From: Eretmocerus hayati
Lineage: Eukaryota; Arthropoda; Insecta; Hymenoptera; Aphelinidae
DNA length: 64,000 bases
NCBI GenBank assembly: GCA_029851415.1
Contig: CM056744.1
Span: 10,051,268 to 10,115,267, forward strand
Reading direction: 5' to 3'
A program made the translations under genes and the position numbers. Shown here in pieces: positions 1 through 64,000 of this stretch; the stretch's first letter is position 1; every line of letters starts with the position of its first letter. The notes beneath the pieces are model-generated. The model did not search any database. It was not told where the DNA came from and saw nothing but the letters and a program-made list of their open reading frames with translations.

Positions 1-127
1 AGATACAGTCTTGAGATTTTGGGGTTTTCATTTGGCCATCAGATACTTTGGAAAAAACTGACTAGGGCCTGTGGAGTCTCGCATTAAAGGATCGCACTAG
101 TTCCACACGGAACTGACCAAAAAATTT

Positions 128-575
128 AGCAAAAGTAGATTTTTGTGGAAAAGTACTCCCCGAAGTGTGAAAATAAATTTTTTCGAAATTCTGAGGCCTG
201 GAAAAGTTGCACCTGACGATTTCCTTTGAGAATTGATTGGTGTGGAAAGGCCTCGAATGAGGCTAATTCACTTTTATTGAGGGAAACTGAGCGAGTAAAA
301 TTTTAGGCAAAACTGCGCCACAAAATGTACGTACTCGCCACGCATACAAAAAGGTCTTTGGGCTCTTATCGCAGTGGCATTTGGTGCAATGCCATTATAT
401 TTGATGTATTTGCCCTCCCGAATCCCGAGTGAGCCCCACCGCGGTGCTTCACACTCACAAAGATCGTAAAAAAAAACCACATCGCACGGAACTGGCATTT
501 TAACCCCTTTTTCGATGATAATTTTTTTGGCGACCCTGGATCGCCAAACTAATGATTACGCCAAAAAGAGCACCA
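128..575 (-). repeat. Dispersed repeat, copy 1 (inverted relative to copy 2)
   Basis: This stretch is the reverse complement, with modest divergence, of 27130-27590. Matching blocks include the segment around 330-500 and the segment at 505-545 that reads as a run of T followed by GGCGACCCTGGATCG. Both copies contain a short open frame of about 70 codons that is conserved only as nucleotide similarity, with different ends, so I do not call it a gene. Termini are not defined well enough to name a transposon family. Confidence 0.7.
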
Positions 576-2059
576 AAAAATACGTCGAAAATGACCTATA
601 TTTCAAAGTTTCCACGAAACTACTCATCCATTATCGAAAGAAAGCTGAAATATTCTAGTAGACTTCCCTCGAGACTTTCAGAAGTCAGTCATTAGAAATG
701 ATAGAGAATAGTGAAATCTGAGATTTGGGTTGATCATTCGATGGTGTCGTGATCGTTCGTTGGGGTGTTCGAATCAATTTAATTTTGCTACTAGATGCAT
801 GAATTTAATGTAATATTCTGTTCAAGGACTCTGATATGATGAAGCTATTGGGCCTCTTAATACAACAGTAGCAAATTCATACATGATGACGTTCTACATC
901 TCATTTTTGAAAATCGATCAGAAAAAAATATCAAGGACTTGATGCGTCTTAAGCCGATCGCCGTTCCACTTGACGGATCTGACAAAGTAAATCCTCGCTT
1001 ATTCAAACTATCAACTAATATATCATACAACAATTTTTATTTTGGATTATTATTTTAATTTTGGAGAATGAAATTATAATTTTTTTGTTTGAAACGTTTC
1101 AAATTTTTATAAATCGTATTTGTGACTCATACGATTACCCAAAACGACAAAAACTTGATTCTCAGTTCAGCTAATCATTCTAATCATTTGGCATGCCTCA
1201 GAGATACAGCATTTCAAACTAACCAATGAGGAGAATGGAAAATCAGCTGACTCAAACCCGCGGGTCCACTGCAAAAACAACCATGTGCGTCAGTCAAATT
1301 CATTGAGATCTTCAACAAGAAAACTAGCTCTGCTAAGAGATACTTGGTGCCTTACTCTACGAAAATTCGCTCATCATATGATGAGTATTTAACCGGGGAT
1401 GAGCAAAGAGTCTATGCTTTTCTGAGACAATATGAACTTTTATCGAACGATTTATGACATCTTATCATTTCAAATCATCCTGTCGAACATTAAGTGCAAT
1501 AGATCGAGAATGAGTCCATCTTCCCTACGAAGTATATTGCGAAAGAATTTGACATACTGCAGGCTTCCCACTCCATATTTCAAAAATTCGATGGGAATTT
1601 TAGGACAATTTACTGGAGAATATCGGACAAATATGGGACATTAAGAGACGTCAGTGATTAAATCGTAAGGCTCCAGTTTGGACTTACATCCTCTCTGAAT
1701 AGAACTTTATCTAAGTTATTAGTGCCAACGGTACCTTGAAAAAGAAATAAAACAAAGATACCCTCGCCAAATCAGCAGATCCCCAAAGCCCTCAGGTCTA
1801 GACAGTTTGACAAAGACAAGACGAGGAAAAAACCGGTCAAATTATGTCTTTCCAAAACCACTTTGATCAAGATTCGATGCTTTGATCGACATTCATAATC
1901 AAAATAGTTCCATTACACTCACTCTAAATATGGTCTTCATATCAATGCCAACCATAATAGCGTAGAAATTCTCGCGGAATCTTAGCATTTTTTTTCAAGG
2001 TTTACAAAATAATTTCTTCGAACGCCTCTCCACGGATTCCATATACCCGAGTTATGAGT
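576..2059. other. AT-rich spacer, no gene seen
   Basis: No long open frame, no recognisable domain and no clear repeat terminus was found in this interval. Short frames (for example 1432-1644) have low-complexity or random-looking translations and no splice context, so they were left out. Confidence 0.5.
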
Positions 2060-2750
2060 CATCAAGCAAAAAAAGTTTGGGCTTGTTAAGGATATCAGAG
2101 ATACAAAAAGATGAATAATCAACGATTTTGACGTAAAGCCTTCTAAATTTCATGGGATTCAAGTCAGATTAATTCTAGGAATATCTCGGAAGAACTTCTA
2201 TCCGCGTCAACAAAAAAAGAGAAAAAAAAACGCATGCCCACACATTGATTCCCAATGAACGTTACTTTTTCTTTGCTTGATCGCTCGTAGCTCGGGTGCA
2301 TCAAGTTCTGAAAAGAGATGTTTGAATACTATATTTTGCATTGGGATTATGAGGTAGCTCACTTTTGAGCGATTAGTTCATGTTCTGAACCGTAGAAGAG
2401 GGTCAAAAATGATCGCTTGGAAGCGGGAACCTCATGAGCGAGGGATGAAAGATATTTCATGCAATTTTGTACGCACTCGAGTATCGGCAAAATGCGTAAA
2501 AGAATATTTTGGTAGTCGTGAGAATGGCTACAAGATCCCGTAAGAATTTTTACGCCAACATAATTTGCATTGAAAAGTAAGGTATTGAAATGAGAATTTT
2601 TCGAATTCCAAGCAATTTTGATTAAAATAATTTTTAAAAGACCTGAACTGGTCTATTTTTGTCATTCTCCAAACGCTTTTTGTAATACTGTCATAGACTG
2701 AAGGATGTCGGAGATATCGCTGTTTTAACAAAGGTATCCGTGTTTCAAAA
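2060..2750. repeat. Degraded Tc1/mariner-type MITE relative
   Basis: The part from about 2640 to 2745 resembles the right end of the well-preserved MITE at 57031-57911: both have GCTTTTTGTAA, then a block ending in TCGCTGTTTTA, then ATCCGTGTTT. The part near 2280-2300 (GCTCGTAGCTCGGGTG) matches 57580-57600. Its outer ends have decayed and no TA target duplication can be fixed. Confidence 0.5.
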
Positions 2751-4019
2751 AACTATCAATATAGTTATACACCCTAGAAAAAAGCTATAATAGACATTCT
2801 AAGCCAGAGAAACTCGGGGGATCTTGGAACACGGAAAATTCCACTTTCGGCGAAATCATTCGTACATATCCTGCAAACTGGTATGATACTGTACTGCTGT
2901 ACTACTGATTACACCAGAGTCACAAACTTTGAACTTACACTTGTCCGACTCTTCAACTGATTTATCGAGCTTTCCACGCTAGGTACTTTTTTCAACCTCA
3001 AATTTTGTGAGCTTTTTGAAAGTTCTTGAATAATATTGGCACTAATCTTAGAATTAAAGGCATCCAACACCTTCTAAGTTTCATCAACATCTCCCGATGC
3101 ATTTTTGAGATTCTATCTCACAAGATTGATACGCTCAAGCACATATACGCAGGAGTTAGCGACGGAGGTAGCACTTTTTGAAGCGAAAATAAAGAGCTTT
3201 CGTTACGCTAACAGTCTCGCTCCGTATCGGATATTGGCGGGGACAGCAATCGTAGGATTTTATGGTCAAATATGGAACAATCTCAAAAATATGGGAAATG
3301 TGGGGACAAGGGACAGAGTGGGAAACCTGCATCGTATATTTGGATATCTCCGATATATATCTTCTCTTGTCACATTAATCGATGTCACGAGACAGACCCA
3401 CATGTCTCAAGGGAATCGATTATGAGTTCAAAGCGGTTCGGGTGATTGAGAACAGTTAAATTTGTGGCATTGATTGAAAGAGAAAGATGATGATCTTGGG
3501 GATTAATGTGGACTCTTCTAACAATTAAAACGGATTTAGACGAGAAGAAAGCAAAAAATAATAGATATTTTAATAATTCGAATGTCCTGGACTCGAAGCG
3601 GTTTCCATTCAGAAGCGATTGACGAAACAATTTCCTGAATTTTAAAGATAGCTCGAATTTGTGTATTTCCACCAAACGTTCCTGAGCGTATGGCAATGGT
3701 ACGGCATAAGAACAATCCACTAACTCCAAAGAACTCGAGACGAATTAAACGATTCAGGAACGTCGAAAAATCTACGCCAAACTGGCTGGCCTCAATCATT
3801 AGGAGTCGGTGGAAAATTTAAGTTTCGCGAGCAAGATGGAATATCAATAATGATTAGGGAAGGGGTGAACTTATAGAACCTCACACGGGTCTGATACATA
3901 ATGAGAGAGAAAGATAGATAGTTCAGTTTTCCTGATTAATCATGTGCCACCAGCAGATAAGAGTGTCTTTAGAAATCAAAAGTGCCTTACATCAACCTTG
4001 TGGTAATTCATCTCTAATG
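2751..4019. other. Spacer upstream of the Penelope-like element
   Basis: No convincing coding sequence. Two overlapping reverse frames at about 3385-3800 exist but lack codon structure, homology or splice signals. The interval ends at the target-site duplication of the Penelope-like element. Confidence 0.45.
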
Positions 4020-4033
4020 AATATTTGAAAACA
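4020..4033. repeat. Left target-site duplication of the Penelope-like element
   Basis: The 14 bases AATATTTGAAAACA occur here and again at 11958-11971, directly outside the two ends of the Penelope-like element. A 14-bp duplication is plausible for Penelope-like elements, whose duplications vary in length. Confidence 0.75.
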
Positions 4034-4099
4034 TATGAGTTGATTTGTTGGTCTCGTCGATCTTGAAGGACGGTGGGGAACTAAATAAATTCCCAAAAT
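4033..4099 (+). repeat. 67-bp inverted repeat, left copy (Penelope-like element)
   Basis: Exact reverse complement of 11851-11917. It marks the inverted 5' tail of the element and links the ORF-bearing part with its 3' part across the inserted LTR element. Confidence 0.85.
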
Positions 4100-4177
4100 A
4101 AAAAAAATCACCAAAATCACTTATGATATCCAAGGCCTAAGATCGAAGAGAGGCCACCACCACATTCTCCAAAAAAC

Positions 4178-6652
4178 ATGGGTTTCTTTCAACATATAAG
4201 AGAAGATTTCGGACATCGAACAGCACATCTAATGAAAGCCTCTACAAAATTACAACATCGTATAGCTGAGGCATCGTCACGCCGAGTCTTTCTCTTGAGA
4301 TGCAGAAGCAACGATGTATTACCACCACACATCCAAAACATCAACAAGCGCCTTCAACGCATCAGTTTCTCCAGTGAGTCATGTTCAAAAAATTTTCGTT
4401 TCCAAAACTCTGTTTACTTTCGAAGACTTCTAAATAATGAAATTAGGGACGTCCATAATCAAATTTTTCGACTTCAAAAGAACTTAGCAGTAACCTCACA
4501 ATCATTATCAAACGAGAATATTGATCCAAATATTTTGAGCCAATTCCAAAATTTCACGAATGAAAAATCCATCAAATTACGTAAAAAATGTGATTTTACA
4601 CATATGAAAAAATTCGAAAAAATTAAGCCGTCCATAACACCTCGCACGATAGATAGAAATAATTGGGTTAAAAATTTCAGCAATATTCCTCTCCCTTCAG
4701 ATGTTATTGACATATCCTCATTGGGCCCTAATTTCAGTCAGAAAGACAACCTCAGTTTAAATGATGTCATAGATACTGTCAAAAATGTCGAAAAGTGCAT
4801 AGAGAACCTCGATTTGAATAATAGGGAGAAAGATAACATCCGTCACAAGGTTACGAATATCCTATACACTGAAAATAATAAGCAAAGGCACATTTCTCCT
4901 GAAGACAGGGTATTCGCAAAAAAATTGAGCTTCACTAAGCACTTCTTGAAACAAAATTCAGATATTTTTTTCACACGTGCAGATAAGGGCAATGTCACCG
5001 TCTGTTTGAATAAGTCTGATTACACCAATAAAATGAACGTTTTGTTGAGTGACAAAAAAGTATACGTTCCAATCAAAAATAATCCACTCAAAAGTTTACA
5101 GGCAAAAGTACATAAAATACTAGGAAGTTGGAACGATTTGAATTACTTGTCTAGAAAATATCATAACAATGCTCTCACACAGACGGACACCAACTTATCT
5201 CGTTGTTATGGCTTACCAAAAATTCATAAAGAAAATGTTCCACTCAGACCAATAATTTCTACAGTCAATAGCCCTACTCATTTCCTTGCTTCCGTTTTAT
5301 ATAAAGAGTTGAAGAAATGTATTAAACCGCCTGCATCACGCATTGACAATAGCTTCGAATTGAAAAAACGGTTGGAGACTTTAACGATCCCAAAAGATCA
5401 TATACTCCTTTCTCTCGACGTCAGCTCTCTGTTTACAAACATCCTATGCTGGTTAGTGCTAGAGGCGCTTGACCGCAGATTTTCAGATATACATAATAAG
5501 TCTAACATACCGTTTGATGAAATTCGAAAATGTACTGAGTTCCTTTTTGACAACACTTTTTTTCAATTTAATAATCAAATTTATCAACAAATCTTTGGTA
5601 GTCCGATGGGATCACCCATCTCTCCACTTTTCGCAGACATTGTTATGGATGACTTGGAAACTTCATGCTTACGTAAATTAAAAAATGATCACGATTGCAC
5701 TCCTCTATTCTATTATAGATATGTCGATGACACTCTAATGTGTGTGAAGAAAGAACAGGTAGATGTAGTCCTCAATGTTTTCAACAGTTATAATGAACAT
5801 TTACAGTTCACACATGAGATTGAAAACAATAACACCATCAATTTCCTTGACATATCTCTGATCCGAGAAGATGAAAAAATCATCACTAATTGGTATCAAA
5901 AGCCAACGTCATCAGGCAGGATCTTGAATTTCAAATCCAATCATACCATGAAACAAAAGAGGAACATAGTGTTCAATTTAGTCGACAGAGCCACGTCACT
6001 TTCACATAAAAAATTTCATTCCTCTAATTTGTCAATTGTAAAACAACTCCTTTCTGACAATGATTATCCTGATGATTTCACTGATAAATGTATAAAAACC
6101 AGATTACATCGTTCGAAAGATCTGATGAACAGAGCAGAAAGAATACGTTGTAACCAAATTCTATATGCTGGCCAGAACAAAATTTGTATTCCATACCACG
6201 AACGCTTATTCGAAAAATGTAATGCTCTGTTCAAACATAATGATATTCACACTCTTCCAAAAGTTTCCAAGTCATTAAGCTCAATAGTAAAATTAGGTAA
6301 AGACCAACTAGATAAATTCAGCAAAACTGGTGTTGTTTATAAATTTCAGTGCAAAGATTGCCCAGCAACGTATGTGGGAGAGACAAAAAGACAACTAGGT
6401 ACACGCATTAATGATCATGTTACAAACAAAGATAAAAAGTCCGTAGTTTCTGTTCACAGACTAAAAGATAAACACGATTTCTATTGGGATCAAACCAAAA
6501 TTTTAGACACAGAAAAAAATTGGAAAAAACGGTTGATTTCTGAGATGATCCATATAAAATTCGATGAAAATTGCATCAATAGAAAAGACGATATTCAAAA
6601 TCTCAGTCGAATATATAACCCGTTGTGGGCAACGGCTGACAAAGCTCGTTGA
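4178..6652 (+). CDS. Penelope-like reverse transcriptase with GIY-YIG endonuclease
   Basis: This 824-residue protein copies element RNA into DNA at a nick made by its own endonuclease. RT motif A is at about residues 412-421 (LDVSSLFTNI, aspartate 414). Motif B is GSPMGSPISPLFADI, and motif C has YVDD at 515-518, so the catalytic aspartates are present. The C-terminal domain from about residue 718 has GVVYKF, then CKDC, then TYVGETKRQLGTRINDH. This is the GIY-YIG nuclease with the cysteine pair typical of canonical Penelope elements. The start was taken at the first ATG, 80 bases after the terminal repeat. No internal stop or frameshift was seen. It is AT-rich in codon use, and the element may have been active recently. 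Confidence 0.93.
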   Translation: MGFFQHIREDFGHRTAHLMKASTKLQHRIAEASSRRVFLLRCRSNDVLPPHIQNINKRLQRISFSSESCSKNFRFQNSVYFRRLLNNEIRDVHNQIFRLQKNLAVTSQSLSNENIDPNILSQFQNFTNEKSIKLRKKCDFTHMKKFEKIKPSITPRTIDRNNWVKNFSNIPLPSDVIDISSLGPNFSQKDNLSLNDVIDTVKNVEKCIENLDLNNREKDNIRHKVTNILYTENNKQRHISPEDRVFAKKLSFTKHFLKQNSDIFFTRADKGNVTVCLNKSDYTNKMNVLLSDKKVYVPIKNNPLKSLQAKVHKILGSWNDLNYLSRKYHNNALTQTDTNLSRCYGLPKIHKENVPLRPIISTVNSPTHFLASVLYKELKKCIKPPASRIDNSFELKKRLETLTIPKDHILLSLDVSSLFTNILCWLVLEALDRRFSDIHNKSNIPFDEIRKCTEFLFDNTFFQFNNQIYQQIFGSPMGSPISPLFADIVMDDLETSCLRKLKNDHDCTPLFYYRYVDDTLMCVKKEQVDVVLNVFNSYNEHLQFTHEIENNNTINFLDISLIREDEKIITNWYQKPTSSGRILNFKSNHTMKQKRNIVFNLVDRATSLSHKKFHSSNLSIVKQLLSDNDYPDDFTDKCIKTRLHRSKDLMNRAERIRCNQILYAGQNKICIPYHERLFEKCNALFKHNDIHTLPKVSKSLSSIVKLGKDQLDKFSKTGVVYKFQCKDCPATYVGETKRQLGTRINDHVTNKDKKSVVSVHRLKDKHDFYWDQTKILDTEKNWKKRLISEMIHIKFDENCINRKDDIQNLSRIYNPLWATADKAR

Positions 6653-6919
6653 CCCCCCGCTCTCTTTCTCTCTCCCACATGCACTACTTTTCATATATAT
6701 GTCACCTACTGTATACTGCGATCGCGCGAATATAAATATGAGTGAAAAATAAGACCGATGACTCACTCTATTTACTTGTATTGACAGGAGCCAGACGTTA
6801 TGTCTGTGCTCTATTATATGATCGTTCAAAAAATATCATGACGATCTAAAGAATAACGTAAGTTGCGCATCTTGTAATATTTATACATCCATTATTTGTA
6901 AAAAATTTCATATTTTATC
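6653..6919 (+). other. Penelope-like 3' untranslated region, proximal part
   Basis: Non-coding sequence after the RT stop. It continues at 11762 on the other side of the LTR element insertion. The last four bases, TATC (6916-6919), form the left target duplication of the LTR element. Confidence 0.7.
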
Positions 6920-7177
6920 TGACGTGAGCATCTCACGCCTTTTTTGTACAAATTGCCGCGATCCCGTCCACTCAAAACTCATTAGTAACAAATACGTAGC
7001 TTCAAGATTGTAGTTTCTTTTCTTTGCATTCAAGCCAGCGTCCCGAAGCGCGCTTTAGCAGCATTTTTATTCGTAGTCCACGCACATATGACGTCATGCC
7101 GCGGCAGCTGCCCCTTTTACTTATTTCTAATAGACGAACGCACCATTGCGTTTTTTCCGCGTGATTACGTAACGCCA

Positions 7178-7400
7178 CGCAGCTCACGCGCCGTGTCGTT
7201 TTAATTCTCTTAATACTCTAATAAGATATCGCAATAACGCTACGCCGCGTTATTTACGTGACATCGCGCAGCTCACGCGCCGTGTCGTTTTAATTCTCTC
7301 AATAACCTAATAAGATCTTGCAATAACGCTACGCCGCGTTATTTACGCAACGACGCGCAGCTCACGTGGCGTGCCGTTTTTTCTAGATATGAGATAAACT
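7178..7400 (+). repeat. 89-bp tandem repeat in the 5' LTR (about 2.5 units)
   Basis: The block CGCAGCTCACG recurs at 7178, 7267 and 7356, exactly 89 bases apart each time. The units are rich in CG dinucleotides, unlike the surrounding AT-rich genome. Position upstream of the TATA box suggests an enhancer-like U3 repeat; that role is inference. The right LTR has the same array at about 10920-11142. Confidence 0.8.
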
Positions 7401-7599
7401 TGGAAACGCATCGTGGCGTAAAGAACGCCCACGTTAGTTGCGCACTGTACCGTTAGTCACCTAAGCATTTCATGTAGATTAACGCCGCGAGGCGCAGCGG
7501 AGCGGAAAAGCGTTAGTAACGCTCCGTGCAGTTTTCTCACATATGTTAAGCATACGGAAAACGCTCCGTACCATAGAAACCGTACGTTGTCCTAGATCC

Positions 7600-7608
7600 T
7601 ATAAATAG
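7600..7608 (+). promoter_or_regulatory. TATA box of the 5' LTR
   Basis: TATAAATAG lies at 7600-7608, with its exact counterpart at 11342-11350 in the right LTR. Transcription would start roughly 25-30 bases downstream, near 7635. Confidence 0.6.
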
Positions 7609-8023
7609 GGATTCGTAGCCGAACGAAGGGGAGTTTTTTTTCGCATTTGTACCGGGACGCATACTTCACGCCGGATCTCGGCACGGGCCCAGGGCACGGT
7701 CCCGGCCTCCTAGTGCTACTCGCGGCTTGTACTTTATACTGGACTCGTCCTGTCCTCATAACCGATATTCAAGTGTGCTGGTGAATGTGATCGGATAGTC
7801 GAGGCAACCGAGATGTGTAAAAAATTGATGACTTTTACGACATAAAGTGACATCCTATTTTCTCTACATAATCCGCGAGTGTTCATTCACCATCCCTCTA
7901 TACCCAATTAGAGGCTCACCAGCGTTTTTCGAGATGAAGATATTCAGTCAAAGTTCCTATTTGTTGTAACGAGGGGGTCCATTTTATAACATTCTGCATT
8001 CATCTTCCACCCCCACGTTAATT

Positions 8024-8041
8024 TGGCGCCCAACGACCGGG
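8024..8041 (+). promoter_or_regulatory. Primer-binding site
   Basis: TGGCGCCCAACGACCGGG starts three bases after the 5' LTR. A start of TGGCGC matches the 3' end of a tRNA terminating in GCGCCA. The exact tRNA was not determined. Confidence 0.65.
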
Positions 8042-8566
8042 CCCGAAAATCTACGAAGAAACCCCGAGAAGAAGAAGACGTGCTCGAGGACGCATATAAA
8101 TGAAAACGGACATCGATTGGCGCCCACAACATCTCGTCGCCGGTCACAGGGCCGCGTCACGGCTGTTCGCGAAGACAGTGCCCATTCGGCGCGAACGCAA
8201 CCAAGACCAGCAGGTCTACGTAGACGACATCGTCATCCGTACGGAGGAGTCAACGACCCGAGAAAGCGGTGAAAAACGCAAAAGCCCCTTTCTGAGCGGA
8301 AGCGACGACCCTCCGAAGAAAGCGGCAAAGATCGCGTGTAAATTTACTTGCGTATCGTTCCAGTGAAGAAAAAACTCGAACGGCACCAAGCTCCGCGGAA
8401 AAACTCTGGTGAAATAGGCAAAAGCCCGAATATCGTCAGTGAAGCTCCGGCGAGAAGAAGAAACCCGAGCAGCAACTTACTTGTGCATCGTTCCAGCGAA
8501 GAGAAGAAAACTTGAACGACGCCTGAAAAATCGAAGCTCCGGCGAGAAGTAGAAACCCGAGCAAAA

Positions 8567-9964
8567 ATGGCAAGGGCATCCAACCCCGGAGCCGAGGAAA
8601 CCTCACATGCCATCATCAAGGTACAGTTGTGGTTATCCGGCGCTCCCGGTGGTCCTTGGCCCGAATACGTCGACGACCCCGAGGCAAGTCTATCCTCAAG
8701 AGCCACTGTCGCCGATACGACTCCCTCGACCGACGGGTCTGAAGACGAGTCGACAACGCAGTCAACCGACTCCGGATGGAGATCACAACACTACGAAAAC
8801 CGGGCATCGCAGGTCGCCAACCCTGAGAAGAGGCTCTCAGGGCCGTCGTCGTTCCTGCAGCATAGGCCCCGCGAAGCAATGTTGCGAATGCCCCACGGTA
8901 ACAAGTCGCAGTCGCATCATCAACAAGAAGAATATTTAGCGAGCGTGTCGAAAGCCTTGCTAAACATCAGATTTCAATACGCTTCGTCAGAAGAAGAGGA
9001 CGACCCCGTGCATCCCCCCTTGCCCAACTCTTCACTCGTTGATCTGAAAAATCACGAGTCATCATCATCGGCGTACTCATCAGGAGCTGGCGAAGAAGAA
9101 GAGGAGAGAAGAGAGAGAGGAAGAGGACCTCCGAATGCGCGCGCAACTGGGCCCTTCTCCCTCCGACATCTCAAGCGACGCACGCGAGCAGAGAGGGCGG
9201 CCCGCAATGCGTCATGGGGATGGACAGTTGAGGATTGCATCCCTCGAGCCACGCGTGCATCGACGACCGCCATTAATCACGATCCGCGTGCTCCGAACTG
9301 CTCTCTGCTCCGATCGCCAGTGCAATCTACGGAATTCAAGACTCCAGTGTTTTTCGTGAGTGCACCCACCGAAGAGAATATGCCTGTGGTTCCAGAAGAA
9401 TTCATGGCATTAGCCCGGCAATACGTCGCGAACGAGTGTAATGATACTGAACTCCTGGTGCTGGATTACGTGACAACCCATCGCGCAGTCAGGCAGGCGC
9501 GCGAACGAGCAGCGGCTTTCAAGAAGAGGAAGGAGGAAGAACAGCTTTGTCTCGTGAGAGCCTTATGCCGTGCCGAAAGAATTCACGAGGAGCGTGAGGA
9601 AGAACTCGTCGGTCTCGGAGCACCACGACAGGTTCCCGGGCCGCGACCACCATCATCGCCGGGGCGCGGCAAGAAGAAGACGACCTTCCCCGTGGGCCAA
9701 AGAAGACGGGCCCAGAAGAAATCTCTAGGTGCCTTGAAGCAGAGGCTGGCGCAATATCAACTCGGGAGCGGAGCGCCGTATCATCGACCTGAGCACCAAG
9801 AAGAACGCCGCCCGGTCCCAGTGGTCGCGTCAACGAGTACGCAAGGAACGCCACGCGATGAGGAGCTTCGTGAGCAACTGTCGCAACATCTCGTCATGCC
9901 GTCAACATCAGGACGCGCCAGCATCGGCGCCGAGCTGTATCACGGCCGGCAGCGTCGACGCTGA
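8567..9964 (+). CDS. Gag-like protein of the LTR retroelement, unknown family
   Basis: This 465-residue ORF is GC-rich compared with its surroundings and rich in serine, glutamate, proline and arginine. It has acidic stretches (EEEDD, EEEEER) and basic ones (RGKKK, RRRAQKK). I see no zinc knuckle and no match to a known Gag fold. Its position after the primer-binding site and its status as the only long frame suggest a structural Gag-like role, but that is inference. The frame stops 14 bases before a second open frame in another phase, so the two may be joined by a frameshift. The leader (8042-8566) also has a short open frame at 8100-8366 of doubtful meaning. Confidence 0.55.
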   Translation: MARASNPGAEETSHAIIKVQLWLSGAPGGPWPEYVDDPEASLSSRATVADTTPSTDGSEDESTTQSTDSGWRSQHYENRASQVANPEKRLSGPSSFLQHRPREAMLRMPHGNKSQSHHQQEEYLASVSKALLNIRFQYASSEEEDDPVHPPLPNSSLVDLKNHESSSSAYSSGAGEEEEERRERGRGPPNARATGPFSLRHLKRRTRAERAARNASWGWTVEDCIPRATRASTTAINHDPRAPNCSLLRSPVQSTEFKTPVFFVSAPTEENMPVVPEEFMALARQYVANECNDTELLVLDYVTTHRAVRQARERAAAFKKRKEEEQLCLVRALCRAERIHEEREEELVGLGAPRQVPGPRPPSSPGRGKKKTTFPVGQRRRAQKKSLGALKQRLAQYQLGSGAPYHRPEHQEERRPVPVVASTSTQGTPRDEELREQLSQHLVMPSTSGRASIGAELYHGRQRRR

Positions 9965-9978
9965 ATGAACCCGAGGCT

Positions 9979-10506
9979 GTGAGTGACGTTGACTCGTCAT
10001 TTCCGACGGAGGCGTTGAATAAATCGATGTCATGCGAGGATGCACAACGATATTTCGCGCCAATTTTCGCTGAGGATACGGTCGCAGCAGCCGGAGTCGT
10101 ATCTGAAGACACACGCCCAAGCCCAGCAGACTCAACAACACCCTCACAACCGTGCGTGTATATGACCCAGCCGGCCATCTACGAGTTATCTAGCCAACAA
10201 CTTTGCGAGACAGGTGATCAACTGAGCGACCAATTTCGCCTCGTCGAAGCGATCGCCCCAATGCACCGGCCCAATCAGGCTATCCAGGTCGATGCAGGCA
10301 GGTCGCTCGACGCTGGAAGATCCGGCATGCAACCGTGCAACGACGACGAATTTTTGTCCTCACTGATACACACCCTGGACGACGGACGTCCCAGCTTACG
10401 GATGAAGATTACCAGGAGACCGAGCGTCTCCAGCTCGGGCCTACGTGAACCGGATGCAGAGACGACAGCAAATAATATGCACCTTGACGTGCACCATATG
10501 TACTGA
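9979..10506 (+). CDS. Second ORF of the LTR retroelement, unknown
   Basis: 175 codons follow in a different phase from the upstream ORF. The frame is also open upstream across the end of the first ORF, so it is probably a continuation reached by ribosomal frameshifting or separated by a mutation, rather than an independent gene. The start used (GTG) is arbitrary. Composition is acidic and serine-rich like the first ORF, with no recognised domain. The interval from its stop to the 3' LTR is non-coding. Confidence 0.45.
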   Translation: MSDVDSSFPTEALNKSMSCEDAQRYFAPIFAEDTVAAAGVVSEDTRPSPADSTTPSQPCVYMTQPAIYELSSQQLCETGDQLSDQFRLVEAIAPMHRPNQAIQVDAGRSLDAGRSGMQPCNDDEFLSSLIHTLDDGRPSLRMKITRRPSVSSSGLREPDAETTANNMHLDVHHMY

Positions 10507-10661
10507 ATCCACTGTATGTAACCATTTATTACTGCCTCTCGCGTGTACGAATGATAACCGTAGAACTATTTAAGACCATTTTGTATCGCGAGTATGCCAG
10601 CATGAATGTGACAATTTTTACCAATCGCGCGAACGGTACCGCGTCAATTTCAGGGCCGTCT

Positions 10662-11761
10662 TGACGTGAGCATCTCACGCCTTTTTTGTACAAATTGCCG
10701 CGATCCCGTCCACTCAAAACTCATTAGTAACAAATACGTAGCTTCAAGATTGTAGTTTCTTTTCTTTGCATTCAAGCCAGCGTCCCGAAGCGCGCTTTAG
10801 CAGCATTTTTATTCGTAGTCCACGCACATATGACGTCATGCCGCGGCAGCTGCCCCTTTTACTTATTTCTAATAGACGAACGCACCATTGCGTTTTTTCC
10901 GCGTGATTACGTAACGCCACGCAGCTCACGCGCCGTGTCGTTTTAATTCTCTTAATACTCTAATAAGATATCGCAATAACGCTACGCCGCGTTATTTACG
11001 TGACATCGCGCAGCTCACGCGCCGTGTCGTTTTAATTCTCTCAATAACCTAATAAGATCTTGCAATAACGCTACGCCGCGTTATTTACGCAACGACGCGC
11101 AGCTCACGTGGCGTGCCGTTTTTTCTAGATATGAGATAAACTTGGAAACGCATCGTGGCGTAAAGAACGCCCACGTTAGTTGCGCACTGTACCGTTAGTC
11201 ACCTAAGCATTTCATGTAGATTAACGCCGCGAGGCGCAGCGGAGCGGAAAAGCGTTAGTAACGCTCCGTGCAGTTTTCTCACATATGTTAAGCATACGGA
11301 AAACGCTCCGTACCATAGAAACCGTACGTTGTCCTAGATCCTATAAATAGGGATTCGTAGCCGAACGAAGGGGAGTTTTTTTCGCATTTGTACCGGGACG
11401 CATACTTCACGCCGGATCTCGGCACGGGCCCAGGGCACGGTCCCGGCCTCCTAGTGCTACTCGCGGCTTGTACTTTATACTGGACTCGTCCTGTCCTCAT
11501 AACCGATATTCAAGTGTGCTGGTGAATGTGATCGGATAGTCGAGGCAACCGAGATGTGTAAAAAATTGATGACTTTTACGACATAAAGTGACATCCTATT
11601 TTCTCTACATAATCCGCGAGTGTTCATTCACCATCCCTCTATACCCAATTAGAGGCTCACCAGCGTTTTTCGAGATGAAGATATTCAGTCAAAGTTCCTA
11701 TTTGTTGTAACGAGGGGGTCCATTTTATAACATTCTGCATTCATCTTCCACCCCCATGTTA
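10662..11761 (+). repeat. 3' LTR
   Basis: Second copy of the 6920-8020 repeat, including the 89-bp tandem array and TATA box at 11342-11350. It is followed directly by TATC, the right half of the 4-bp target duplication. Confidence 0.88.
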
Positions 11762-11779
11762 TATCTTTATATGTCAGAA

Positions 11780-11838
11780 CAGAAACCTAAGCCTGATGAG
11801 GTCCACAAAACCTAGTGGACGAAACGTTGCAATAAAAT
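11780..11838 (+). ncRNA. Hammerhead ribozyme motif of the Penelope-like element
   Basis: The core CTGATGAG (11793-11800) is followed by a perfect 6-bp stem II, GTCCAC (11801-11806) with GTGGAC (11815-11820), around an 8-base loop. Then comes GAAAC (11821-11825) and GTT. Stem III would be the palindrome ACGT, too short for a monomer but workable in a dimer. Cleavage is expected after GTT at about 11828. Stem I can form from GC/GC plus GAAA/TTTC around an internal loop. Minimal type-I hammerheads of this kind are known in Penelope-like terminal repeats. This one is separated from its RT gene by the inserted LTR element. Confidence 0.8.
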
Positions 11839-11850
11839 TTCCATCATGAA

Positions 11851-11917
11851 ATTTTGGGAATTTATTTAGTTCCCCACCGTCCTTCAAGATCGACGAGACC
11901 AACAAATCAACTCATAT
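11851..11917 (-). repeat. 67-bp inverted repeat, right copy (Penelope-like element)
   Basis: Exact reverse complement of 4033-4099. It lies between the hammerhead motif and the 3' tip of the element, which ends just before the right target duplication at 11958-11971. Confidence 0.85.
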
Positions 11918-11971
11918 ATTAACCACCAAGGACGAAAAAATCACCAAAATCACTTATAATATTTGAAAACA

Positions 11972-13346
11972 ATATCATGATTGTTACAATAAACAACGAA
12001 TTGGTCAATTATATTTTTACCATGGGGATGTCACAGCTAGAGTTGGAACCTTGGAACTCACTCATTCTTAACCTCTCGCACCAATCAAATATCTCAACAA
12101 CACCATTGACGGATGACTTTATTGGAAGATCCAAAGAGTAGTTTTGACAAGGAACCGTGGATCTACAGAAATTGAACAATCAAGTATACTGCACTTTGCA
12201 TGGATGATTTGAGAGTTTCACTCTACTTGAAAGCCATAAAACATGATGGATGGATAACATATTTTCAATATGTAGAGCGGGGGAAAATAATTTTCTGTGA
12301 GGTTGGTAAAATCGTCATCAATGCATATAATCTATGAGACATTATTTTTGCCTAAATACAGTTCATCAGCTAGAATATTCTGGATAATAACTGATGTTTT
12401 TAGTCACTTGTGCATAGCTCACCTATCTAATGTGCTACACGATTTCTCTTGTTTACTGATTCTGAAGTGGCAGATAGAAGTTTCTAAGGTAAGTTTTTGC
12501 TATGACTCTTATGAGTTTTGATGGGCTGTTCCCAACATATCTCATAATCACAGAGTACCTTGAATATAGCTTACTCCTTGTGTTAGTTACGAGAACTGAA
12601 TATCAGATTCAACATGGAAAATTAGCTGTTTCATCTTGTATCCCATTTTGTTTACTACTCTACAGCCTTATCCCAAGTGAGCTGTGTATAACCCTTGATG
12701 ATGTTGTACAAAAATATTAAGAACTATTATTACTCACGATTAGAAAATGCAGAGCTACACTGGTATTTGGGAGACCTCAGCACACTGGTAGTGAGACTGG
12801 TGAGTTTCTATTTGAGCCAGGAACTGAAATGAAGAAGTAAGGTTAACGTAAATTTATATATTGAACAGAGATTTTGCTTTATCCCATAAAATTGATTGCC
12901 TTATAATTCATAGGAAGCTGGAGAAAGAACATACTTGATGAATAGCACACAGAGTGGTCACTAATGTCGGAATCCGATTTCACTGCTAAAAAATTTCTCT
13001 TGGCTCTTTCCGGGGCAAAATGAAACGTGAAATAATGTGAAGCAACCACCAATTTCTTCAGATTTCTACCAATAAGTGCGAATCGGTCGTTCCGACTTCC
13101 GTCTTCGATCTTCGATCCAGATCTGTACACATGTGCCTCGATGGGAATTTTGAGCATCTACCGAATACTCTACATTGGGTCGTTCTTGTTGGATCAATCA
13201 AAGTTGATGGTGGTTGATAGTTGACCCTGGATTTGTTGGTCGGTGAAGTTTTGATGTTTTATGCTGAATGCTGGATGCTTGGCTGTTTTTGGCGCCACGG
13301 CCGTCTTCTGCTCGGACAGCTGGATATGTCAGATCAGTGGGGGCAC
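11972..13346. other. Host spacer between Penelope-like and hAT-like elements
   Basis: No transposon termini were recognised. A reverse-strand open stretch at 12879-13157 has a protein-like translation (for example KIPIEAHVYRSGSK) and may be an exon, but I could not fix splice sites or homology. This is the left flank of the large nested insertion and should hold the downstream part of the gene whose exon lies at 48140-48337. Confidence 0.4.
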
Positions 13347-13354
13347 GGTGGGGG
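13347..13354. repeat. Left 8-bp target duplication of the hAT-like element
   Basis: GGTGGGGG here equals 48121-48128, just outside the other end of the nested structure. An 8-bp duplication next to ends beginning CAGGG is the hAT signature. Confidence 0.75.
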
Positions 13355-16250
13355 CAGGGCTGCCAGATGGAATATTAAAAAAGACACGGCGAGAGGGGTA
13401 GCTCCCCCACTCTAGCGGCGTATCGGCGGCGGCGCGCGACTCGGAAAAACGATTCGCCGTGCAGCGCGCAGCAGAAGACAGCAAAGAGAACAGCCGACGA
13501 CTCGCGCGATGCTGTACTTATATATTTATGCTGGCAAATTTTTCTTGGAATAGGTTGATTTTTGATGATATTTATGTGTTTCAGTTTCTAGAATGTGGCC
13601 AATCTCGCCCTCATTCGGGCGGGACTCTCACTATTATCATCCTCGGGCCACTCAAATCCCACGAAAAGTGTTTTTTGATGATGGTAGGGTCTTGGTTTTC
13701 ACATTATTTTGTGAAAAGTGCTGAAGCAAAAAGTGGAAAGATGAACTTGTATATGTTTTTTGACAACAGAGTGTGAACACGTTTCTGGTGCTCAAAACTT
13801 AGTTTATCTTTTTCTGTGCCAATACTCAGTGGACCAGTTCTGTTATCCAAGTGCTGGTCCTGAAACAAATTCAAGAATGACATTCCATGAGACACTGAGT
13901 GTCACTTGATTTGACTTAAACAACAAAATACCTCCTCAATCTCAATCTGGTTTCGCATGAGTTTGGAACTTGATTCGCAGCTGAAATAAGGTTGGGGAGA
14001 TGACTTTTGGGAAGAACTGCCTCAATTGAAACAATTTCCTGTGTCTCTATGTGTTCCAAGTTCTCATATGAATATCCTGTCTTGAACACGTTTCTTACTG
14101 TTTTCTCCACTGTCGCAAGGTTTCTTTTAGTATATTCCATGACTCCAAACATGATAACGTTATAGGAGTATGATGGGATATTGTGCTCAGAATTCATGTA
14201 TCCCTGATGACGTCCACTCAATTCAATGAAATTGAGCAATATCATCACCATTCATGATTCAACCCTGACGTTTAATGAGGTACATACAGAAAGTGAACGG
14301 AATAAGACATCCTGATGAGCTCATAGTCCTTATGTAATATTTGAAAATAACTTGTGACTCAGTACAGAGAGGATTGGTATGATTTGCACTAGATTAGGAA
14401 TACTTTGAGATTAGCCCAGACCATAGAGATATATGGCCCAGACTGACTTTGGATTGAATAACAGTCAAAAGCAAAAGAAACAACCAGCCATAGCTAATTG
14501 CTGCAGCATTTTTCATACCTACAGTTCAGCAAAAACAGATACGGTTCTTACTTTCAGTTAGCCAAGGTAATCTTGTTAGAAAATGAAGTGATCTTCAGAG
14601 GTTGAATATAATGATCCAAGTCCATTACCTCATTTGCAAAAACATGTGATATATCTGAGTATACTCAGATGAAATTGTTCGGTTGTTATGGGTAAACATA
14701 TCAAATTCTAAATTCCAGAAAGCATTTGGAGGATCATGCATGAGCAACTCTTTTTCTCTGTTCAGGACTAGTTCAACCTCTTGATTGAAGTGAGATTGTA
14801 CACAACTTCATTCAATATGCAGTCAAAATTTCATTTTCCAGCTAGAATTTCTTGTATTTCCCAGAAGCTCCAGAGTTCAAGAATTCGGTAGACTTGAACA
14901 TAAGTGTACATTGTATTCCATGAGTAGAGGAATCGCTTACTCAACTCGAAAAGGGTAAATCGAAGATGGAAAAAAATCGTGAGTCGTTTTCAAAATATTG
15001 GTTTTGTACCATTATACTACAGAAAATAGTCAATTGGAAGATCAGAAAGACAGTCGAAACCGCGGAATTCTGTAATATTTGTAGTGGACCGGCTTTTTTC
15101 ATGTAGAAAAATCAATCTTTAATAACTGAAAGGTGGCACATTAACCCGTAAAATACCCGGATGGTCTGACCAAGAATTCTCTTTCGAAAGTAATCATCCC
15201 CAAAACCTAGGAAGGCGAATAAACCCGCATTTACCCGGAGTCTCGGACCGAAAGTTCTGCTGGGGGAATGAATCGACCCTTAAACCTAGGGAGGTGAATA
15301 AACCCGCGAATACCCGGACGCTTGGACCAAAAATCTTGCTTGGATAATAAATCATCCCCAAAACAGAGGAAGGCGGATAGACCCGCAGATGCCGGGATGC
15401 TCGGACTGAAAGTTCTGCTGTGTAAACAAATCGACCCTTAAACCTAGGCAGGCAAATGAACCCGCAAATAAATGAATTACACACAAAACCTAGGAAGGCG
15501 AATAAACCCGCAAATACCCGGATGCTCGGACCAAAATTCTGCGTACAAAAATAGATCACCCTCGAAAAAGAATCATCCCCAAAACCTAGGAAGGCAAATA
15601 ATCCCTCAAATACCCAGATGCTCGGACCGAAAGTTCTGCTGAGAAAATGGATTATCCACAAAACCTAGGAAGGCAAATAAATCCGTAAATACCCAGATGC
15701 TCGGACCGAAAATTCTGCTCAGAAAATGAACCACCTACAAAAACTAGGAAGGCGAATGAATCTGCAGATACTTACCCGGATGTCATCCAGGCCGAAAACT
15801 TTGCTTAAAAAATAAATCATCCTCGAAAACAAATAGCCCCAAAATCTGGAAATGCAAATAGATCCGCGGGTACCCGGATGCACTGATCGAAAATTCCACT
15901 TGGAATATCCCCAAAACCTAGAAAGTCAGATAAACCTGCAAATACCCGGATGCTCGGACCAAAAATTCTGCTTGGAAAATAAATCATGCTCAAAACCTAT
16001 TGAGGCAGATAAACCCGCGAATACCCGGATGCAATGATCGAAAATCCTACTTGAAAAACGAATCATTCCCCAGGACCTAATAGGAAGGCAGATAAATCCG
16101 CAAACACCTGGATGCTCGAACCGAAAATTCCGCTTGGAAAATAAGTCGTCCACAAAACCAAGGGCAAATAAACCCACATCTACCCGAAGGCTCGGACCGT
16201 AAATTCTGCTTGGAAAATGAATTTACCCCAAAACCTGGGAGGCAAATGAA
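13355..16250 (+). repeat. Left inverted arm of the hAT-like element
   Basis: Reverse complement of about 20190-22929 plus 48029-48120 at very high identity. The outer 1.7 kb is unique sequence with short open frames that occur twice in the window only because of the inverted repeat (for example 13916-14251 and 22125-22460). The inner part is the minisatellite. A possible splice acceptor precedes the frame at 13704-13895 (reverse strand, TTGTTTCAG), so the arm may once have held exons. At 13447-13455 it keeps the unoccupied target AAACGATTC of the 25-kb element. Confidence 0.85.
15195..16245. repeat. Minisatellite, ~79-bp unit, left copy
   Basis: Units begin AAACCTAGGAAGGCGAATAA and recur at 15203, 15282, 15362 and 15440, about 79 bases apart, for roughly a dozen imperfect copies. 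The conserved core is CCCGGATGCTCGGACC. The unit is near a multiple of three, which creates a long artificial open frame on the reverse strand (15194-15661). I do not treat that frame as a gene. Confidence 0.85.
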
Positions 16251-17089
16251 CAGATATCTATGTATACGGTTGCCGACGTTTTGTCAAGGAAAACACTAGT
16301 CGCCAATTCAGAAAGCTCTAAAAGGAGGAAATACCCGGATGATCGACATGGAAATTCTGTTTAGCTAACAGAGTATCCTGAATCTAGGAATGAGGTCAAA
16401 TCCGTGCGTGTGCCCGAGCTCTCTCAACTTGAGCAAGATAATACATTTTCACAACGCCCTGGATAGTCAATGTATAGAACCTGAATCCTAGATATTTTTC
16501 CTGAGACTATGATATCCTTCCAAGAAGGATGATGATCTGAAAAAGCCCAGCCGCATTCCAATCTGTGAGTTCTAGCGCACCCGAGCTTCGACTCTGAACG
16601 AGGAAAAAGACTCACACCATCCCTCGAATCGCAATCTTTCGAGGATATTCAAGCATGGGATTTTTCCTCGAGAGAATTCCTGGAAGACTTCTAAAGTATG
16701 TCATTTTACAATCGCGAGATCAAGGTGACTCGCCTCTGGAATTCAAATTTTCGACACGCCGTGAACATTTTTTCCTGGTTATCACTGAAATATAGTTGAG
16801 AGAAATTTGCTCAGATTTATGGAAATTTTAGCGGTTTATTCATTTTGAAAGGCCGATTTTTGCCTCTTCTCGTTGTTTCGATATTAGCTTATAGCTCGGA
16901 CATAGGTGCATCTTTGTGATACCACTTGGGCGTGTTGTTTTGTCATGCCCTACCCTTTCAAGGAAAAAATTGACTAATCACAAGAACTGATATGGTAGGT
17001 CTCATTGTGCTGCCTATAAAAAGCTCGAAAATGCGATTTTGCACCATCTCTGGAAGCGTATAGCTCAAAATGTATGCCTCATAGCGAAA

Positions 17090-17465
17090 GTCTGCATCAC
17101 AACAAATTGAAAGGTCTTCCCTGCTGAAAATAATTCCGTGGGACCCCACGGAATCCCGAGGGGTTCCACGAAGTCCCATGGGACTTCGTGGCTCCTGGCC
17201 CTGGAAAGATTTCCAATCTTGACAATTCAGAAATTTGGCATGCGCGACGTGCAGCATACAAATTTTGACCATTTCTCTCCCAGGAATGGTTGAATTTGGT
17301 CGATTATGGTCAAAGTTCGTATGCTACACGTCTCCAATGCCAAATTTCGTATAAAACAAGATTGGAAATTTTCCCAAGGCCAGGTCCCACAAAGTCCCAT
17401 GGAATCCCATGAAGTCCTACGGAATTATTTTCAGCGGGGTTGGAAAGACAGTTCATTTGTGTATG
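17090..17465. repeat. Foldback (MITE-like) inverted repeat
   Basis: The left arm read on the reverse strand and the right arm share GATTGGAAAT, GGCCAGG, GTCCCATGG and GGAATTATTTTCAGC in the same order, with several changes between. The loop is about 30 bases. No clean target duplication was identified. Confidence 0.6.
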
Positions 17466-18689
17466 TAACATTGTACGAGCTGCAGCCGATTGAAGTTACT
17501 CTTTTTGGAAAAACGTGAAATTTCAAGGCCAATTTCAAAAAATAGTTTCTTTCAATCGACCCCAAACCTATGATGAAATATTCTTTTAATCGTCTATAGT
17601 TGAAAGACCAACAATAGTATGAATGTACTGTGTAGATCCCGATTTTATACGAGCTGTTGAAAACAGTCGAAAATACCGAAGATTAAGCCGAATTTCAGCC
17701 TTCTCAGGACGCTTTGTGGGCGGAAACTTTTCTTGCTCTATTCGTGAACTCTGATTATACGGCACTTAGCATGAAATACTTTGGAGGAAAATGCCAAGAG
17801 CTAGAGGATGGCCTTTTTCACGATGTTCTACAATAAACCAGTCCAAACTTGAAGTAAATACGAGACAGACGGAAAATATCGAAAATACAAATAAATTGGG
17901 CCTTTCAACTCTGTGTGAAGGTGATTTCCTCCTGCCCCCCAGTTTCACGTCCTTGATCGTATGTCCCTTTCCAAAAATTACCCTGCGAAAAGTCAGTTCA
18001 ACATCTAGATAATGTTACCTTCACAGCATATAGTTCAGTAAGCAATTTGGCAATGAGAGCAAAAACAGGCAGAGATCTGACATGGTTTTGCGAGCCTTTT
18101 CCCAAGGAATTGCTAGCTGTCTTTTCCGGTTCCTTCTGAACTCAAGAATGTCTCATATCGAATTACGGGTGCAAATCTGCAAACCCCTCCCTAGCTCCGC
18201 CCATTCCCTCGTTCGCTTCATTTATGTATTTTTCTCTTGAAAATCATTTTATTGATTGTACACTGTGAAAATGTGCTCAAAAACCTCTGTACGTTTCTGT
18301 AAAAATGACCAACTCTAATCGGCTGGAGCTCGTACGGAAAATGAGATGATGACAAGTTTGAGAATGCAAATGCGAGGTCTTTTCGAGACAATTGTAATCG
18401 AGGCCACCCGAGATTGGTCGAAAGATACCACAGGCAATTTTCACACTTTACGCAATGGGTCGGAATCAATTTTTTTTTTTTTAGCGAAAGCAGCAAGATA
18501 TTTATTGGGAAAGAGACCTCTTACATTTTTGAGATAATGATCAAACTATACCACGGGAAAACATAGTTGATAAAAAAAAATGTAACCGATCAGTTCATTT
18601 ATACGTAGAGTGTCGACGCTGCGTGATTTGTACAGAATTCGCTGTCGAAGTTTCTAGGGCTATTCCAGTGAAGACCGTCCAATGTAGTA

Positions 18690-19882
18690 AGGTCAAACAA
18701 TCAGATTCCCTCTGCGATGGAGTATATGATTCTAGAGCTGAACTGACGCGACACGTGTTTTTTCGTTTAGCCCAGATCGACTTTGCATCGGAGCTATGCG
18801 AATTTCCAGTTTGGAGCCGAAAATTGAGATTGGCATTCTGAAATTGGTAGAAGTTCCACAACTTTGCTCCTAATGTGTCTTTTGAGATGTGGCTTGATGG
18901 GGGATATCAAACACAACATATTCTATCTGAATAGAATTCTATGGTGCTCAAAATTTTGCATAGAGTACAAAAAAGCGACAAATTGATGGAAAATGAAAAA
19001 ATGCAGTTACTCAAACACATAAATTCGTATCCCGTTGAATTATTTTTCTGAGAGTACTTTCAATTATGCTAAACATGATGAAATTGGTCCGATAAAAGGT
19101 GAGAACTTCGTGGGAGGCGCTAAGAAAATTTTCTGGAAGAAAAATTTTAAAAACCAAATAATTGTTGAAATTCGGTAAGGACTATTGTGGAAAGGTCTGT
19201 TTCCCCTTCCAAGAGTATCGTATTCCTTTGGAAGTGTCCCGAAATGATTAATGTCGGGATCTATTGCTAAATTCGGCATTTGGGTGATTACAGCTCAATT
19301 TAGCAATAGATCCCGAAATTGATCATCTTGGGACGTTTCCATGGGAATACGATACTCTTGGAAGAGGAAATAGACCTTTCCACAACAGTTGTTACCGAAT
19401 TTCAACAATAATTTGGTTTTTGAAACTTTCTTCCAGAAAATTTTCTTAGCGCCTCCCACGAATTTCTACCGCCTATCGAACCAATTTCACCATGTTTAGC
19501 ATAATTGAAAGTACTCCCAAAAAAAAATTCAACGGGATACGGATTTATGTTTTTGAGTAATTGCATTTTTTCATTTTTCATCAATTTGCCGCTTTTTTGG
19601 ACTTTATCCAAAAGTTTGAGCACCATAGAATTTTATTCTGATTGAATACGTTGTGTTTGATATACCCTATCAAGGCCCATCTCACAAGATCCATTAGGAG
19701 CAAAGTTGAGAAGCTCTGACCAATTGTAGATTGCCAATCCCAATTTTCGGCTCTAAACTGGGAATGCGTATACGGCTCACATTGCAAAGTCGATCTGGGC
19801 TGAACGAAAACACTAGTCACCTCATTTTAGCTCTAGAATCATATATTAGGTACTCCATCGCGGAGGGAATCATATTTTTGAC
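18690..19882. repeat. Long imperfect palindrome (~0.58-kb arms)
   Basis: The arms 18690-19273 and 19292-19882 are diverged reverse complements. The centre carries an inner pair reading CGGGATCTATTGCTAAATT and its complement. Matching landmarks include GAGCACCATAGAATT and the CCTCCCACGAA block. Such a structure is typical of a foldback or MITE element and folds into a long hairpin if transcribed. Confidence 0.75.
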
Positions 19883-20189
19883 CTTACTTATCTTGTACGG
19901 CTTTAGCTGGATTAGCCCTCTATCAATATCCACTAACTAGCTACAAATTTAATCTAATCTGCTAGTCTGACTTTTTTCCAATGCTATAGATCTAGTTTAT
20001 AATCCCGGTCGCTTTGAGAATGATTCTCTCAACAAAGGTGATATTTTCGGGGGAGGGTTCGTCACAATATGATATGGGACGTGTTGAGGAGATTTGGTTT
20101 TCGCATTTCCCCATCGAACGAGTTTAGGCCCAAGTATCAAAGCCCTTCAATGCGACTTCATTTGACCTCCCAATTGTTGGAAAAAATAT

Positions 20190-22929
20190 TTGGACAGAAG
20201 TTTCGGTCAGAGCACCTGAGTATTTGCGGGATCATTTGTCTCGCTACGTTTTGGGGATGATTTTTTTTCGAGGATCATCTATTTTCTAGGCAGGATTTTC
20301 GGTCTGAGCATCCGCGTTCTCGCGGGTTTATCTGACTTTCTAGGTTTTGGGGATCTTCCAAGTAGAATTTTCCATCAGTGCATCCGGGTACCCGCGGATC
20401 TATTTGCATTTCCAGATTTTGGGGGCTGTTTGTTTTCGAGGATGATTTATTTTTTAAGCATAGTTTTCGGCCCGGCCATCCGGGTAAGTAATCGCAGATT
20501 CATTCGCCTTCCTAGTTTTTATGGGTGATTCATTTTCTCAGCAGAATTTTGGTCCGAGCATCCGGGTATTTGCGGGTTTATTTGCCTTCCTATGTTTTGT
20601 GTGTAATTCATTTTCTCAGCAGAACTTTATTCGGTCCGAGTATCTGAGTATTTACGGGTTTATTTGCCTTCCTAGGTTTTGTGGATAATCCATTTCCTCA
20701 GCAGAACTTTCGGTCCGAGCATCTGGGTATTTGAGGGATTATTTGCCTTCCTAGGTTTTGGGGATGATTCTTTTTCGAGGGTGATCTATTTTTGTACGCA
20801 GAATTTTGGTCCGAGCATCCGGGTATTTGCGGGTTTATTCGCCTTCCTAGGTTTTGTGTGTAATTCATTTCCTCAGCAGAACTTTATTCGGTCCGAGCAT
20901 CTGGATATTTGCGGGTTCATTTGCCTGCCTAGGTTTAAGGGTCGATTTGTTTACACAGCAGAACTTTCAGTCCGAGCATCCCGGCATCTGCGGGTCTATC
21001 CGCCTTCCTCTGTTTTGGGGATGATTTATTATCCAAGCAAGATTTTTGGTCCAAGCGTCCGGGTATTCGCGGGTTTATTCACCTCCCTAGGTTTAAGGGT
21101 CGATTCATTCCCCCAGCAGAACTTTCGGTCCGAGACTCCGGGTAAATGCGGGTTTATTCGCCTTCCTAGGTTTTGGGGATGATTACTTTCGAAAGAGAAT
21201 TTTTGGTCAGACCATCCGGGTATTTTACGGGTTAATGTGCCACCTTTCAGTTATTAAAGATTGATTTTTCTACATGAAAAAAGCCGGTCCACTACAAATA
21301 TTACAGAATTCCGCGGTTTCGACTGTCTTTCTGATCTTCCAATTGACTATTTTCTGTAGTATAATGGTACAAAACCAATATTTTGAAAACGACTCACGAT
21401 TTTTTTCCATCTTCGATTTACCCTTTTCGAGTTGAGTAAGCGATTCCTCTACTCATGGAATACAATGTACACTTATGTTCAAGTCTACCGAATTCTTGAA
21501 CTCTGGAGCTTCTGGGAAATACAAGAAATTCTAGCTGGAAAATGAAATTTTGACTGCATATTGAATGAAGTTGTGTACAATCTCACTTCAATCAAGAGGT
21601 TGAACTAGTCCTGAACAGAGAAAAAGAGTTGCTCATGCATGATCCTCCAAATGCTTTCTGGAATTTAGAATTTGATATGTTTACCCATAACAACCGAACA
21701 ATTTCATCTGAGTATACTCAGATATATCACATGTTTTTGCAAATGAGGTAATGGACTTGGATCATTATATTCAACCTCTGAAGATCACTTCATTTTCTAA
21801 CAAGATTACCTTGGCTAACTGAAAGTAAGAACCGTATCTGTTTTTGCTGAACTGTAGGTATGAAAAATGCTGCAGCAATTAGCTATGGCTGGTTGTTTCT
21901 TTTGCTTTTGACTGTTATTCAATCCAAAGTCAGTCTGGGCCATATATCTCTATGGTCTGGGCTAATCTCAAAGTATTCCTAATCTAGTGCAAATCATACC
22001 AATCCTCTCTGTACTGAGTCACAAGTTATTTTCAAATATTACATAAGGACTATGAGCTCATCAGGATGTCTTATTCCGTTCACTTTCTGTATGTACCTCA
22101 TTAAACGTCAGGGTTGAATCATGAATGGTGATGATATTGCTCAATTTCATTGAATTGAGTGGACGTCATCAGGGATACATGAATTCTGAGCACAATATCC
22201 CATCATACTCCTATAACGTTATCATGTTTGGAGTCATGGAATATACTAAAAGAAACCTTGCGACAGTGGAGAAAACAGTAAGAAACGTGTTCAAGACAGG
22301 ATATTCATATGAGAACTTGGAACACATAGAGACACAGGAAATTGTTTCAATTGAGGCAGTTCTTTCCAAAAGTCATCTCCCCAACCTTATTTCAGCTGCG
22401 AATCAAGTTCCAAACTCATGCGAAACCAGATTGAGATTGAGGAGGTATTTTGTTGTTTAAGTCAAATCAAGTGACACTCAGTGTCTCATGGAATGTCATT
22501 CTTGAATTTGTTTCAGGACCAGCACTTGGATAACAGAACTGGTCCACTGAGTATTGGCACAGAAAAAGATAAACTAAGTTTTGAGCACCAGAAACGTGTT
22601 CACACTCTGTTGTCAAAAAACATATACAAGTTCATCTTTCCACTTTTTGCTTCAGCACTTTTCACAAAATAATGTGAAAACCAAGACCCTACCATCATCA
22701 AAAAACACTTTTCGTGGGATTTGAGTGGCCCGAGGATGATAATAGTGAGAGTCCCGCCCGAATGAGGGCGAGATTGGCCACATTCTAGAAACTGAAACAC
22801 ATAAATATCATCAAAAATCAACCTACTTCAAGAAAAATTTGCCAGCATAAATATATAAGTACAGCATCGCGCGAGTCGTCGGCTGTTCTCTTTGCTGTCT
22901 TCTGCTGCGCGCTGCACGGCGAATCGTTT
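20190..22929 (-). repeat. Right inverted arm of the hAT-like element (main part)
   Basis: Inverted copy of 13447-16250. The final 9 bases, GAATCGTTT (22921-22929), are the left copy of the target duplication made by the 25-kb element. The remaining 92 bases of this arm are found at 48029-48120. The minisatellite copy here spans about 20195-21220. Confidence 0.85.
20195..21220. repeat. Minisatellite, ~79-bp unit, right copy (inverted)
   Basis: Inverted counterpart of 15195-16245, with small insertions such as extra bases near 20628 and 20885 and a somewhat different number of units at its inner end. The open frame at 20679-21182 is produced by the repeat unit. Confidence 0.85.
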
Positions 22930-25900
22930 GGCTCCAGGAAGTTAGCGGATGGGGTCAGAACCAGGTAAAACCAATTACACTCAAAGATTGCTCTTTTATA
23001 GCGGATCAAAGACACTTATTTGCAACTTTCATGCTCCCTGCCTCCTTTTCGAGTTATTCGCAAAATAAGTTGAGACCTCCCATCCCAAAGTCAATCGCCA
23101 CTTCTGTTGGCTTAACGCATCAAAAAAATAATTTAGAAAGACAGATCGATAGATTTTTGAGTGCTCCATCAGCGTCCGTTGGAATTTCTGTGGAATTCGC
23201 AAAATTCATTGAAAATTTATAAAAAACGAGATTGTAGACTCCAACTTCCCGCTCGAGTGGAGGTCGATGCCACGATCATGCGCAGTATGCTGGGTCATGG
23301 TAGCCAACTGTCGCATTTTTCCTGATTAGCCCCTGATTTCCTGATTTTACGGGCCCTGAAAACGTGAAAACGGGAATTGACGGCATTGTCTTCTGCTAGT
23401 TGTTTATAAACAGACGTCGAATAAAAATAGATACTTTTTCGGCCAACTTTATGCTGCGTTACTTCTGGACTAGCACTGTCCTTGACTGTCCTGGAATATT
23501 CCCTGGGCAGCCGATATAGAGGAGGTGCTCTCTGGGTAGAGATCCAACAGCGAAAATGAGAGTCCATCTTTATTATCAATCAGTCAGAAAGTTTGAGATA
23601 GTTTTATTGTGGCCTTTTATTGAGTGCACAGGATCCTCTTGTGATTGATTGATTTCTCAGCACCGTGGAGGCTGTTGTTCCATTGAAATTATTGTAGGCA
23701 TCTCTGTCGACTCTGACCACGAGTACCAGATCTCTGACAAGGATCATGAAATAGTACCAAAAGGTGAATGAAATCTTGCAAGATCTCTTCTGATTTAAGT
23801 TATGAAGTTGCCACCACACATGAAGAGAGAGCGGTTTTATTAAGATAACATCAGGCGTGGATTACTATGGAATTGAGGGTTCTGTATCAGTGATTGATTA
23901 GTTTTTGAACACTTATTTGCAGCAATGTTAGTAGTAATGACTATCCTTTATGACTGTGCGGATGAGGGGTAGTTCTATGGACCACTCAATGGCAACTTCC
24001 TCCTACTTCTTCTCATCCATCAGTTTCAGAAAAATCTGTTACACATTGAATCACTCAAAACCACGTCTGTAAATATTATCATAGTTTCACATACAAATCC
24101 TCAAATTAAATGCAACTGAAGATAGACATTCAGAAATTACTGTGGTATTGGAGAGAAACGTTGGGTAGACAGTTGAGAGTGTGACACTGGAATCTAAACG
24201 ATAGTTTGGATCAATGATAGTTTATTTTGTTAATCAAGTGCCGGGGCAATCACTCTTAACTATTTAATCATGGAGTGAAGTGGCAGGCTGATCGACCAGC
24301 TAGCATGGCTGGAAATATTGGGCCCCATACAAGGATCTAGTTTGAAATCGCCCTTTATTTCAACCCTTTTGCAGGAATTTCTTTCCATCATGCCAATGAA
24401 AAAGCAGTAAAAATCACATTGAATGACTTTCTGAGGCTGTTCACTTACACAACTTTCAAGAGTGGAACTCTTTGAGATAGAACTTCTTTACTTCACTGGT
24501 GCTTGAGACAAGACTAAAATTCTTGAAATCCAAAGAGAAAAACTATAGGAGTGTCTTTTTGTACACCCAACAAAATTCCAATCCACAAGTGGGTTTTCGC
24601 ATTTTTGTGATTCATTCTGCAAGCCAAATCAATTTACTATCTGACTCAAAAATCAGAGCTAAAATTCTCTGATATAATGATCATGCATTCTGATTTTGAA
24701 ATAATAATTGGCTAATTAGAATGATATAGCTTGTGAGGAACCTTATAGCGCTATTTGCCGTAACAATTGACGACACACAAATATCACGCTGCAATTTATT
24801 TCATCATGGATCTGAGCAAAAATGCAATTCATTAAAATAATGTTATAAAAAGTAATTCCTCATTCGTTGAAACAGTTATGGCCGCAAATTTCACTCATCG
24901 CGTTCAGTTGTCAGCTTAGTAGGCAGATTAGATTAATTTTGACGATGAATAGTTTTTCTCAAACAATCTAAGCGATTGACGGTATATGCCATCGGACCTT
25001 GTGAGGTCACGCTCGATTTTTGGGCATGGAAGGGTATGTCAAGGAACTCGTTTGTAATCGTCATCTCAAATAACACGCACCGCCTACCCCTTACCTTTTT
25101 TTATACAACCACAAGGACATCATGAAAATGGCCGCAATCGTAAGGACGTTTATTTTCCAATACTCAGGAAAGGCTTTTTAACATATATCCCAAGTTTGGT
25201 GCAAGGTTAATTAAATCATAAAGGGAACTCGAAACTTGAAAATCACGTGTAACCGCCCTACTTTACGTAATCTATTTTTTATAAAAGGCAATGCGTGTCA
25301 ATGAGTTTCTTGGTTGTTCTTTCGTACTCTGTGAGAAAATAAGTTGCTCAATTTGAGAGTCATTTCTTCTTAATCCTAACAGTTTTCTCATTTTGAACGA
25401 GAAAAATGACATTCTTCCTATCTCAATTACAAGAATCTCATCCTGTAAGAAACTCTTTCCCATTTAGAGAATTCATGAAATTTATGTGGCCATTCCAGAA
25501 CCATGATTTCGTATACTACAAAATGGATCTGAGTAATCATTTTCTACTTGCTCATCTAACGTATGATGAGAGAAAACTCTCAAAACCCAGGGAACTTTGA
25601 ATCCGTAAACTAACAAAATATAGCCTGAGATTTCTGGAAAGTAGCAAACTAATCTCAAAACCAGTAAGACTCCATACGCGATCCAGAGCTGATCATTTCG
25701 CCAGAGATGTGGAATCTCAAACTAACCTGCTTGCAAGCTCGCAAAGAATCTTACTGGATAAAGTGATGGAAAATATTTGTACTTTTCCTGATTTCTATCA
25801 CCTTTCTCCTCCTATTCAATAGCAGTCGACTCAGTCGAGCAGCTATTCTAATATAATCTTTCTGTTCGACGCTTCCCACAAACTTGGGCTCAAGCGTTGA

Positions 25901-26173
25901 TTGGATCATGCTCGGTCAGCGCGGAGCTTGCAAGCTCTAAGGAAACATATGAAAACGCCCATGTTCCCTATCCGATCGTTGGCACTCACGACTGGCTATA
26001 CACATGAGACAAACGTTTAGCCTCCTTGCGAGAGCTGATCAAGCTTGCACTATTAATCGCAAGCTCACGGGTGAGAGCGGAAGCAAAATTCCGTCTTTGC
26101 GTTAAATAACAAAATTCACAAACGCGCTAATGCCTGTCGCATGTCATTATTTGCACATGAAATTAAAGCAATT
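22930..26173 (+). repeat. Left terminal inverted repeat of the 25-kb element
   Basis: Pairs with 42968-48019 at high identity. The last shared bases are AAAGCAATT (to 26173). Short frames here (23031-23222, 25406-25600 and others) recur inverted in the other arm. None has recognisable domains, so they are not called as genes. This arm has an extra block of about 440 bp (near 24586-25029) that the other arm lacks. Confidence 0.85.
24586..25029. repeat. ~440-bp insertion present in one arm only
   Basis: In the other arm ATTCCAATCCAT runs straight into AGAAGGGTATG (44107-44125, reversed). Here the same flanks are separated by about 440 bases. No clear terminal repeat or target duplication is visible, so I cannot say whether it is an insertion here or a deletion there. 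Confidence 0.6.
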
Positions 26174-27129
26174 ACATACTCGAAAAACGCCGCGGTAGTG
26201 CTTGAACTCTCGTAGCAACTCTCTGATAGAGTCCGCTCGAAAGTTCGCACTCACCTGATAGGGAAAATTGGAAAAATGACTAAAACTGGAAATATGACAA
26301 CGGCCTCCACGACAAGGCGGTGGGGGTAACGCGTAAAAACTCGAAAGAGTGTACGTTGGAAACAAATACAATACATACGGACATACACAAGGTGTGATTT
26401 AAAATAATTCCCAGGGAGCGTTGTAAACCAAGGGTAAAATTTATAGGGGTACCATTCGATAGGTCTCGGCGAACAGAATAAGACAGATAGGCCCTCATTT
26501 TCTTAAGGCTCGAACTAGGGGGTGAGAAAATTGAAAAAAATTTCAAGCAAACATTTCCGCACCGATACAATACTTTCTCTTATAGAAAGTAATAAGCACT
26601 CGAAGCCTAAATTATATGTACCATACTACTTGATTTGGAATGGCTCATGTTCCAAAATGAAGACACCAGAATATTCCTTGGTAGCTGTTCTTCAAAGATT
26701 TTTGATAAATTGATGAAAAAACGATGAAGCACTCTCCGAGAAAGACTACACTGTAAAAATTTTTTCGAAAAACTTAGTTGAACCATTTGGTTGAAAATTC
26801 AACCAAGTGGTTGAACATTCAACGAGGAGGTTGACGGTCACCGGACAACATTTTTGGCTAAGAAAGGCGAATTTTTTGGTGTTTTCGTGTGTATTAAACG
26901 GCTAGAAAAAATCATCACAGCATCGGTGGCCGTGCGAGCTTTATCGCTTTAGAATGCAGGTCAAGCAACGTTGTGATTCATTATCCAGATTGGTGACCGC
27001 TCTGGTGCATGAGGCTGTCGAAGGGGTATGAGTAGTACCGTGGAAACTTTGCAATAATGTGTGCCTGCTCGTAAAAACCCTTAAAACGCTTGAGAAAAAA
27101 ACCTCAAAGGTCTTTTCCGAAGTGTTTTT

Positions 27130-27590
27130 TGTGCCCTTTTTGGCGCAATTGTTAGTTTCGCGATCCAGGGTCGCGCAAAAAAATTATCATCGAGAAAGGG
27201 GTCTAAATGTCAGTTCCGTGCGCTGTGGTTTTTAATTTTTTCGACCTTTGTGAGTGTGGTGAAGGAAGAGCTCGTTTGAGATTCGGGCGGGCAGATACAT
27301 CATATAGGTACATATTATGTTATCAAGCACCAAATGCCACTGCTATAAGAGCCCAAAGACCACTTTTTGTGTACATGGCGAGCACGTACATTTTGTGGCG
27401 CGATTTTACATAAAATTTTACTCGCTCAGTTTTCCTCGATAAAAGGGAATTCGCCTCAATCCAGGCCTTTCTGCACCACGTTAATCTTGAAGTAAATCGT
27501 CAGGCGCAACTTTTCCATGCCCCCAAAAATCAAAAATAATTTATTTTCACACTTCAGGAAGTGCTTTTCCGCGAATATCTACTTTTGCTA
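27130..27590 (+). repeat. Dispersed repeat, copy 2
   Basis: Inverted counterpart of 128-575. Shared landmarks include AAATTATCATCGA, CAGTTCCGTGCG and ACAAAATGTACGTGCTCGCC (the last in reverse). The two copies are unrelated to the nested inverted repeats around them. Confidence 0.7.
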
Positions 27591-27937
27591 TGCTAGCCAT
27601 CGTAGCGAATTACCCGCTTCCACAAAGGTGAAAGATATATATCAGGACCACTAATCCATCTGTTTCAATCGTTCTCTTCATCTTCCTTTGCACTGAAGTA
27701 ATTTTCGCGGGTCCCACCGGCGGGACCCGCATTTCGTAAGGATCTCGTGAATTGATGTCAAACTGATGTAATTACAAAAGTTTGACTTTTACGAGTGCAA
27801 AATCACGCGTTTGTATATTCTCCAGCACTTTGGGACAAAACTCCGCTTTTCATCGTCGCATTGAGCTTGTTAAGCCAGGTCCGCATTTATAAATGGCATT
27901 GTTTAAACAGGTATTTTCTTTCGAAAATGCAGATCTA

Positions 27938-28859
27938 CACTACTACCAGTCAAAAGTTTGTGTACACTATAAAAGCGCAAGTTCAATTTTGATCACTCGA
28001 ATGCTCTGATCTCCTTCGTCCAAAACGAATATATTTCAGCTCATTTTGTACCTTTTTTCAAGCACTTCAAGGTTCCTTTCGACATTTTCCCAGCTCGATA
28101 GACTCTCGCAAAATCAAACTGAAGCTTTGCATTTTTTTATAAAAATCGGGTCAATACGCGAACCACTGCAAGTCTGACGGAAATCAACGGATTGAGCTGA
28201 TTCAAGAAGCCTCTAAAAGTAGAAGTCAAGAGCTTTAATATCCATTTTGAAAAGGTTATTCTGGGTTGTTTCTGGTCTCTACTGAGACTGTTTTCTTCAG
28301 GAAAGATTTTTCTCAAAAGTAGTCCCGAAATTTAAGGAAGTTAAGGAAATCGGACTCACGGTGATATTTCTTTGATTTCTCCCAAATTTTCCCGTACCGC
28401 TGGTGGGAGGAACCAAGAACAGTGCTTATACCAGTTCGAATATGAAGTCCATTCACGATTTCTCAAGGACTGGTACAATTTTCCAAAAAACCTTCCGTTG
28501 CCGAAAGACTCACAGCTCGGACCAGGAACAACCTAGAATGATTTTCAAGAACGGATTTTGAAGCTCTTGGCTTCTACTTGAGGATGCTTTTTGAATCATC
28601 TAAAGACATAAATTTCTGCTAGACTTGTGGTGGCTTGCGTACTGACTCGATTTTTACAAAATTTTACAAAGCTTGAGATTGATTTTGCAAGAAACTTTTG
28701 AGCTGCACGAAACAAATACCAAACCGTTCTCAAAGTACTTGAAAGAATCAACAAAATGAGCCCAAAAAGAGTCATTCTGGACCAAGGAGATCCGAGCAGT
28801 CGAGTGATCAAAATCGAACTTTTGTTCTTCAGGTGTATACAAACTTTCGACCGGTAGTG
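27938..28859. mobile_element. Tc1/mariner-type MITE
   Basis: The ends read CACTACTACCAGTCAAAAG and, at the right end reversed, CACTACCGGTCGAAAG, flanked by TA at 27936-27937 and 28860-28861. Further inside, blocks such as AGTAGAAGTCAAGAGCT recur inverted, giving long subterminal inverted repeats. At 922 bp with no transposase frame it is non-autonomous. Confidence 0.75.
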
Positions 28860-29813
28860 TATATTGAATTATCTAACAGAAATTTTTGAATCTGACATGT
28901 TCCATTATGGATTGAAGAAAAAAGAAAACCGCGGTTTGGAAAACGAGCTCAAGAACTGGTTTGATTGAAATCAAGAAGCTATAATCTGTGCATCAGAGAC
29001 CAGAGTACGTCGCCCACGTAGTAAAAAGACACGATTATATAAGATTCTTGAGATTTCATAGACTACAATGATAAGATAATCAAAGATGGGGGGTCCTATC
29101 AGAAATTTGAGAATATGATCAACTGAATGATGGTGTCTGGTTCGGTCAAGTTCTGTTGAAAATGATGCCAAGTTATTTCTGTATTCGGATCCATTGTTGG
29201 TTGCGGAAGAGTCATACATCTGTGGATCTGTGGTGCAAATATGTTAAAACTGTTGAGAATTAAGTTTCCACCTGCACATAACATCAATAATGAAACTCGT
29301 ATCCGAGGCCCACAAAAATGAGGACGGTGGAATTTAATAATATTTCTGTGGTACTACCAATTAATTTAATACTTACTATGGATGACAGTCCCCATTTTCT
29401 TATACCATCAAATTGGGTAATTTTGGTACGATTTTGGTACTTTTTATTTTGTTTCGCTATAGTTCGAGCCTTAAGCAAATGAGGGCCTATCTGTCTTATT
29501 CTGTTCGCCGAGACCTATCGAATGGTACCCCTATAAATTTTACCCTTGCTTTACAACGCTCCCTGGGAATTATTTTAAATCACACCTTGTGTATGTCCGT
29601 ATGTATTGTATTGTATTTGTTTCCAAAGTACACTCTTTCGAGTTTTTACGCGTTACCCCCACCGCCTTGTCGTGGAGGCCGTTGTCATATTTCCAGTTTT
29701 AGTCATTTTTCCAATTTTCTCTATCAGGTAGGTGCGAAATTTCGAGCGGACTCTATCAGAGAGTTGCTACGAGAGTTCAAGCACTACCGCGGTGTTTTTC
29801 GAGTATGATCTGC

Positions 29814-32418
29814 ATTGTATGCAGGCCCATACTCATTACTCACCGCCTTGATCAGACTCGACAAGTACCAGTGGTTCCATCAATTCTATGACATCCATGC
29901 GGTCTCTCCGTTGACACTTCTGGACTGTCAATGACAGTCTTAGCGAAGTTCAACGCTCGACACGGACCCGGGAGGATACCACCAACCCTTATCGAAGCCC
30001 AAACGTTCTTTTGAATTTTTGGCCGAGCACTCATCACTCAAGGCATTTTATCATTTTTTTTGTCGGAGCGCAAGGATTCGCGTTCTCGATTGAGTTACTC
30101 GGAAAAAAATCCCGAGTGACCCGACCGGGATTCGAACCCACGCCCCCTCGAGCGCATTGTTTCAGCCCGCTCAAGTATGTCCGTATGTACGTGTGTCTGC
30201 ATGTTGTCTTCCCTTTGTCAGGCGATTTCTCTTGAACCCCTTGATCAATCATCTTGAAACTTAAAGGGTTTGCTCTTAATTTGATCAATCATGACCCCAG
30301 TCCATTGACGGCTTCGTACTCTGAATATTTTATCTTCCACTTCAAATTGATTACCTAAACTTCAACTCAATTCTCAGACCATGTTGGTCCAAACGTGCTG
30401 GCATCCAAGACTCTCAATATAAATTATCATATCTTTTTTCCTAAGTATTTCTCGAACATTCAAAACAGATCAGTCAATAACGAGTTTTGATTGTCAATTC
30501 CATTTATCTCAAAATTATTTTTTCTTTTTCCCTTCTATGTCAATCAAAAACTAGTAGACACTTTCATCGATCTCTTTGAAATTCTAAGGCATTGTTCAAC
30601 GTCCTTGTGGAATAAGCCCATCAGTCTTTTTTGAGATTCACCGAATTATTATGACTCCAGGGATATTTTTAACTTGAATTTTGATTTTTTTCTCATTTCT
30701 AATTCGCAGTTTTTTCTCCAGATCTCGAGAACGTTTCTACTAATCTGTATGAATTCTCCAGGGATGGCTCCTAATCATATAGCAATGCACTAACAATCAG
30801 TCAATTTTCAACTCCACATATTGAAACTTTTCTATTAAACATGAGCCGAAATATCAACATAATTAACCAAAATTCTCAAATTAAGTTTGGCCAAAATCTC
30901 TAGCGTCCAAACTTCGCAACATAAATCCACCGAGATTGTTTCCAGCTAGTTTTCTATCATTCTCAAGAAGTTGGTTGTAACGGTAATTCGATTAACATTC
31001 CCATTTCGCGAAAAACTAATTTTTATCTATATTTCTATGGCGTTTGGAAACTTGCGCACACTTCTGCCGATCTCTTTGAAATTTTGATATCTTTCACAAC
31101 GCCCTTTTCCGCTGGGCGGCATTCCTAGATTCATTCTGACCCCGGGAAATTATTCAACTTGAAAGATCAATTATAACACCAAGTGTAGAATACAGCATTT
31201 GCAAGTGGTATATGGAGAATAACTGGATAGAAACGATTTAATAAATATTTTTGATAGATGCTGAACCTTTGATTGTGTGATTGAGAATTTTTATTTTATA
31301 CACGAGCGGGGTAGTATGATGATGAATATTGATAAAGGAAAGTTAAAGGGTTGTTGAATAAATGATGATAACACAAGAGGTTTCCATGATTTTCAACTTT
31401 TGGATCATCGATAGGAAACGAGAAAGCCTTGCGCAAATGGCTTTTTGCAGCGTATTTTGACATGACGCGGTGAAGTTTCATTGAATTGACTCCTTGAGTG
31501 ATCGAATATTCCCAAGAGGCTTTCACAAATACAAAAACGCATTCTCACCTTAAAGCGAGAGGTTTAAAAATTTTCAAAACAACTTTTTAACAATTGCCGA
31601 CATTTTCCAGCAACATTGGATATTATTCATCCTTCTTTGGAGTGTGAACTCAATTGAGTGTAAGTTCATCTTATTAGGGCCAGAGCGCAGCTTACCGTTG
31701 TGCTGTCATGCACGTGAATCCGAATTTATATAAAATAGGAAATTTAATGAACAATCATGACAGAAATTGCCTTCTTAACTAACATTTGCAAAAATGTCAC
31801 GAAATTCCGATCCGGGTGGATCCAAGTTCAGTTCCTCATACAAGGAACAAGTTTATGGAAATTATTTCTAAAAACTCTGTATTTACAAGTTCAATCCTAT
31901 AGATGAGAATCATGAATATTCCACCAGAAATCGAAAATTGTGCTGTTCATCATTAATAGCTGGTTTTTCCTCCGTGCGAAAAATTCCAGCGCTTTCTAAA
32001 ACGTCTCACTAATTTTTTACCCGGCAGTTAGTACAGCGCACGACCTATTTCTCTCCGTGCAATAATGTATGCGTGATTATTTAAGATTCGTTGAAAATTC
32101 GACGAAATCGACTAGATTGATGAATCGGGGTTATTACCATGATTACCATTAGACAGACCACCGTCCGGTAAAGTTATCATTTTCGCGAAATGTCAGTTTC
32201 ATCTTTCATCACACGGGTTACAGCTTACGATTACTGGTGCAATTTATCAAATTTTTTATAACCCTTTAAAAATTCCGAGTATATTGCCATTGGTTATGTG
32301 AATCGACATATAGGTTCAGAGAATTCGTAAAATCTATCTCAGAACTCTCTCCGTATAATTGATTTCACTTTGGCGCGTTGAGGAATGAGGCGCTGAGGAA
32401 GTTAAAAGACCTGTACAG
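29814..32418. other. Interior of the 25-kb element, no gene recognised
   Basis: Contains a tRNA-like sequence near 30.1 kb and a weak tandem duplication, in which the block with CGATCTCTTTGAAATT recurs near 30570 and 31070. A conserved USP catalytic-cysteine exon, expected upstream of the gene at 32419, was looked for here and not found by eye. Confidence 0.45.
30105..30175 (-). repeat. tRNA-derived SINE or tRNA relic
   Basis: On the reverse strand GTGGGTTCGAATCCCGG contains the Pol III box B consensus GGTTCGAATCC (30128-30138). The T-arm stem pairs only partly, and no convincing box A or acceptor stem was found. I therefore call it a tRNA-related relic, probably part of a SINE, and not a functional tRNA. 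Confidence 0.4.
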
Positions 32419-32946
32419 CACGAGAGCCTTACTGTGGGAAGCATATTCGGAAAAAACGAATTAGACCACCTCCTCTGTGACTGCAGGCCAGGCATTTTTC
32501 TTGAAAAACTCATGCACCAGCACACAGCTTACGATCACAAGATTAATTGTGCCAACTGTGGTGTAACGGAGTATCGATTCATTACCTTGGAGATTCAATG
32601 TGATGATGATATCCGGAAAGGAGAAACACTTATAAATTACCTGGATGAGGTATTCTTTGATTTTCATAAGTGTTTACTTTGTAATGAGTTCGCTCATGAA
32701 CATACTCTGGTTATGGGCGCATATCTAGCGTTAGACTTCGAAACAATGGAATTGAACATTTCATTGAATGCACTACCAGAACGGTTGGTAGTCAAGGGTA
32801 AGGCATATATGATTGCAGGTCTGATTGAGAAAGGAATGTCTGAGATCGAAGAAAATTATGTCTCTTATACCCGAACATTGCAAGGATCGTGGTACAAACA
32901 ACGGTCGAAGAAAGGAAAGACAAAAGCTATTAAGACTATTCCCATT
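32419..32946 (+). CDS. USP-like protein, exon A (finger and C-terminal lobe)
   Basis: This open stretch encodes two CxxC pairs (CANCG and CLLCN, about 45 residues apart) like the zinc ribbon in USP finger subdomains. Next comes GKAYMIAGLIEKG and then ENYVSYTRTLQGSWYK, which aligns with the USP box around GHYVAY...WY. The catalytic histidine position is asparagine here, so it is probably inactive or diverged. The exon ends at a clear donor (ATT|GTAAGA, 32946/32947) in phase 0. The start is uncertain: acceptors CTGTACAG (to 32418) or GACTGCAG (to 32486) both keep the frame. An upstream exon with the catalytic cysteine was not found. It lies inside the 25-kb element, so it may be cargo captured from a host gene. 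Confidence 0.6.
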
Positions 32947-33461
32947 GTAAGAATTTCTCTCGCCTTGTATGTTAGCTTAAGTGAAAGTTGATGGAATAAA
33001 TTGACCTATCTTGAGAGCGGATGAGCAGTTTTTTGTAAAATACCTGCAGTCGTGCGTATATGAGCAATTCCACGAGAAAACAATATATGGTCGACAGTTG
33101 GGTCTCAGATTTCTTTCTAAGTGAACTCTTTCGATTTTATAGGTTGAAAAATGAACTTCCGACACCATAAAAAAAATTGTAAATTTTTATTCGGACCTCG
33201 GTGCAGAAATCAAAATTATGTTTTCAACCTTTTAAGCAAAATTTTTGTAACTTTTTCACACTCAAATCGTTATAGCTCAGAAACTACCGCAGATAGAGGG
33301 ACGCGGCTCAGCGCATCTGAAAGGTCAGCAAAAAACATACCAAAAACCACTTCGAGTTCTGGTTCTCATGTAACCTCGATTATATGTGGCTGATTCCGTG
33401 ACAATCATCTCTTATTATTTCTTTGTCAAAAACCTATTTTTGAAATATTTGAAAGAACATT

Positions 33462-33785
33462 TTTCCATGTAAAAAGTTGTGTTCTCCACGAATAAAATAT
33501 TTTCACTCTGCATTTTTGGGTACTGGGCTGTTTTATGGGCATTCATTTTATTTCGATAACAGGAAACCTCAATCTTCTGCGCATGCGCGGGATTTCAAGA
33601 TCTCGAAACCAATTATTTTGAAAAGCTGAGGAACTTACCTTCAAAATGACCACTTGTTGAGCTTGAATCCGTTGATTTAAACCATAGTCACAGTGACTTT
33701 TGAGAGCCCAAAAAACCGTTCAAAACCCTAAAATGCAGAGTGAAAATATCTTATTCGTGGAGAACACAGTTTTTTACGTGAAGAA
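33462..33785. repeat. Small foldback in the intron of the USP-like gene
   Basis: The block GTGTTCTCCACGAATAAAAT with TTTTCACTCTGCATTTT (33478-33517) is matched, reversed, at about 33731-33772. The loop is about 210 bases. No target duplication was defined. Confidence 0.6.
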
Positions 33786-33870
33786 ATGATCCGATCAAGC
33801 CGCGCACACATGGTTCTACCCATTGACCCTTGTCCCACTAGACACAGTAGAACAGATTTTCCATTTGCAG

Positions 33871-34039
33871 GACAGTAAAATGAACGAATTTAGGATATAT
33901 TCACTCGATTTATATACCAAGTCTCTCAGAATGGTAGTGGTTGAATTTAGATCGACTCGGATTTCTACCGATGACAGTAATTTTCTGGATCGACTTTGGA
34001 AGCAGATCAGCCAAGAAAGGTATAACAGCATCTTGCAAG
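33871..34039 (+). CDS. USP-like protein, exon B
   Basis: The exon follows the acceptor TTTCCATTTGCAG and ends before GTAGGA at 34040. It begins in phase 0, matching the end of exon A across a 924-bp intron, and leaves one base that is completed by exon C. Its 56 codons contain no stop and read as ordinary protein (for example YSLDLYTKSLRMVVVEF). No domain was recognised. Confidence 0.6.
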
Positions 34040-34371
34040 GTAGGAAAACTTCTCATAATTGATTTTATAATGTATTCGTTTTAAGTCTCCATACCGAAAT
34101 TGAAGATTTGAGGAGATCAGCACTTACTGGAGTATGTCTTCCCAATTCACGCTGAAAAAAATCGAATCCTTATTCACAAAGTTGTTAAAGAACAATTAGG
34201 AAAATCGTGAACAAGGCCTAATTTTAGCTGGTACAGCTCAAAGTTCCCAAGCTGGAGCAAGGAGTGCATAAAAACGTTCGACAGTATGTGAAGCGAGCAT
34301 TAATATGAGCTAGGCTAAAGTCCAGTCCGACAAACTAGCTCCGAGATTATCGATCTAAGAATGTTGAAAAA

Positions 34372-34375
34372 TTAT
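34372..34375. repeat. Target duplication of the Gypsy element (TTAT)
   Basis: TTAT directly outside the left LTR equals TTAT at 40453-40456 outside the right LTR. Four bases is usual for Ty3/Gypsy integrases. Confidence 0.75.
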
Positions 34376-34787
34376 TGTTAGAGACACTTCTGTCTCTAAG
34401 AATAACTCAGAAGATTCACTCAAATAAAAGTATTTATTCAACTAAGTACAGGATCGTTCACGAGCTACCGGCACTATTGCCACACAATCAGATACAATTA
34501 AATTGGGTACGGCACCTTGCCACTAAATATTATACGGCACACTTGCCACTAAACTAAGTACACAACGGCCTTCGCCCAACTTGTCGGCTCCAGGAGCCCT
34601 CGATACCCGTTCACCAGGTCACGGCCTTCGCCCGCCGCCCGTACTTGATCGCGGCCCGCCAAGTTCTCCCGAGCCTCCCTCGCGCGCACGCACTCGTCCA
34701 TCCGGTGGCGCCGCCACTCCATACGCACATACACATATATGTCGCCCTATACGCATACATATACTTGTGGACATACTCTCTCTAACA
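34376..34787 (-). repeat. 3' LTR of the Gypsy element
   Basis: 412 bp, starting TGTTAGAGACACTTCTGTCT on the forward strand. On the coding (reverse) strand an AATAAA signal is formed by TTTATT near 34433. Confidence 0.93.
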
Positions 34788-34846
34788 TTCGGCCATCCTA
34801 CGCGAGCTTGGTCCTCCAAGCTTCCAGATAGAAGGTGTAAAAAAAT

Positions 34847-37800
34847 CTAATCGGATACAAAATCATCAAGCTTGCTCGGTTTCTTGCGCTGTCTCAAACT
34901 TCTACGTACATCAGTAGCATTGCTCGTCGAAACGGCATTCTGTGCTTGTTCATCATTATCATTCGCACTTTCATCATCTCCACTCATAACAGAATCATTT
35001 TGCACAACAATTTCATCCTCAGATTCAGACTCAGACTCACTATTATCCCCATCCTCAATAGGACATCCACGCCAAATTCTCAGCTGACTTACATGCGCTG
35101 TTGTCCCCTGTTTTAAATCAACTTTCTTACTCAGACTCTGAACTCTATACGTATCAGATGGAAGAACTTGAGTGATCACAAGTGGACCCTTATTCTTGGG
35201 TTGCAACTTCGTCGATTCACCGGTTGCTACACGATTTGCCTTCATGAAAACTATGTCACCCACTGAAAATTTAACATTTTTAACCCTCGACTTATCGTAA
35301 CGTTCCTTTGAATTATGCTGTTCGACCTCAATTTTCTCTCGAATCTCGTCTCTAAGTTCACCAGGAATCTTGTACTGTTCCGAATCTACCGTCAGATCTC
35401 TAGCTAGCCCATCTTTGAAACGCGGAATGTACCCGTATAACATCTCGAATGGAGTTCGGCCCGTCGTCTTGTTTACGGAAGTATTCAGGTCCCGTTCAAT
35501 TTTCCCAAGGTTTTTATCCCAATCGAGACCATCAAAATCTATCAAATTAGCTTTTAAAGCCGGAAGTATCGTTTGGTTCAATCGTTCAACAAGCCCGTTC
35601 GCCTGTGGATGACGACTTGAATTGAGCGTGTGCTTAATGCCATTTTCATTGCAAAATTTCTCAAAAACTTCTGATGCATACGCGACTCCTCGGTCAGTTA
35701 TAAAACGCACAGGTGCTCCGAATCTATCTACGACTTTCTGCATGTGACGGACGGTTGTCTTCGCTTTCACATCTTTTACTGCGAAAAGTAGAGCAAATCT
35801 AGTCAAGTTACAAATGGCAGCTAATATGTACTTATTCCCAAGTTTTGACGTAACAAACGGACCAAGATGATCCACATTCATAACTTCAAACGGCCTTTTG
35901 CCCGGAGGAATGGGGTGCAGTTCCCCAGCCTGCTTACCCGCCTTATGCTTGGCCAACAAACACTCGACACACGAAGCAATATGTCTTCTGACATAGTTTC
36001 TCATTTTTGGAAAATAGTAAAACTCTTTGATTCTATCCACTGTTTTATCTACCCCAAAATGGCTCGACAGATCGTGATTCTTGATCACTAACGCCTTACG
36101 CATTGCACGCGGAACTACATAGAAATCTTTGTAATCATCAGGACCGTCTCCCGTTCTTTCTCGCTTGTAAAGTAACCCATTCTTCAACACAAACTCATGC
36201 ACTTCACTCTTCTCACGCTTAGTACGATCGCTTACATTCTTCTCTAATATTTGGATTTTTCTTAACAAGTCATCATCAATACGCTGATACATTAAAATTT
36301 CATCTTCTCTCACTGTCACATTAAACATAGTAGCATCATCAAGACTCACACCACACTCTTCTACTGGCGCTCGTGAGAGAGCATCTACATGTTGCATCTT
36401 TTCTCCAGCACGGTGAATTATAGTATAATCAAAATCTGCTATCGATGCTAACCAACGAATGATCTGGGGACTCTTCTGTTTCATGGAATTGATATAAATA
36501 AGTGCCTGACAATCCGTGATGACTGTAAAGGGTATGCTTATCAACAAATTTCTCAATCTATCTAACGCCCAAACAATGGCCAAAAGTTCTAATTTACTCG
36601 AATGATAAGCTTTCTCTACGTCTGAAGTACGTCGACTTATTGCATAAACAATGTGCATCAATTTATCATTTCCTTCTTGCAAAAGCATGGCACCAAGTCC
36701 GTCACAGGACGCGTCGGTGTGGATCTCAGTCCTATTAGACTTCGGATTATAATGAGCAAGTATCGGACTTGAACTCAACTTTTCTTTGATTGCTCGGAAT
36801 GCTTCGTCTTGCCGGTCAGACCATACAAAAGTGTTATTTTTCTTCAAAAGATCAATGAGTGGAGCAGCTAATTTAGCAAAATTTGGGACAAATCTACGGA
36901 AAAAGCTTGCCATCCCGTGGAAGCGGCGTACTTCAAGAATATTGCGCGGTGTAGGGAATTCGCGAATTGCAACTATCTTCTTACTGCCCGGCCCAATGCC
37001 ATCTTTACTAATGCGCAACCCTAGGTACTCAACTTCTTCTACACCAAAATAGCACTTCTTAAGATTCAATGTCAAATGAGCTTTCTTTAACTCTATCAAA
37101 ACTATCTCAAATCTTTGCATTAATTGAGACCAAATCAAGGCAAAAATACATGCATCATCCACACATATCAACATAATCCTATTGCGCAAATGGCCAAAAA
37201 CCTTATACATTAATTCAGCAAAATAAACTGGTGCATTCATCAAACCAAAAATTGATCGGGTAAATTGCCCTCTATCATCAGGCGTCACTACCGCTGTTTT
37301 CGCTTTAGCTGCTTCAGATAATGGAACTTGTAAGAATCCTTGAGCAAGATCTAGAGTTATGAAAAGGCATGCTCCGTGAAGAAATTCAAGGCCATCATCG
37401 AATGGGGGAATTGGAAAAACTTTACGAACCGTATTATTATTCAGCCTGCGAAAATCTACTACTAGCCTCCATGACCCATCGGCCTTTTTAACTAGCATAC
37501 ACGGGCTGCCGTACGGAGATGTCGTATCCTCAAATATTTTGGCTTGTCTGTAACCGGCAAAAATTTTCCGCATAGCCTCTCTTTGCTCTGCGCTAGCTTT
37601 GTATGCTCGAGAATACACAGGTTGACTTCCTGGCTTCTCCTCAATGTCCATCTCAATTAAATCGGTACATCCTAATTCACTCTCATCCAACGCAATACAC
37701 TCACGATAATCATTAAGCATAGCTAAAAGTCCACGAATTTGATCTGGCGTCACATTAGGTCCTACATTCACATCATTCTCTACAATTGGTCTACGTATTG

Positions 37801-39577
37801 GCTCTTCAGATGGATCTGAATTCAAAAGTAGAACGCGGTCATTTAAACATTCATCAGAAGAAAGTGTGATTTCCTTATCACTTGGATTATAAAACGGTAT
37901 TTCAAATGTTTCACCACAAGATTTGACTTGAATGAATTTCATCGAAGCTGGTCCGATACTGATAGATTCATCGGATGCCACATCAAAAACGTCACTTTGC
38001 TCAACATTCGCTTCCGGATAAATAGAAAACAATTTTTCATTCTGAACAAATTCGAAAACATCGCCACTCTTATAATACGAAACATGGGGTAAGTCTGTAA
38101 AAGTCCTCCCTATAATTATGTCACACGGTTGCACATCATCAGGCACAACGCGAAAAATTATATCGTCCGCCGTACACTGGTCAACAGTCAATGTGCCACG
38201 CACTATTCCGCTTGATTTGACTTCATTACCGGATTTTCCAAATCCAACTAAAATACTAGAAATCGGTATAAATTTGAGCCCGTGCTCAAGCATAACTGAC
38301 GCCTTAATTGTGCAGTCGGAGCTGCCAGGATCAACTAGACTTTTGAGTCCTTGGGCCTCATCTAACTTAACAATTTTTACATACTTAGACACTGTCTTAT
38401 GCCCATCCGGCGCAACAAATTTCATTTCCGCTTCTGGCAATTTCACAGAATTTTCAGATTTCGGACAAAATTTCGCGATATGACCCGGTCCACCGCACGT
38501 ATAGCACGTCGTCTCACGCTTCTTAGTACAGTATTTAGCGTAATGCCCTTTTTCTGAGCATCGGTAACACGTATCACTTTTCACAGAACTTTCGGCACTC
38601 GCGTTTGATTGACCGGCACTACCCTGCTGGTTGCTTCGCTGAGTTGTCGTTGAACTGCTGTCCGCCCTGCCGCTAGTTGTCGCTGCTGTCCCGGGAGCTT
38701 TCCTTGCTGCACCAATCCTATCGGAGCGCGCCGATTCAAGCGCTTCGAAACTGACAATGAACTGCCTCAGCTCATTTTCGTTGGCGTAGCTTCTGTTCAT
38801 AATTGCTGCACTGGTACTTCGAGACCACACACCCATGGCTACTTGAATTTTTATTTCGTCCATTCCAAAATTCAAAGCTTTACAGAGCCGCACTTTGTCG
38901 AAAAAATATTCCGTGGTATTCTCTTTTGGTCCTTGGATGCGACGCTGCATCTCTTCAAACCGCTCTGTCAGGGTTTTTTCTATCAAAAAGGCATCCTTGA
39001 ACTCCGCTCGAAATGTTGCCCAGTCCTTAATTTCGTCGATCATTCCGAGATACCAATTTTTCGCCGCCTGTTTGAGGTGGCTGCGTGCGGTTTCGAACGC
39101 TACCGCTTCCGTCCATCGGTGGAGAGTAGCTGTGGACTCAAGCTGCTTCAGCCAAGCTCGAGCGAATGCGGAACCCTCCACACCGGTAAAATTCTCGATA
39201 TTATGCGACAAGTCCGGCAGCACACTGTATGTCGTGTTTACCTGCCCTTGCTGTTGCTGAGCCTGCTGCGCTTGAAACTGTCCCTCGATCAGCCTCGTCA
39301 CGGCCGTCATAAGCTGCATCATCTCTGGCTGCATCCCGGCTTGTGGCTGTGGCATACCGGCATGCGGTTGCTGGAAGTGCTGTTGATGCATATCCCCCTG
39401 TTGTTGCAAAAATTGCTGATGTTGTTGTTGCTGCTGCTGTTGTATCTCAAACTGATTTTGTTGCTGCTGCTGGAATTCATACAACGTTCTCGCAGCATTT
39501 CTTTGTTCTAAATCTGACTGTTGTCGAGCTTCTCGGGCTTTGCGTGCCGCCGCATTGCGCTCTTGTTCTGGCGTCAT
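34847..39577 (-). CDS. Gypsy Gag-Pol polyprotein
   Basis: A single 1576-residue frame. It has a glutamine-rich N-terminus (residues ~30-110), then a Gag retrotransposon domain. Two CCHC zinc knuckles follow, starting near residues 337 (CYRCSEKGHYAKYC) and 357 (CYTCGGPGHIAKFC). The protease-like motif LVDPGSSD has aspartate 416. Reverse transcriptase has the catalytic pair in CVDDACIF (D807, D808), then RNase H (HTDASCDG). Integrase has an HHCC finger, DHLGPF (D about 1236), TDRG and the glutamate of NGLVERLNQ, and a GPY/F-like tail ends with an acidic C-terminus. Two motifs are unusual: DPG instead of the common DTG/DSG in protease, and cysteine before VDD where tyrosine or phenylalanine is usual. 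Gag and Pol are fused without a frameshift. Confidence 0.93.
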   Translation of the reverse strand: MTPEQERNAAARKAREARQQSDLEQRNAARTLYEFQQQQQNQFEIQQQQQQQHQQFLQQQGDMHQQHFQQPHAGMPQPQAGMQPEMMQLMTAVTRLIEGQFQAQQAQQQQGQVNTTYSVLPDLSHNIENFTGVEGSAFARAWLKQLESTATLHRWTEAVAFETARSHLKQAAKNWYLGMIDEIKDWATFRAEFKDAFLIEKTLTERFEEMQRRIQGPKENTTEYFFDKVRLCKALNFGMDEIKIQVAMGVWSRSTSAAIMNRSYANENELRQFIVSFEALESARSDRIGAARKAPGTAATTSGRADSSSTTTQRSNQQGSAGQSNASAESSVKSDTCYRCSEKGHYAKYCTKKRETTCYTCGGPGHIAKFCPKSENSVKLPEAEMKFVAPDGHKTVSKYVKIVKLDEAQGLKSLVDPGSSDCTIKASVMLEHGLKFIPISSILVGFGKSGNEVKSSGIVRGTLTVDQCTADDIIFRVVPDDVQPCDIIIGRTFTDLPHVSYYKSGDVFEFVQNEKLFSIYPEANVEQSDVFDVASDESISIGPASMKFIQVKSCGETFEIPFYNPSDKEITLSSDECLNDRVLLLNSDPSEEPIRRPIVENDVNVGPNVTPDQIRGLLAMLNDYRECIALDESELGCTDLIEMDIEEKPGSQPVYSRAYKASAEQREAMRKIFAGYRQAKIFEDTTSPYGSPCMLVKKADGSWRLVVDFRRLNNNTVRKVFPIPPFDDGLEFLHGACLFITLDLAQGFLQVPLSEAAKAKTAVVTPDDRGQFTRSIFGLMNAPVYFAELMYKVFGHLRNRIMLICVDDACIFALIWSQLMQRFEIVLIELKKAHLTLNLKKCYFGVEEVEYLGLRISKDGIGPGSKKIVAIREFPTPRNILEVRRFHGMASFFRRFVPNFAKLAAPLIDLLKKNNTFVWSDRQDEAFRAIKEKLSSSPILAHYNPKSNRTEIHTDASCDGLGAMLLQEGNDKLMHIVYAISRRTSDVEKAYHSSKLELLAIVWALDRLRNLLISIPFTVITDCQALIYINSMKQKSPQIIRWLASIADFDYTIIHRAGEKMQHVDALSRAPVEECGVSLDDATMFNVTVREDEILMYQRIDDDLLRKIQILEKNVSDRTKREKSEVHEFVLKNGLLYKRERTGDGPDDYKDFYVVPRAMRKALVIKNHDLSSHFGVDKTVDRIKEFYYFPKMRNYVRRHIASCVECLLAKHKAGKQAGELHPIPPGKRPFEVMNVDHLGPFVTSKLGNKYILAAICNLTRFALLFAVKDVKAKTTVRHMQKVVDRFGAPVRFITDRGVAYASEVFEKFCNENGIKHTLNSSRHPQANGLVERLNQTILPALKANLIDFDGLDWDKNLGKIERDLNTSVNKTTGRTPFEMLYGYIPRFKDGLARDLTVDSEQYKIPGELRDEIREKIEVEQHNSKERYDKSRVKNVKFSVGDIVFMKANRVATGESTKLQPKNKGPLVITQVLPSDTYRVQSLSKKVDLKQGTTAHVSQLRIWRGCPIEDGDNSESESESEDEIVVQNDSVMSGDDESANDNDEQAQNAVSTSNATDVRRSLRQRKKPSKLDDFVSD

Positions 39578-40040
39578 CGTGAGTTTGCCTTATGTCACGA
39601 GCGCAACAAAGATCATCAGCCGCACGACGCTAAGTACTCGTCACCAAAAGCGACCCTAAGGTCCACCCGCTCGCAAATTCCAGCGAGGCGCCAACCCGCT
39701 CGTTATCGTCTGCCGCTCGGCGCGTGCGAGATTTCACACTTTCACTGCCGCGTGCATGTACCAACTTGCACACACTTGCTTTATACCAGCGAAGAAAAAA
39801 AATTTTACACTATTTTCACGATAGTCACTCAATTTTCTACGATAGTCAATATTGTCCGTTTTCCCAAATTTAATCGAGAAGCTGATAACACACACAAAAG
39901 CTCAACTATACTCGAAAATTGCCGATTCGATATTGCGGCGCACGTGCCAACCGTTTCGGAGCAACAAGTATTTTGCTCCAAAATTTCACTTTTTCTTACA
40001 CTTCCTTGTGGGCACTGTCGTTGCTATCCCACTTCTGAGT
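39578..40040 (-). other. Gypsy 5' leader
   Basis: Untranslated leader between the 5' LTR and the Gag-Pol start, 463 bp. It includes the candidate primer-binding site at its LTR-proximal end. Confidence 0.7.
40014..40031 (-). promoter_or_regulatory. Candidate primer-binding site of the Gypsy element
   Basis: On the coding strand TGGGATAGCAACGACAG begins nine bases inside the LTR. It starts with TGG as needed for tRNA CCA pairing, but the tRNA was not identified and the spacing is somewhat long. Confidence 0.3.
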
Positions 40041-40452
40041 TGTTAGAGACACTTCTGTCTCTAAGAATAACTCAGAAGATTCACTCAAATAAAAGTATTT
40101 ATTCAACTAAGTACAGGATCGTTCACGAGCTACCGGCACTATTGCCACACAATCAGATACAATTAAATTGGGTACGGCACCTTGCCACTAAATATTATAC
40201 GGCACACTTGCCACTAAACTAAGTACACAACGGCCTTCGCCCAACTTGTCGGCTCCAGGAGCCCTCGATACCCGTTCACCAGGTCACGGCCTTCGCCCGC
40301 CGCCCGTACTTGATCGCGGCCCGCCAAGTTCTCCCGAGCCTCCCTCGCGCGCACGCACTCGTCCATCCGGTGGCGCCGCCACTCCATACGCACATACACA
40401 TATATGTCGCCCTATACGCATACATATACTTGTGGACATACTCTCTCTAACA
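40041..40452 (-). repeat. 5' LTR of the Gypsy element
   Basis: Equal in length to the other LTR, with no difference noticed by eye. It would drive transcription toward lower coordinates. Confidence 0.93.
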
Positions 40453-40485
40453 TTATTTATCGGCTGATCTTCAACTTGTGACCAA

Positions 40486-42575
40486 AATTGAGGGGGTGGG
40501 TGGAAAAAGGGCGTAATTGCAAAACGGTCATTTTGAGAAAATCTATAAAAACTTAATAAAAACCGCTACAGACATAATTGGACGAGTAGACCTGACTTAT
40601 TTCGAAGAAAATAACATTCTCGAAATAGCCCAACCCGATCTGGGGTGTGAAATTTGATTTTGAGCTTTTTTCAGCGATTTCAAAAAATGCAATTACGCCC
40701 TTTTTCCGAATACAGGGTCAAACTTCGGCCTTTCTTCCTCACAAAAAGTGGTATAAAATCTCGAGATCAAGTCCACTTGCCTCCAAATTTTTTGAGAGTG
40801 TTCCTGGGCATGTTTTGTAAGATATCTGATTGCTAGGGGGTGGTTCGATTCATGCTCCACGGTTCTATGGACACGAAAAGCTTCCATCAGTCGTGTGGAA
40901 ATGACGAGAATTTTTTTTCACTATGGAAGGTTGAAAACACTCAATTTGAAGGTAAAACAACATGTTTCCATCGTTATATTAGGTGGAAAAGCGTTTCCAG
41001 GCTCTGGAGGATTTTTATAAAATTTTTCCTCGGTGATTAGGGCCTTTTTCCAGATCCGACCTCACTTACGCCCTGTTACAGAGTAACTACGCCCTTTTAA
41101 ATCTTTTCAGTCAGGTACTCAAGCCCTTTTTCCAAATCCTGTCGGGCTGAGAAAAAAGTTAAGCCCTTTTGAAATTTTTTGGGTGCAATTAAGCCCTTTC
41201 TGAAAAGAATGACCAATGTCACGCCGTTTTGAAATTCTATCACAGCAGTTACGCCCTTTTGAAATTTTATCATAGCAGTTACGCCCTTTTGAAATTTCAT
41301 CATGGCAGTTACGCCCTTTTGAAAATTCATCGTAGCAGTTACACCCTTTTGAGTTTCCATCATAGCAGTGACGCCCTTTCTGGAATCACTGGTGTCAGTG
41401 AAGCCCTTTGAAGCTCAAATCATCGTGGTTACGTCCGTTCAAAATGTTTTGGCAGCAATTAGGCCTTTTATGAATTCAATTATGTTGTTAAGCCCTCGTG
41501 AGATTCGATTACAGCATCGTACTTTTTGGAGAAAAAGTTAGAGTTCATGAAATTAGGAATGAGTCAACTCTCGGAGGGAGGAAAATGCCAAAACATCCAT
41601 GGCAATCAAGACAGAGGGATCAAGAACCTGTTTTAAAAGTTACTGAAAAAAGTGATTTACACATACTTTTATCAACCGACGTTGACAGTTGGGAATCGAC
41701 ATGGAAGACATAAGGTACTGGAGACTTTTTAAAGAATAACCCATAGAAAGTGCTCAAGATCCATTAACGACCTAAGGAAAGATGTTCATGTTTTTGGAAT
41801 ATTTATACAAGTCGAGCTCTAAAAGGTCATGTAGGTGTATTTGTTTCACAAAATCATTTCAAAATTAGATTTTGCGACTCTAGTCACAAATAAGTAGTCA
41901 TCAGTCTGACCTGTAAAGCTAACTTTATTTTCGGGAATTTCCCAGGCGAAATAGGACTTCTCCAACTATCGGTGAATATTTATACTGATTCATTCGTTTA
42001 TATTCTGATTATACAGGTTGACGTTGATTAAATCATTTGTAAATATGAAGAGAATCTGATCAACCAAGAAATCAGTGGAAAGTTCACCAACTTGAAATTT
42101 ACATTTGCTGATCCCTGAAACCCTCAATTGACCGAAATTCTACCCATCGAGGCCTAACTCGACACCCCTTAGCAGTGGGTGTCACTCTGCTTTCGCAGAT
42201 AAACAGGACTCACGGGGCCTTGCATCTGTATTTTCCACGCGCCATGGCGCGATATTCGGAAAAAGCTCGGGAAAAAGGGCGTAGGTGCAATAATTTTCCC
42301 GATATAAGGGCATAACTGTCGTGATATTCGAAAAAAGGGCATAAGTGCAATCATTTTGCTGATGAAAAGGGCTTAAGCTCCATTAAGCCCTTTTATCGGG
42401 CAGAAAAAAGGGCGTAATGGCGGTTACGCCCTTTTATCTGCCAGACCGTTTTTGGGGTCTTTCAAGAAACGGATTTCGGGGGGTGGTAGATCTTGGTACG
42501 GAGGCTCGAAAAAAGCGGTATCCGGAAGAAGGGCATAATGGCGGTTACGCCCTTTTTCCACCCACCCCCTCAATT
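40486..42575. mobile_element. 2.1-kb foldback element with internal GCCCTTTT repeats
   Basis: Perfect 31-bp terminal inverted repeats (40486-40516 and 42545-42575) begin AATTGAGGGGGTGGGTGG. Inside, TTACGCCCTTTT or its complement recurs dozens of times. A tandem array with a unit of about 40 bp lies at about 41086-41480, and inverted copies lie near both ends. There is no transposase frame, and I could not fix the target duplication. It lies in the same intron as the Gypsy, only 29 bases past that element's right target copy. Confidence 0.8.
41086..41480. repeat. Tandem array, ~40-bp unit, TTACGCCCTTTTGAAA
   Basis: About ten imperfect units of roughly 40 bases, each with GCAGTTACGCCCTTTTGAAA. 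The array lies inside the foldback element. It generates meaningless repetitive open frames on both strands. Confidence 0.8.
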
Positions 42576-42689
42576 GTATCTCAGAATTTTCCGGACCTCA
42601 TTCACTTACACTGTTGATTTCATCCTCATTATTCATTGTTAACAATAATTATTTTTAAGTGCAAGGAATGTATTAATTTTGGTGCGTAG

Positions 42690-42811
42690 GCCGTGTGTTT
42701 ACACACGTGGATGCTATGGATTATGGTGAAGAATTCGTTATGGGCGATTGTCAAGACTCAAAATTTGTTCAGTTTTTCGTTCATTACAGCCCGACTGATT
42801 GTTATTGCTGA
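42690..42811 (+). CDS. USP-like protein, exon C (last exon)
   Basis: After the acceptor GGTGCGTAG, the first two bases GC complete the codon begun by the last base of exon B (giving GGC). An open frame of about 40 codons then follows and ends at TGA 42809-42811 (it includes DAMDYGEEFVMGDCQDSK). The intron from exon B is 8.65 kb. Taking out the Gypsy (with one target copy) and the 40.5-kb foldback element leaves only about 0.48 kb, a normal insect intron length. That size, together with the phase match, supports this linkage. Confidence 0.5.
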
Positions 42812-42967
42812 TTAGCGATAGTCGGACTTGATTACGTTGATTCATAATTGAAACCAACCACACGGTTGAGGACTATTCCTCATAGCCTTTCATTATAATC
42901 AGGGTCAGAACAATCGGATTCGAGTGTATTGTACGTGTTATCTAACTGAATCAGAGAATATTTTACG

Positions 42968-45900
42968 AATTGCTTTAATTTCATGTGCAAATAATGACAT
43001 GCGACAGGCATTAGCGCGTTTGTGAATTTTGTTATTTAACGCAAAGACGGAATTTTGCTTCCGCTCTCACCCGTGAGCTTGCGATTAATAGTGCAAGCTT
43101 GATCAGCTCTCGCAAGGAGGCTAAACGTTTGTCTCATGTGTATAGCCAGTCGTGAGTGCCAACGATCGGATAGGGAACATGGGCGTTTTCATATGTTTCC
43201 TTAGAGCTTGCAAGCTCCGCGCTGACCGAGCATGATCCAATCAACGCTTGAGCCCAAGTTTGTGGGAAGCGTCGAACAGAAAGATTATATTAGAATAGCT
43301 GCTCGACTGAGTCGACTGCTATTGAACAGGAGGAGAAGGGTGATAGGAAGCAGGAAAAGTACAAATATTTTCCATCACTTTATCCAGTAAGATTCTTTGC
43401 GTGCTTGCAAGCAGGTTAGTTTGAGATTCCACATCTCTGGCGAAATGATCAGCTCTGGATCGCGTATGGAGTCTTACTGGTTTTGAGATTAGTTTGCTAC
43501 TTTCCAGAAATCTCAGGCTATATTTTGTTAGTTTACGGATTCAAAGTTCCCTGGGTTTTGAGAGTTTTCTCTCATCATACGTTAGATGAGCAAGTAGGAA
43601 ATGATTACTCAGATCCATTTTGTAGTATACGAAATCATGGTTCTGGAATAGCCAAATAAATTTCATGAATTCTCTAAATGGGAAAGAGTTTCTTACAGGA
43701 TGAGATTCTTGTAATTGAGATAGGAAGAATGTCATTTTTCTCATTCAAAATGAGAAAACTGTTAGGATTAAGAAGAAATGACACTCAAATTGAGCAACTT
43801 ATTTTCTCACAGAGTACGAAAGAACAACCAAGAAACTCATTGACACGCATTGCTTTTTATAAAAAATAGATTACGTAAAGTAGGGCGGTTACACGTGATT
43901 TTCAATTTTCAAGTTCCCTTTATGATTTAATTAACCCTGCACCAAACTTGGGATATATGCTAAAAAGCCTTTTCTGAGTACTGGAAAATAAACGTCCTTA
44001 CGATTGCGGCCATTTTCATGATGTCCTTGTGGTTGTATAAAAAAAGGTAAGGGGTAGGCGGTGCGTGTTATTTGAGATGACGATTACAAACGAGTTCCTT
44101 GACATACCCTTCTATGGATTGGAATTTTGTTGGGTGTACAAAAAGGCACTCCTATAGTTTTTCTCTTTGGATTTCAAGAATTTTAGTCTTGTCTCAAGCA
44201 CCAGTGAAGCAAAGAAGTTCTATCTCGAAGAGTTCCACTCTTGAAAGTTGTGTAAGTGAACAGCCTCAGAAAGTCATTCAATGTGATTTTTACTGCTTTT
44301 TCATTGGCATGATGGAAAGAAATTCCTGCAAAAGGGTTGAAATAAAGGGCGATATCAAACTAGATCCTTGTATGGGGCCCAATATTTCAAGCCATGCTAG
44401 CTGGTCGATCAGCCTGCCACTTCACTCCATGATTGAATAGTTAAGAGTGATTGTCCCGGCACTTGATTAACAAGATAAACTATCATTGATCCGACCATAT
44501 CTTTTAGATTCCAGTGTCACACTCTCAACTGTCTACCCAACATTTCTCTCCAATACCACAGTAATTTCTGAATGTCTATCTCCAGTTGCATTTAATTTGA
44601 GGATTTGTATGTGAAACTATGAGAATATTTACAGACGTAGTTTTGAGTGATTCAATGTGTAACAGATTTTTCTGAAACTGATGGATGAGAAGAAGTAGGA
44701 GGAAGTTGCCATTGAGTGGTCCATAGAACTACCCCTCATCCGCACAGTCATAAAGGATAGTCATTACTTTTAACATTGCTGCAAATAAGTGTTCAAAAAC
44801 TAATCAATCGCTGATACAGAACCCTCAATTCCATAGTAATCCACGCCTGATGTTATCTTAATAAAACCGCTCTCTCTTCATGTGTGGTGGCAACTTCATA
44901 ACTTAAATCAGAAGAGATCTTGCAAGATTTCATTCACCTTTTGGTACTATTTCATGATCCTTGTCAGAGATCTGGTACTCGTGGTCAGAGTCGACAGAGA
45001 TGCCTACAATAATTTCAATGGAACAACAGCCTCCACGGTGCTGAGAAATCAATCAATCACAAGAGGATCCTGTGCACTCAATAAAAGGCCACAATAAAAC
45101 TATCTCAAACTTTCTGACTGATTGATAATAAAGATGGACTCTCATTTTCGCTGTTGGATCTCTACCCAGAGAGCACCTCCTCTATATCGGCTGCCCAGGG
45201 AATATTCCAGGACAGTCAAGGACAGTGCTAGTCCAGAAGTAACGCAGCATAAAGTTGGCCGAAAAAGTATCTATTTTTATTCGACGTCTGTTTATAAACA
45301 ACTAGCAGAAGACAATGCCGTCAATTCCCGTTTTCACGTTTTCAGGGCCCGTAAAAACCCCGTGGAACCTACGTTATTCAACTACCTAGAAAAAATCTGA
45401 AAAAATTCATACAGGTCAATTACATTAGCCTCCACTCAGAAATCTTGTCCGTAGAATTACCTCCACTTTTGTTTATTTATAATAAATGAAACAACAATTG
45501 CGTTACTCCGACGGCGATAACTCCTCACAGGTATAGTTCAAAGCTATGGTTGTGGTGTCAAATAATTACTCCAGCGCCAATAAAATTTCCTCCACCCTTA
45601 CATTCCATAAAAATTGATTGATTTGTTCATAATTAACGATAAACATCATTCGGCCATTGAGCCTCGTCAGGTGGCCTCTGCGCATGCGTCACCCAGCAGA
45701 AGAGAGACTCTCGGGCATCAGGCGACAACACGGCTGCCGCATCGCGGCCGTTTACGTGCCGTAACGGTTCTCGGGACCACTCAAGACCTTGCGAGAGCAA
45801 GCACAAATTGGCAACAACTTTGTCAGGTATAGAAATTCCAAAAAGTGATTTAGATAGAAAAAAAAAACCTTATTCCGAAAACGCGTTCCAAAAAAACACC

Positions 45901-48019
45901 TTACTCCTGTATTTTTAATAATTAATCGATGAATATGCGCATATCATTCCATGCTGCGTGGTTTCCCTGCGGCTCGTACTGAGAAGCAAGTACGAGAGCA
46001 AGTAGCTTTAAAAGATTCCAATTTCCTCAATAAAAATTCCTCCTCCACAGTTTTGCGATTTGATAATTTGTTTTGCTGCAATTCATACAAATTCATCCCA
46101 CCCATCAGAGTTCAGATCACCAGCTATATTACATTGCGTGATCTACGTGGTGATCTGGACTTCAGGTGTGATGAATTATTATATGAATTCTGGAACAACA
46201 AATTGTCGGATCCCAAATTTGTGAAGGAGGAGTTTTTATTAGAAGAATTGGAATGTTTTGAGTCACTTGCGTGTCGGTGCGAGCATACAGCGTTGAATGC
46301 AATGCGCATAGCCATTGATTAATTATAAAAAATATAGGAATAAGGAGTTTTTTTGAAACGCGTTTTCGGAATAAGGTGTTTTTTACTATCTAAATCACTC
46401 TTTAGATTTCCTATACCCGACAAAGTTGGTGCCAACTTGTACTTGCTGATATTTTCCAGCGTATCAAGGCAACGAGGTGAGCGGCCTCGCCTCGCTCTCA
46501 AGGGGTAAGCACAAGTTGGCACCAACTTTGTTAGGTATAGAAATTCCAAAAAGTGATTTAGATAGAAAAAAAACACCTTATTCCGAGAACGCGTTCCAAA
46601 AAAACACCTTACTCCTGTATTTTTAATAATTAATCGATGAATATGTGCATAGCACTCCATGCTGTGTGGCTTCCCCGTAGCTCGTACCGACACGCAAGTA
46701 GACTTAAAAAATTCTAATTCTCCTAATAAAAACTCCTCCTTCACAGTTTTGTGATCCGATAATTTGTTGTTTTACAATTCATGTAATAATTCATCACACC
46801 TGAGGCCCAGATCACCACAAGGATCACGTAATGTAGTACAGCTGGTGATCTGGGCTTCAGGTGTGATGAATTATTATATGAATTGCGAAATAAATAATTA
46901 TCGGATCCCAAAACTGTGAAGGAGGAGTTTTTATTAGGAAAATTGGAATTTTTTAAGTCTACTTGCGTGTCGGTACGAGCTATACAGGGAAGCCACACAT
47001 GGAGTGCTGTGCGCATATTCATCGATTAATTATTAAAAATACAGGAGTAAGGTGTTTTTTTGGAACGCGTTTTCGGAATAAGGTTTTTTTTTTCTATCTA
47101 AATCACTTTTTGGAATTTCTATACCTGACAAAGTTGTTGCCAATTTGTGCTTGCTCTCGCAAGGTCTTGAGTGGTCCCGAGAACCGTTACGGCACGTAAA
47201 CGGCCGCGATGCGGCAGCCGTGTTGTCGCCTGATGCCCGCGAGTCTCTCTTTCTGCTGGGTGACGCATGCGCAGAGGCCACCTGACGAGGCTCAATAGCC
47301 GAATGATGTTTATCGTTAATTATGAACTAATTAATAAATTTTTATGGAATCTAAGGGTGGAGGAAATTTTATTGGCGTTGGAGTAATTATTTGACACCAC
47401 AACCATGGCTCTGAACTATGCCTGTGACGAGTTATCACCATCGGAGTAACGCATTTGTTGTTTCATTTATTATAAATAAACAAAAGTGGAGGTAATTTTA
47501 CGGACAAGATTTCTGGGTGGAGGCTAAAATGATAGACCTATATGAATTTTTTCAGATTTTTTCTAGGTAGTTGAATAACGTAGGTTCCACGGGGTCCCGT
47601 AAAATCAGGAAATCAGGGGCTAATCAGGAAAAATGCGACAGTTGGCTACCATGACCCAGCATACTGCGCATGATCGTGGCATCGACCTCCACTCGAGCGG
47701 GAAGTTGGAGTCTACAATCTCGTTTTTTATAAATTTTCAATGAATTTTGCGAATTCCACAGAAATTCCAACGGACGCTGATGGAGCACTCAAAAATCTAT
47801 CGATCTGTCTTTCTAAATTATTTTTTTGATGCGTTAAGCCAACAGAAGTGGCGATTGACTTTGGGATGGGAGGTCTCAACTTATTTTGCGAATAACTCGA
47901 AAAGGAGGCAGGGAGCATGAAAGTTGCACATAAGTGTCTTTGATCCGCTATAACAGAGCAATCTTTGAGTGTAATTGGTTTTACTTGGTTCTGACCTCGT
48001 CCGCTAACTTCCTGGAGCC
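42968..48019 (-). repeat. Right terminal inverted repeat of the 25-kb element
   Basis: Inverted match of 22930-26173, lengthened by a 2.24-kb insertion at 45357-47595. Outside that insertion the arms match closely (for example 43678-43869 against 25272-25463). Confidence 0.85.
45357..47595. mobile_element. Mutator-like foldback element with verified empty site
   Basis: The ends begin ACCCCGTGGAACCTACGTTA, and the inverted repeats extend over about 0.55 kb. The 9-bp CCCGTAAAA occurs at 45348-45356 and 47596-47604. In the other arm of the 25-kb element the same site (23345-23353, reversed) has one copy and no insert, proving insertion boundaries. Inside, a module starting GGTATAGAAATTCCAAAAAG occurs four times in alternating orientation (about 45830, 46440, 46535 and 47120). 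Open frames such as 45951-46322 and 46741-47022 derive from this module. No transposase was seen. Confidence 0.85.
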
Positions 48020-48120
48020 GAATCGTTTTTCCGAGTCGCGCGCCGCCGCCCATACGCCGCTAGAGTGGGGGAGCTACCCCTCTCGGCGTATCTTTTTTAA
48101 TATTCCATCTGGCAGCCCTG
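48020..48120. repeat. Outer tip of the hAT-like right arm
   Basis: 101 bases matching 13355-13455 in reverse at 98 positions. It includes the right copy of the 9-bp duplication (48020-48028). It is separated from the rest of its arm by the 25-kb insertion. Confidence 0.85.
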
Positions 48121-48128
48121 GGTGGGGG
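48121..48128. repeat. Right 8-bp target duplication of the hAT-like element
   Basis: GGTGGGGG, equal to 13347-13354. It lies ten bases inside an intron, measured from the donor at 48139. Confidence 0.75.
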
Positions 48129-48139
48129 TGGGATCTTAC

Positions 48140-48337
48140 CCAACCGAAACTGACATTCCCATCATCATAACCGCACTTGGTGATGCACTTTTTACTGCAA
48201 CTGTGCTGCAATCAGCTGCATCAATAAGCTGTTTTTGAAAAGCTTTTTTTAGCATTTGCGTTGCAAGTTGCAGCTTGGAAATTGGAAGTTCACCATACTC
48301 ACATCTGTCAACAACCAAAACAATCTGTGTTTCATCT
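48140..48337 (-). CDS. Internal exon of an unidentified host gene
   Basis: On the reverse strand an acceptor CTTCTTAG precedes 48337 and a donor GG|GTAAGA follows 48140. The 198 bases between are fully open and read as ordinary protein (for example VVDRCEYGELPISKLQLATQ, then AVKSASPSAVMMMG). I do not recognise the family. The hAT-like element inserted ten bases into the downstream intron, so the next exon should lie left of 13347, about 35 kb away, unless the gene is dead. Confidence 0.5.
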
Positions 48338-50619
48338 CTAAGAAGAATCCGATTGATATATAGCCGAATAATATTTAGGATCGTGACGCATATTCGTATC
48401 ACCAACATGATAATGCGTATACCCTAATACGGAATTGATGATACTTATTAATATTAGGTGAGTAAAGTTCCAGTTTTTCTTCATCTGGGCAGTGATGCAT
48501 TTTATTCTTTTATTTTTTGTTGGTGAAATTGTGTTCGAAAGATACTGAAGTACAGTTTCATACATTGTCATTCCATGCACATCTCAAATCATTTCCATCG
48601 CACTAATATGCAGTGGGCAAATTCCATTATTGTGTAACACCACTGCTTATGAGCACTGATTTCTGCGGAAACATCATCATGAGGGTGTCAGAATCTGTCT
48701 ATCATTATTACTGGTCTCAGAGGATGATGTCATCTATCATTCAACTGTGAGCTTACAAATTTTGTTTGAACCATGTTTTGAGAGTTGTTAAGAATCTGTC
48801 CCGCAAACTCTTCATGATAGAAAGCGATTGAAGAATGAGGTCATTTCAAAATTATTTGGCCCCAAAACTGCTTGATTAGTCTTTGATAAACACTTTTCAA
48901 TCTGACCAAGTGTAACTTTTTATCAGAATGATCTTCTGCACAATTACGTGAATATAGACATTTCAAGTTTTGTAAATACGTTTTCTCATGACACATGAAT
49001 TATGTCTGATGCTGACTTTGATTCGATTTTGTTGTTAGGTTCGAGATTTGGTGACTACATGTAATTGTGATATACAAGCAGGAGAGGATTTCATTTCATC
49101 ACCATTTCCTATTGTCTGAAGGACTTGAAACACACTTGTAGTGGTGAGTTCTGACAATTTGAAGCTGTAGCTGTTTATTGATATGTACTTTATCATATTG
49201 AGAGGATTGTCTAGCATGACAAAAGTTTAATGACCTATCTGTATGTTGCAGGAACTTGTTTAAACAAGAGAAAATACTTTCCCTGGTAGTATTTTTGAAA
49301 TATTATACCTATTTGAAGAAAATATCATAAGGTGAAGACTACTTTTCTATTCTCTCATAGGCATAAAAACATTCTAATAATCCAAAGAATAGCCTAATCC
49401 ATAGCTGTAAAATTCTTTAGTCAAATATCTACATCAACTAGATTGATAATCACATCAAGTTGAAGATATGACCATGACAAAATAGCATGGACCATGTTTA
49501 ATACATGAATAGTCAACAGAAAATATTGGGTTGAACATAGATTGATGCTTTACAAGATGGGATTGATCGTTTTTCCTCATTTTTCATGGTTGAATGAAAC
49601 ACAAAGAGGAACAATGGCAAACTCATCAAAAAATGTAGAGGATACTTTATATTTTTCTGACACGTTGTCGTGATTGATCTAAAATTGAAATTATTAGCCA
49701 AAAATTTAGTGAGACCACCCACTCTAGCATTGTTCAGGTGCGGAGTCAGTCAATTAATAGAAGGCCAAATCGGCTAAATAGGGAATTTTTGGTAAGCTTG
49801 ATGCAGGTGACGATCCGAATTCGCGATTACCGAGCTAAGCCAGAAAACATCAAAACTCGAAACCTTGTCTAACCTCACGCAGCCAAAATTCTTACATGCT
49901 ATTAGGACTGTCGTCAGCCAGGACTCGGTAAACATCGCGACAATCATTTGGTTGTTAGTGAATAATTTGCGTTGCTTGAAAATGATTTCAATTCTGCTCT
50001 CCAAAACATCGTGAATTGAGAATATCGTCTCTCGCGCGAAAATGTTTCAAACTGATGTCACATTTGCTATCCCTATAGTGGTTGGATCACAAGATTTTTC
50101 GTTAACCCTCAAAAGTTAGAATTATGTTTGTTCCCTGGCATTATGAGAATGTTTCTAAAGTGTAGAATAACTAGAACATGATTAGCTTTGACTTCTTTCA
50201 AGTCGTATCATGAATATCTTTGCATATTCAGCTCAGCGATTCTTTTAGACTGCTGCCTGTTATCTCATCAAAATTACGCGTATCATACCTGTTACACTTA
50301 CCAGTTTACTTCTTCTCGGTACTCGGAACACGTATAACTATAGAAAATGCTTACATCTTTACGTAGAATTCTCGATAATAGTACAGATTTTGTTGCGTAA
50401 AGGTCAATCCTGCTTTTTGCAAACTAAGAACCGAAAGCGACGATTGGATTATTTTGAGAAGACGATCACGAGGATAATCTGTAGCTCTTGATTTGCTAAA
50501 ATAAATTTGAGTACTCTCTTACACGATTTTCGATCAATTTTTAAGCAATTTCTTTTCATGAGTTCATTTTGATGCTCTCTGACGTGATGTTTGATTGATG
50601 TTGGCTATTTTCTTTTCAG
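48338..50619. other. Upstream region of the first ankyrin-PRANC gene
   Basis: AT-rich sequence with no recognisable gene. It presumably contains the 5' exon(s) and promoter of the ankyrin-PRANC gene and possibly upstream exons of the reverse-strand gene at 48140, but none could be fixed. It ends with the splice acceptor TTTTCTTTTCAG at 50608-50619. Confidence 0.45.
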
Positions 50620-50624
50620 AAATC

Positions 50625-53600
50625 ATGGATGATCAAGTCCGATCTGCTAGTGATTCGTATGAATCTAGCCTGTCCTTCAAGCAGAAAAAACTCTTAGATT
50701 TTGTTAAATTGGGTGATCTCTCTGAAGTAGAGAGACTTTTTGACGAGTTATCGAAGACAGAGAAAGAGGATAAATCGTTTGACTATGTGCTCCTAACGAC
50801 TGCTTTGAAAAACACAGAGAACAAACCTGTTATCAAATATCTCTTGACAACGGACTGCAGGGCGAAAATAGATGAAAAAACTAAATTTTTGTGCACACCG
50901 TTATACTACGCCATTAAACAGAGTAATACTTGGATGGTTCGCGAGTTAACGAAGAAAGGTGCATCGATTCATGATACAGATGTGAATGAAATATCAGCTC
51001 TCGAATACGCCGTAAAGGAAGAGAAGATTGAAGTTATCGAAGCGTTCGTGCGCCATCGCAAATATATTTTAAGCCGTGAAAATTTTGATCCGCACGATAA
51101 ATATGATTTAGCATTATTCCAAATAGCATGCTTCAAGAATAATCAACAAGCCGTCAGAGAATTTCTGGAACTCAAATTTCCACTCGACTGCCGCTCGAGT
51201 TTCGATATAGAAGAGTGGAAGGGATTCACACCACTTCATTTTTCTGTATCTGGGCCGCGTGGATCAACGGTTGACTTGCTCATAAGATCTAAAGCTGACA
51301 TCCTTGCAGTTGACGAAAAAGGCAGGACACCTATACATTTAGCCTTCAGAAATGATGGTGACGAAAATTATTTCCTGATGAGAAACTGCTATCTCCTTGA
51401 AACCTGGTTGAGCAGTTTGGTTGATAAAGTTTTCAGTAATTTAGAAGATCAATATGGACTCAACTTTTTTCACATTTTATGCTGTGGGAGATATAACGAC
51501 AACTCTAATAAGCTCACAAATGCTGTGAAATTCATTCTCAAAAGCAACGTAGATATCAATTACTCAGTTTCCTTATATGACCCAGATTATCCCGGTTATA
51601 CGGCTTTGCACTTTGCCGTGAGAAATTCTCGTTTGGATATTACGAAGTTACTCCTTGAACACGGCGCTGATCTCACAAAAACCAATAAAGAAGGCTCGAC
51701 ACCATTGCACATGGTATTAGATCATTCAATACTTCAAGCATACAGATTTTCCGGGACGTTTTCTCAGAGGAAAAAAGAGCGCATTGAGATTGTAAAATTA
51801 TTAGTGAATCGAGGCGCTGATGTAGATGTGAGAGACTTGAAAGGTTGTACCCCTCTCCATCATGCTTTTTCTAGTGTTTCTCCGGAAACAAAGAATGATC
51901 AGTCTCTAGTACAGTTATTGTTATCAAAAAGTAAGCTCGACAGTAACTATATTGATTCTCACGGCTTATCATATCTCCATATTGCAAGCTCGATGGACCT
52001 TGCTGCAGTTAAAACCTTATTAGGGAAAACAGAGAAATCATCTCTGGATTGTTGTATTGATGCTGATGCAGAATTTAAAAGTGGACACTCTCCTCTACAC
52101 CTTGCAGTCTCATTCGGCAAAGTGGATATAGTAGAATATCTTTTGGATCAGGGAGCTGATCCTAACATGGGTACTCATGATAAAAAAAAGTTGACGCCTC
52201 TTCACTTGGCCTGCACGTTTACACATAGTGAATGTTATCCCTATGATGAGAGACACAGAAAAAATTCAAGTACTTCTGATGTAGAACAACTTCACGAGAG
52301 TGGTAAAATTAACATTGTTGAGTTGCTGTTGGTATACGGTGCTTCAGCAAATAAAAAAGATTCTTCTGGAAATAGCCCTTTGTTGGTTGCATGCACATTT
52401 CCTGAACATAATTTTGCTACATTCCATAGTGTAAGCTACATTTTGGAACAAATATATGATGACCAACGAACAATAATCGAAAAATGTCTGCATTATAAAG
52501 CTGACGTTCATTTACTTAATAATGATGGCGATTCTGTTCTGCATCTTATTGCCGGTCAACAAGTGCGAGGTGGATTTCCTCAAAGAAAAATGTTGGCTGA
52601 AAAAATGTTGAAGAAAGGTGTCAAGATCAATGCCGTGAATAAAACAAAGCTCACGCCACTGCATGTGGCAGTGAAAAACTCCGTAGACTTACGATGGGAT
52701 ACCTCATTAATCGAATTGTTCCTAGAATACGGTGCCGATGTTAATGCCATATCTCGCGAAGGCGGTATACTCCACATAGCTGTGAACAAGTTTGTCTGCG
52801 GAGACCAAAGCAACGAAATAATTTTTCCTTATTTAATTAATCTTCCTGAGATTGATCTGAATATCCAAACTACTGATTTCGGAAACACTCCTTTACATGT
52901 TGCCGGGAATTTGTTTGCATCCTCTATCACTTCATTTCAATACCTTTATGTACCTGGAGGAGAGCTGCATGTGAAAAGAAAGTGTTTTTGTATCGAAGAA
53001 TTGTTGAATGCAGGTGCTAACGTAAATATACTCAATGTCGATGGACTTACACCGTTGCATAAAGTATTCCAGTGGTTGATGATGGATTCTTCCCGATCTC
53101 ATCCACGCCATTTGGATTACTTTACTTATTTCATGACTCACATGAAGAAGTTGGAAAAAATGAATGTCTTCATCGGTGAAAAAGTCAAGGAGAGCTTGAC
53201 TCAGTTGTCGAAAGTGGATCTAGAAAAAAGTCTAGCTATCGAAATTTCCATTGATGAAGAATCAGAGAAATTGAAATCGAAAATGGTTGACCAATATACA
53301 TCCTATTACGAGATACTACTGAAAGATGCAAATGGCATGTCTAAGCATGTGAAAAATGAAAATTTTAAAGAGATGATCAGCAGTCCAGATTTGAGCATTG
53401 ATTTCCCATTATTTCATGCTATTCTTAAACGGAAGTTCGAGGCAGGTCTAGCAAGAAGCTTGCTTCTAGAATCAGCTAAAGAGGCTCTAGAAACTGTTTT
53501 GCAAGTATTTTGGCCTTACTCTTGCACTGAGCATATTCTCGAATATTTGAGCAACGATAATTTGAAATCACTCATCAAGTCTGTTTCTGTTGAAAAATCT

Positions 53601-53666
53601 CTCAAGAGAAAACGCGATTGTCTACCCTCAATCAATGATACTCGGTCAAAAATTGCGAAAATGTAA
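50625..53666 (+). CDS. Ankyrin-repeat protein with C-terminal PRANC-like domain (1)
   Basis: The protein has 1013 residues in one exon. After about 80 residues of helical N-terminus come roughly 15 ankyrin repeats to about residue 830, shown by repeated TPLHxA and LLxxGADxN motifs. A linker follows, then a PRANC-like module (about 930-985) with the F-box-like motif WPYSCTEHILEYLSNDNLKS, and a basic tail with KRKRD. The start was placed at 50625 because a strong splice acceptor ends five bases upstream, so an earlier in-frame ATG (50598) would be intronic. In poxviruses this architecture recruits target proteins to SCF ubiquitin ligases; in wasps the role is unknown and may be nuclear. A polyadenylation-like ATTAAA lies at 53878. 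It is the paralogue of 58148-61012. Confidence 0.85.
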   Translation: MDDQVRSASDSYESSLSFKQKKLLDFVKLGDLSEVERLFDELSKTEKEDKSFDYVLLTTALKNTENKPVIKYLLTTDCRAKIDEKTKFLCTPLYYAIKQSNTWMVRELTKKGASIHDTDVNEISALEYAVKEEKIEVIEAFVRHRKYILSRENFDPHDKYDLALFQIACFKNNQQAVREFLELKFPLDCRSSFDIEEWKGFTPLHFSVSGPRGSTVDLLIRSKADILAVDEKGRTPIHLAFRNDGDENYFLMRNCYLLETWLSSLVDKVFSNLEDQYGLNFFHILCCGRYNDNSNKLTNAVKFILKSNVDINYSVSLYDPDYPGYTALHFAVRNSRLDITKLLLEHGADLTKTNKEGSTPLHMVLDHSILQAYRFSGTFSQRKKERIEIVKLLVNRGADVDVRDLKGCTPLHHAFSSVSPETKNDQSLVQLLLSKSKLDSNYIDSHGLSYLHIASSMDLAAVKTLLGKTEKSSLDCCIDADAEFKSGHSPLHLAVSFGKVDIVEYLLDQGADPNMGTHDKKKLTPLHLACTFTHSECYPYDERHRKNSSTSDVEQLHESGKINIVELLLVYGASANKKDSSGNSPLLVACTFPEHNFATFHSVSYILEQIYDDQRTIIEKCLHYKADVHLLNNDGDSVLHLIAGQQVRGGFPQRKMLAEKMLKKGVKINAVNKTKLTPLHVAVKNSVDLRWDTSLIELFLEYGADVNAISREGGILHIAVNKFVCGDQSNEIIFPYLINLPEIDLNIQTTDFGNTPLHVAGNLFASSITSFQYLYVPGGELHVKRKCFCIEELLNAGANVNILNVDGLTPLHKVFQWLMMDSSRSHPRHLDYFTYFMTHMKKLEKMNVFIGEKVKESLTQLSKVDLEKSLAIEISIDEESEKLKSKMVDQYTSYYEILLKDANGMSKHVKNENFKEMISSPDLSIDFPLFHAILKRKFEAGLARSLLLESAKEALETVLQVFWPYSCTEHILEYLSNDNLKSLIKSVSVEKSLKRKRDCLPSINDTRSKIAKM

Positions 53667-54282
53667 TAAGTGTTATAAGTGTAATTTGTCATGTATTTGA
53701 CAAAATGCCTCTCTAATTTCATTAGATTATGTTTTGTTCGATTAGTTGACTTTCTCAAAAGATCAATATGATAATGATGTGTTTCGAAGTATTCTAAAGA
53801 AGAGGAAGTGTTCAAGTTTGTGAAAAACCCGTAGCTCTGCATGACTTTTTGTTCATATCGTACATCATTGTAATACAATTAAATATTTATCAGCCTCTTT
53901 GAATTCCTTCATTTCTATCCCTTTATGGTCTCCCTCATCCTATTGTTCTAAGATTCTAATTATATGTCCAAATCAAGCCTATAACGAAACAAATTGTACT
54001 CCTTCATCACACTGATGAAATAAAAGTACTTGAGGTCCAAGAAAAGTCACCATTATCACGTGAAAAAGGCTCATAGTCTAGGTATAAGCCGCTAACAAAC
54101 AGATTTGTTCAAATTTTTGATTTTAAAATCTTTCTGTAGATGCATGTAAAATCCCAAGTCTTTTGGTCCAGTAAAATTCGACTCATCCTCCGAACGGGTT
54201 CAGGGCTGCATTCAATATGGCGACTTACTACGGCCTCGCCTTAACGTCGATATGTGGATAACGACTTTTTTTTAGTTTCGAG
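53667..54282. other. 3' flank of the first ankyrin gene
   Basis: Probable 3' UTR with ATTAAA at 53878 and AATAAA near 54018. No gene seen. Confidence 0.5.
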
Positions 54283-54286
54283 TTAA

Positions 54287-54666
54287 GGCCATGCGGTAGC
54301 CGTGCAAGCTAATTTTGTTCCCAGAATACTCAAATTCTTTTGCGATTTGGGCTAAACGACGAGTTGTCGCGCCTTTGTTATCATCCAACTTGAATGGCTC
54401 AACTCGTCGTTTAGCCCAAATCGCAAAAGAATTTGAGTATTCTGGGAACAGAAATATGCGTATATTATAGGTTAGGATGTCCCAGGCGCCCAATGGTCCC
54501 CACTTTTCTGCAATAATCTAATGATTTGGGCTGAACTCTGAGTTGTCGAGGATAAATCGGATGATAACAATAACTAAACAACTCATCTCAAACTTTGTAC
54601 CATAAAATTTTTCACATAAGTGGTGAATGGAACTTTACGACCGTGCTGCACGGCTACTGCATGCCC
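54287..54666. mobile_element. piggyBac-type MITE containing a perfect 50-bp hairpin
   Basis: TTAA occurs at both ends (54283-54286 and 54667-54670). The termini are GGCCATGCGGTAGCCGTGC and, reversed, GGGCATGCAGTAGCCGTGC. TTAA duplications with G/C-rich short terminal repeats fit piggyBac. Length is 380 bp, with no coding capacity. Confidence 0.6.
54317..54449. repeat. Perfect 50-bp hairpin, 33-base loop
   Basis: 54317-54366 is the exact reverse complement of 54400-54449. A diverged third copy of part of the arm lies near 54520-54560. Exact pairing suggests recent arm conversion or constraint. If transcribed it would give a long double-stranded stem. Confidence 0.85.
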
Positions 54667-54670
54667 TTAA

Positions 54671-56014
54671 GTTTGACAATCTCACTTAGAATTCTGTGAG
54701 TGTGTGACTGATTACTGATCGTAAAATTCGTCAAAAAGTAGTAAAAAATGAGATTAGTATTGCCTAATGAGCCCTTACCTTCACGCGAGTACGCAAAGTA
54801 CTAGAAATGCAGATTTCTTATCTCGTTTACCTTTTCATCATTAGACCTGCTGATTTAGCCAGGATCGCTTGCATTAATCGTTGGTCACGTGATCCCATCA
54901 TCTTCAAGTGACATTACAATAACGAAAAAGGCAACCAGGATCTGATCTTCAACTCACTTAGATACATGCAATGACTAACTCCTAATATAACTTGCATTCT
55001 GGCATAAAGCAAAGGGTGAAACTCAAATTCATCCGAAATAAAGTATTCAGTAACAGGATCAATTTTCGCTTTTGTCTAGAAAGTTCAACTGGCTACCGCA
55101 TCGAACTAACTAAATTTCGAGATCAAAAGTTGACTCGCAGCTCAGATTTCTAGAGGTAGAAATTCAATGGAATGTTGAAGACCTCTGGATTTTCGCGTAT
55201 TTCCGAATAATGGAAACTTTGAGAAGTGCAAGAACTAAGCAAGAGATTAACCTAATTTTCTAATTGAAAATGTATAAGAAAATTCTAATTCAAATCTGTT
55301 CTTCGAGAATTATAGTTCTCTGTGTTGCAAGCGGTGAGCGTCATTGAAAAATTCATAAAGAGGTCTGTTTGTATCGTACATATTCAATTTAACAGCGAAT
55401 AACGAGGAGCCAAAAACCAGTCATCAGTCATCTGCTTTGAGATAATCGTCGAAAAGTTGGTTGAATGCTCACTTCGCAGATCGTGACAACACATCAGCGC
55501 GTGGTGTGTTCTTCTATTTTGATAGTTTCATTCGAATTTCTCAAAAATCACATTATTGAAAATCGATATCATCAATCTCTTGGACATTTTACCAATTTAT
55601 CCGAACATGAAGTAGGTCAAATATTTATCACTTGGGCCAATTTGAAAAGGGGGGAGGGGGTTGATGCTTAAAATTCACAATATCTTCCAAAAAACGCAGA
55701 TCAGATGTTCCACCTCAGAGAAAAATGAATTTGTTTCAAACTCATTTCAAATCTCCGAATGGAACGAACTCATCTGTTGAAAACATAAAGACATAGAGAG
55801 TCCACGTGTAAAGTTGATCGGAGGCGTTGTTTCGACAATGCTGCAAGCAAGGCAGATTAATGACACACATTGGTCAACTTTTGAATGCAATTTATTGGTT
55901 CTGAAGAACTGCAAGAATATTTCTCGATCTTTTCTGCAGTATAATACGTCCGTTCGTGAACATTTCAAATCGCAATTCGTGATTATTTCCCGTCCTTCTC
56001 TGGTCACAATGAGC
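54671..56014. other. Spacer between MITEs, no gene seen
   Basis: AT-rich DNA. Frames at 55465-55671 and 55814-56041 have no features of genes. Confidence 0.5.
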
Positions 56015-56908
56015 ACATATCGACGCCTCTTACGAAGATAAACACCTCTTTTCTCGTGATTGACGAATATTAACGCATTCTCGTTAAGTCCACGAAGACT
56101 AACACTTACTCCTTAGGGGCACGAAGACTAACACATACTCCTTAGGGCCACGAAGATTAACACTTACTTCTCAACGGCCCATGAAACTAGCACTTACTCC
56201 TGAACGGTATGAAGACTAAAACACACTTGCACACATTTTCGTCCAAAGGGACGGAGACCAAGTATTTCGTCTTAGGGCCACGAAACAAAACACATTCTCT
56301 TTAGCGGCACAAAAATTAACGCATCGGTAGACTTCATTCATAGAGGGACGGAGACAATAAGTATTTCGTCTTAAGCCCGCGAAAAGTAACAAATTTTCCT
56401 CTACGCCACGAAGACTAACACATTCTCCTCGATGGAATGAAAAACAACACATTCTCTTTGACGTGACGATGAACGGTAAGTGATTGTGTTAGCCTTCGTT
56501 CCGCTAAGAAGAATGTGTTACTTTTCGTGGGCTTAAGACGAAGTATTTATAATCTCCGTCCCTTCAAGAATGGAGTCTACGGATGTGCTAATTTTCGTGC
56601 CGCTAAGGAGAATGTGTTACTTTTCGTGGCCTTAAGACGGAATACTTATAGTCTTCGTCCCGTCAAGAAAAAAAATGCGCGAATGTGTTAATCTTCGTGC
56701 AGTTTGAGGAGTAAGTGTTACTCTTCGTGGCCTTAAGCAGTAAGAGATGATCTTCGTGGCGCTGAGGCGTAAGTGTTGATCTTCGTGGCGTAAACAGTAA
56801 GTGTTAATCTTCGTGGCCATAACAAAGCAAATGCTAATCTTCGGCCACCGTGTTTTTCTTCGTGGGCGTTAGCGGATGTGTTTATCTTCGTAAGAGGCGT
56901 CGATATGT
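56015..56908. mobile_element. Foldback element with degenerate CACGAAGACTAACAC repeats
   Basis: Perfect 31-bp inverted ends (56015-56045 and 56878-56908) begin ACATATCGACGCCTCTTACG. The left half has about ten degenerate units of CACGAAGACTAACAC with variable spacing. The right half has the same units inverted, the switch lying near 56460-56480. There is no coding potential, and no target duplication was fixed. Its design, terminal repeats enclosing inverted minisatellite halves, resembles the 40486-42575 element, though the sequences are unrelated. Confidence 0.8.
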
Positions 56909-57030
56909 AAGTTTCGGTCTTGGATATGATAAATATAGCTGAAATCGAAAATCTACACAAGCAGTTTTTTGGCACTCGACGCATAATATACTATTGTTTT
57001 GCTTTATGTACTTTGATCTTTTTTGGTATA

Positions 57031-57911
57031 CAGTACCCGCCAAAATGAATGGAACACGGATTCCCTTACTAAAACAGCGATTACTCGGGCGTCCTTGGGA
57101 CTACGGCAGTTTTACAAGAAGCATTCAAAAGATGAGAGAATAAGCTATCAATTCATGTCTTTCAAAACATTTTTTGACGCAAAACACATGGTTTTAGTTG
57201 GCTCCGCAAAGTGAAGAACTTTTCATTTCAATCAACCACCGATAATTTATCGGGGAATCATGATAGCGCAAATATCCTTTCGGGATTTTGTAGCTTTTTA
57301 TAAGACCTCCAAACCCGTTTACATTTACTGTGCGGTTTTTTCACCCGAGTTACAAGTGATCTAGCAAAGACGAGTTGGTGCGGGTTGATGGTTCTGGTGA
57401 TCTAGAGGTATGAGATTTTTCTTCTTCAAGCTGTCTGAACTCGTTTTCAACGCGTTCTAGAAAACACCTGACACATATTCAATGAATTTTAGAGTAGTTT
57501 GCGTCTAAATCGTGTATTACGCATTTTTTTTGTATCTCCGCTAGCCTCAACGCGTGTGAATTTGCTCTCACTTGATTGCTCGTAATTCGGGTGTGAAAAA
57601 CCGGAGAGTAATGTATAAAAAAAACAAATTCAAAAGGTCTTGAAAAGAGCTACGAGATCTCGGAAGGATTTTAGCTCTTTCATGATTTCCCGATAAATGA
57701 TCGGTGATGATTGAAATGAAATTTTTTTGACTTTGCGGAGCCAATCAAAACCATGAATTTTGCGCCTTAAAATGTTTTGAAGGACATGAATTGGTAGCTT
57801 TTTTTCTCATCTTTCTGATGCTTTTTGTAAAATTGCCGTAGACCCAAGGACGTCCGAGTAATCGCTGTTTTAGTGAAGGAATCCGTGTTCCATTCATTTT
57901 GGCTGGTACTG
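57031..57911. mobile_element. Tc1/mariner-type MITE with long inverted repeats
   Basis: The ends read CAGTACCCGCCAAAATGAAT and, reversed, CAGTACCAGCCAAAATGAAT, between TA dinucleotides (57029-57030 and 57912-57913). The inverted repeats extend about 0.2 kb (57031-57260 against 57690-57911). The 881-bp element has no transposase. A degraded relative lies at 2060-2750. Confidence 0.85.
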
Positions 57912-58147
57912 TATTTTACATTTACCAGATCGAAAGGAATGTCGAAGATGATCATGTGTACACACATACAACTTAACAGGTAGTGAATATACATCCTCAC
58001 AGGTACTTCCTATGGGAATGTGTGTATACATAGTAAATTCATATGTAATGATGACTTAATATGATTAGATAAAAAGTGATAATGATTTCTTACTGATAAG
58101 AATTTTCATCCATACAATGGTTTTGAATTTGAATCCATGTTCATGAT

Positions 58148-61012
58148 TCATTTTCTTCGATTATTTTTCGATGAAGATCCTTCCAATGCAACTGCGTTAC
58201 CGCGTCTCTTACGTCGATTACGAGTAAATTCAAATTTAATAAGATTTTTCAAATCAGCATTGCTCAAGTAAAACAAGATTTGCTCCGAGCAAGAACTCGG
58301 CCAGTTTACTTTAAGGAGAGAATTCAAAGCTGATTTTGCAATTTTTAATATCATTAGTCTCGCGCGACCTCTGCTGTATTGTAACCTCAAGAAACTACCA
58401 AATATAGGATAAAATTCATTCTTTGATTGGATAGACGCAATTACTGCTTGGAGATCCTTATTCAGCACATGTTTTGCTAGAGAATTGGGATCTTTGAAAA
58501 TAATATCATATAGTGAGGTGTAGCTATCCAACATTTGCGATTTCAATTTTTTTACCTCATCATTGATTCGAAAATCAATTGTTGCTGAATTATTTTGGGA
58601 TACACGTTGTGATAAAATATTAAAGTATCCTTTCACTTCTTCACTCACATAAAAATTTAATTTTATCAATTTCTTAACGTGTGTCACAACCTCTGTGAGG
58701 ATTTTATGCGCGACTTCTGTTCCAGATGCTCCATTTACTTTCCAGTAATTAAATATGATGTGTATCGGAGAACGATTATGTTTATCTACAACATTTATAT
58801 CAGCCCCATACTCGAGTAGTATTTTGGTGAAACCAAAAGTATTCTTAGCAATCGCCAAATGCAGAGGTGTTCGATCATCATTGTTCCGTACATTCACTAG
58901 AATATCGGGATGGCCCAACAACCTTAGGATGGTTATTAGATTTCTTTGGGTAGGGCGATATTTAGTAGCTAAATGAAGAGGAGTCTCATAATCTTTCGAT
59001 TTCGCATTGACATCAGCGCCATGCTTAATAAGCAAATCTACTAAAGACGCATCGAGATTATTCATCATTGATTCTTCAACAGCAATATGTAAGGGTGTAA
59101 AATTATGCTCTCTTTCAGTTGAATTCACAGCAGATCCTCTACTTAAAGCCAGTTTTATCAAATCTTTATTCAAGGGGCAATACGAAAAGTTTTCTGCGAG
59201 AATATGTAGGATGGAATATCCATTGCTGTTGAAAGAGTTGATATTAGCACCATACTGAAGAAGGATATCCATTACTAATTTTTGTCTGATGAGTAATTCT
59301 TTGCGAAAACTTTCTGAGGTTTTATTAGAAAATAATCTTGTAGGGGACGAAATATTTTCCAGTAGAGGAGTATTACCCAATGAATTTTCGGCATTGATAG
59401 ATGCTCCATTCTTTATCAATGATTTGATCATTTGGATATAGTTTGCTCGATTAGATATCCAATCAATTTCTGATTCATAACGATGATGACAGGCCAGATG
59501 AAGCGGGGTATTTTTACTTTTCTTGGTGTAGCTGTTGATATCAGCTCTTTGGGATAGAAGGAGTTTAACGATTTCATAACGATTGAGCTGTACAGCAAAG
59601 TGTAGTGGAGTGTAACCGGCGAATTTAGATGATTTGATTTTAATACTAGCATCAATCAATGCTCCATTATTTATCAAAGTTTGAACTATACCAAAATCGT
59701 CTCCTGTGCAAGCGATGTGCAAATATGATATACCATTTTTATCCGTATAGTTGATGCCCTCAGGATTTTTGGACAATAAAAGTTTTTCAGGCTCATCTAA
59801 TGGATTAACTACAAAATGTTTATAGAATGACAGATGAAGAGGTGTGCAGTCTTCTCGATCTTTCGCAGTAGGATCTGCACCATGATCTAATAACAGCTTC
59901 ACATTCTTTAGGCGTTGCGCTTCTTCTACTTCAGTATCGTTACACGTTAGATGTAATACAGTGAATCCATCCTTGTCGGCTATTCTTGGATTAGCTCCTC
60001 TCTGAAGGAGTAATTCAAATATACTCCAATTACGTCTTGCCGTCGCGAAGTACAGAGCTGTATACTGGGGGAAATCTGCATCATCCACAGAAACCGAAGC
60101 GTTTACATCAGCTCCTTTATCAATCAAAAGACTGATATATTTCATCAGTTTCACATTATTTTCATCGCCAAGTTGTGTAAAGCAGATAATTTGAAGATGA
60201 CTAAGCCCATTCTTGTCCACAGGGTTGAGAAGTTGCTCTTCGTTGCATGATATGACACGGTCGGCTATTAAATTATCCATCAATGAATAATATCGTTTTC
60301 TTAGAGCTAAATGCAGAGGCGTTGATCCGTTATCGTCCGTAGCAAAAATATCAGCATTTGAATCTTGAAGGAGAGTTTTCATCAATAAGGGTTGGTACCA
60401 TTTGCTGCAAAGAGCAAAATGTAAAGGAGTGAATCCTTTCCATTTTTTTGCATTGAATACTGATCGAGTCTTGACTGAAAAACCATGGGCTATGAACATT
60501 TGTACTGCTCCAGAGTCGCCGATCAAGCATGCTGCGTGGAAGAGAGCTACGTGATCTTGATCATCTGGTTGCAAATTTATGTTCGTTTGTAAAAGTCTGA
60601 TATCATCCAATACGATTCTAATCATATCATTTTGCTCCGTAAGCAAGGCTAATTCTAGAGCAGTAATATTATTGAAATCTTTATCGAAGAGAGAAGCTCC
60701 TCTCTTCCATAATTTTCTGAAAATGTCTGGGTCTCCAGAACTTACGGCGTAGTAGAGAGGTGTGCAGTATTTCACAGTTTTTATGGCTATTTTTACTGGA
60801 AAATGTTTTTCGAGGAGAAATCCTGCCAAGGTTTCATGTTCTCTCCGGAGAGCCGTAACGAGAAGTATATAATTGAATATATCATTTCTTGGATGTAGGT
60901 TCCGTCGATAATCAAGAAGATTTTCCACACTTTCCAGAGTACCAGTTTCAACAGTTTCCAGTAGCTTTACCTCTTTTGGGGTAAGATTGGATTTGAAATC
61001 GTGGAAATCCAT
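58148..61012 (-). CDS. Ankyrin-repeat protein with C-terminal PRANC-like domain (2)
   Basis: The protein has 954 residues in one exon. The layout is the same as in 50625-53666: N-terminal helical segment, about 16 ankyrin repeats (many TPLHLA and LLxxGADIN motifs), linker, PRANC-like motif WPSSCSEQILFYLSNADLKN near residue 904, and a strongly basic tail (NRRKRR). The start was placed at the ATG at 61012, after a splice acceptor TTGATTTCAG ending at 61033, as in the paralogue. Extending upstream would need a non-ATG start. The sequence right after that acceptor is GTGAGT, a donor consensus, so the 5' splice pattern is ambiguous. It is convergent with the other copy, and both are free of stops, so both are probably functional. 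A role in ubiquitin-ligase targeting is inferred from the poxvirus family only. Confidence 0.85.
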   Translation of the reverse strand: MDFHDFKSNLTPKEVKLLETVETGTLESVENLLDYRRNLHPRNDIFNYILLVTALRREHETLAGFLLEKHFPVKIAIKTVKYCTPLYYAVSSGDPDIFRKLWKRGASLFDKDFNNITALELALLTEQNDMIRIVLDDIRLLQTNINLQPDDQDHVALFHAACLIGDSGAVQMFIAHGFSVKTRSVFNAKKWKGFTPLHFALCSKWYQPLLMKTLLQDSNADIFATDDNGSTPLHLALRKRYYSLMDNLIADRVISCNEEQLLNPVDKNGLSHLQIICFTQLGDENNVKLMKYISLLIDKGADVNASVSVDDADFPQYTALYFATARRNWSIFELLLQRGANPRIADKDGFTVLHLTCNDTEVEEAQRLKNVKLLLDHGADPTAKDREDCTPLHLSFYKHFVVNPLDEPEKLLLSKNPEGINYTDKNGISYLHIACTGDDFGIVQTLINNGALIDASIKIKSSKFAGYTPLHFAVQLNRYEIVKLLLSQRADINSYTKKSKNTPLHLACHHRYESEIDWISNRANYIQMIKSLIKNGASINAENSLGNTPLLENISSPTRLFSNKTSESFRKELLIRQKLVMDILLQYGANINSFNSNGYSILHILAENFSYCPLNKDLIKLALSRGSAVNSTEREHNFTPLHIAVEESMMNNLDASLVDLLIKHGADVNAKSKDYETPLHLATKYRPTQRNLITILRLLGHPDILVNVRNNDDRTPLHLAIAKNTFGFTKILLEYGADINVVDKHNRSPIHIIFNYWKVNGASGTEVAHKILTEVVTHVKKLIKLNFYVSEEVKGYFNILSQRVSQNNSATIDFRINDEVKKLKSQMLDSYTSLYDIIFKDPNSLAKHVLNKDLQAVIASIQSKNEFYPIFGSFLRLQYSRGRARLMILKIAKSALNSLLKVNWPSSCSEQILFYLSNADLKNLIKFEFTRNRRKRRGNAVALEGSSSKNNRRK

Positions 61013-61034
61013 GGCTCGTTGTGCAAACTCACCT

Positions 61035-62330
61035 GAAATCAAACGGTTAACACAAGAGTTTGATAAAGAATTTCAGAAAATCTGTGGCAGAGCATGTTAA
61101 GGATTTGCCTCTATCAAATTCAAACAATGGGATTCACACAAATATTTCAATTCAAAGCAGGAGATTCTCTTAAATATTTCAAATCTAGTAAATGAAACCA
61201 GTTTAATATGGTATTACAGAAAATCGGCGTTCTTCGTGAGACAGGGGATATCTCGAGAATTGATAACGTTAAGGGACGTTTATCAACTGCGTACACAGAT
61301 TTTAATTATTGTTGACCCCTCCCGCCCCCAAAAAATTACGAAGCTTTTTAAAAAATAATAAGAATTCCATTCCACCAAAAACAACCAAAGAACCTGAAAA
61401 ATTAGCCATGTATAACTATAACAAAATATTTACGCATCTTCAAAATATAGCAGAAACTCATGCAAGTCATCTATCAAAGGGATTGAATATGCCAAGAACT
61501 CGGCCGGGTTAAAACAAGAAGAGCGAGAGAGGAGCACAACCGAAGACACCCACCCCCGTAGCTTTTTAAATTAATTTTTAGCCCCTCCCCTCCCCCTGGT
61601 CGTCTACGTAGTTTATGGGCGGCCCCTTACTCAAAGAGTTGAAATTGCCAGTATCTAAATTCTTTTGATTGATTGTGATACCTTCAGACAGGAGGTATTT
61701 CGAGGTATTTCATAGAGAGTTAGAGTTTAAAATGAGGTTGCTACAAAAGGAAAGGTTGATAATTATGATTATATCACTATTACCAACATTGATTATCATC
61801 AATGTTGTGGATAGTGATGGCCTAATGCAGCACCTAAAAATCTCGCATATTACACTAAGGAACAAGATTTTGGGTCCGGAATAACCCATTCAAGGTTAAT
61901 GATACATGATTTTCCATGTAAATTCCGACGTAGAATTTTAATCCGTAGCCAGATGTGTCCCTACGTTTCAGGATTTTTTTTTTAATTTTAAAAGGGTACG
62001 GGCAAGCTTGAATTTACGTCATAAAATGCTCAAAACACCTTCTGCGGAATAATGTGAGTGTATTCGACCCATCTACTTTTGGGTTATTGCAAATATTTTT
62101 CCACGAAGAAAATGTGCACTCGTGTGCTCAAAACTGAAGTCTCTCGTCCATTCAGTGAGCATTCTAAGATTATCGCTAAATCGGACTGATAGCGACTCGA
62201 AGAATCAGCTTGTCGCTAAAAGCACCGCCATCGTGTTCAGCAGGTCAAAAGACGTAGGGAATCATTTGTTTCGATACGTTCCTGGCGCGCGTCAATAACT
62301 GAAAGTGACCTCCACATCATAACCAACCCT
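61035..62330. other. Upstream region of the second ankyrin-PRANC gene
   Basis: Should contain the upstream intron, first exon and promoter of the reverse-strand gene; none could be fixed. Frames at 61309-61512 and 61669-61884 are short and lack support. Confidence 0.45.
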
Positions 62331-62479
62331 CTCTCTCAACATGAATCAGCTAACACAAACGGATTTTGACTGAGAATCATTTATTTTAGCTGATTTTCAG
62401 CTATTGTAGCTGATTTTCAGTGAAAATTCGTCCACGTTAGCTGCAAATCAGCTGAAATAGCTGATTCATGTTGAGAGAG
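62331..62479. repeat. Small foldback element, 22-bp perfect ends
   Basis: CTCTCTCAACATGAATCAGC (from 62331) pairs exactly with the sequence ending at 62479. The interior repeats AGCTGATTTTCAG. It is a 149-bp MITE-like hairpin without a defined target duplication. Confidence 0.7.
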
Positions 62480-62739
62480 CTGCTGGTAGTTTTAGTGGAA
62501 GTCTGAAGTATAAAGTTACCTATCAAAACAATCAACCCTACTGTGGTTAATTTTAGTGAAAGTGTGAAGTATATAGCACAACTTCAAATTTTCACGTTCG
62601 AGTTATCATTAAATATTGACTAAAATTGGGGTACAGCGGGTTTGCTGTAATGTTTTGCCCAGGCCTGTATATAAGATCGTGGTAGAGGGATAAGCATCAC
62701 TTTTCTTCATATATGATGTGTACAACAAGCTTTCCGAAA

Positions 62740-62860
62740 TAAAGAAATTTTTTCATCAAGGAGTCCAGAGGAACTCTCTTTTGTACCCAATGAATCTTTG
62801 GTATTGTAGGAGGCTCCATTCTTCATCAATAAAATAATCATTTTCCAGGGAGTGTCCCAG
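62740..62860 (-). pseudogene. Decayed ankyrin-repeat fragment (third paralogue)
   Basis: On the reverse strand the translation MIILLMKNGASYNTKDSLGT parallels MIKSLIKNGASINAENSLGN of the second ankyrin gene (nucleotides around 59360-59440). The similarity then continues through a serine-rich stretch to an FRK motif in both. Outside this span it is lost. It is too short to function and has no PRANC part, so I read it as a relic of a former tandem copy. Confidence 0.6.
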
Positions 62861-64000
62861 ATCAGGGCCACTGACTCAGTTGGAACTCTGGAAACAGTTT
62901 TTTTTAGCACCAAAACAAAGTACTCAAAATCATAGACCCTAAGCGTTCCCGAGATGCAGCAAAACACTCTAGCGTTGCCCATATGGGCCGATATTAGGAA
63001 GATTATATTTATAGGTATTCTGTGATGCGTAGGTTCTAGGCTGTAGCTCTGAGACGCTCGAGCGTTACGATTTATACCTGTGGATATCTTCTTTCGAAAA
63101 AAGACTATTTTTGAAGTTTCAGACAAATCCGTGACCCGCGGATCTGGAACACTCTTATGGCTGGACATAATATATTTCACTAGGTATTTAACCAATTTTT
63201 CTATCGTATGGATCGCATTTGTTCTTCGTATGAATCTGTACTATAAGCGAGGTGGATTTTGTTCCACCTGATGCAGGCGTGGCCACCAGCTTTTCGAGAC
63301 GGAAAAAAATCTATAATGTGATACCGATTGAACTTTACACCGAGGAGTATCGGACAGTAACCGATGTATCGAGATGAACTTTTTTAAATTCGAGAATTGA
63401 CTGTGACCTCATTAATCAGAATTTGGACATCCTTTGAAGTGAACGCATCGTTTTAATAAAAGACGCCAGATTTGTCCGTAGAGCTAATAATGCCTTTTCG
63501 GTTTCTTGAAAACAAAAACTTGCAGAAAAATTCCCCTGGTAGTTCTTCTTTTCATCCGCACTGACATAAACAGTTATTGGAGATATTAAATTTAATATTG
63601 TAAGTTATTTGAGTGCGGGGTGACATTAAAAAATATTGGTTGTCTCAAAACCGATCGAATCATTGATGACACCTATAGCTAGAATTTAGTTTTGCGAAAG
63701 GTCATTTGAAAGAAATCTCGTGAGCTTTCGATTCAAACTATCTTCAGATCCGCAAAACTAAGTGCATGCACGAGACGTTTTCTGATGATCGGTTAGAAGA
63801 GAGTTATATATAAAGCATAACCGCAAATTATCATTTTCGTGAGAATCACGTCAATTATTATTAAAAAACTCATAATTGTAGGAAAACATTCAAGATAATT
63901 AGTACATTATTTTGAACATTACACAGATAAACATGCATAATATTATAATTTGTCAGCAATCGCATCAATTCCACAAGGAATGTCAAGTAAACAACTAATT
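62861..64000. other. Right edge of the window, no gene seen
   Basis: AT-rich DNA with short frames only (for example 63080-63271). Nothing recognisable. Confidence 0.45.

What the first reader, a model, noticed from the sequence alone, without database searches (positions are those of the whole stretch)
13347..48128. Nested DNA transposons that can be dated by target duplications inside one window
The outer hAT-like element has an exact 8-bp duplication and inverted arms. Its right arm is split 92 bp from the tip by a 25-kb element with its own 9-bp duplication. The intact left arm carries the unoccupied site (13447-13455). Inside the 25-kb element sit a Gypsy, a 2.1-kb foldback, a Tc1-type MITE and a Mutator-like element that again has an empty site in the opposite arm. 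The insertion order is thus readable without any outside genome.
Basis: partly seen in the sequence, partly recalled or inferred. Interest (0 to 1): 0.85.

Follow-up and report, generated by a model that had tools for sequence, protein, structure and literature searches.

The report
Giant wasp transposon inside another
In a parasitoid wasp genome one mobile DNA element was split by a second, and that second one is a shortened copy of an unusually large (about 39.5 kb) DNA transposon family; the nesting itself is ordinary, the size of the family is not.

Summary
The nest is real. The outer element (13355-48120, 8-bp duplication GGTGGGGG) is split by an inner one (22930-48019, 9-bp duplication GAATCGTTT); the intact left arm keeps the empty site 13447-13455. 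The host is the aphelinid wasp Eretmocerus hayati.

All 8 other two-armed copies of the inner element found have the same end bases and exact 9-bp duplications. A second outer copy is uninterrupted at the insertion point.

Two claims weaken. The hairpin 26174-29808 has no empty-site pattern. It and the Tc1-type MITE lie in a stretch of equal length in six other copies, so they are probably old family parts. Arm divergence is not a usable clock.

New: inner copies measure 9.7-39.5 kb. Two copies (39,508 and 39,510 bp, different insertion sites) hold a 915-aa open frame. The window copy is that form minus about 22.8 kb, plus a Gypsy and a 2.2-kb foldback. Transposase and superfamily remain unidentified, because almost none of the 39.5-kb copies could be read.

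The parts
13347..13354 (.). left copy of the outer 8-bp target duplication GGTGGGGG
13355..48120 (.). outer hAT-like foldback element with all its guests; 9667 bp net of the inner element and its duplication
13355..16057 (+). left arm of the outer element (its inner part is an array of 79-bp repeats)
13447..13455 (-). unoccupied target site of the inner element in the left outer arm
20282..22929 (-). right arm of the outer element, proximal part
22921..22929 (.). left copy of the inner 9-bp duplication GAATCGTTT
22930..48019 (.). inner element, internally deleted member of the 39.5-kb family
22930..26173 (+). left arm of the inner element (about 430 bp at 24593-25024 are absent from the right arm)
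26174..29808 (.). hairpin stretch; no duplication, no empty site; probably an old family part
27938..28859 (.). Tc1-type MITE between TA dinucleotides; probably an old family part
32395..32398 (.). junction of the internal deletion (22,759 bp lie here in both 39.5-kb copies)
32389..32991 (+). 200-aa open frame; its residues 20-200 match the end of a 915-aa frame in the 39.5-kb copies
34376..40452 (-). Gypsy retrotransposon, LTRs 34376-34787 and 40041-40452 identical
42968..48019 (-). right arm of the inner element, interrupted by the foldback
45357..47595 (.). foldback element with 9-bp duplication CCCGTAAAA
48020..48120 (-). outer tip cut off by the inner element; its first 9 bases are the right copy of GAATCGTTT
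48121..48128 (.). right copy of the outer 8-bp duplication

Best explanation
A hAT-like foldback element without a recognised transposase carries in its right arm a member of a DNA transposon family whose full size is about 39.5 kb, with arms of about 3 kb and 9-bp target duplications. The window copy lacks about 22.8 kb of the middle and has received a Gypsy and a small foldback. Shown: ends, duplications, empty sites, the same ends in nine copies, two 39.5-kb copies at different sites, the deletion junction, a 915-aa open frame in both large copies. Inferred: that a transposase, the family's own or another element's, cuts the element out and reinserts it; that the shortened copies arose by internal deletion, as in incomplete repair after excision; and that the spread was recent. 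Whether the deletion came before or after this insertion is not known.
For: Eight of 8 other two-armed copies have exact, mutually different 9-bp duplications. Tip arms of the nine copies are 98-100% identical to the query over 427 bp. The core blocks that adjoin in the window lie 22,759 bp apart in both large copies. Window length minus Gypsy and foldback plus that gap gives 39,516, against 39,508 and 39,510 observed. The frame ends a 915-aa open frame in both large copies. A second outer copy is uninterrupted at the site.
Against: No transposase was recognised. The 150 scored MULE places (of 253 candidates) lie outside the nine copies, KDZ gave none but its control did not ring, and the 200-aa pieces have no Pfam match. 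Of the 39.5-kb copies I read 600 bases and four 24-base ends. The age statement rests on identity percentages and scores, not on reading the copies.
Confidence: 0.87

Rival explanations
1. The 39.5-kb form is a non-autonomous element swollen by insertions before it spread, and is moved in trans, for example by one of the genome's MULE transposases.
For: The genome holds many MULE-type places (150 scored), none in the nine copies. Parts of the core (about 30175-31459 and 33057-33708) match dispersed repeats at 78-87%, so guests were on board before the spread. The terminal G/C bases and 9-bp duplications suit MULEs (PMC13359780, passages; duplication length as in PMC3169594).
Against: A 915-aa frame is open in both large copies, and a 64% relative of the gene lies about 4 kb inside a 72% relative of the arm at C4:47423593, so the gene belongs to the lineage. 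Not decisive against this rival.
Confidence: 0.45
2. The nest is an assembly artefact between near-identical copies.
For: Nine near-identical inner copies exist, which can confuse assembly.
Against: Exact duplications at both levels; the published assembly used PacBio HiFi at 693-fold with contig N50 7.96 Mb (PMC10482854, passages).
Confidence: 0.03
3. The composite was formed elsewhere and moved here as one 34.8-kb unit, so that the duplications order the nesting but not the arrivals at this locus.
For: The duplications alone do not exclude it.
Against: No second copy of the composite: the one other outer copy found is empty at the site, and the eight other inner copies have other flanks. An excised source would leave no trace, so this is weak.
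Confidence: 0.1

Closest known systems
Tetris, foldback transposon of Drosophila virilis (PMC4079207, passages)
   Same: Non-autonomous, long arms made of an outer domain and internal tandem repeats (there about 220 bp, here 79 bp), middle without recognised coding capacity, as in the outer element.
   Different: Arms there up to 1,735 bp and duplications of 8-10 bp; here about 2.7 kb and 8 bp. Unrelated host; sequences not compared.
Galileo (PMC2775673, section 10 part 1 and passages; PMC4168063, passages)
   Same: Arms over 99% alike within copies 1 and 2 and about 7% apart between them, the pattern of the outer element here.
   Different: P superfamily, 7-bp duplications; its copies 4 and 5 are chimeric and show the opposite pattern.
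Tm1, Mutator/Foldback family of root-knot nematodes (PMC3169594, passages)
   Same: Composite inverted arms, mostly 9-bp duplications, full and reduced forms, nested guests read by their duplications.
   Different: Elements mentioned in the passages are small (about 1 kb, some with a transposase); here up to 39.5 kb.
Arthropod MULEs (PMC13359780, passages)
   Same: Target duplications and G/C-rich tips; E. hayati is named there as having complete MULEs.
   Different: Complete elements there reach 9,972 bp (Hymenoptera 2,172-4,113 bp) and arms 1,193 bp in the text (1,527 in a table row); here 39.5 kb and about 3 kb, and no MULE domain found.
Teratorn (PMC10175614, start of the abstract in a search listing)
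   Same: A very large mobile DNA element.
   Different: 180 kb, piggyBac fused with a virus; nothing viral was recognised here, but most of the inside was not read.

Membership tests
hAT superfamily (outer element) | 8-bp target duplication | tested here: met
   GGTGGGGG on both sides; that 8 bp and CAGGG-type ends mark hAT is recalled
hAT superfamily (outer element) | hAT transposase | tested here: inconclusive
   no transposase match in the outer frames that I scanned (one ERF match below its cut-off); the genome search for PF05699 did not complete
MULE / Mutator superfamily (inner element) | target duplications of about 9 bp | tested here: met
   9 of 9 two-armed copies exact
MULE / Mutator superfamily (inner element) | MULE transposase domain (PF10551) inside the element | tested here: inconclusive
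   none of 150 scored places lies in the nine copies, but 103 of 253 candidates were not scored
KDZ transposons (inner element) | KDZ domain (PF18758) in the genome | tested here: inconclusive
   0 matches, 1 candidate scored, and no control genome rang
Foldback-type architecture (both elements) | arms of kilobase length, internal tandem repeats | tested here: met
   arms about 2.7 and 3 kb; 79-bp repeats in the outer arms; no such array was reported in the inner arms
Tc1-type MITE (27938-28859) | TA on both sides and inverted ends CACTAC | tested here: met
Ty3/Gypsy (34376-40452) | reverse transcriptase, RNase H, then integrase in one frame, between LTRs | tested here: met

The most novel reading that the evidence does not exclude
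The inner family is an autonomous 39.5-kb cut-and-paste DNA transposon of an undescribed lineage. Its 915-aa protein is part of its own machinery, it moved very recently, and it sheds internally deleted forms of 9.7-28 kb, as Ac/Ds or P/KP do, but at about four times the length of the longest complete arthropod MULE in a recent survey.
Probability: 0.3. Interest if true: 0.75.

Novelty: new variant of a known kind. Interest (0 to 1): 0.5.

Why it matters
Reading nested order from target duplications is standard practice. A 39.5-kb DNA transposon with at least nine near-identical insertions, full-size and deleted copies side by side, is not, and would let one test how large a cut-and-paste element can be and how deletion derivatives arise. 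The locus also warns against dating long-armed elements by arm divergence: the outer family's arms are homogenised within a copy, and the inner family's arms look like fixed left and right types.

Tried and rejected
Arm divergence as a clock: rejected. Outer arms differ at 4 of 2023 positions in 13447-15469, inner arms at 41 of 2803 (Fisher p 2e-6), which would make the older element look younger. This holds only without the 79-bp repeat part of the outer arms: 28 further mismatches lie at 15644-15974, and over the whole alignment the outer count is 32 of 2530, close to the inner one (I made no test on that).

Outer tip (3 of 101) against the rest of the arm (4 of 2023), p 0.003: at first read as homogenisation stopped by the insertion. 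Weak: two of the three changes are 4 bp apart and may be one event, and the end of the homogenised tract is only bracketed. By my reading, two of the changes are derived in the left tip and one in the right.

Inner arm differences are patchy (longest identical run 870 bp, p 2e-5; variance/mean 2.3, p 0.002); conversion in the family's past is a guess. The 430-bp arm difference at 24593-25024 has no clean duplication; insertion or deletion undecided.

Hairpin 26174-29808 as a nested guest: rejected.

Fetching 20 stretches of C4 (10 around the window, 10 at 10-Mb steps), with three of C1, gave only dispersed-repeat matches to 13000-48500: 5 rows, matches from L001-L003 dropped beforehand. Structure of the 200-aa frame: mean pLDDT 31.8, so no fold search. 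PDB sequence search: one match at E 0.79. Homologues: one for the frame, none for the 200 aa before it. Short frames: weak matches below cut-offs only. Rfam: none. In one search the left tip of outer copy B does not align reliably and was left out of the tip comparison.

Full report
Host. The window is C4:10051268-10115267 of a 692,130,109-base genome in 17 contigs. A protein hit named as Eretmocerus hayati lies on a contig of 122,604,546 bases, the length of C4, and the published assembly is 692.1 Mb from PacBio HiFi, Illumina and Hi-C (PMC10482854, passages). The source is therefore E. hayati, a parasitoid of whiteflies.

The nest. The outer element runs from 13355 to 48120 with GGTGGGGG on both sides, the inner one from 22930 to 48019 with GAATCGTTT on both sides, 92 bp from the outer tip. 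The left outer arm holds the unoccupied site at 13447-13455. Inside the inner element are a Gypsy (34376-40452, LTRs of 412 bp identical, TTAT) and a 2239-bp foldback (45357-47595, CCCGTAAAA) with its empty site in the opposite arm at 23345.

Other outer copies. A 1001-base arm query gave 41 matches (40 of 66 candidates scored): three in the window, three pieces of one other copy at C4:65267592-65284780 (two near-full arms at 88-90% and one short piece), and 35 short ones. Both arms of that copy B run through the inner insertion point without interruption; its right end is intact, its left tip eroded. Over 13456-14420 the arms differ by 3 of 965 within the window copy, 31 of 954 within B, and 70-74 of 938-952 between copies. 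Of the variable sites, 55 separate the copies, 31 are private to one B arm, 3 to one window arm, and none groups same-side arms of the two copies. Arms are thus homogenised within each copy, as printed for Galileo copies 1 and 2 (PMC2775673, section 10 part 1).

Other inner copies. A 427-base tip query gave 44 matches (40 of 43 candidates scored): 18 form nine pairs of inverted arms, one is a single partial arm (369 of 427), and 25 are diverged (66-84%). Lengths are 9,690, 12,733, 14,104, 20,486, 21,730, 25,090 (window), 28,372, 39,508 and 39,510 bp. All eight outside the window have exact, mutually different 9-bp duplications and the same terminal bases. In all eight, one arm scores 753-762 bits and the other 739-744 against the window's left arm, whose own partner scores 744. 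From these scores, not from reading the copies, I infer fixed left and right arm types. That would explain why the inner arms are 41 of 2803 apart without great age.

Full-size element. The core 29808-34374 gave 95 matches (only 40 of 2116 candidates scored). Query bases 1-2587 and 2592-4567 adjoin only in the window; in both 39.5-kb copies they lie 22,759 bp apart. Window length minus Gypsy and foldback, plus this gap, minus the four junction bases gives 39,516. From left end to core start the distance is 6858-6882 in six other copies and 6878 in the window, so the hairpin and the MITE in that stretch are most likely ancestral; lengths, not letters, were compared. From core end to right end it is 5299-5328 in four other copies and 5316 in the window net of its two guests; a fifth (C3:161.8 Mb) has 9236 and so carries something extra. 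The 9.7- and 12.7-kb copies gave no core match among the candidates scored.

Coding. The window frame 32389-32991 matches 14 places (30 of 30 candidates scored). In both 39.5-kb copies its residues 20-200 belong to a 915-aa open frame without stops; two shortened copies have 841 and 867 aa. A 64% relative with one stop lies at C4:47427679, about 4 kb inside a 72% relative of the arm at C4:47423593. No Pfam match was found for the frame, the 200 aa before it, or its E. hayati relative. Its end reminds me of a ubiquitin-specific protease; that is a recalled impression which no call supports. The 150 scored MULE places (253 candidates) all lie outside the nine copies. KDZ gave nothing, without a positive control.

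Mechanism. Exact 9-bp duplications and clean, constant ends point to a transposase acting at the two tips; this is inference. Shortened copies beside full-size ones fit incomplete repair after excision (general knowledge). Whether the 39.5-kb copies make their own transposase is open; transport in trans is the main rival.

Literature. Searches. A survey of arthropod MULEs that names E. hayati gives complete elements up to 9,972 bp (Hymenoptera 2,172-4,113 bp; PMC13359780, passages). The E. hayati genome papers (PMC10482854 and PMC13116730, passages) report repeat totals and recent Gypsy bursts; the passages that I saw name no such transposon. I did not see this family described in these searches; most subscription papers, supplements and Repbase were not searchable.

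Verdict. The nest is real and its relative order readable, but that alone is ordinary. The inner element's family deserves the attention.

Noticed in passing
window 4127-6652 (+): 841-aa open frame with reverse transcriptase and GIY-YIG domains; the pairing is that of Penelope-like elements (recalled).
   Followed up: no
window 6920-11761: Direct repeats of about 1.1 kb, 99.8% identical, 3.7 kb apart, with TATC on both sides, G+C-rich middle with 482- and 210-aa frames and no Pfam match: an LTR-like element of unknown kind.
   Followed up: partly
window 50595-53666 (+) and 58148-61072 (-): Two long ankyrin-repeat frames (1023 and 974 aa) with weak PRANC matches at their ends, below the curated cut-off; PRANC-ankyrin genes of bacterial origin are reported in Nasonia (PMC6161386, listing only).
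   Followed up: no
window 41158-41487: Array of 30-bp repeats inside the inner element.
   Followed up: no
L001 1496-1522 and L032 1501-1559: Other elements share only the last 27 or 59 bases of the outer tip, which suggests a wider family of elements with the same tips.
   Followed up: partly
C1:7731888-7744965, C1:173736967-173749954, C1:193759181-193772535, C2:146882733-146895936, C4:84046408-84059600: Five pairs of diverged inner-type arms (66-71% to the query; short extra pieces to 80%), each pair about 13.0-13.4 kb apart: perhaps a related family of uniform size.
   Followed up: no
window 27027-27590: Dispersed repeat inside the inner element, also at window 127-597 and in two fetched stretches, L010 and L013.
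   Followed up: no
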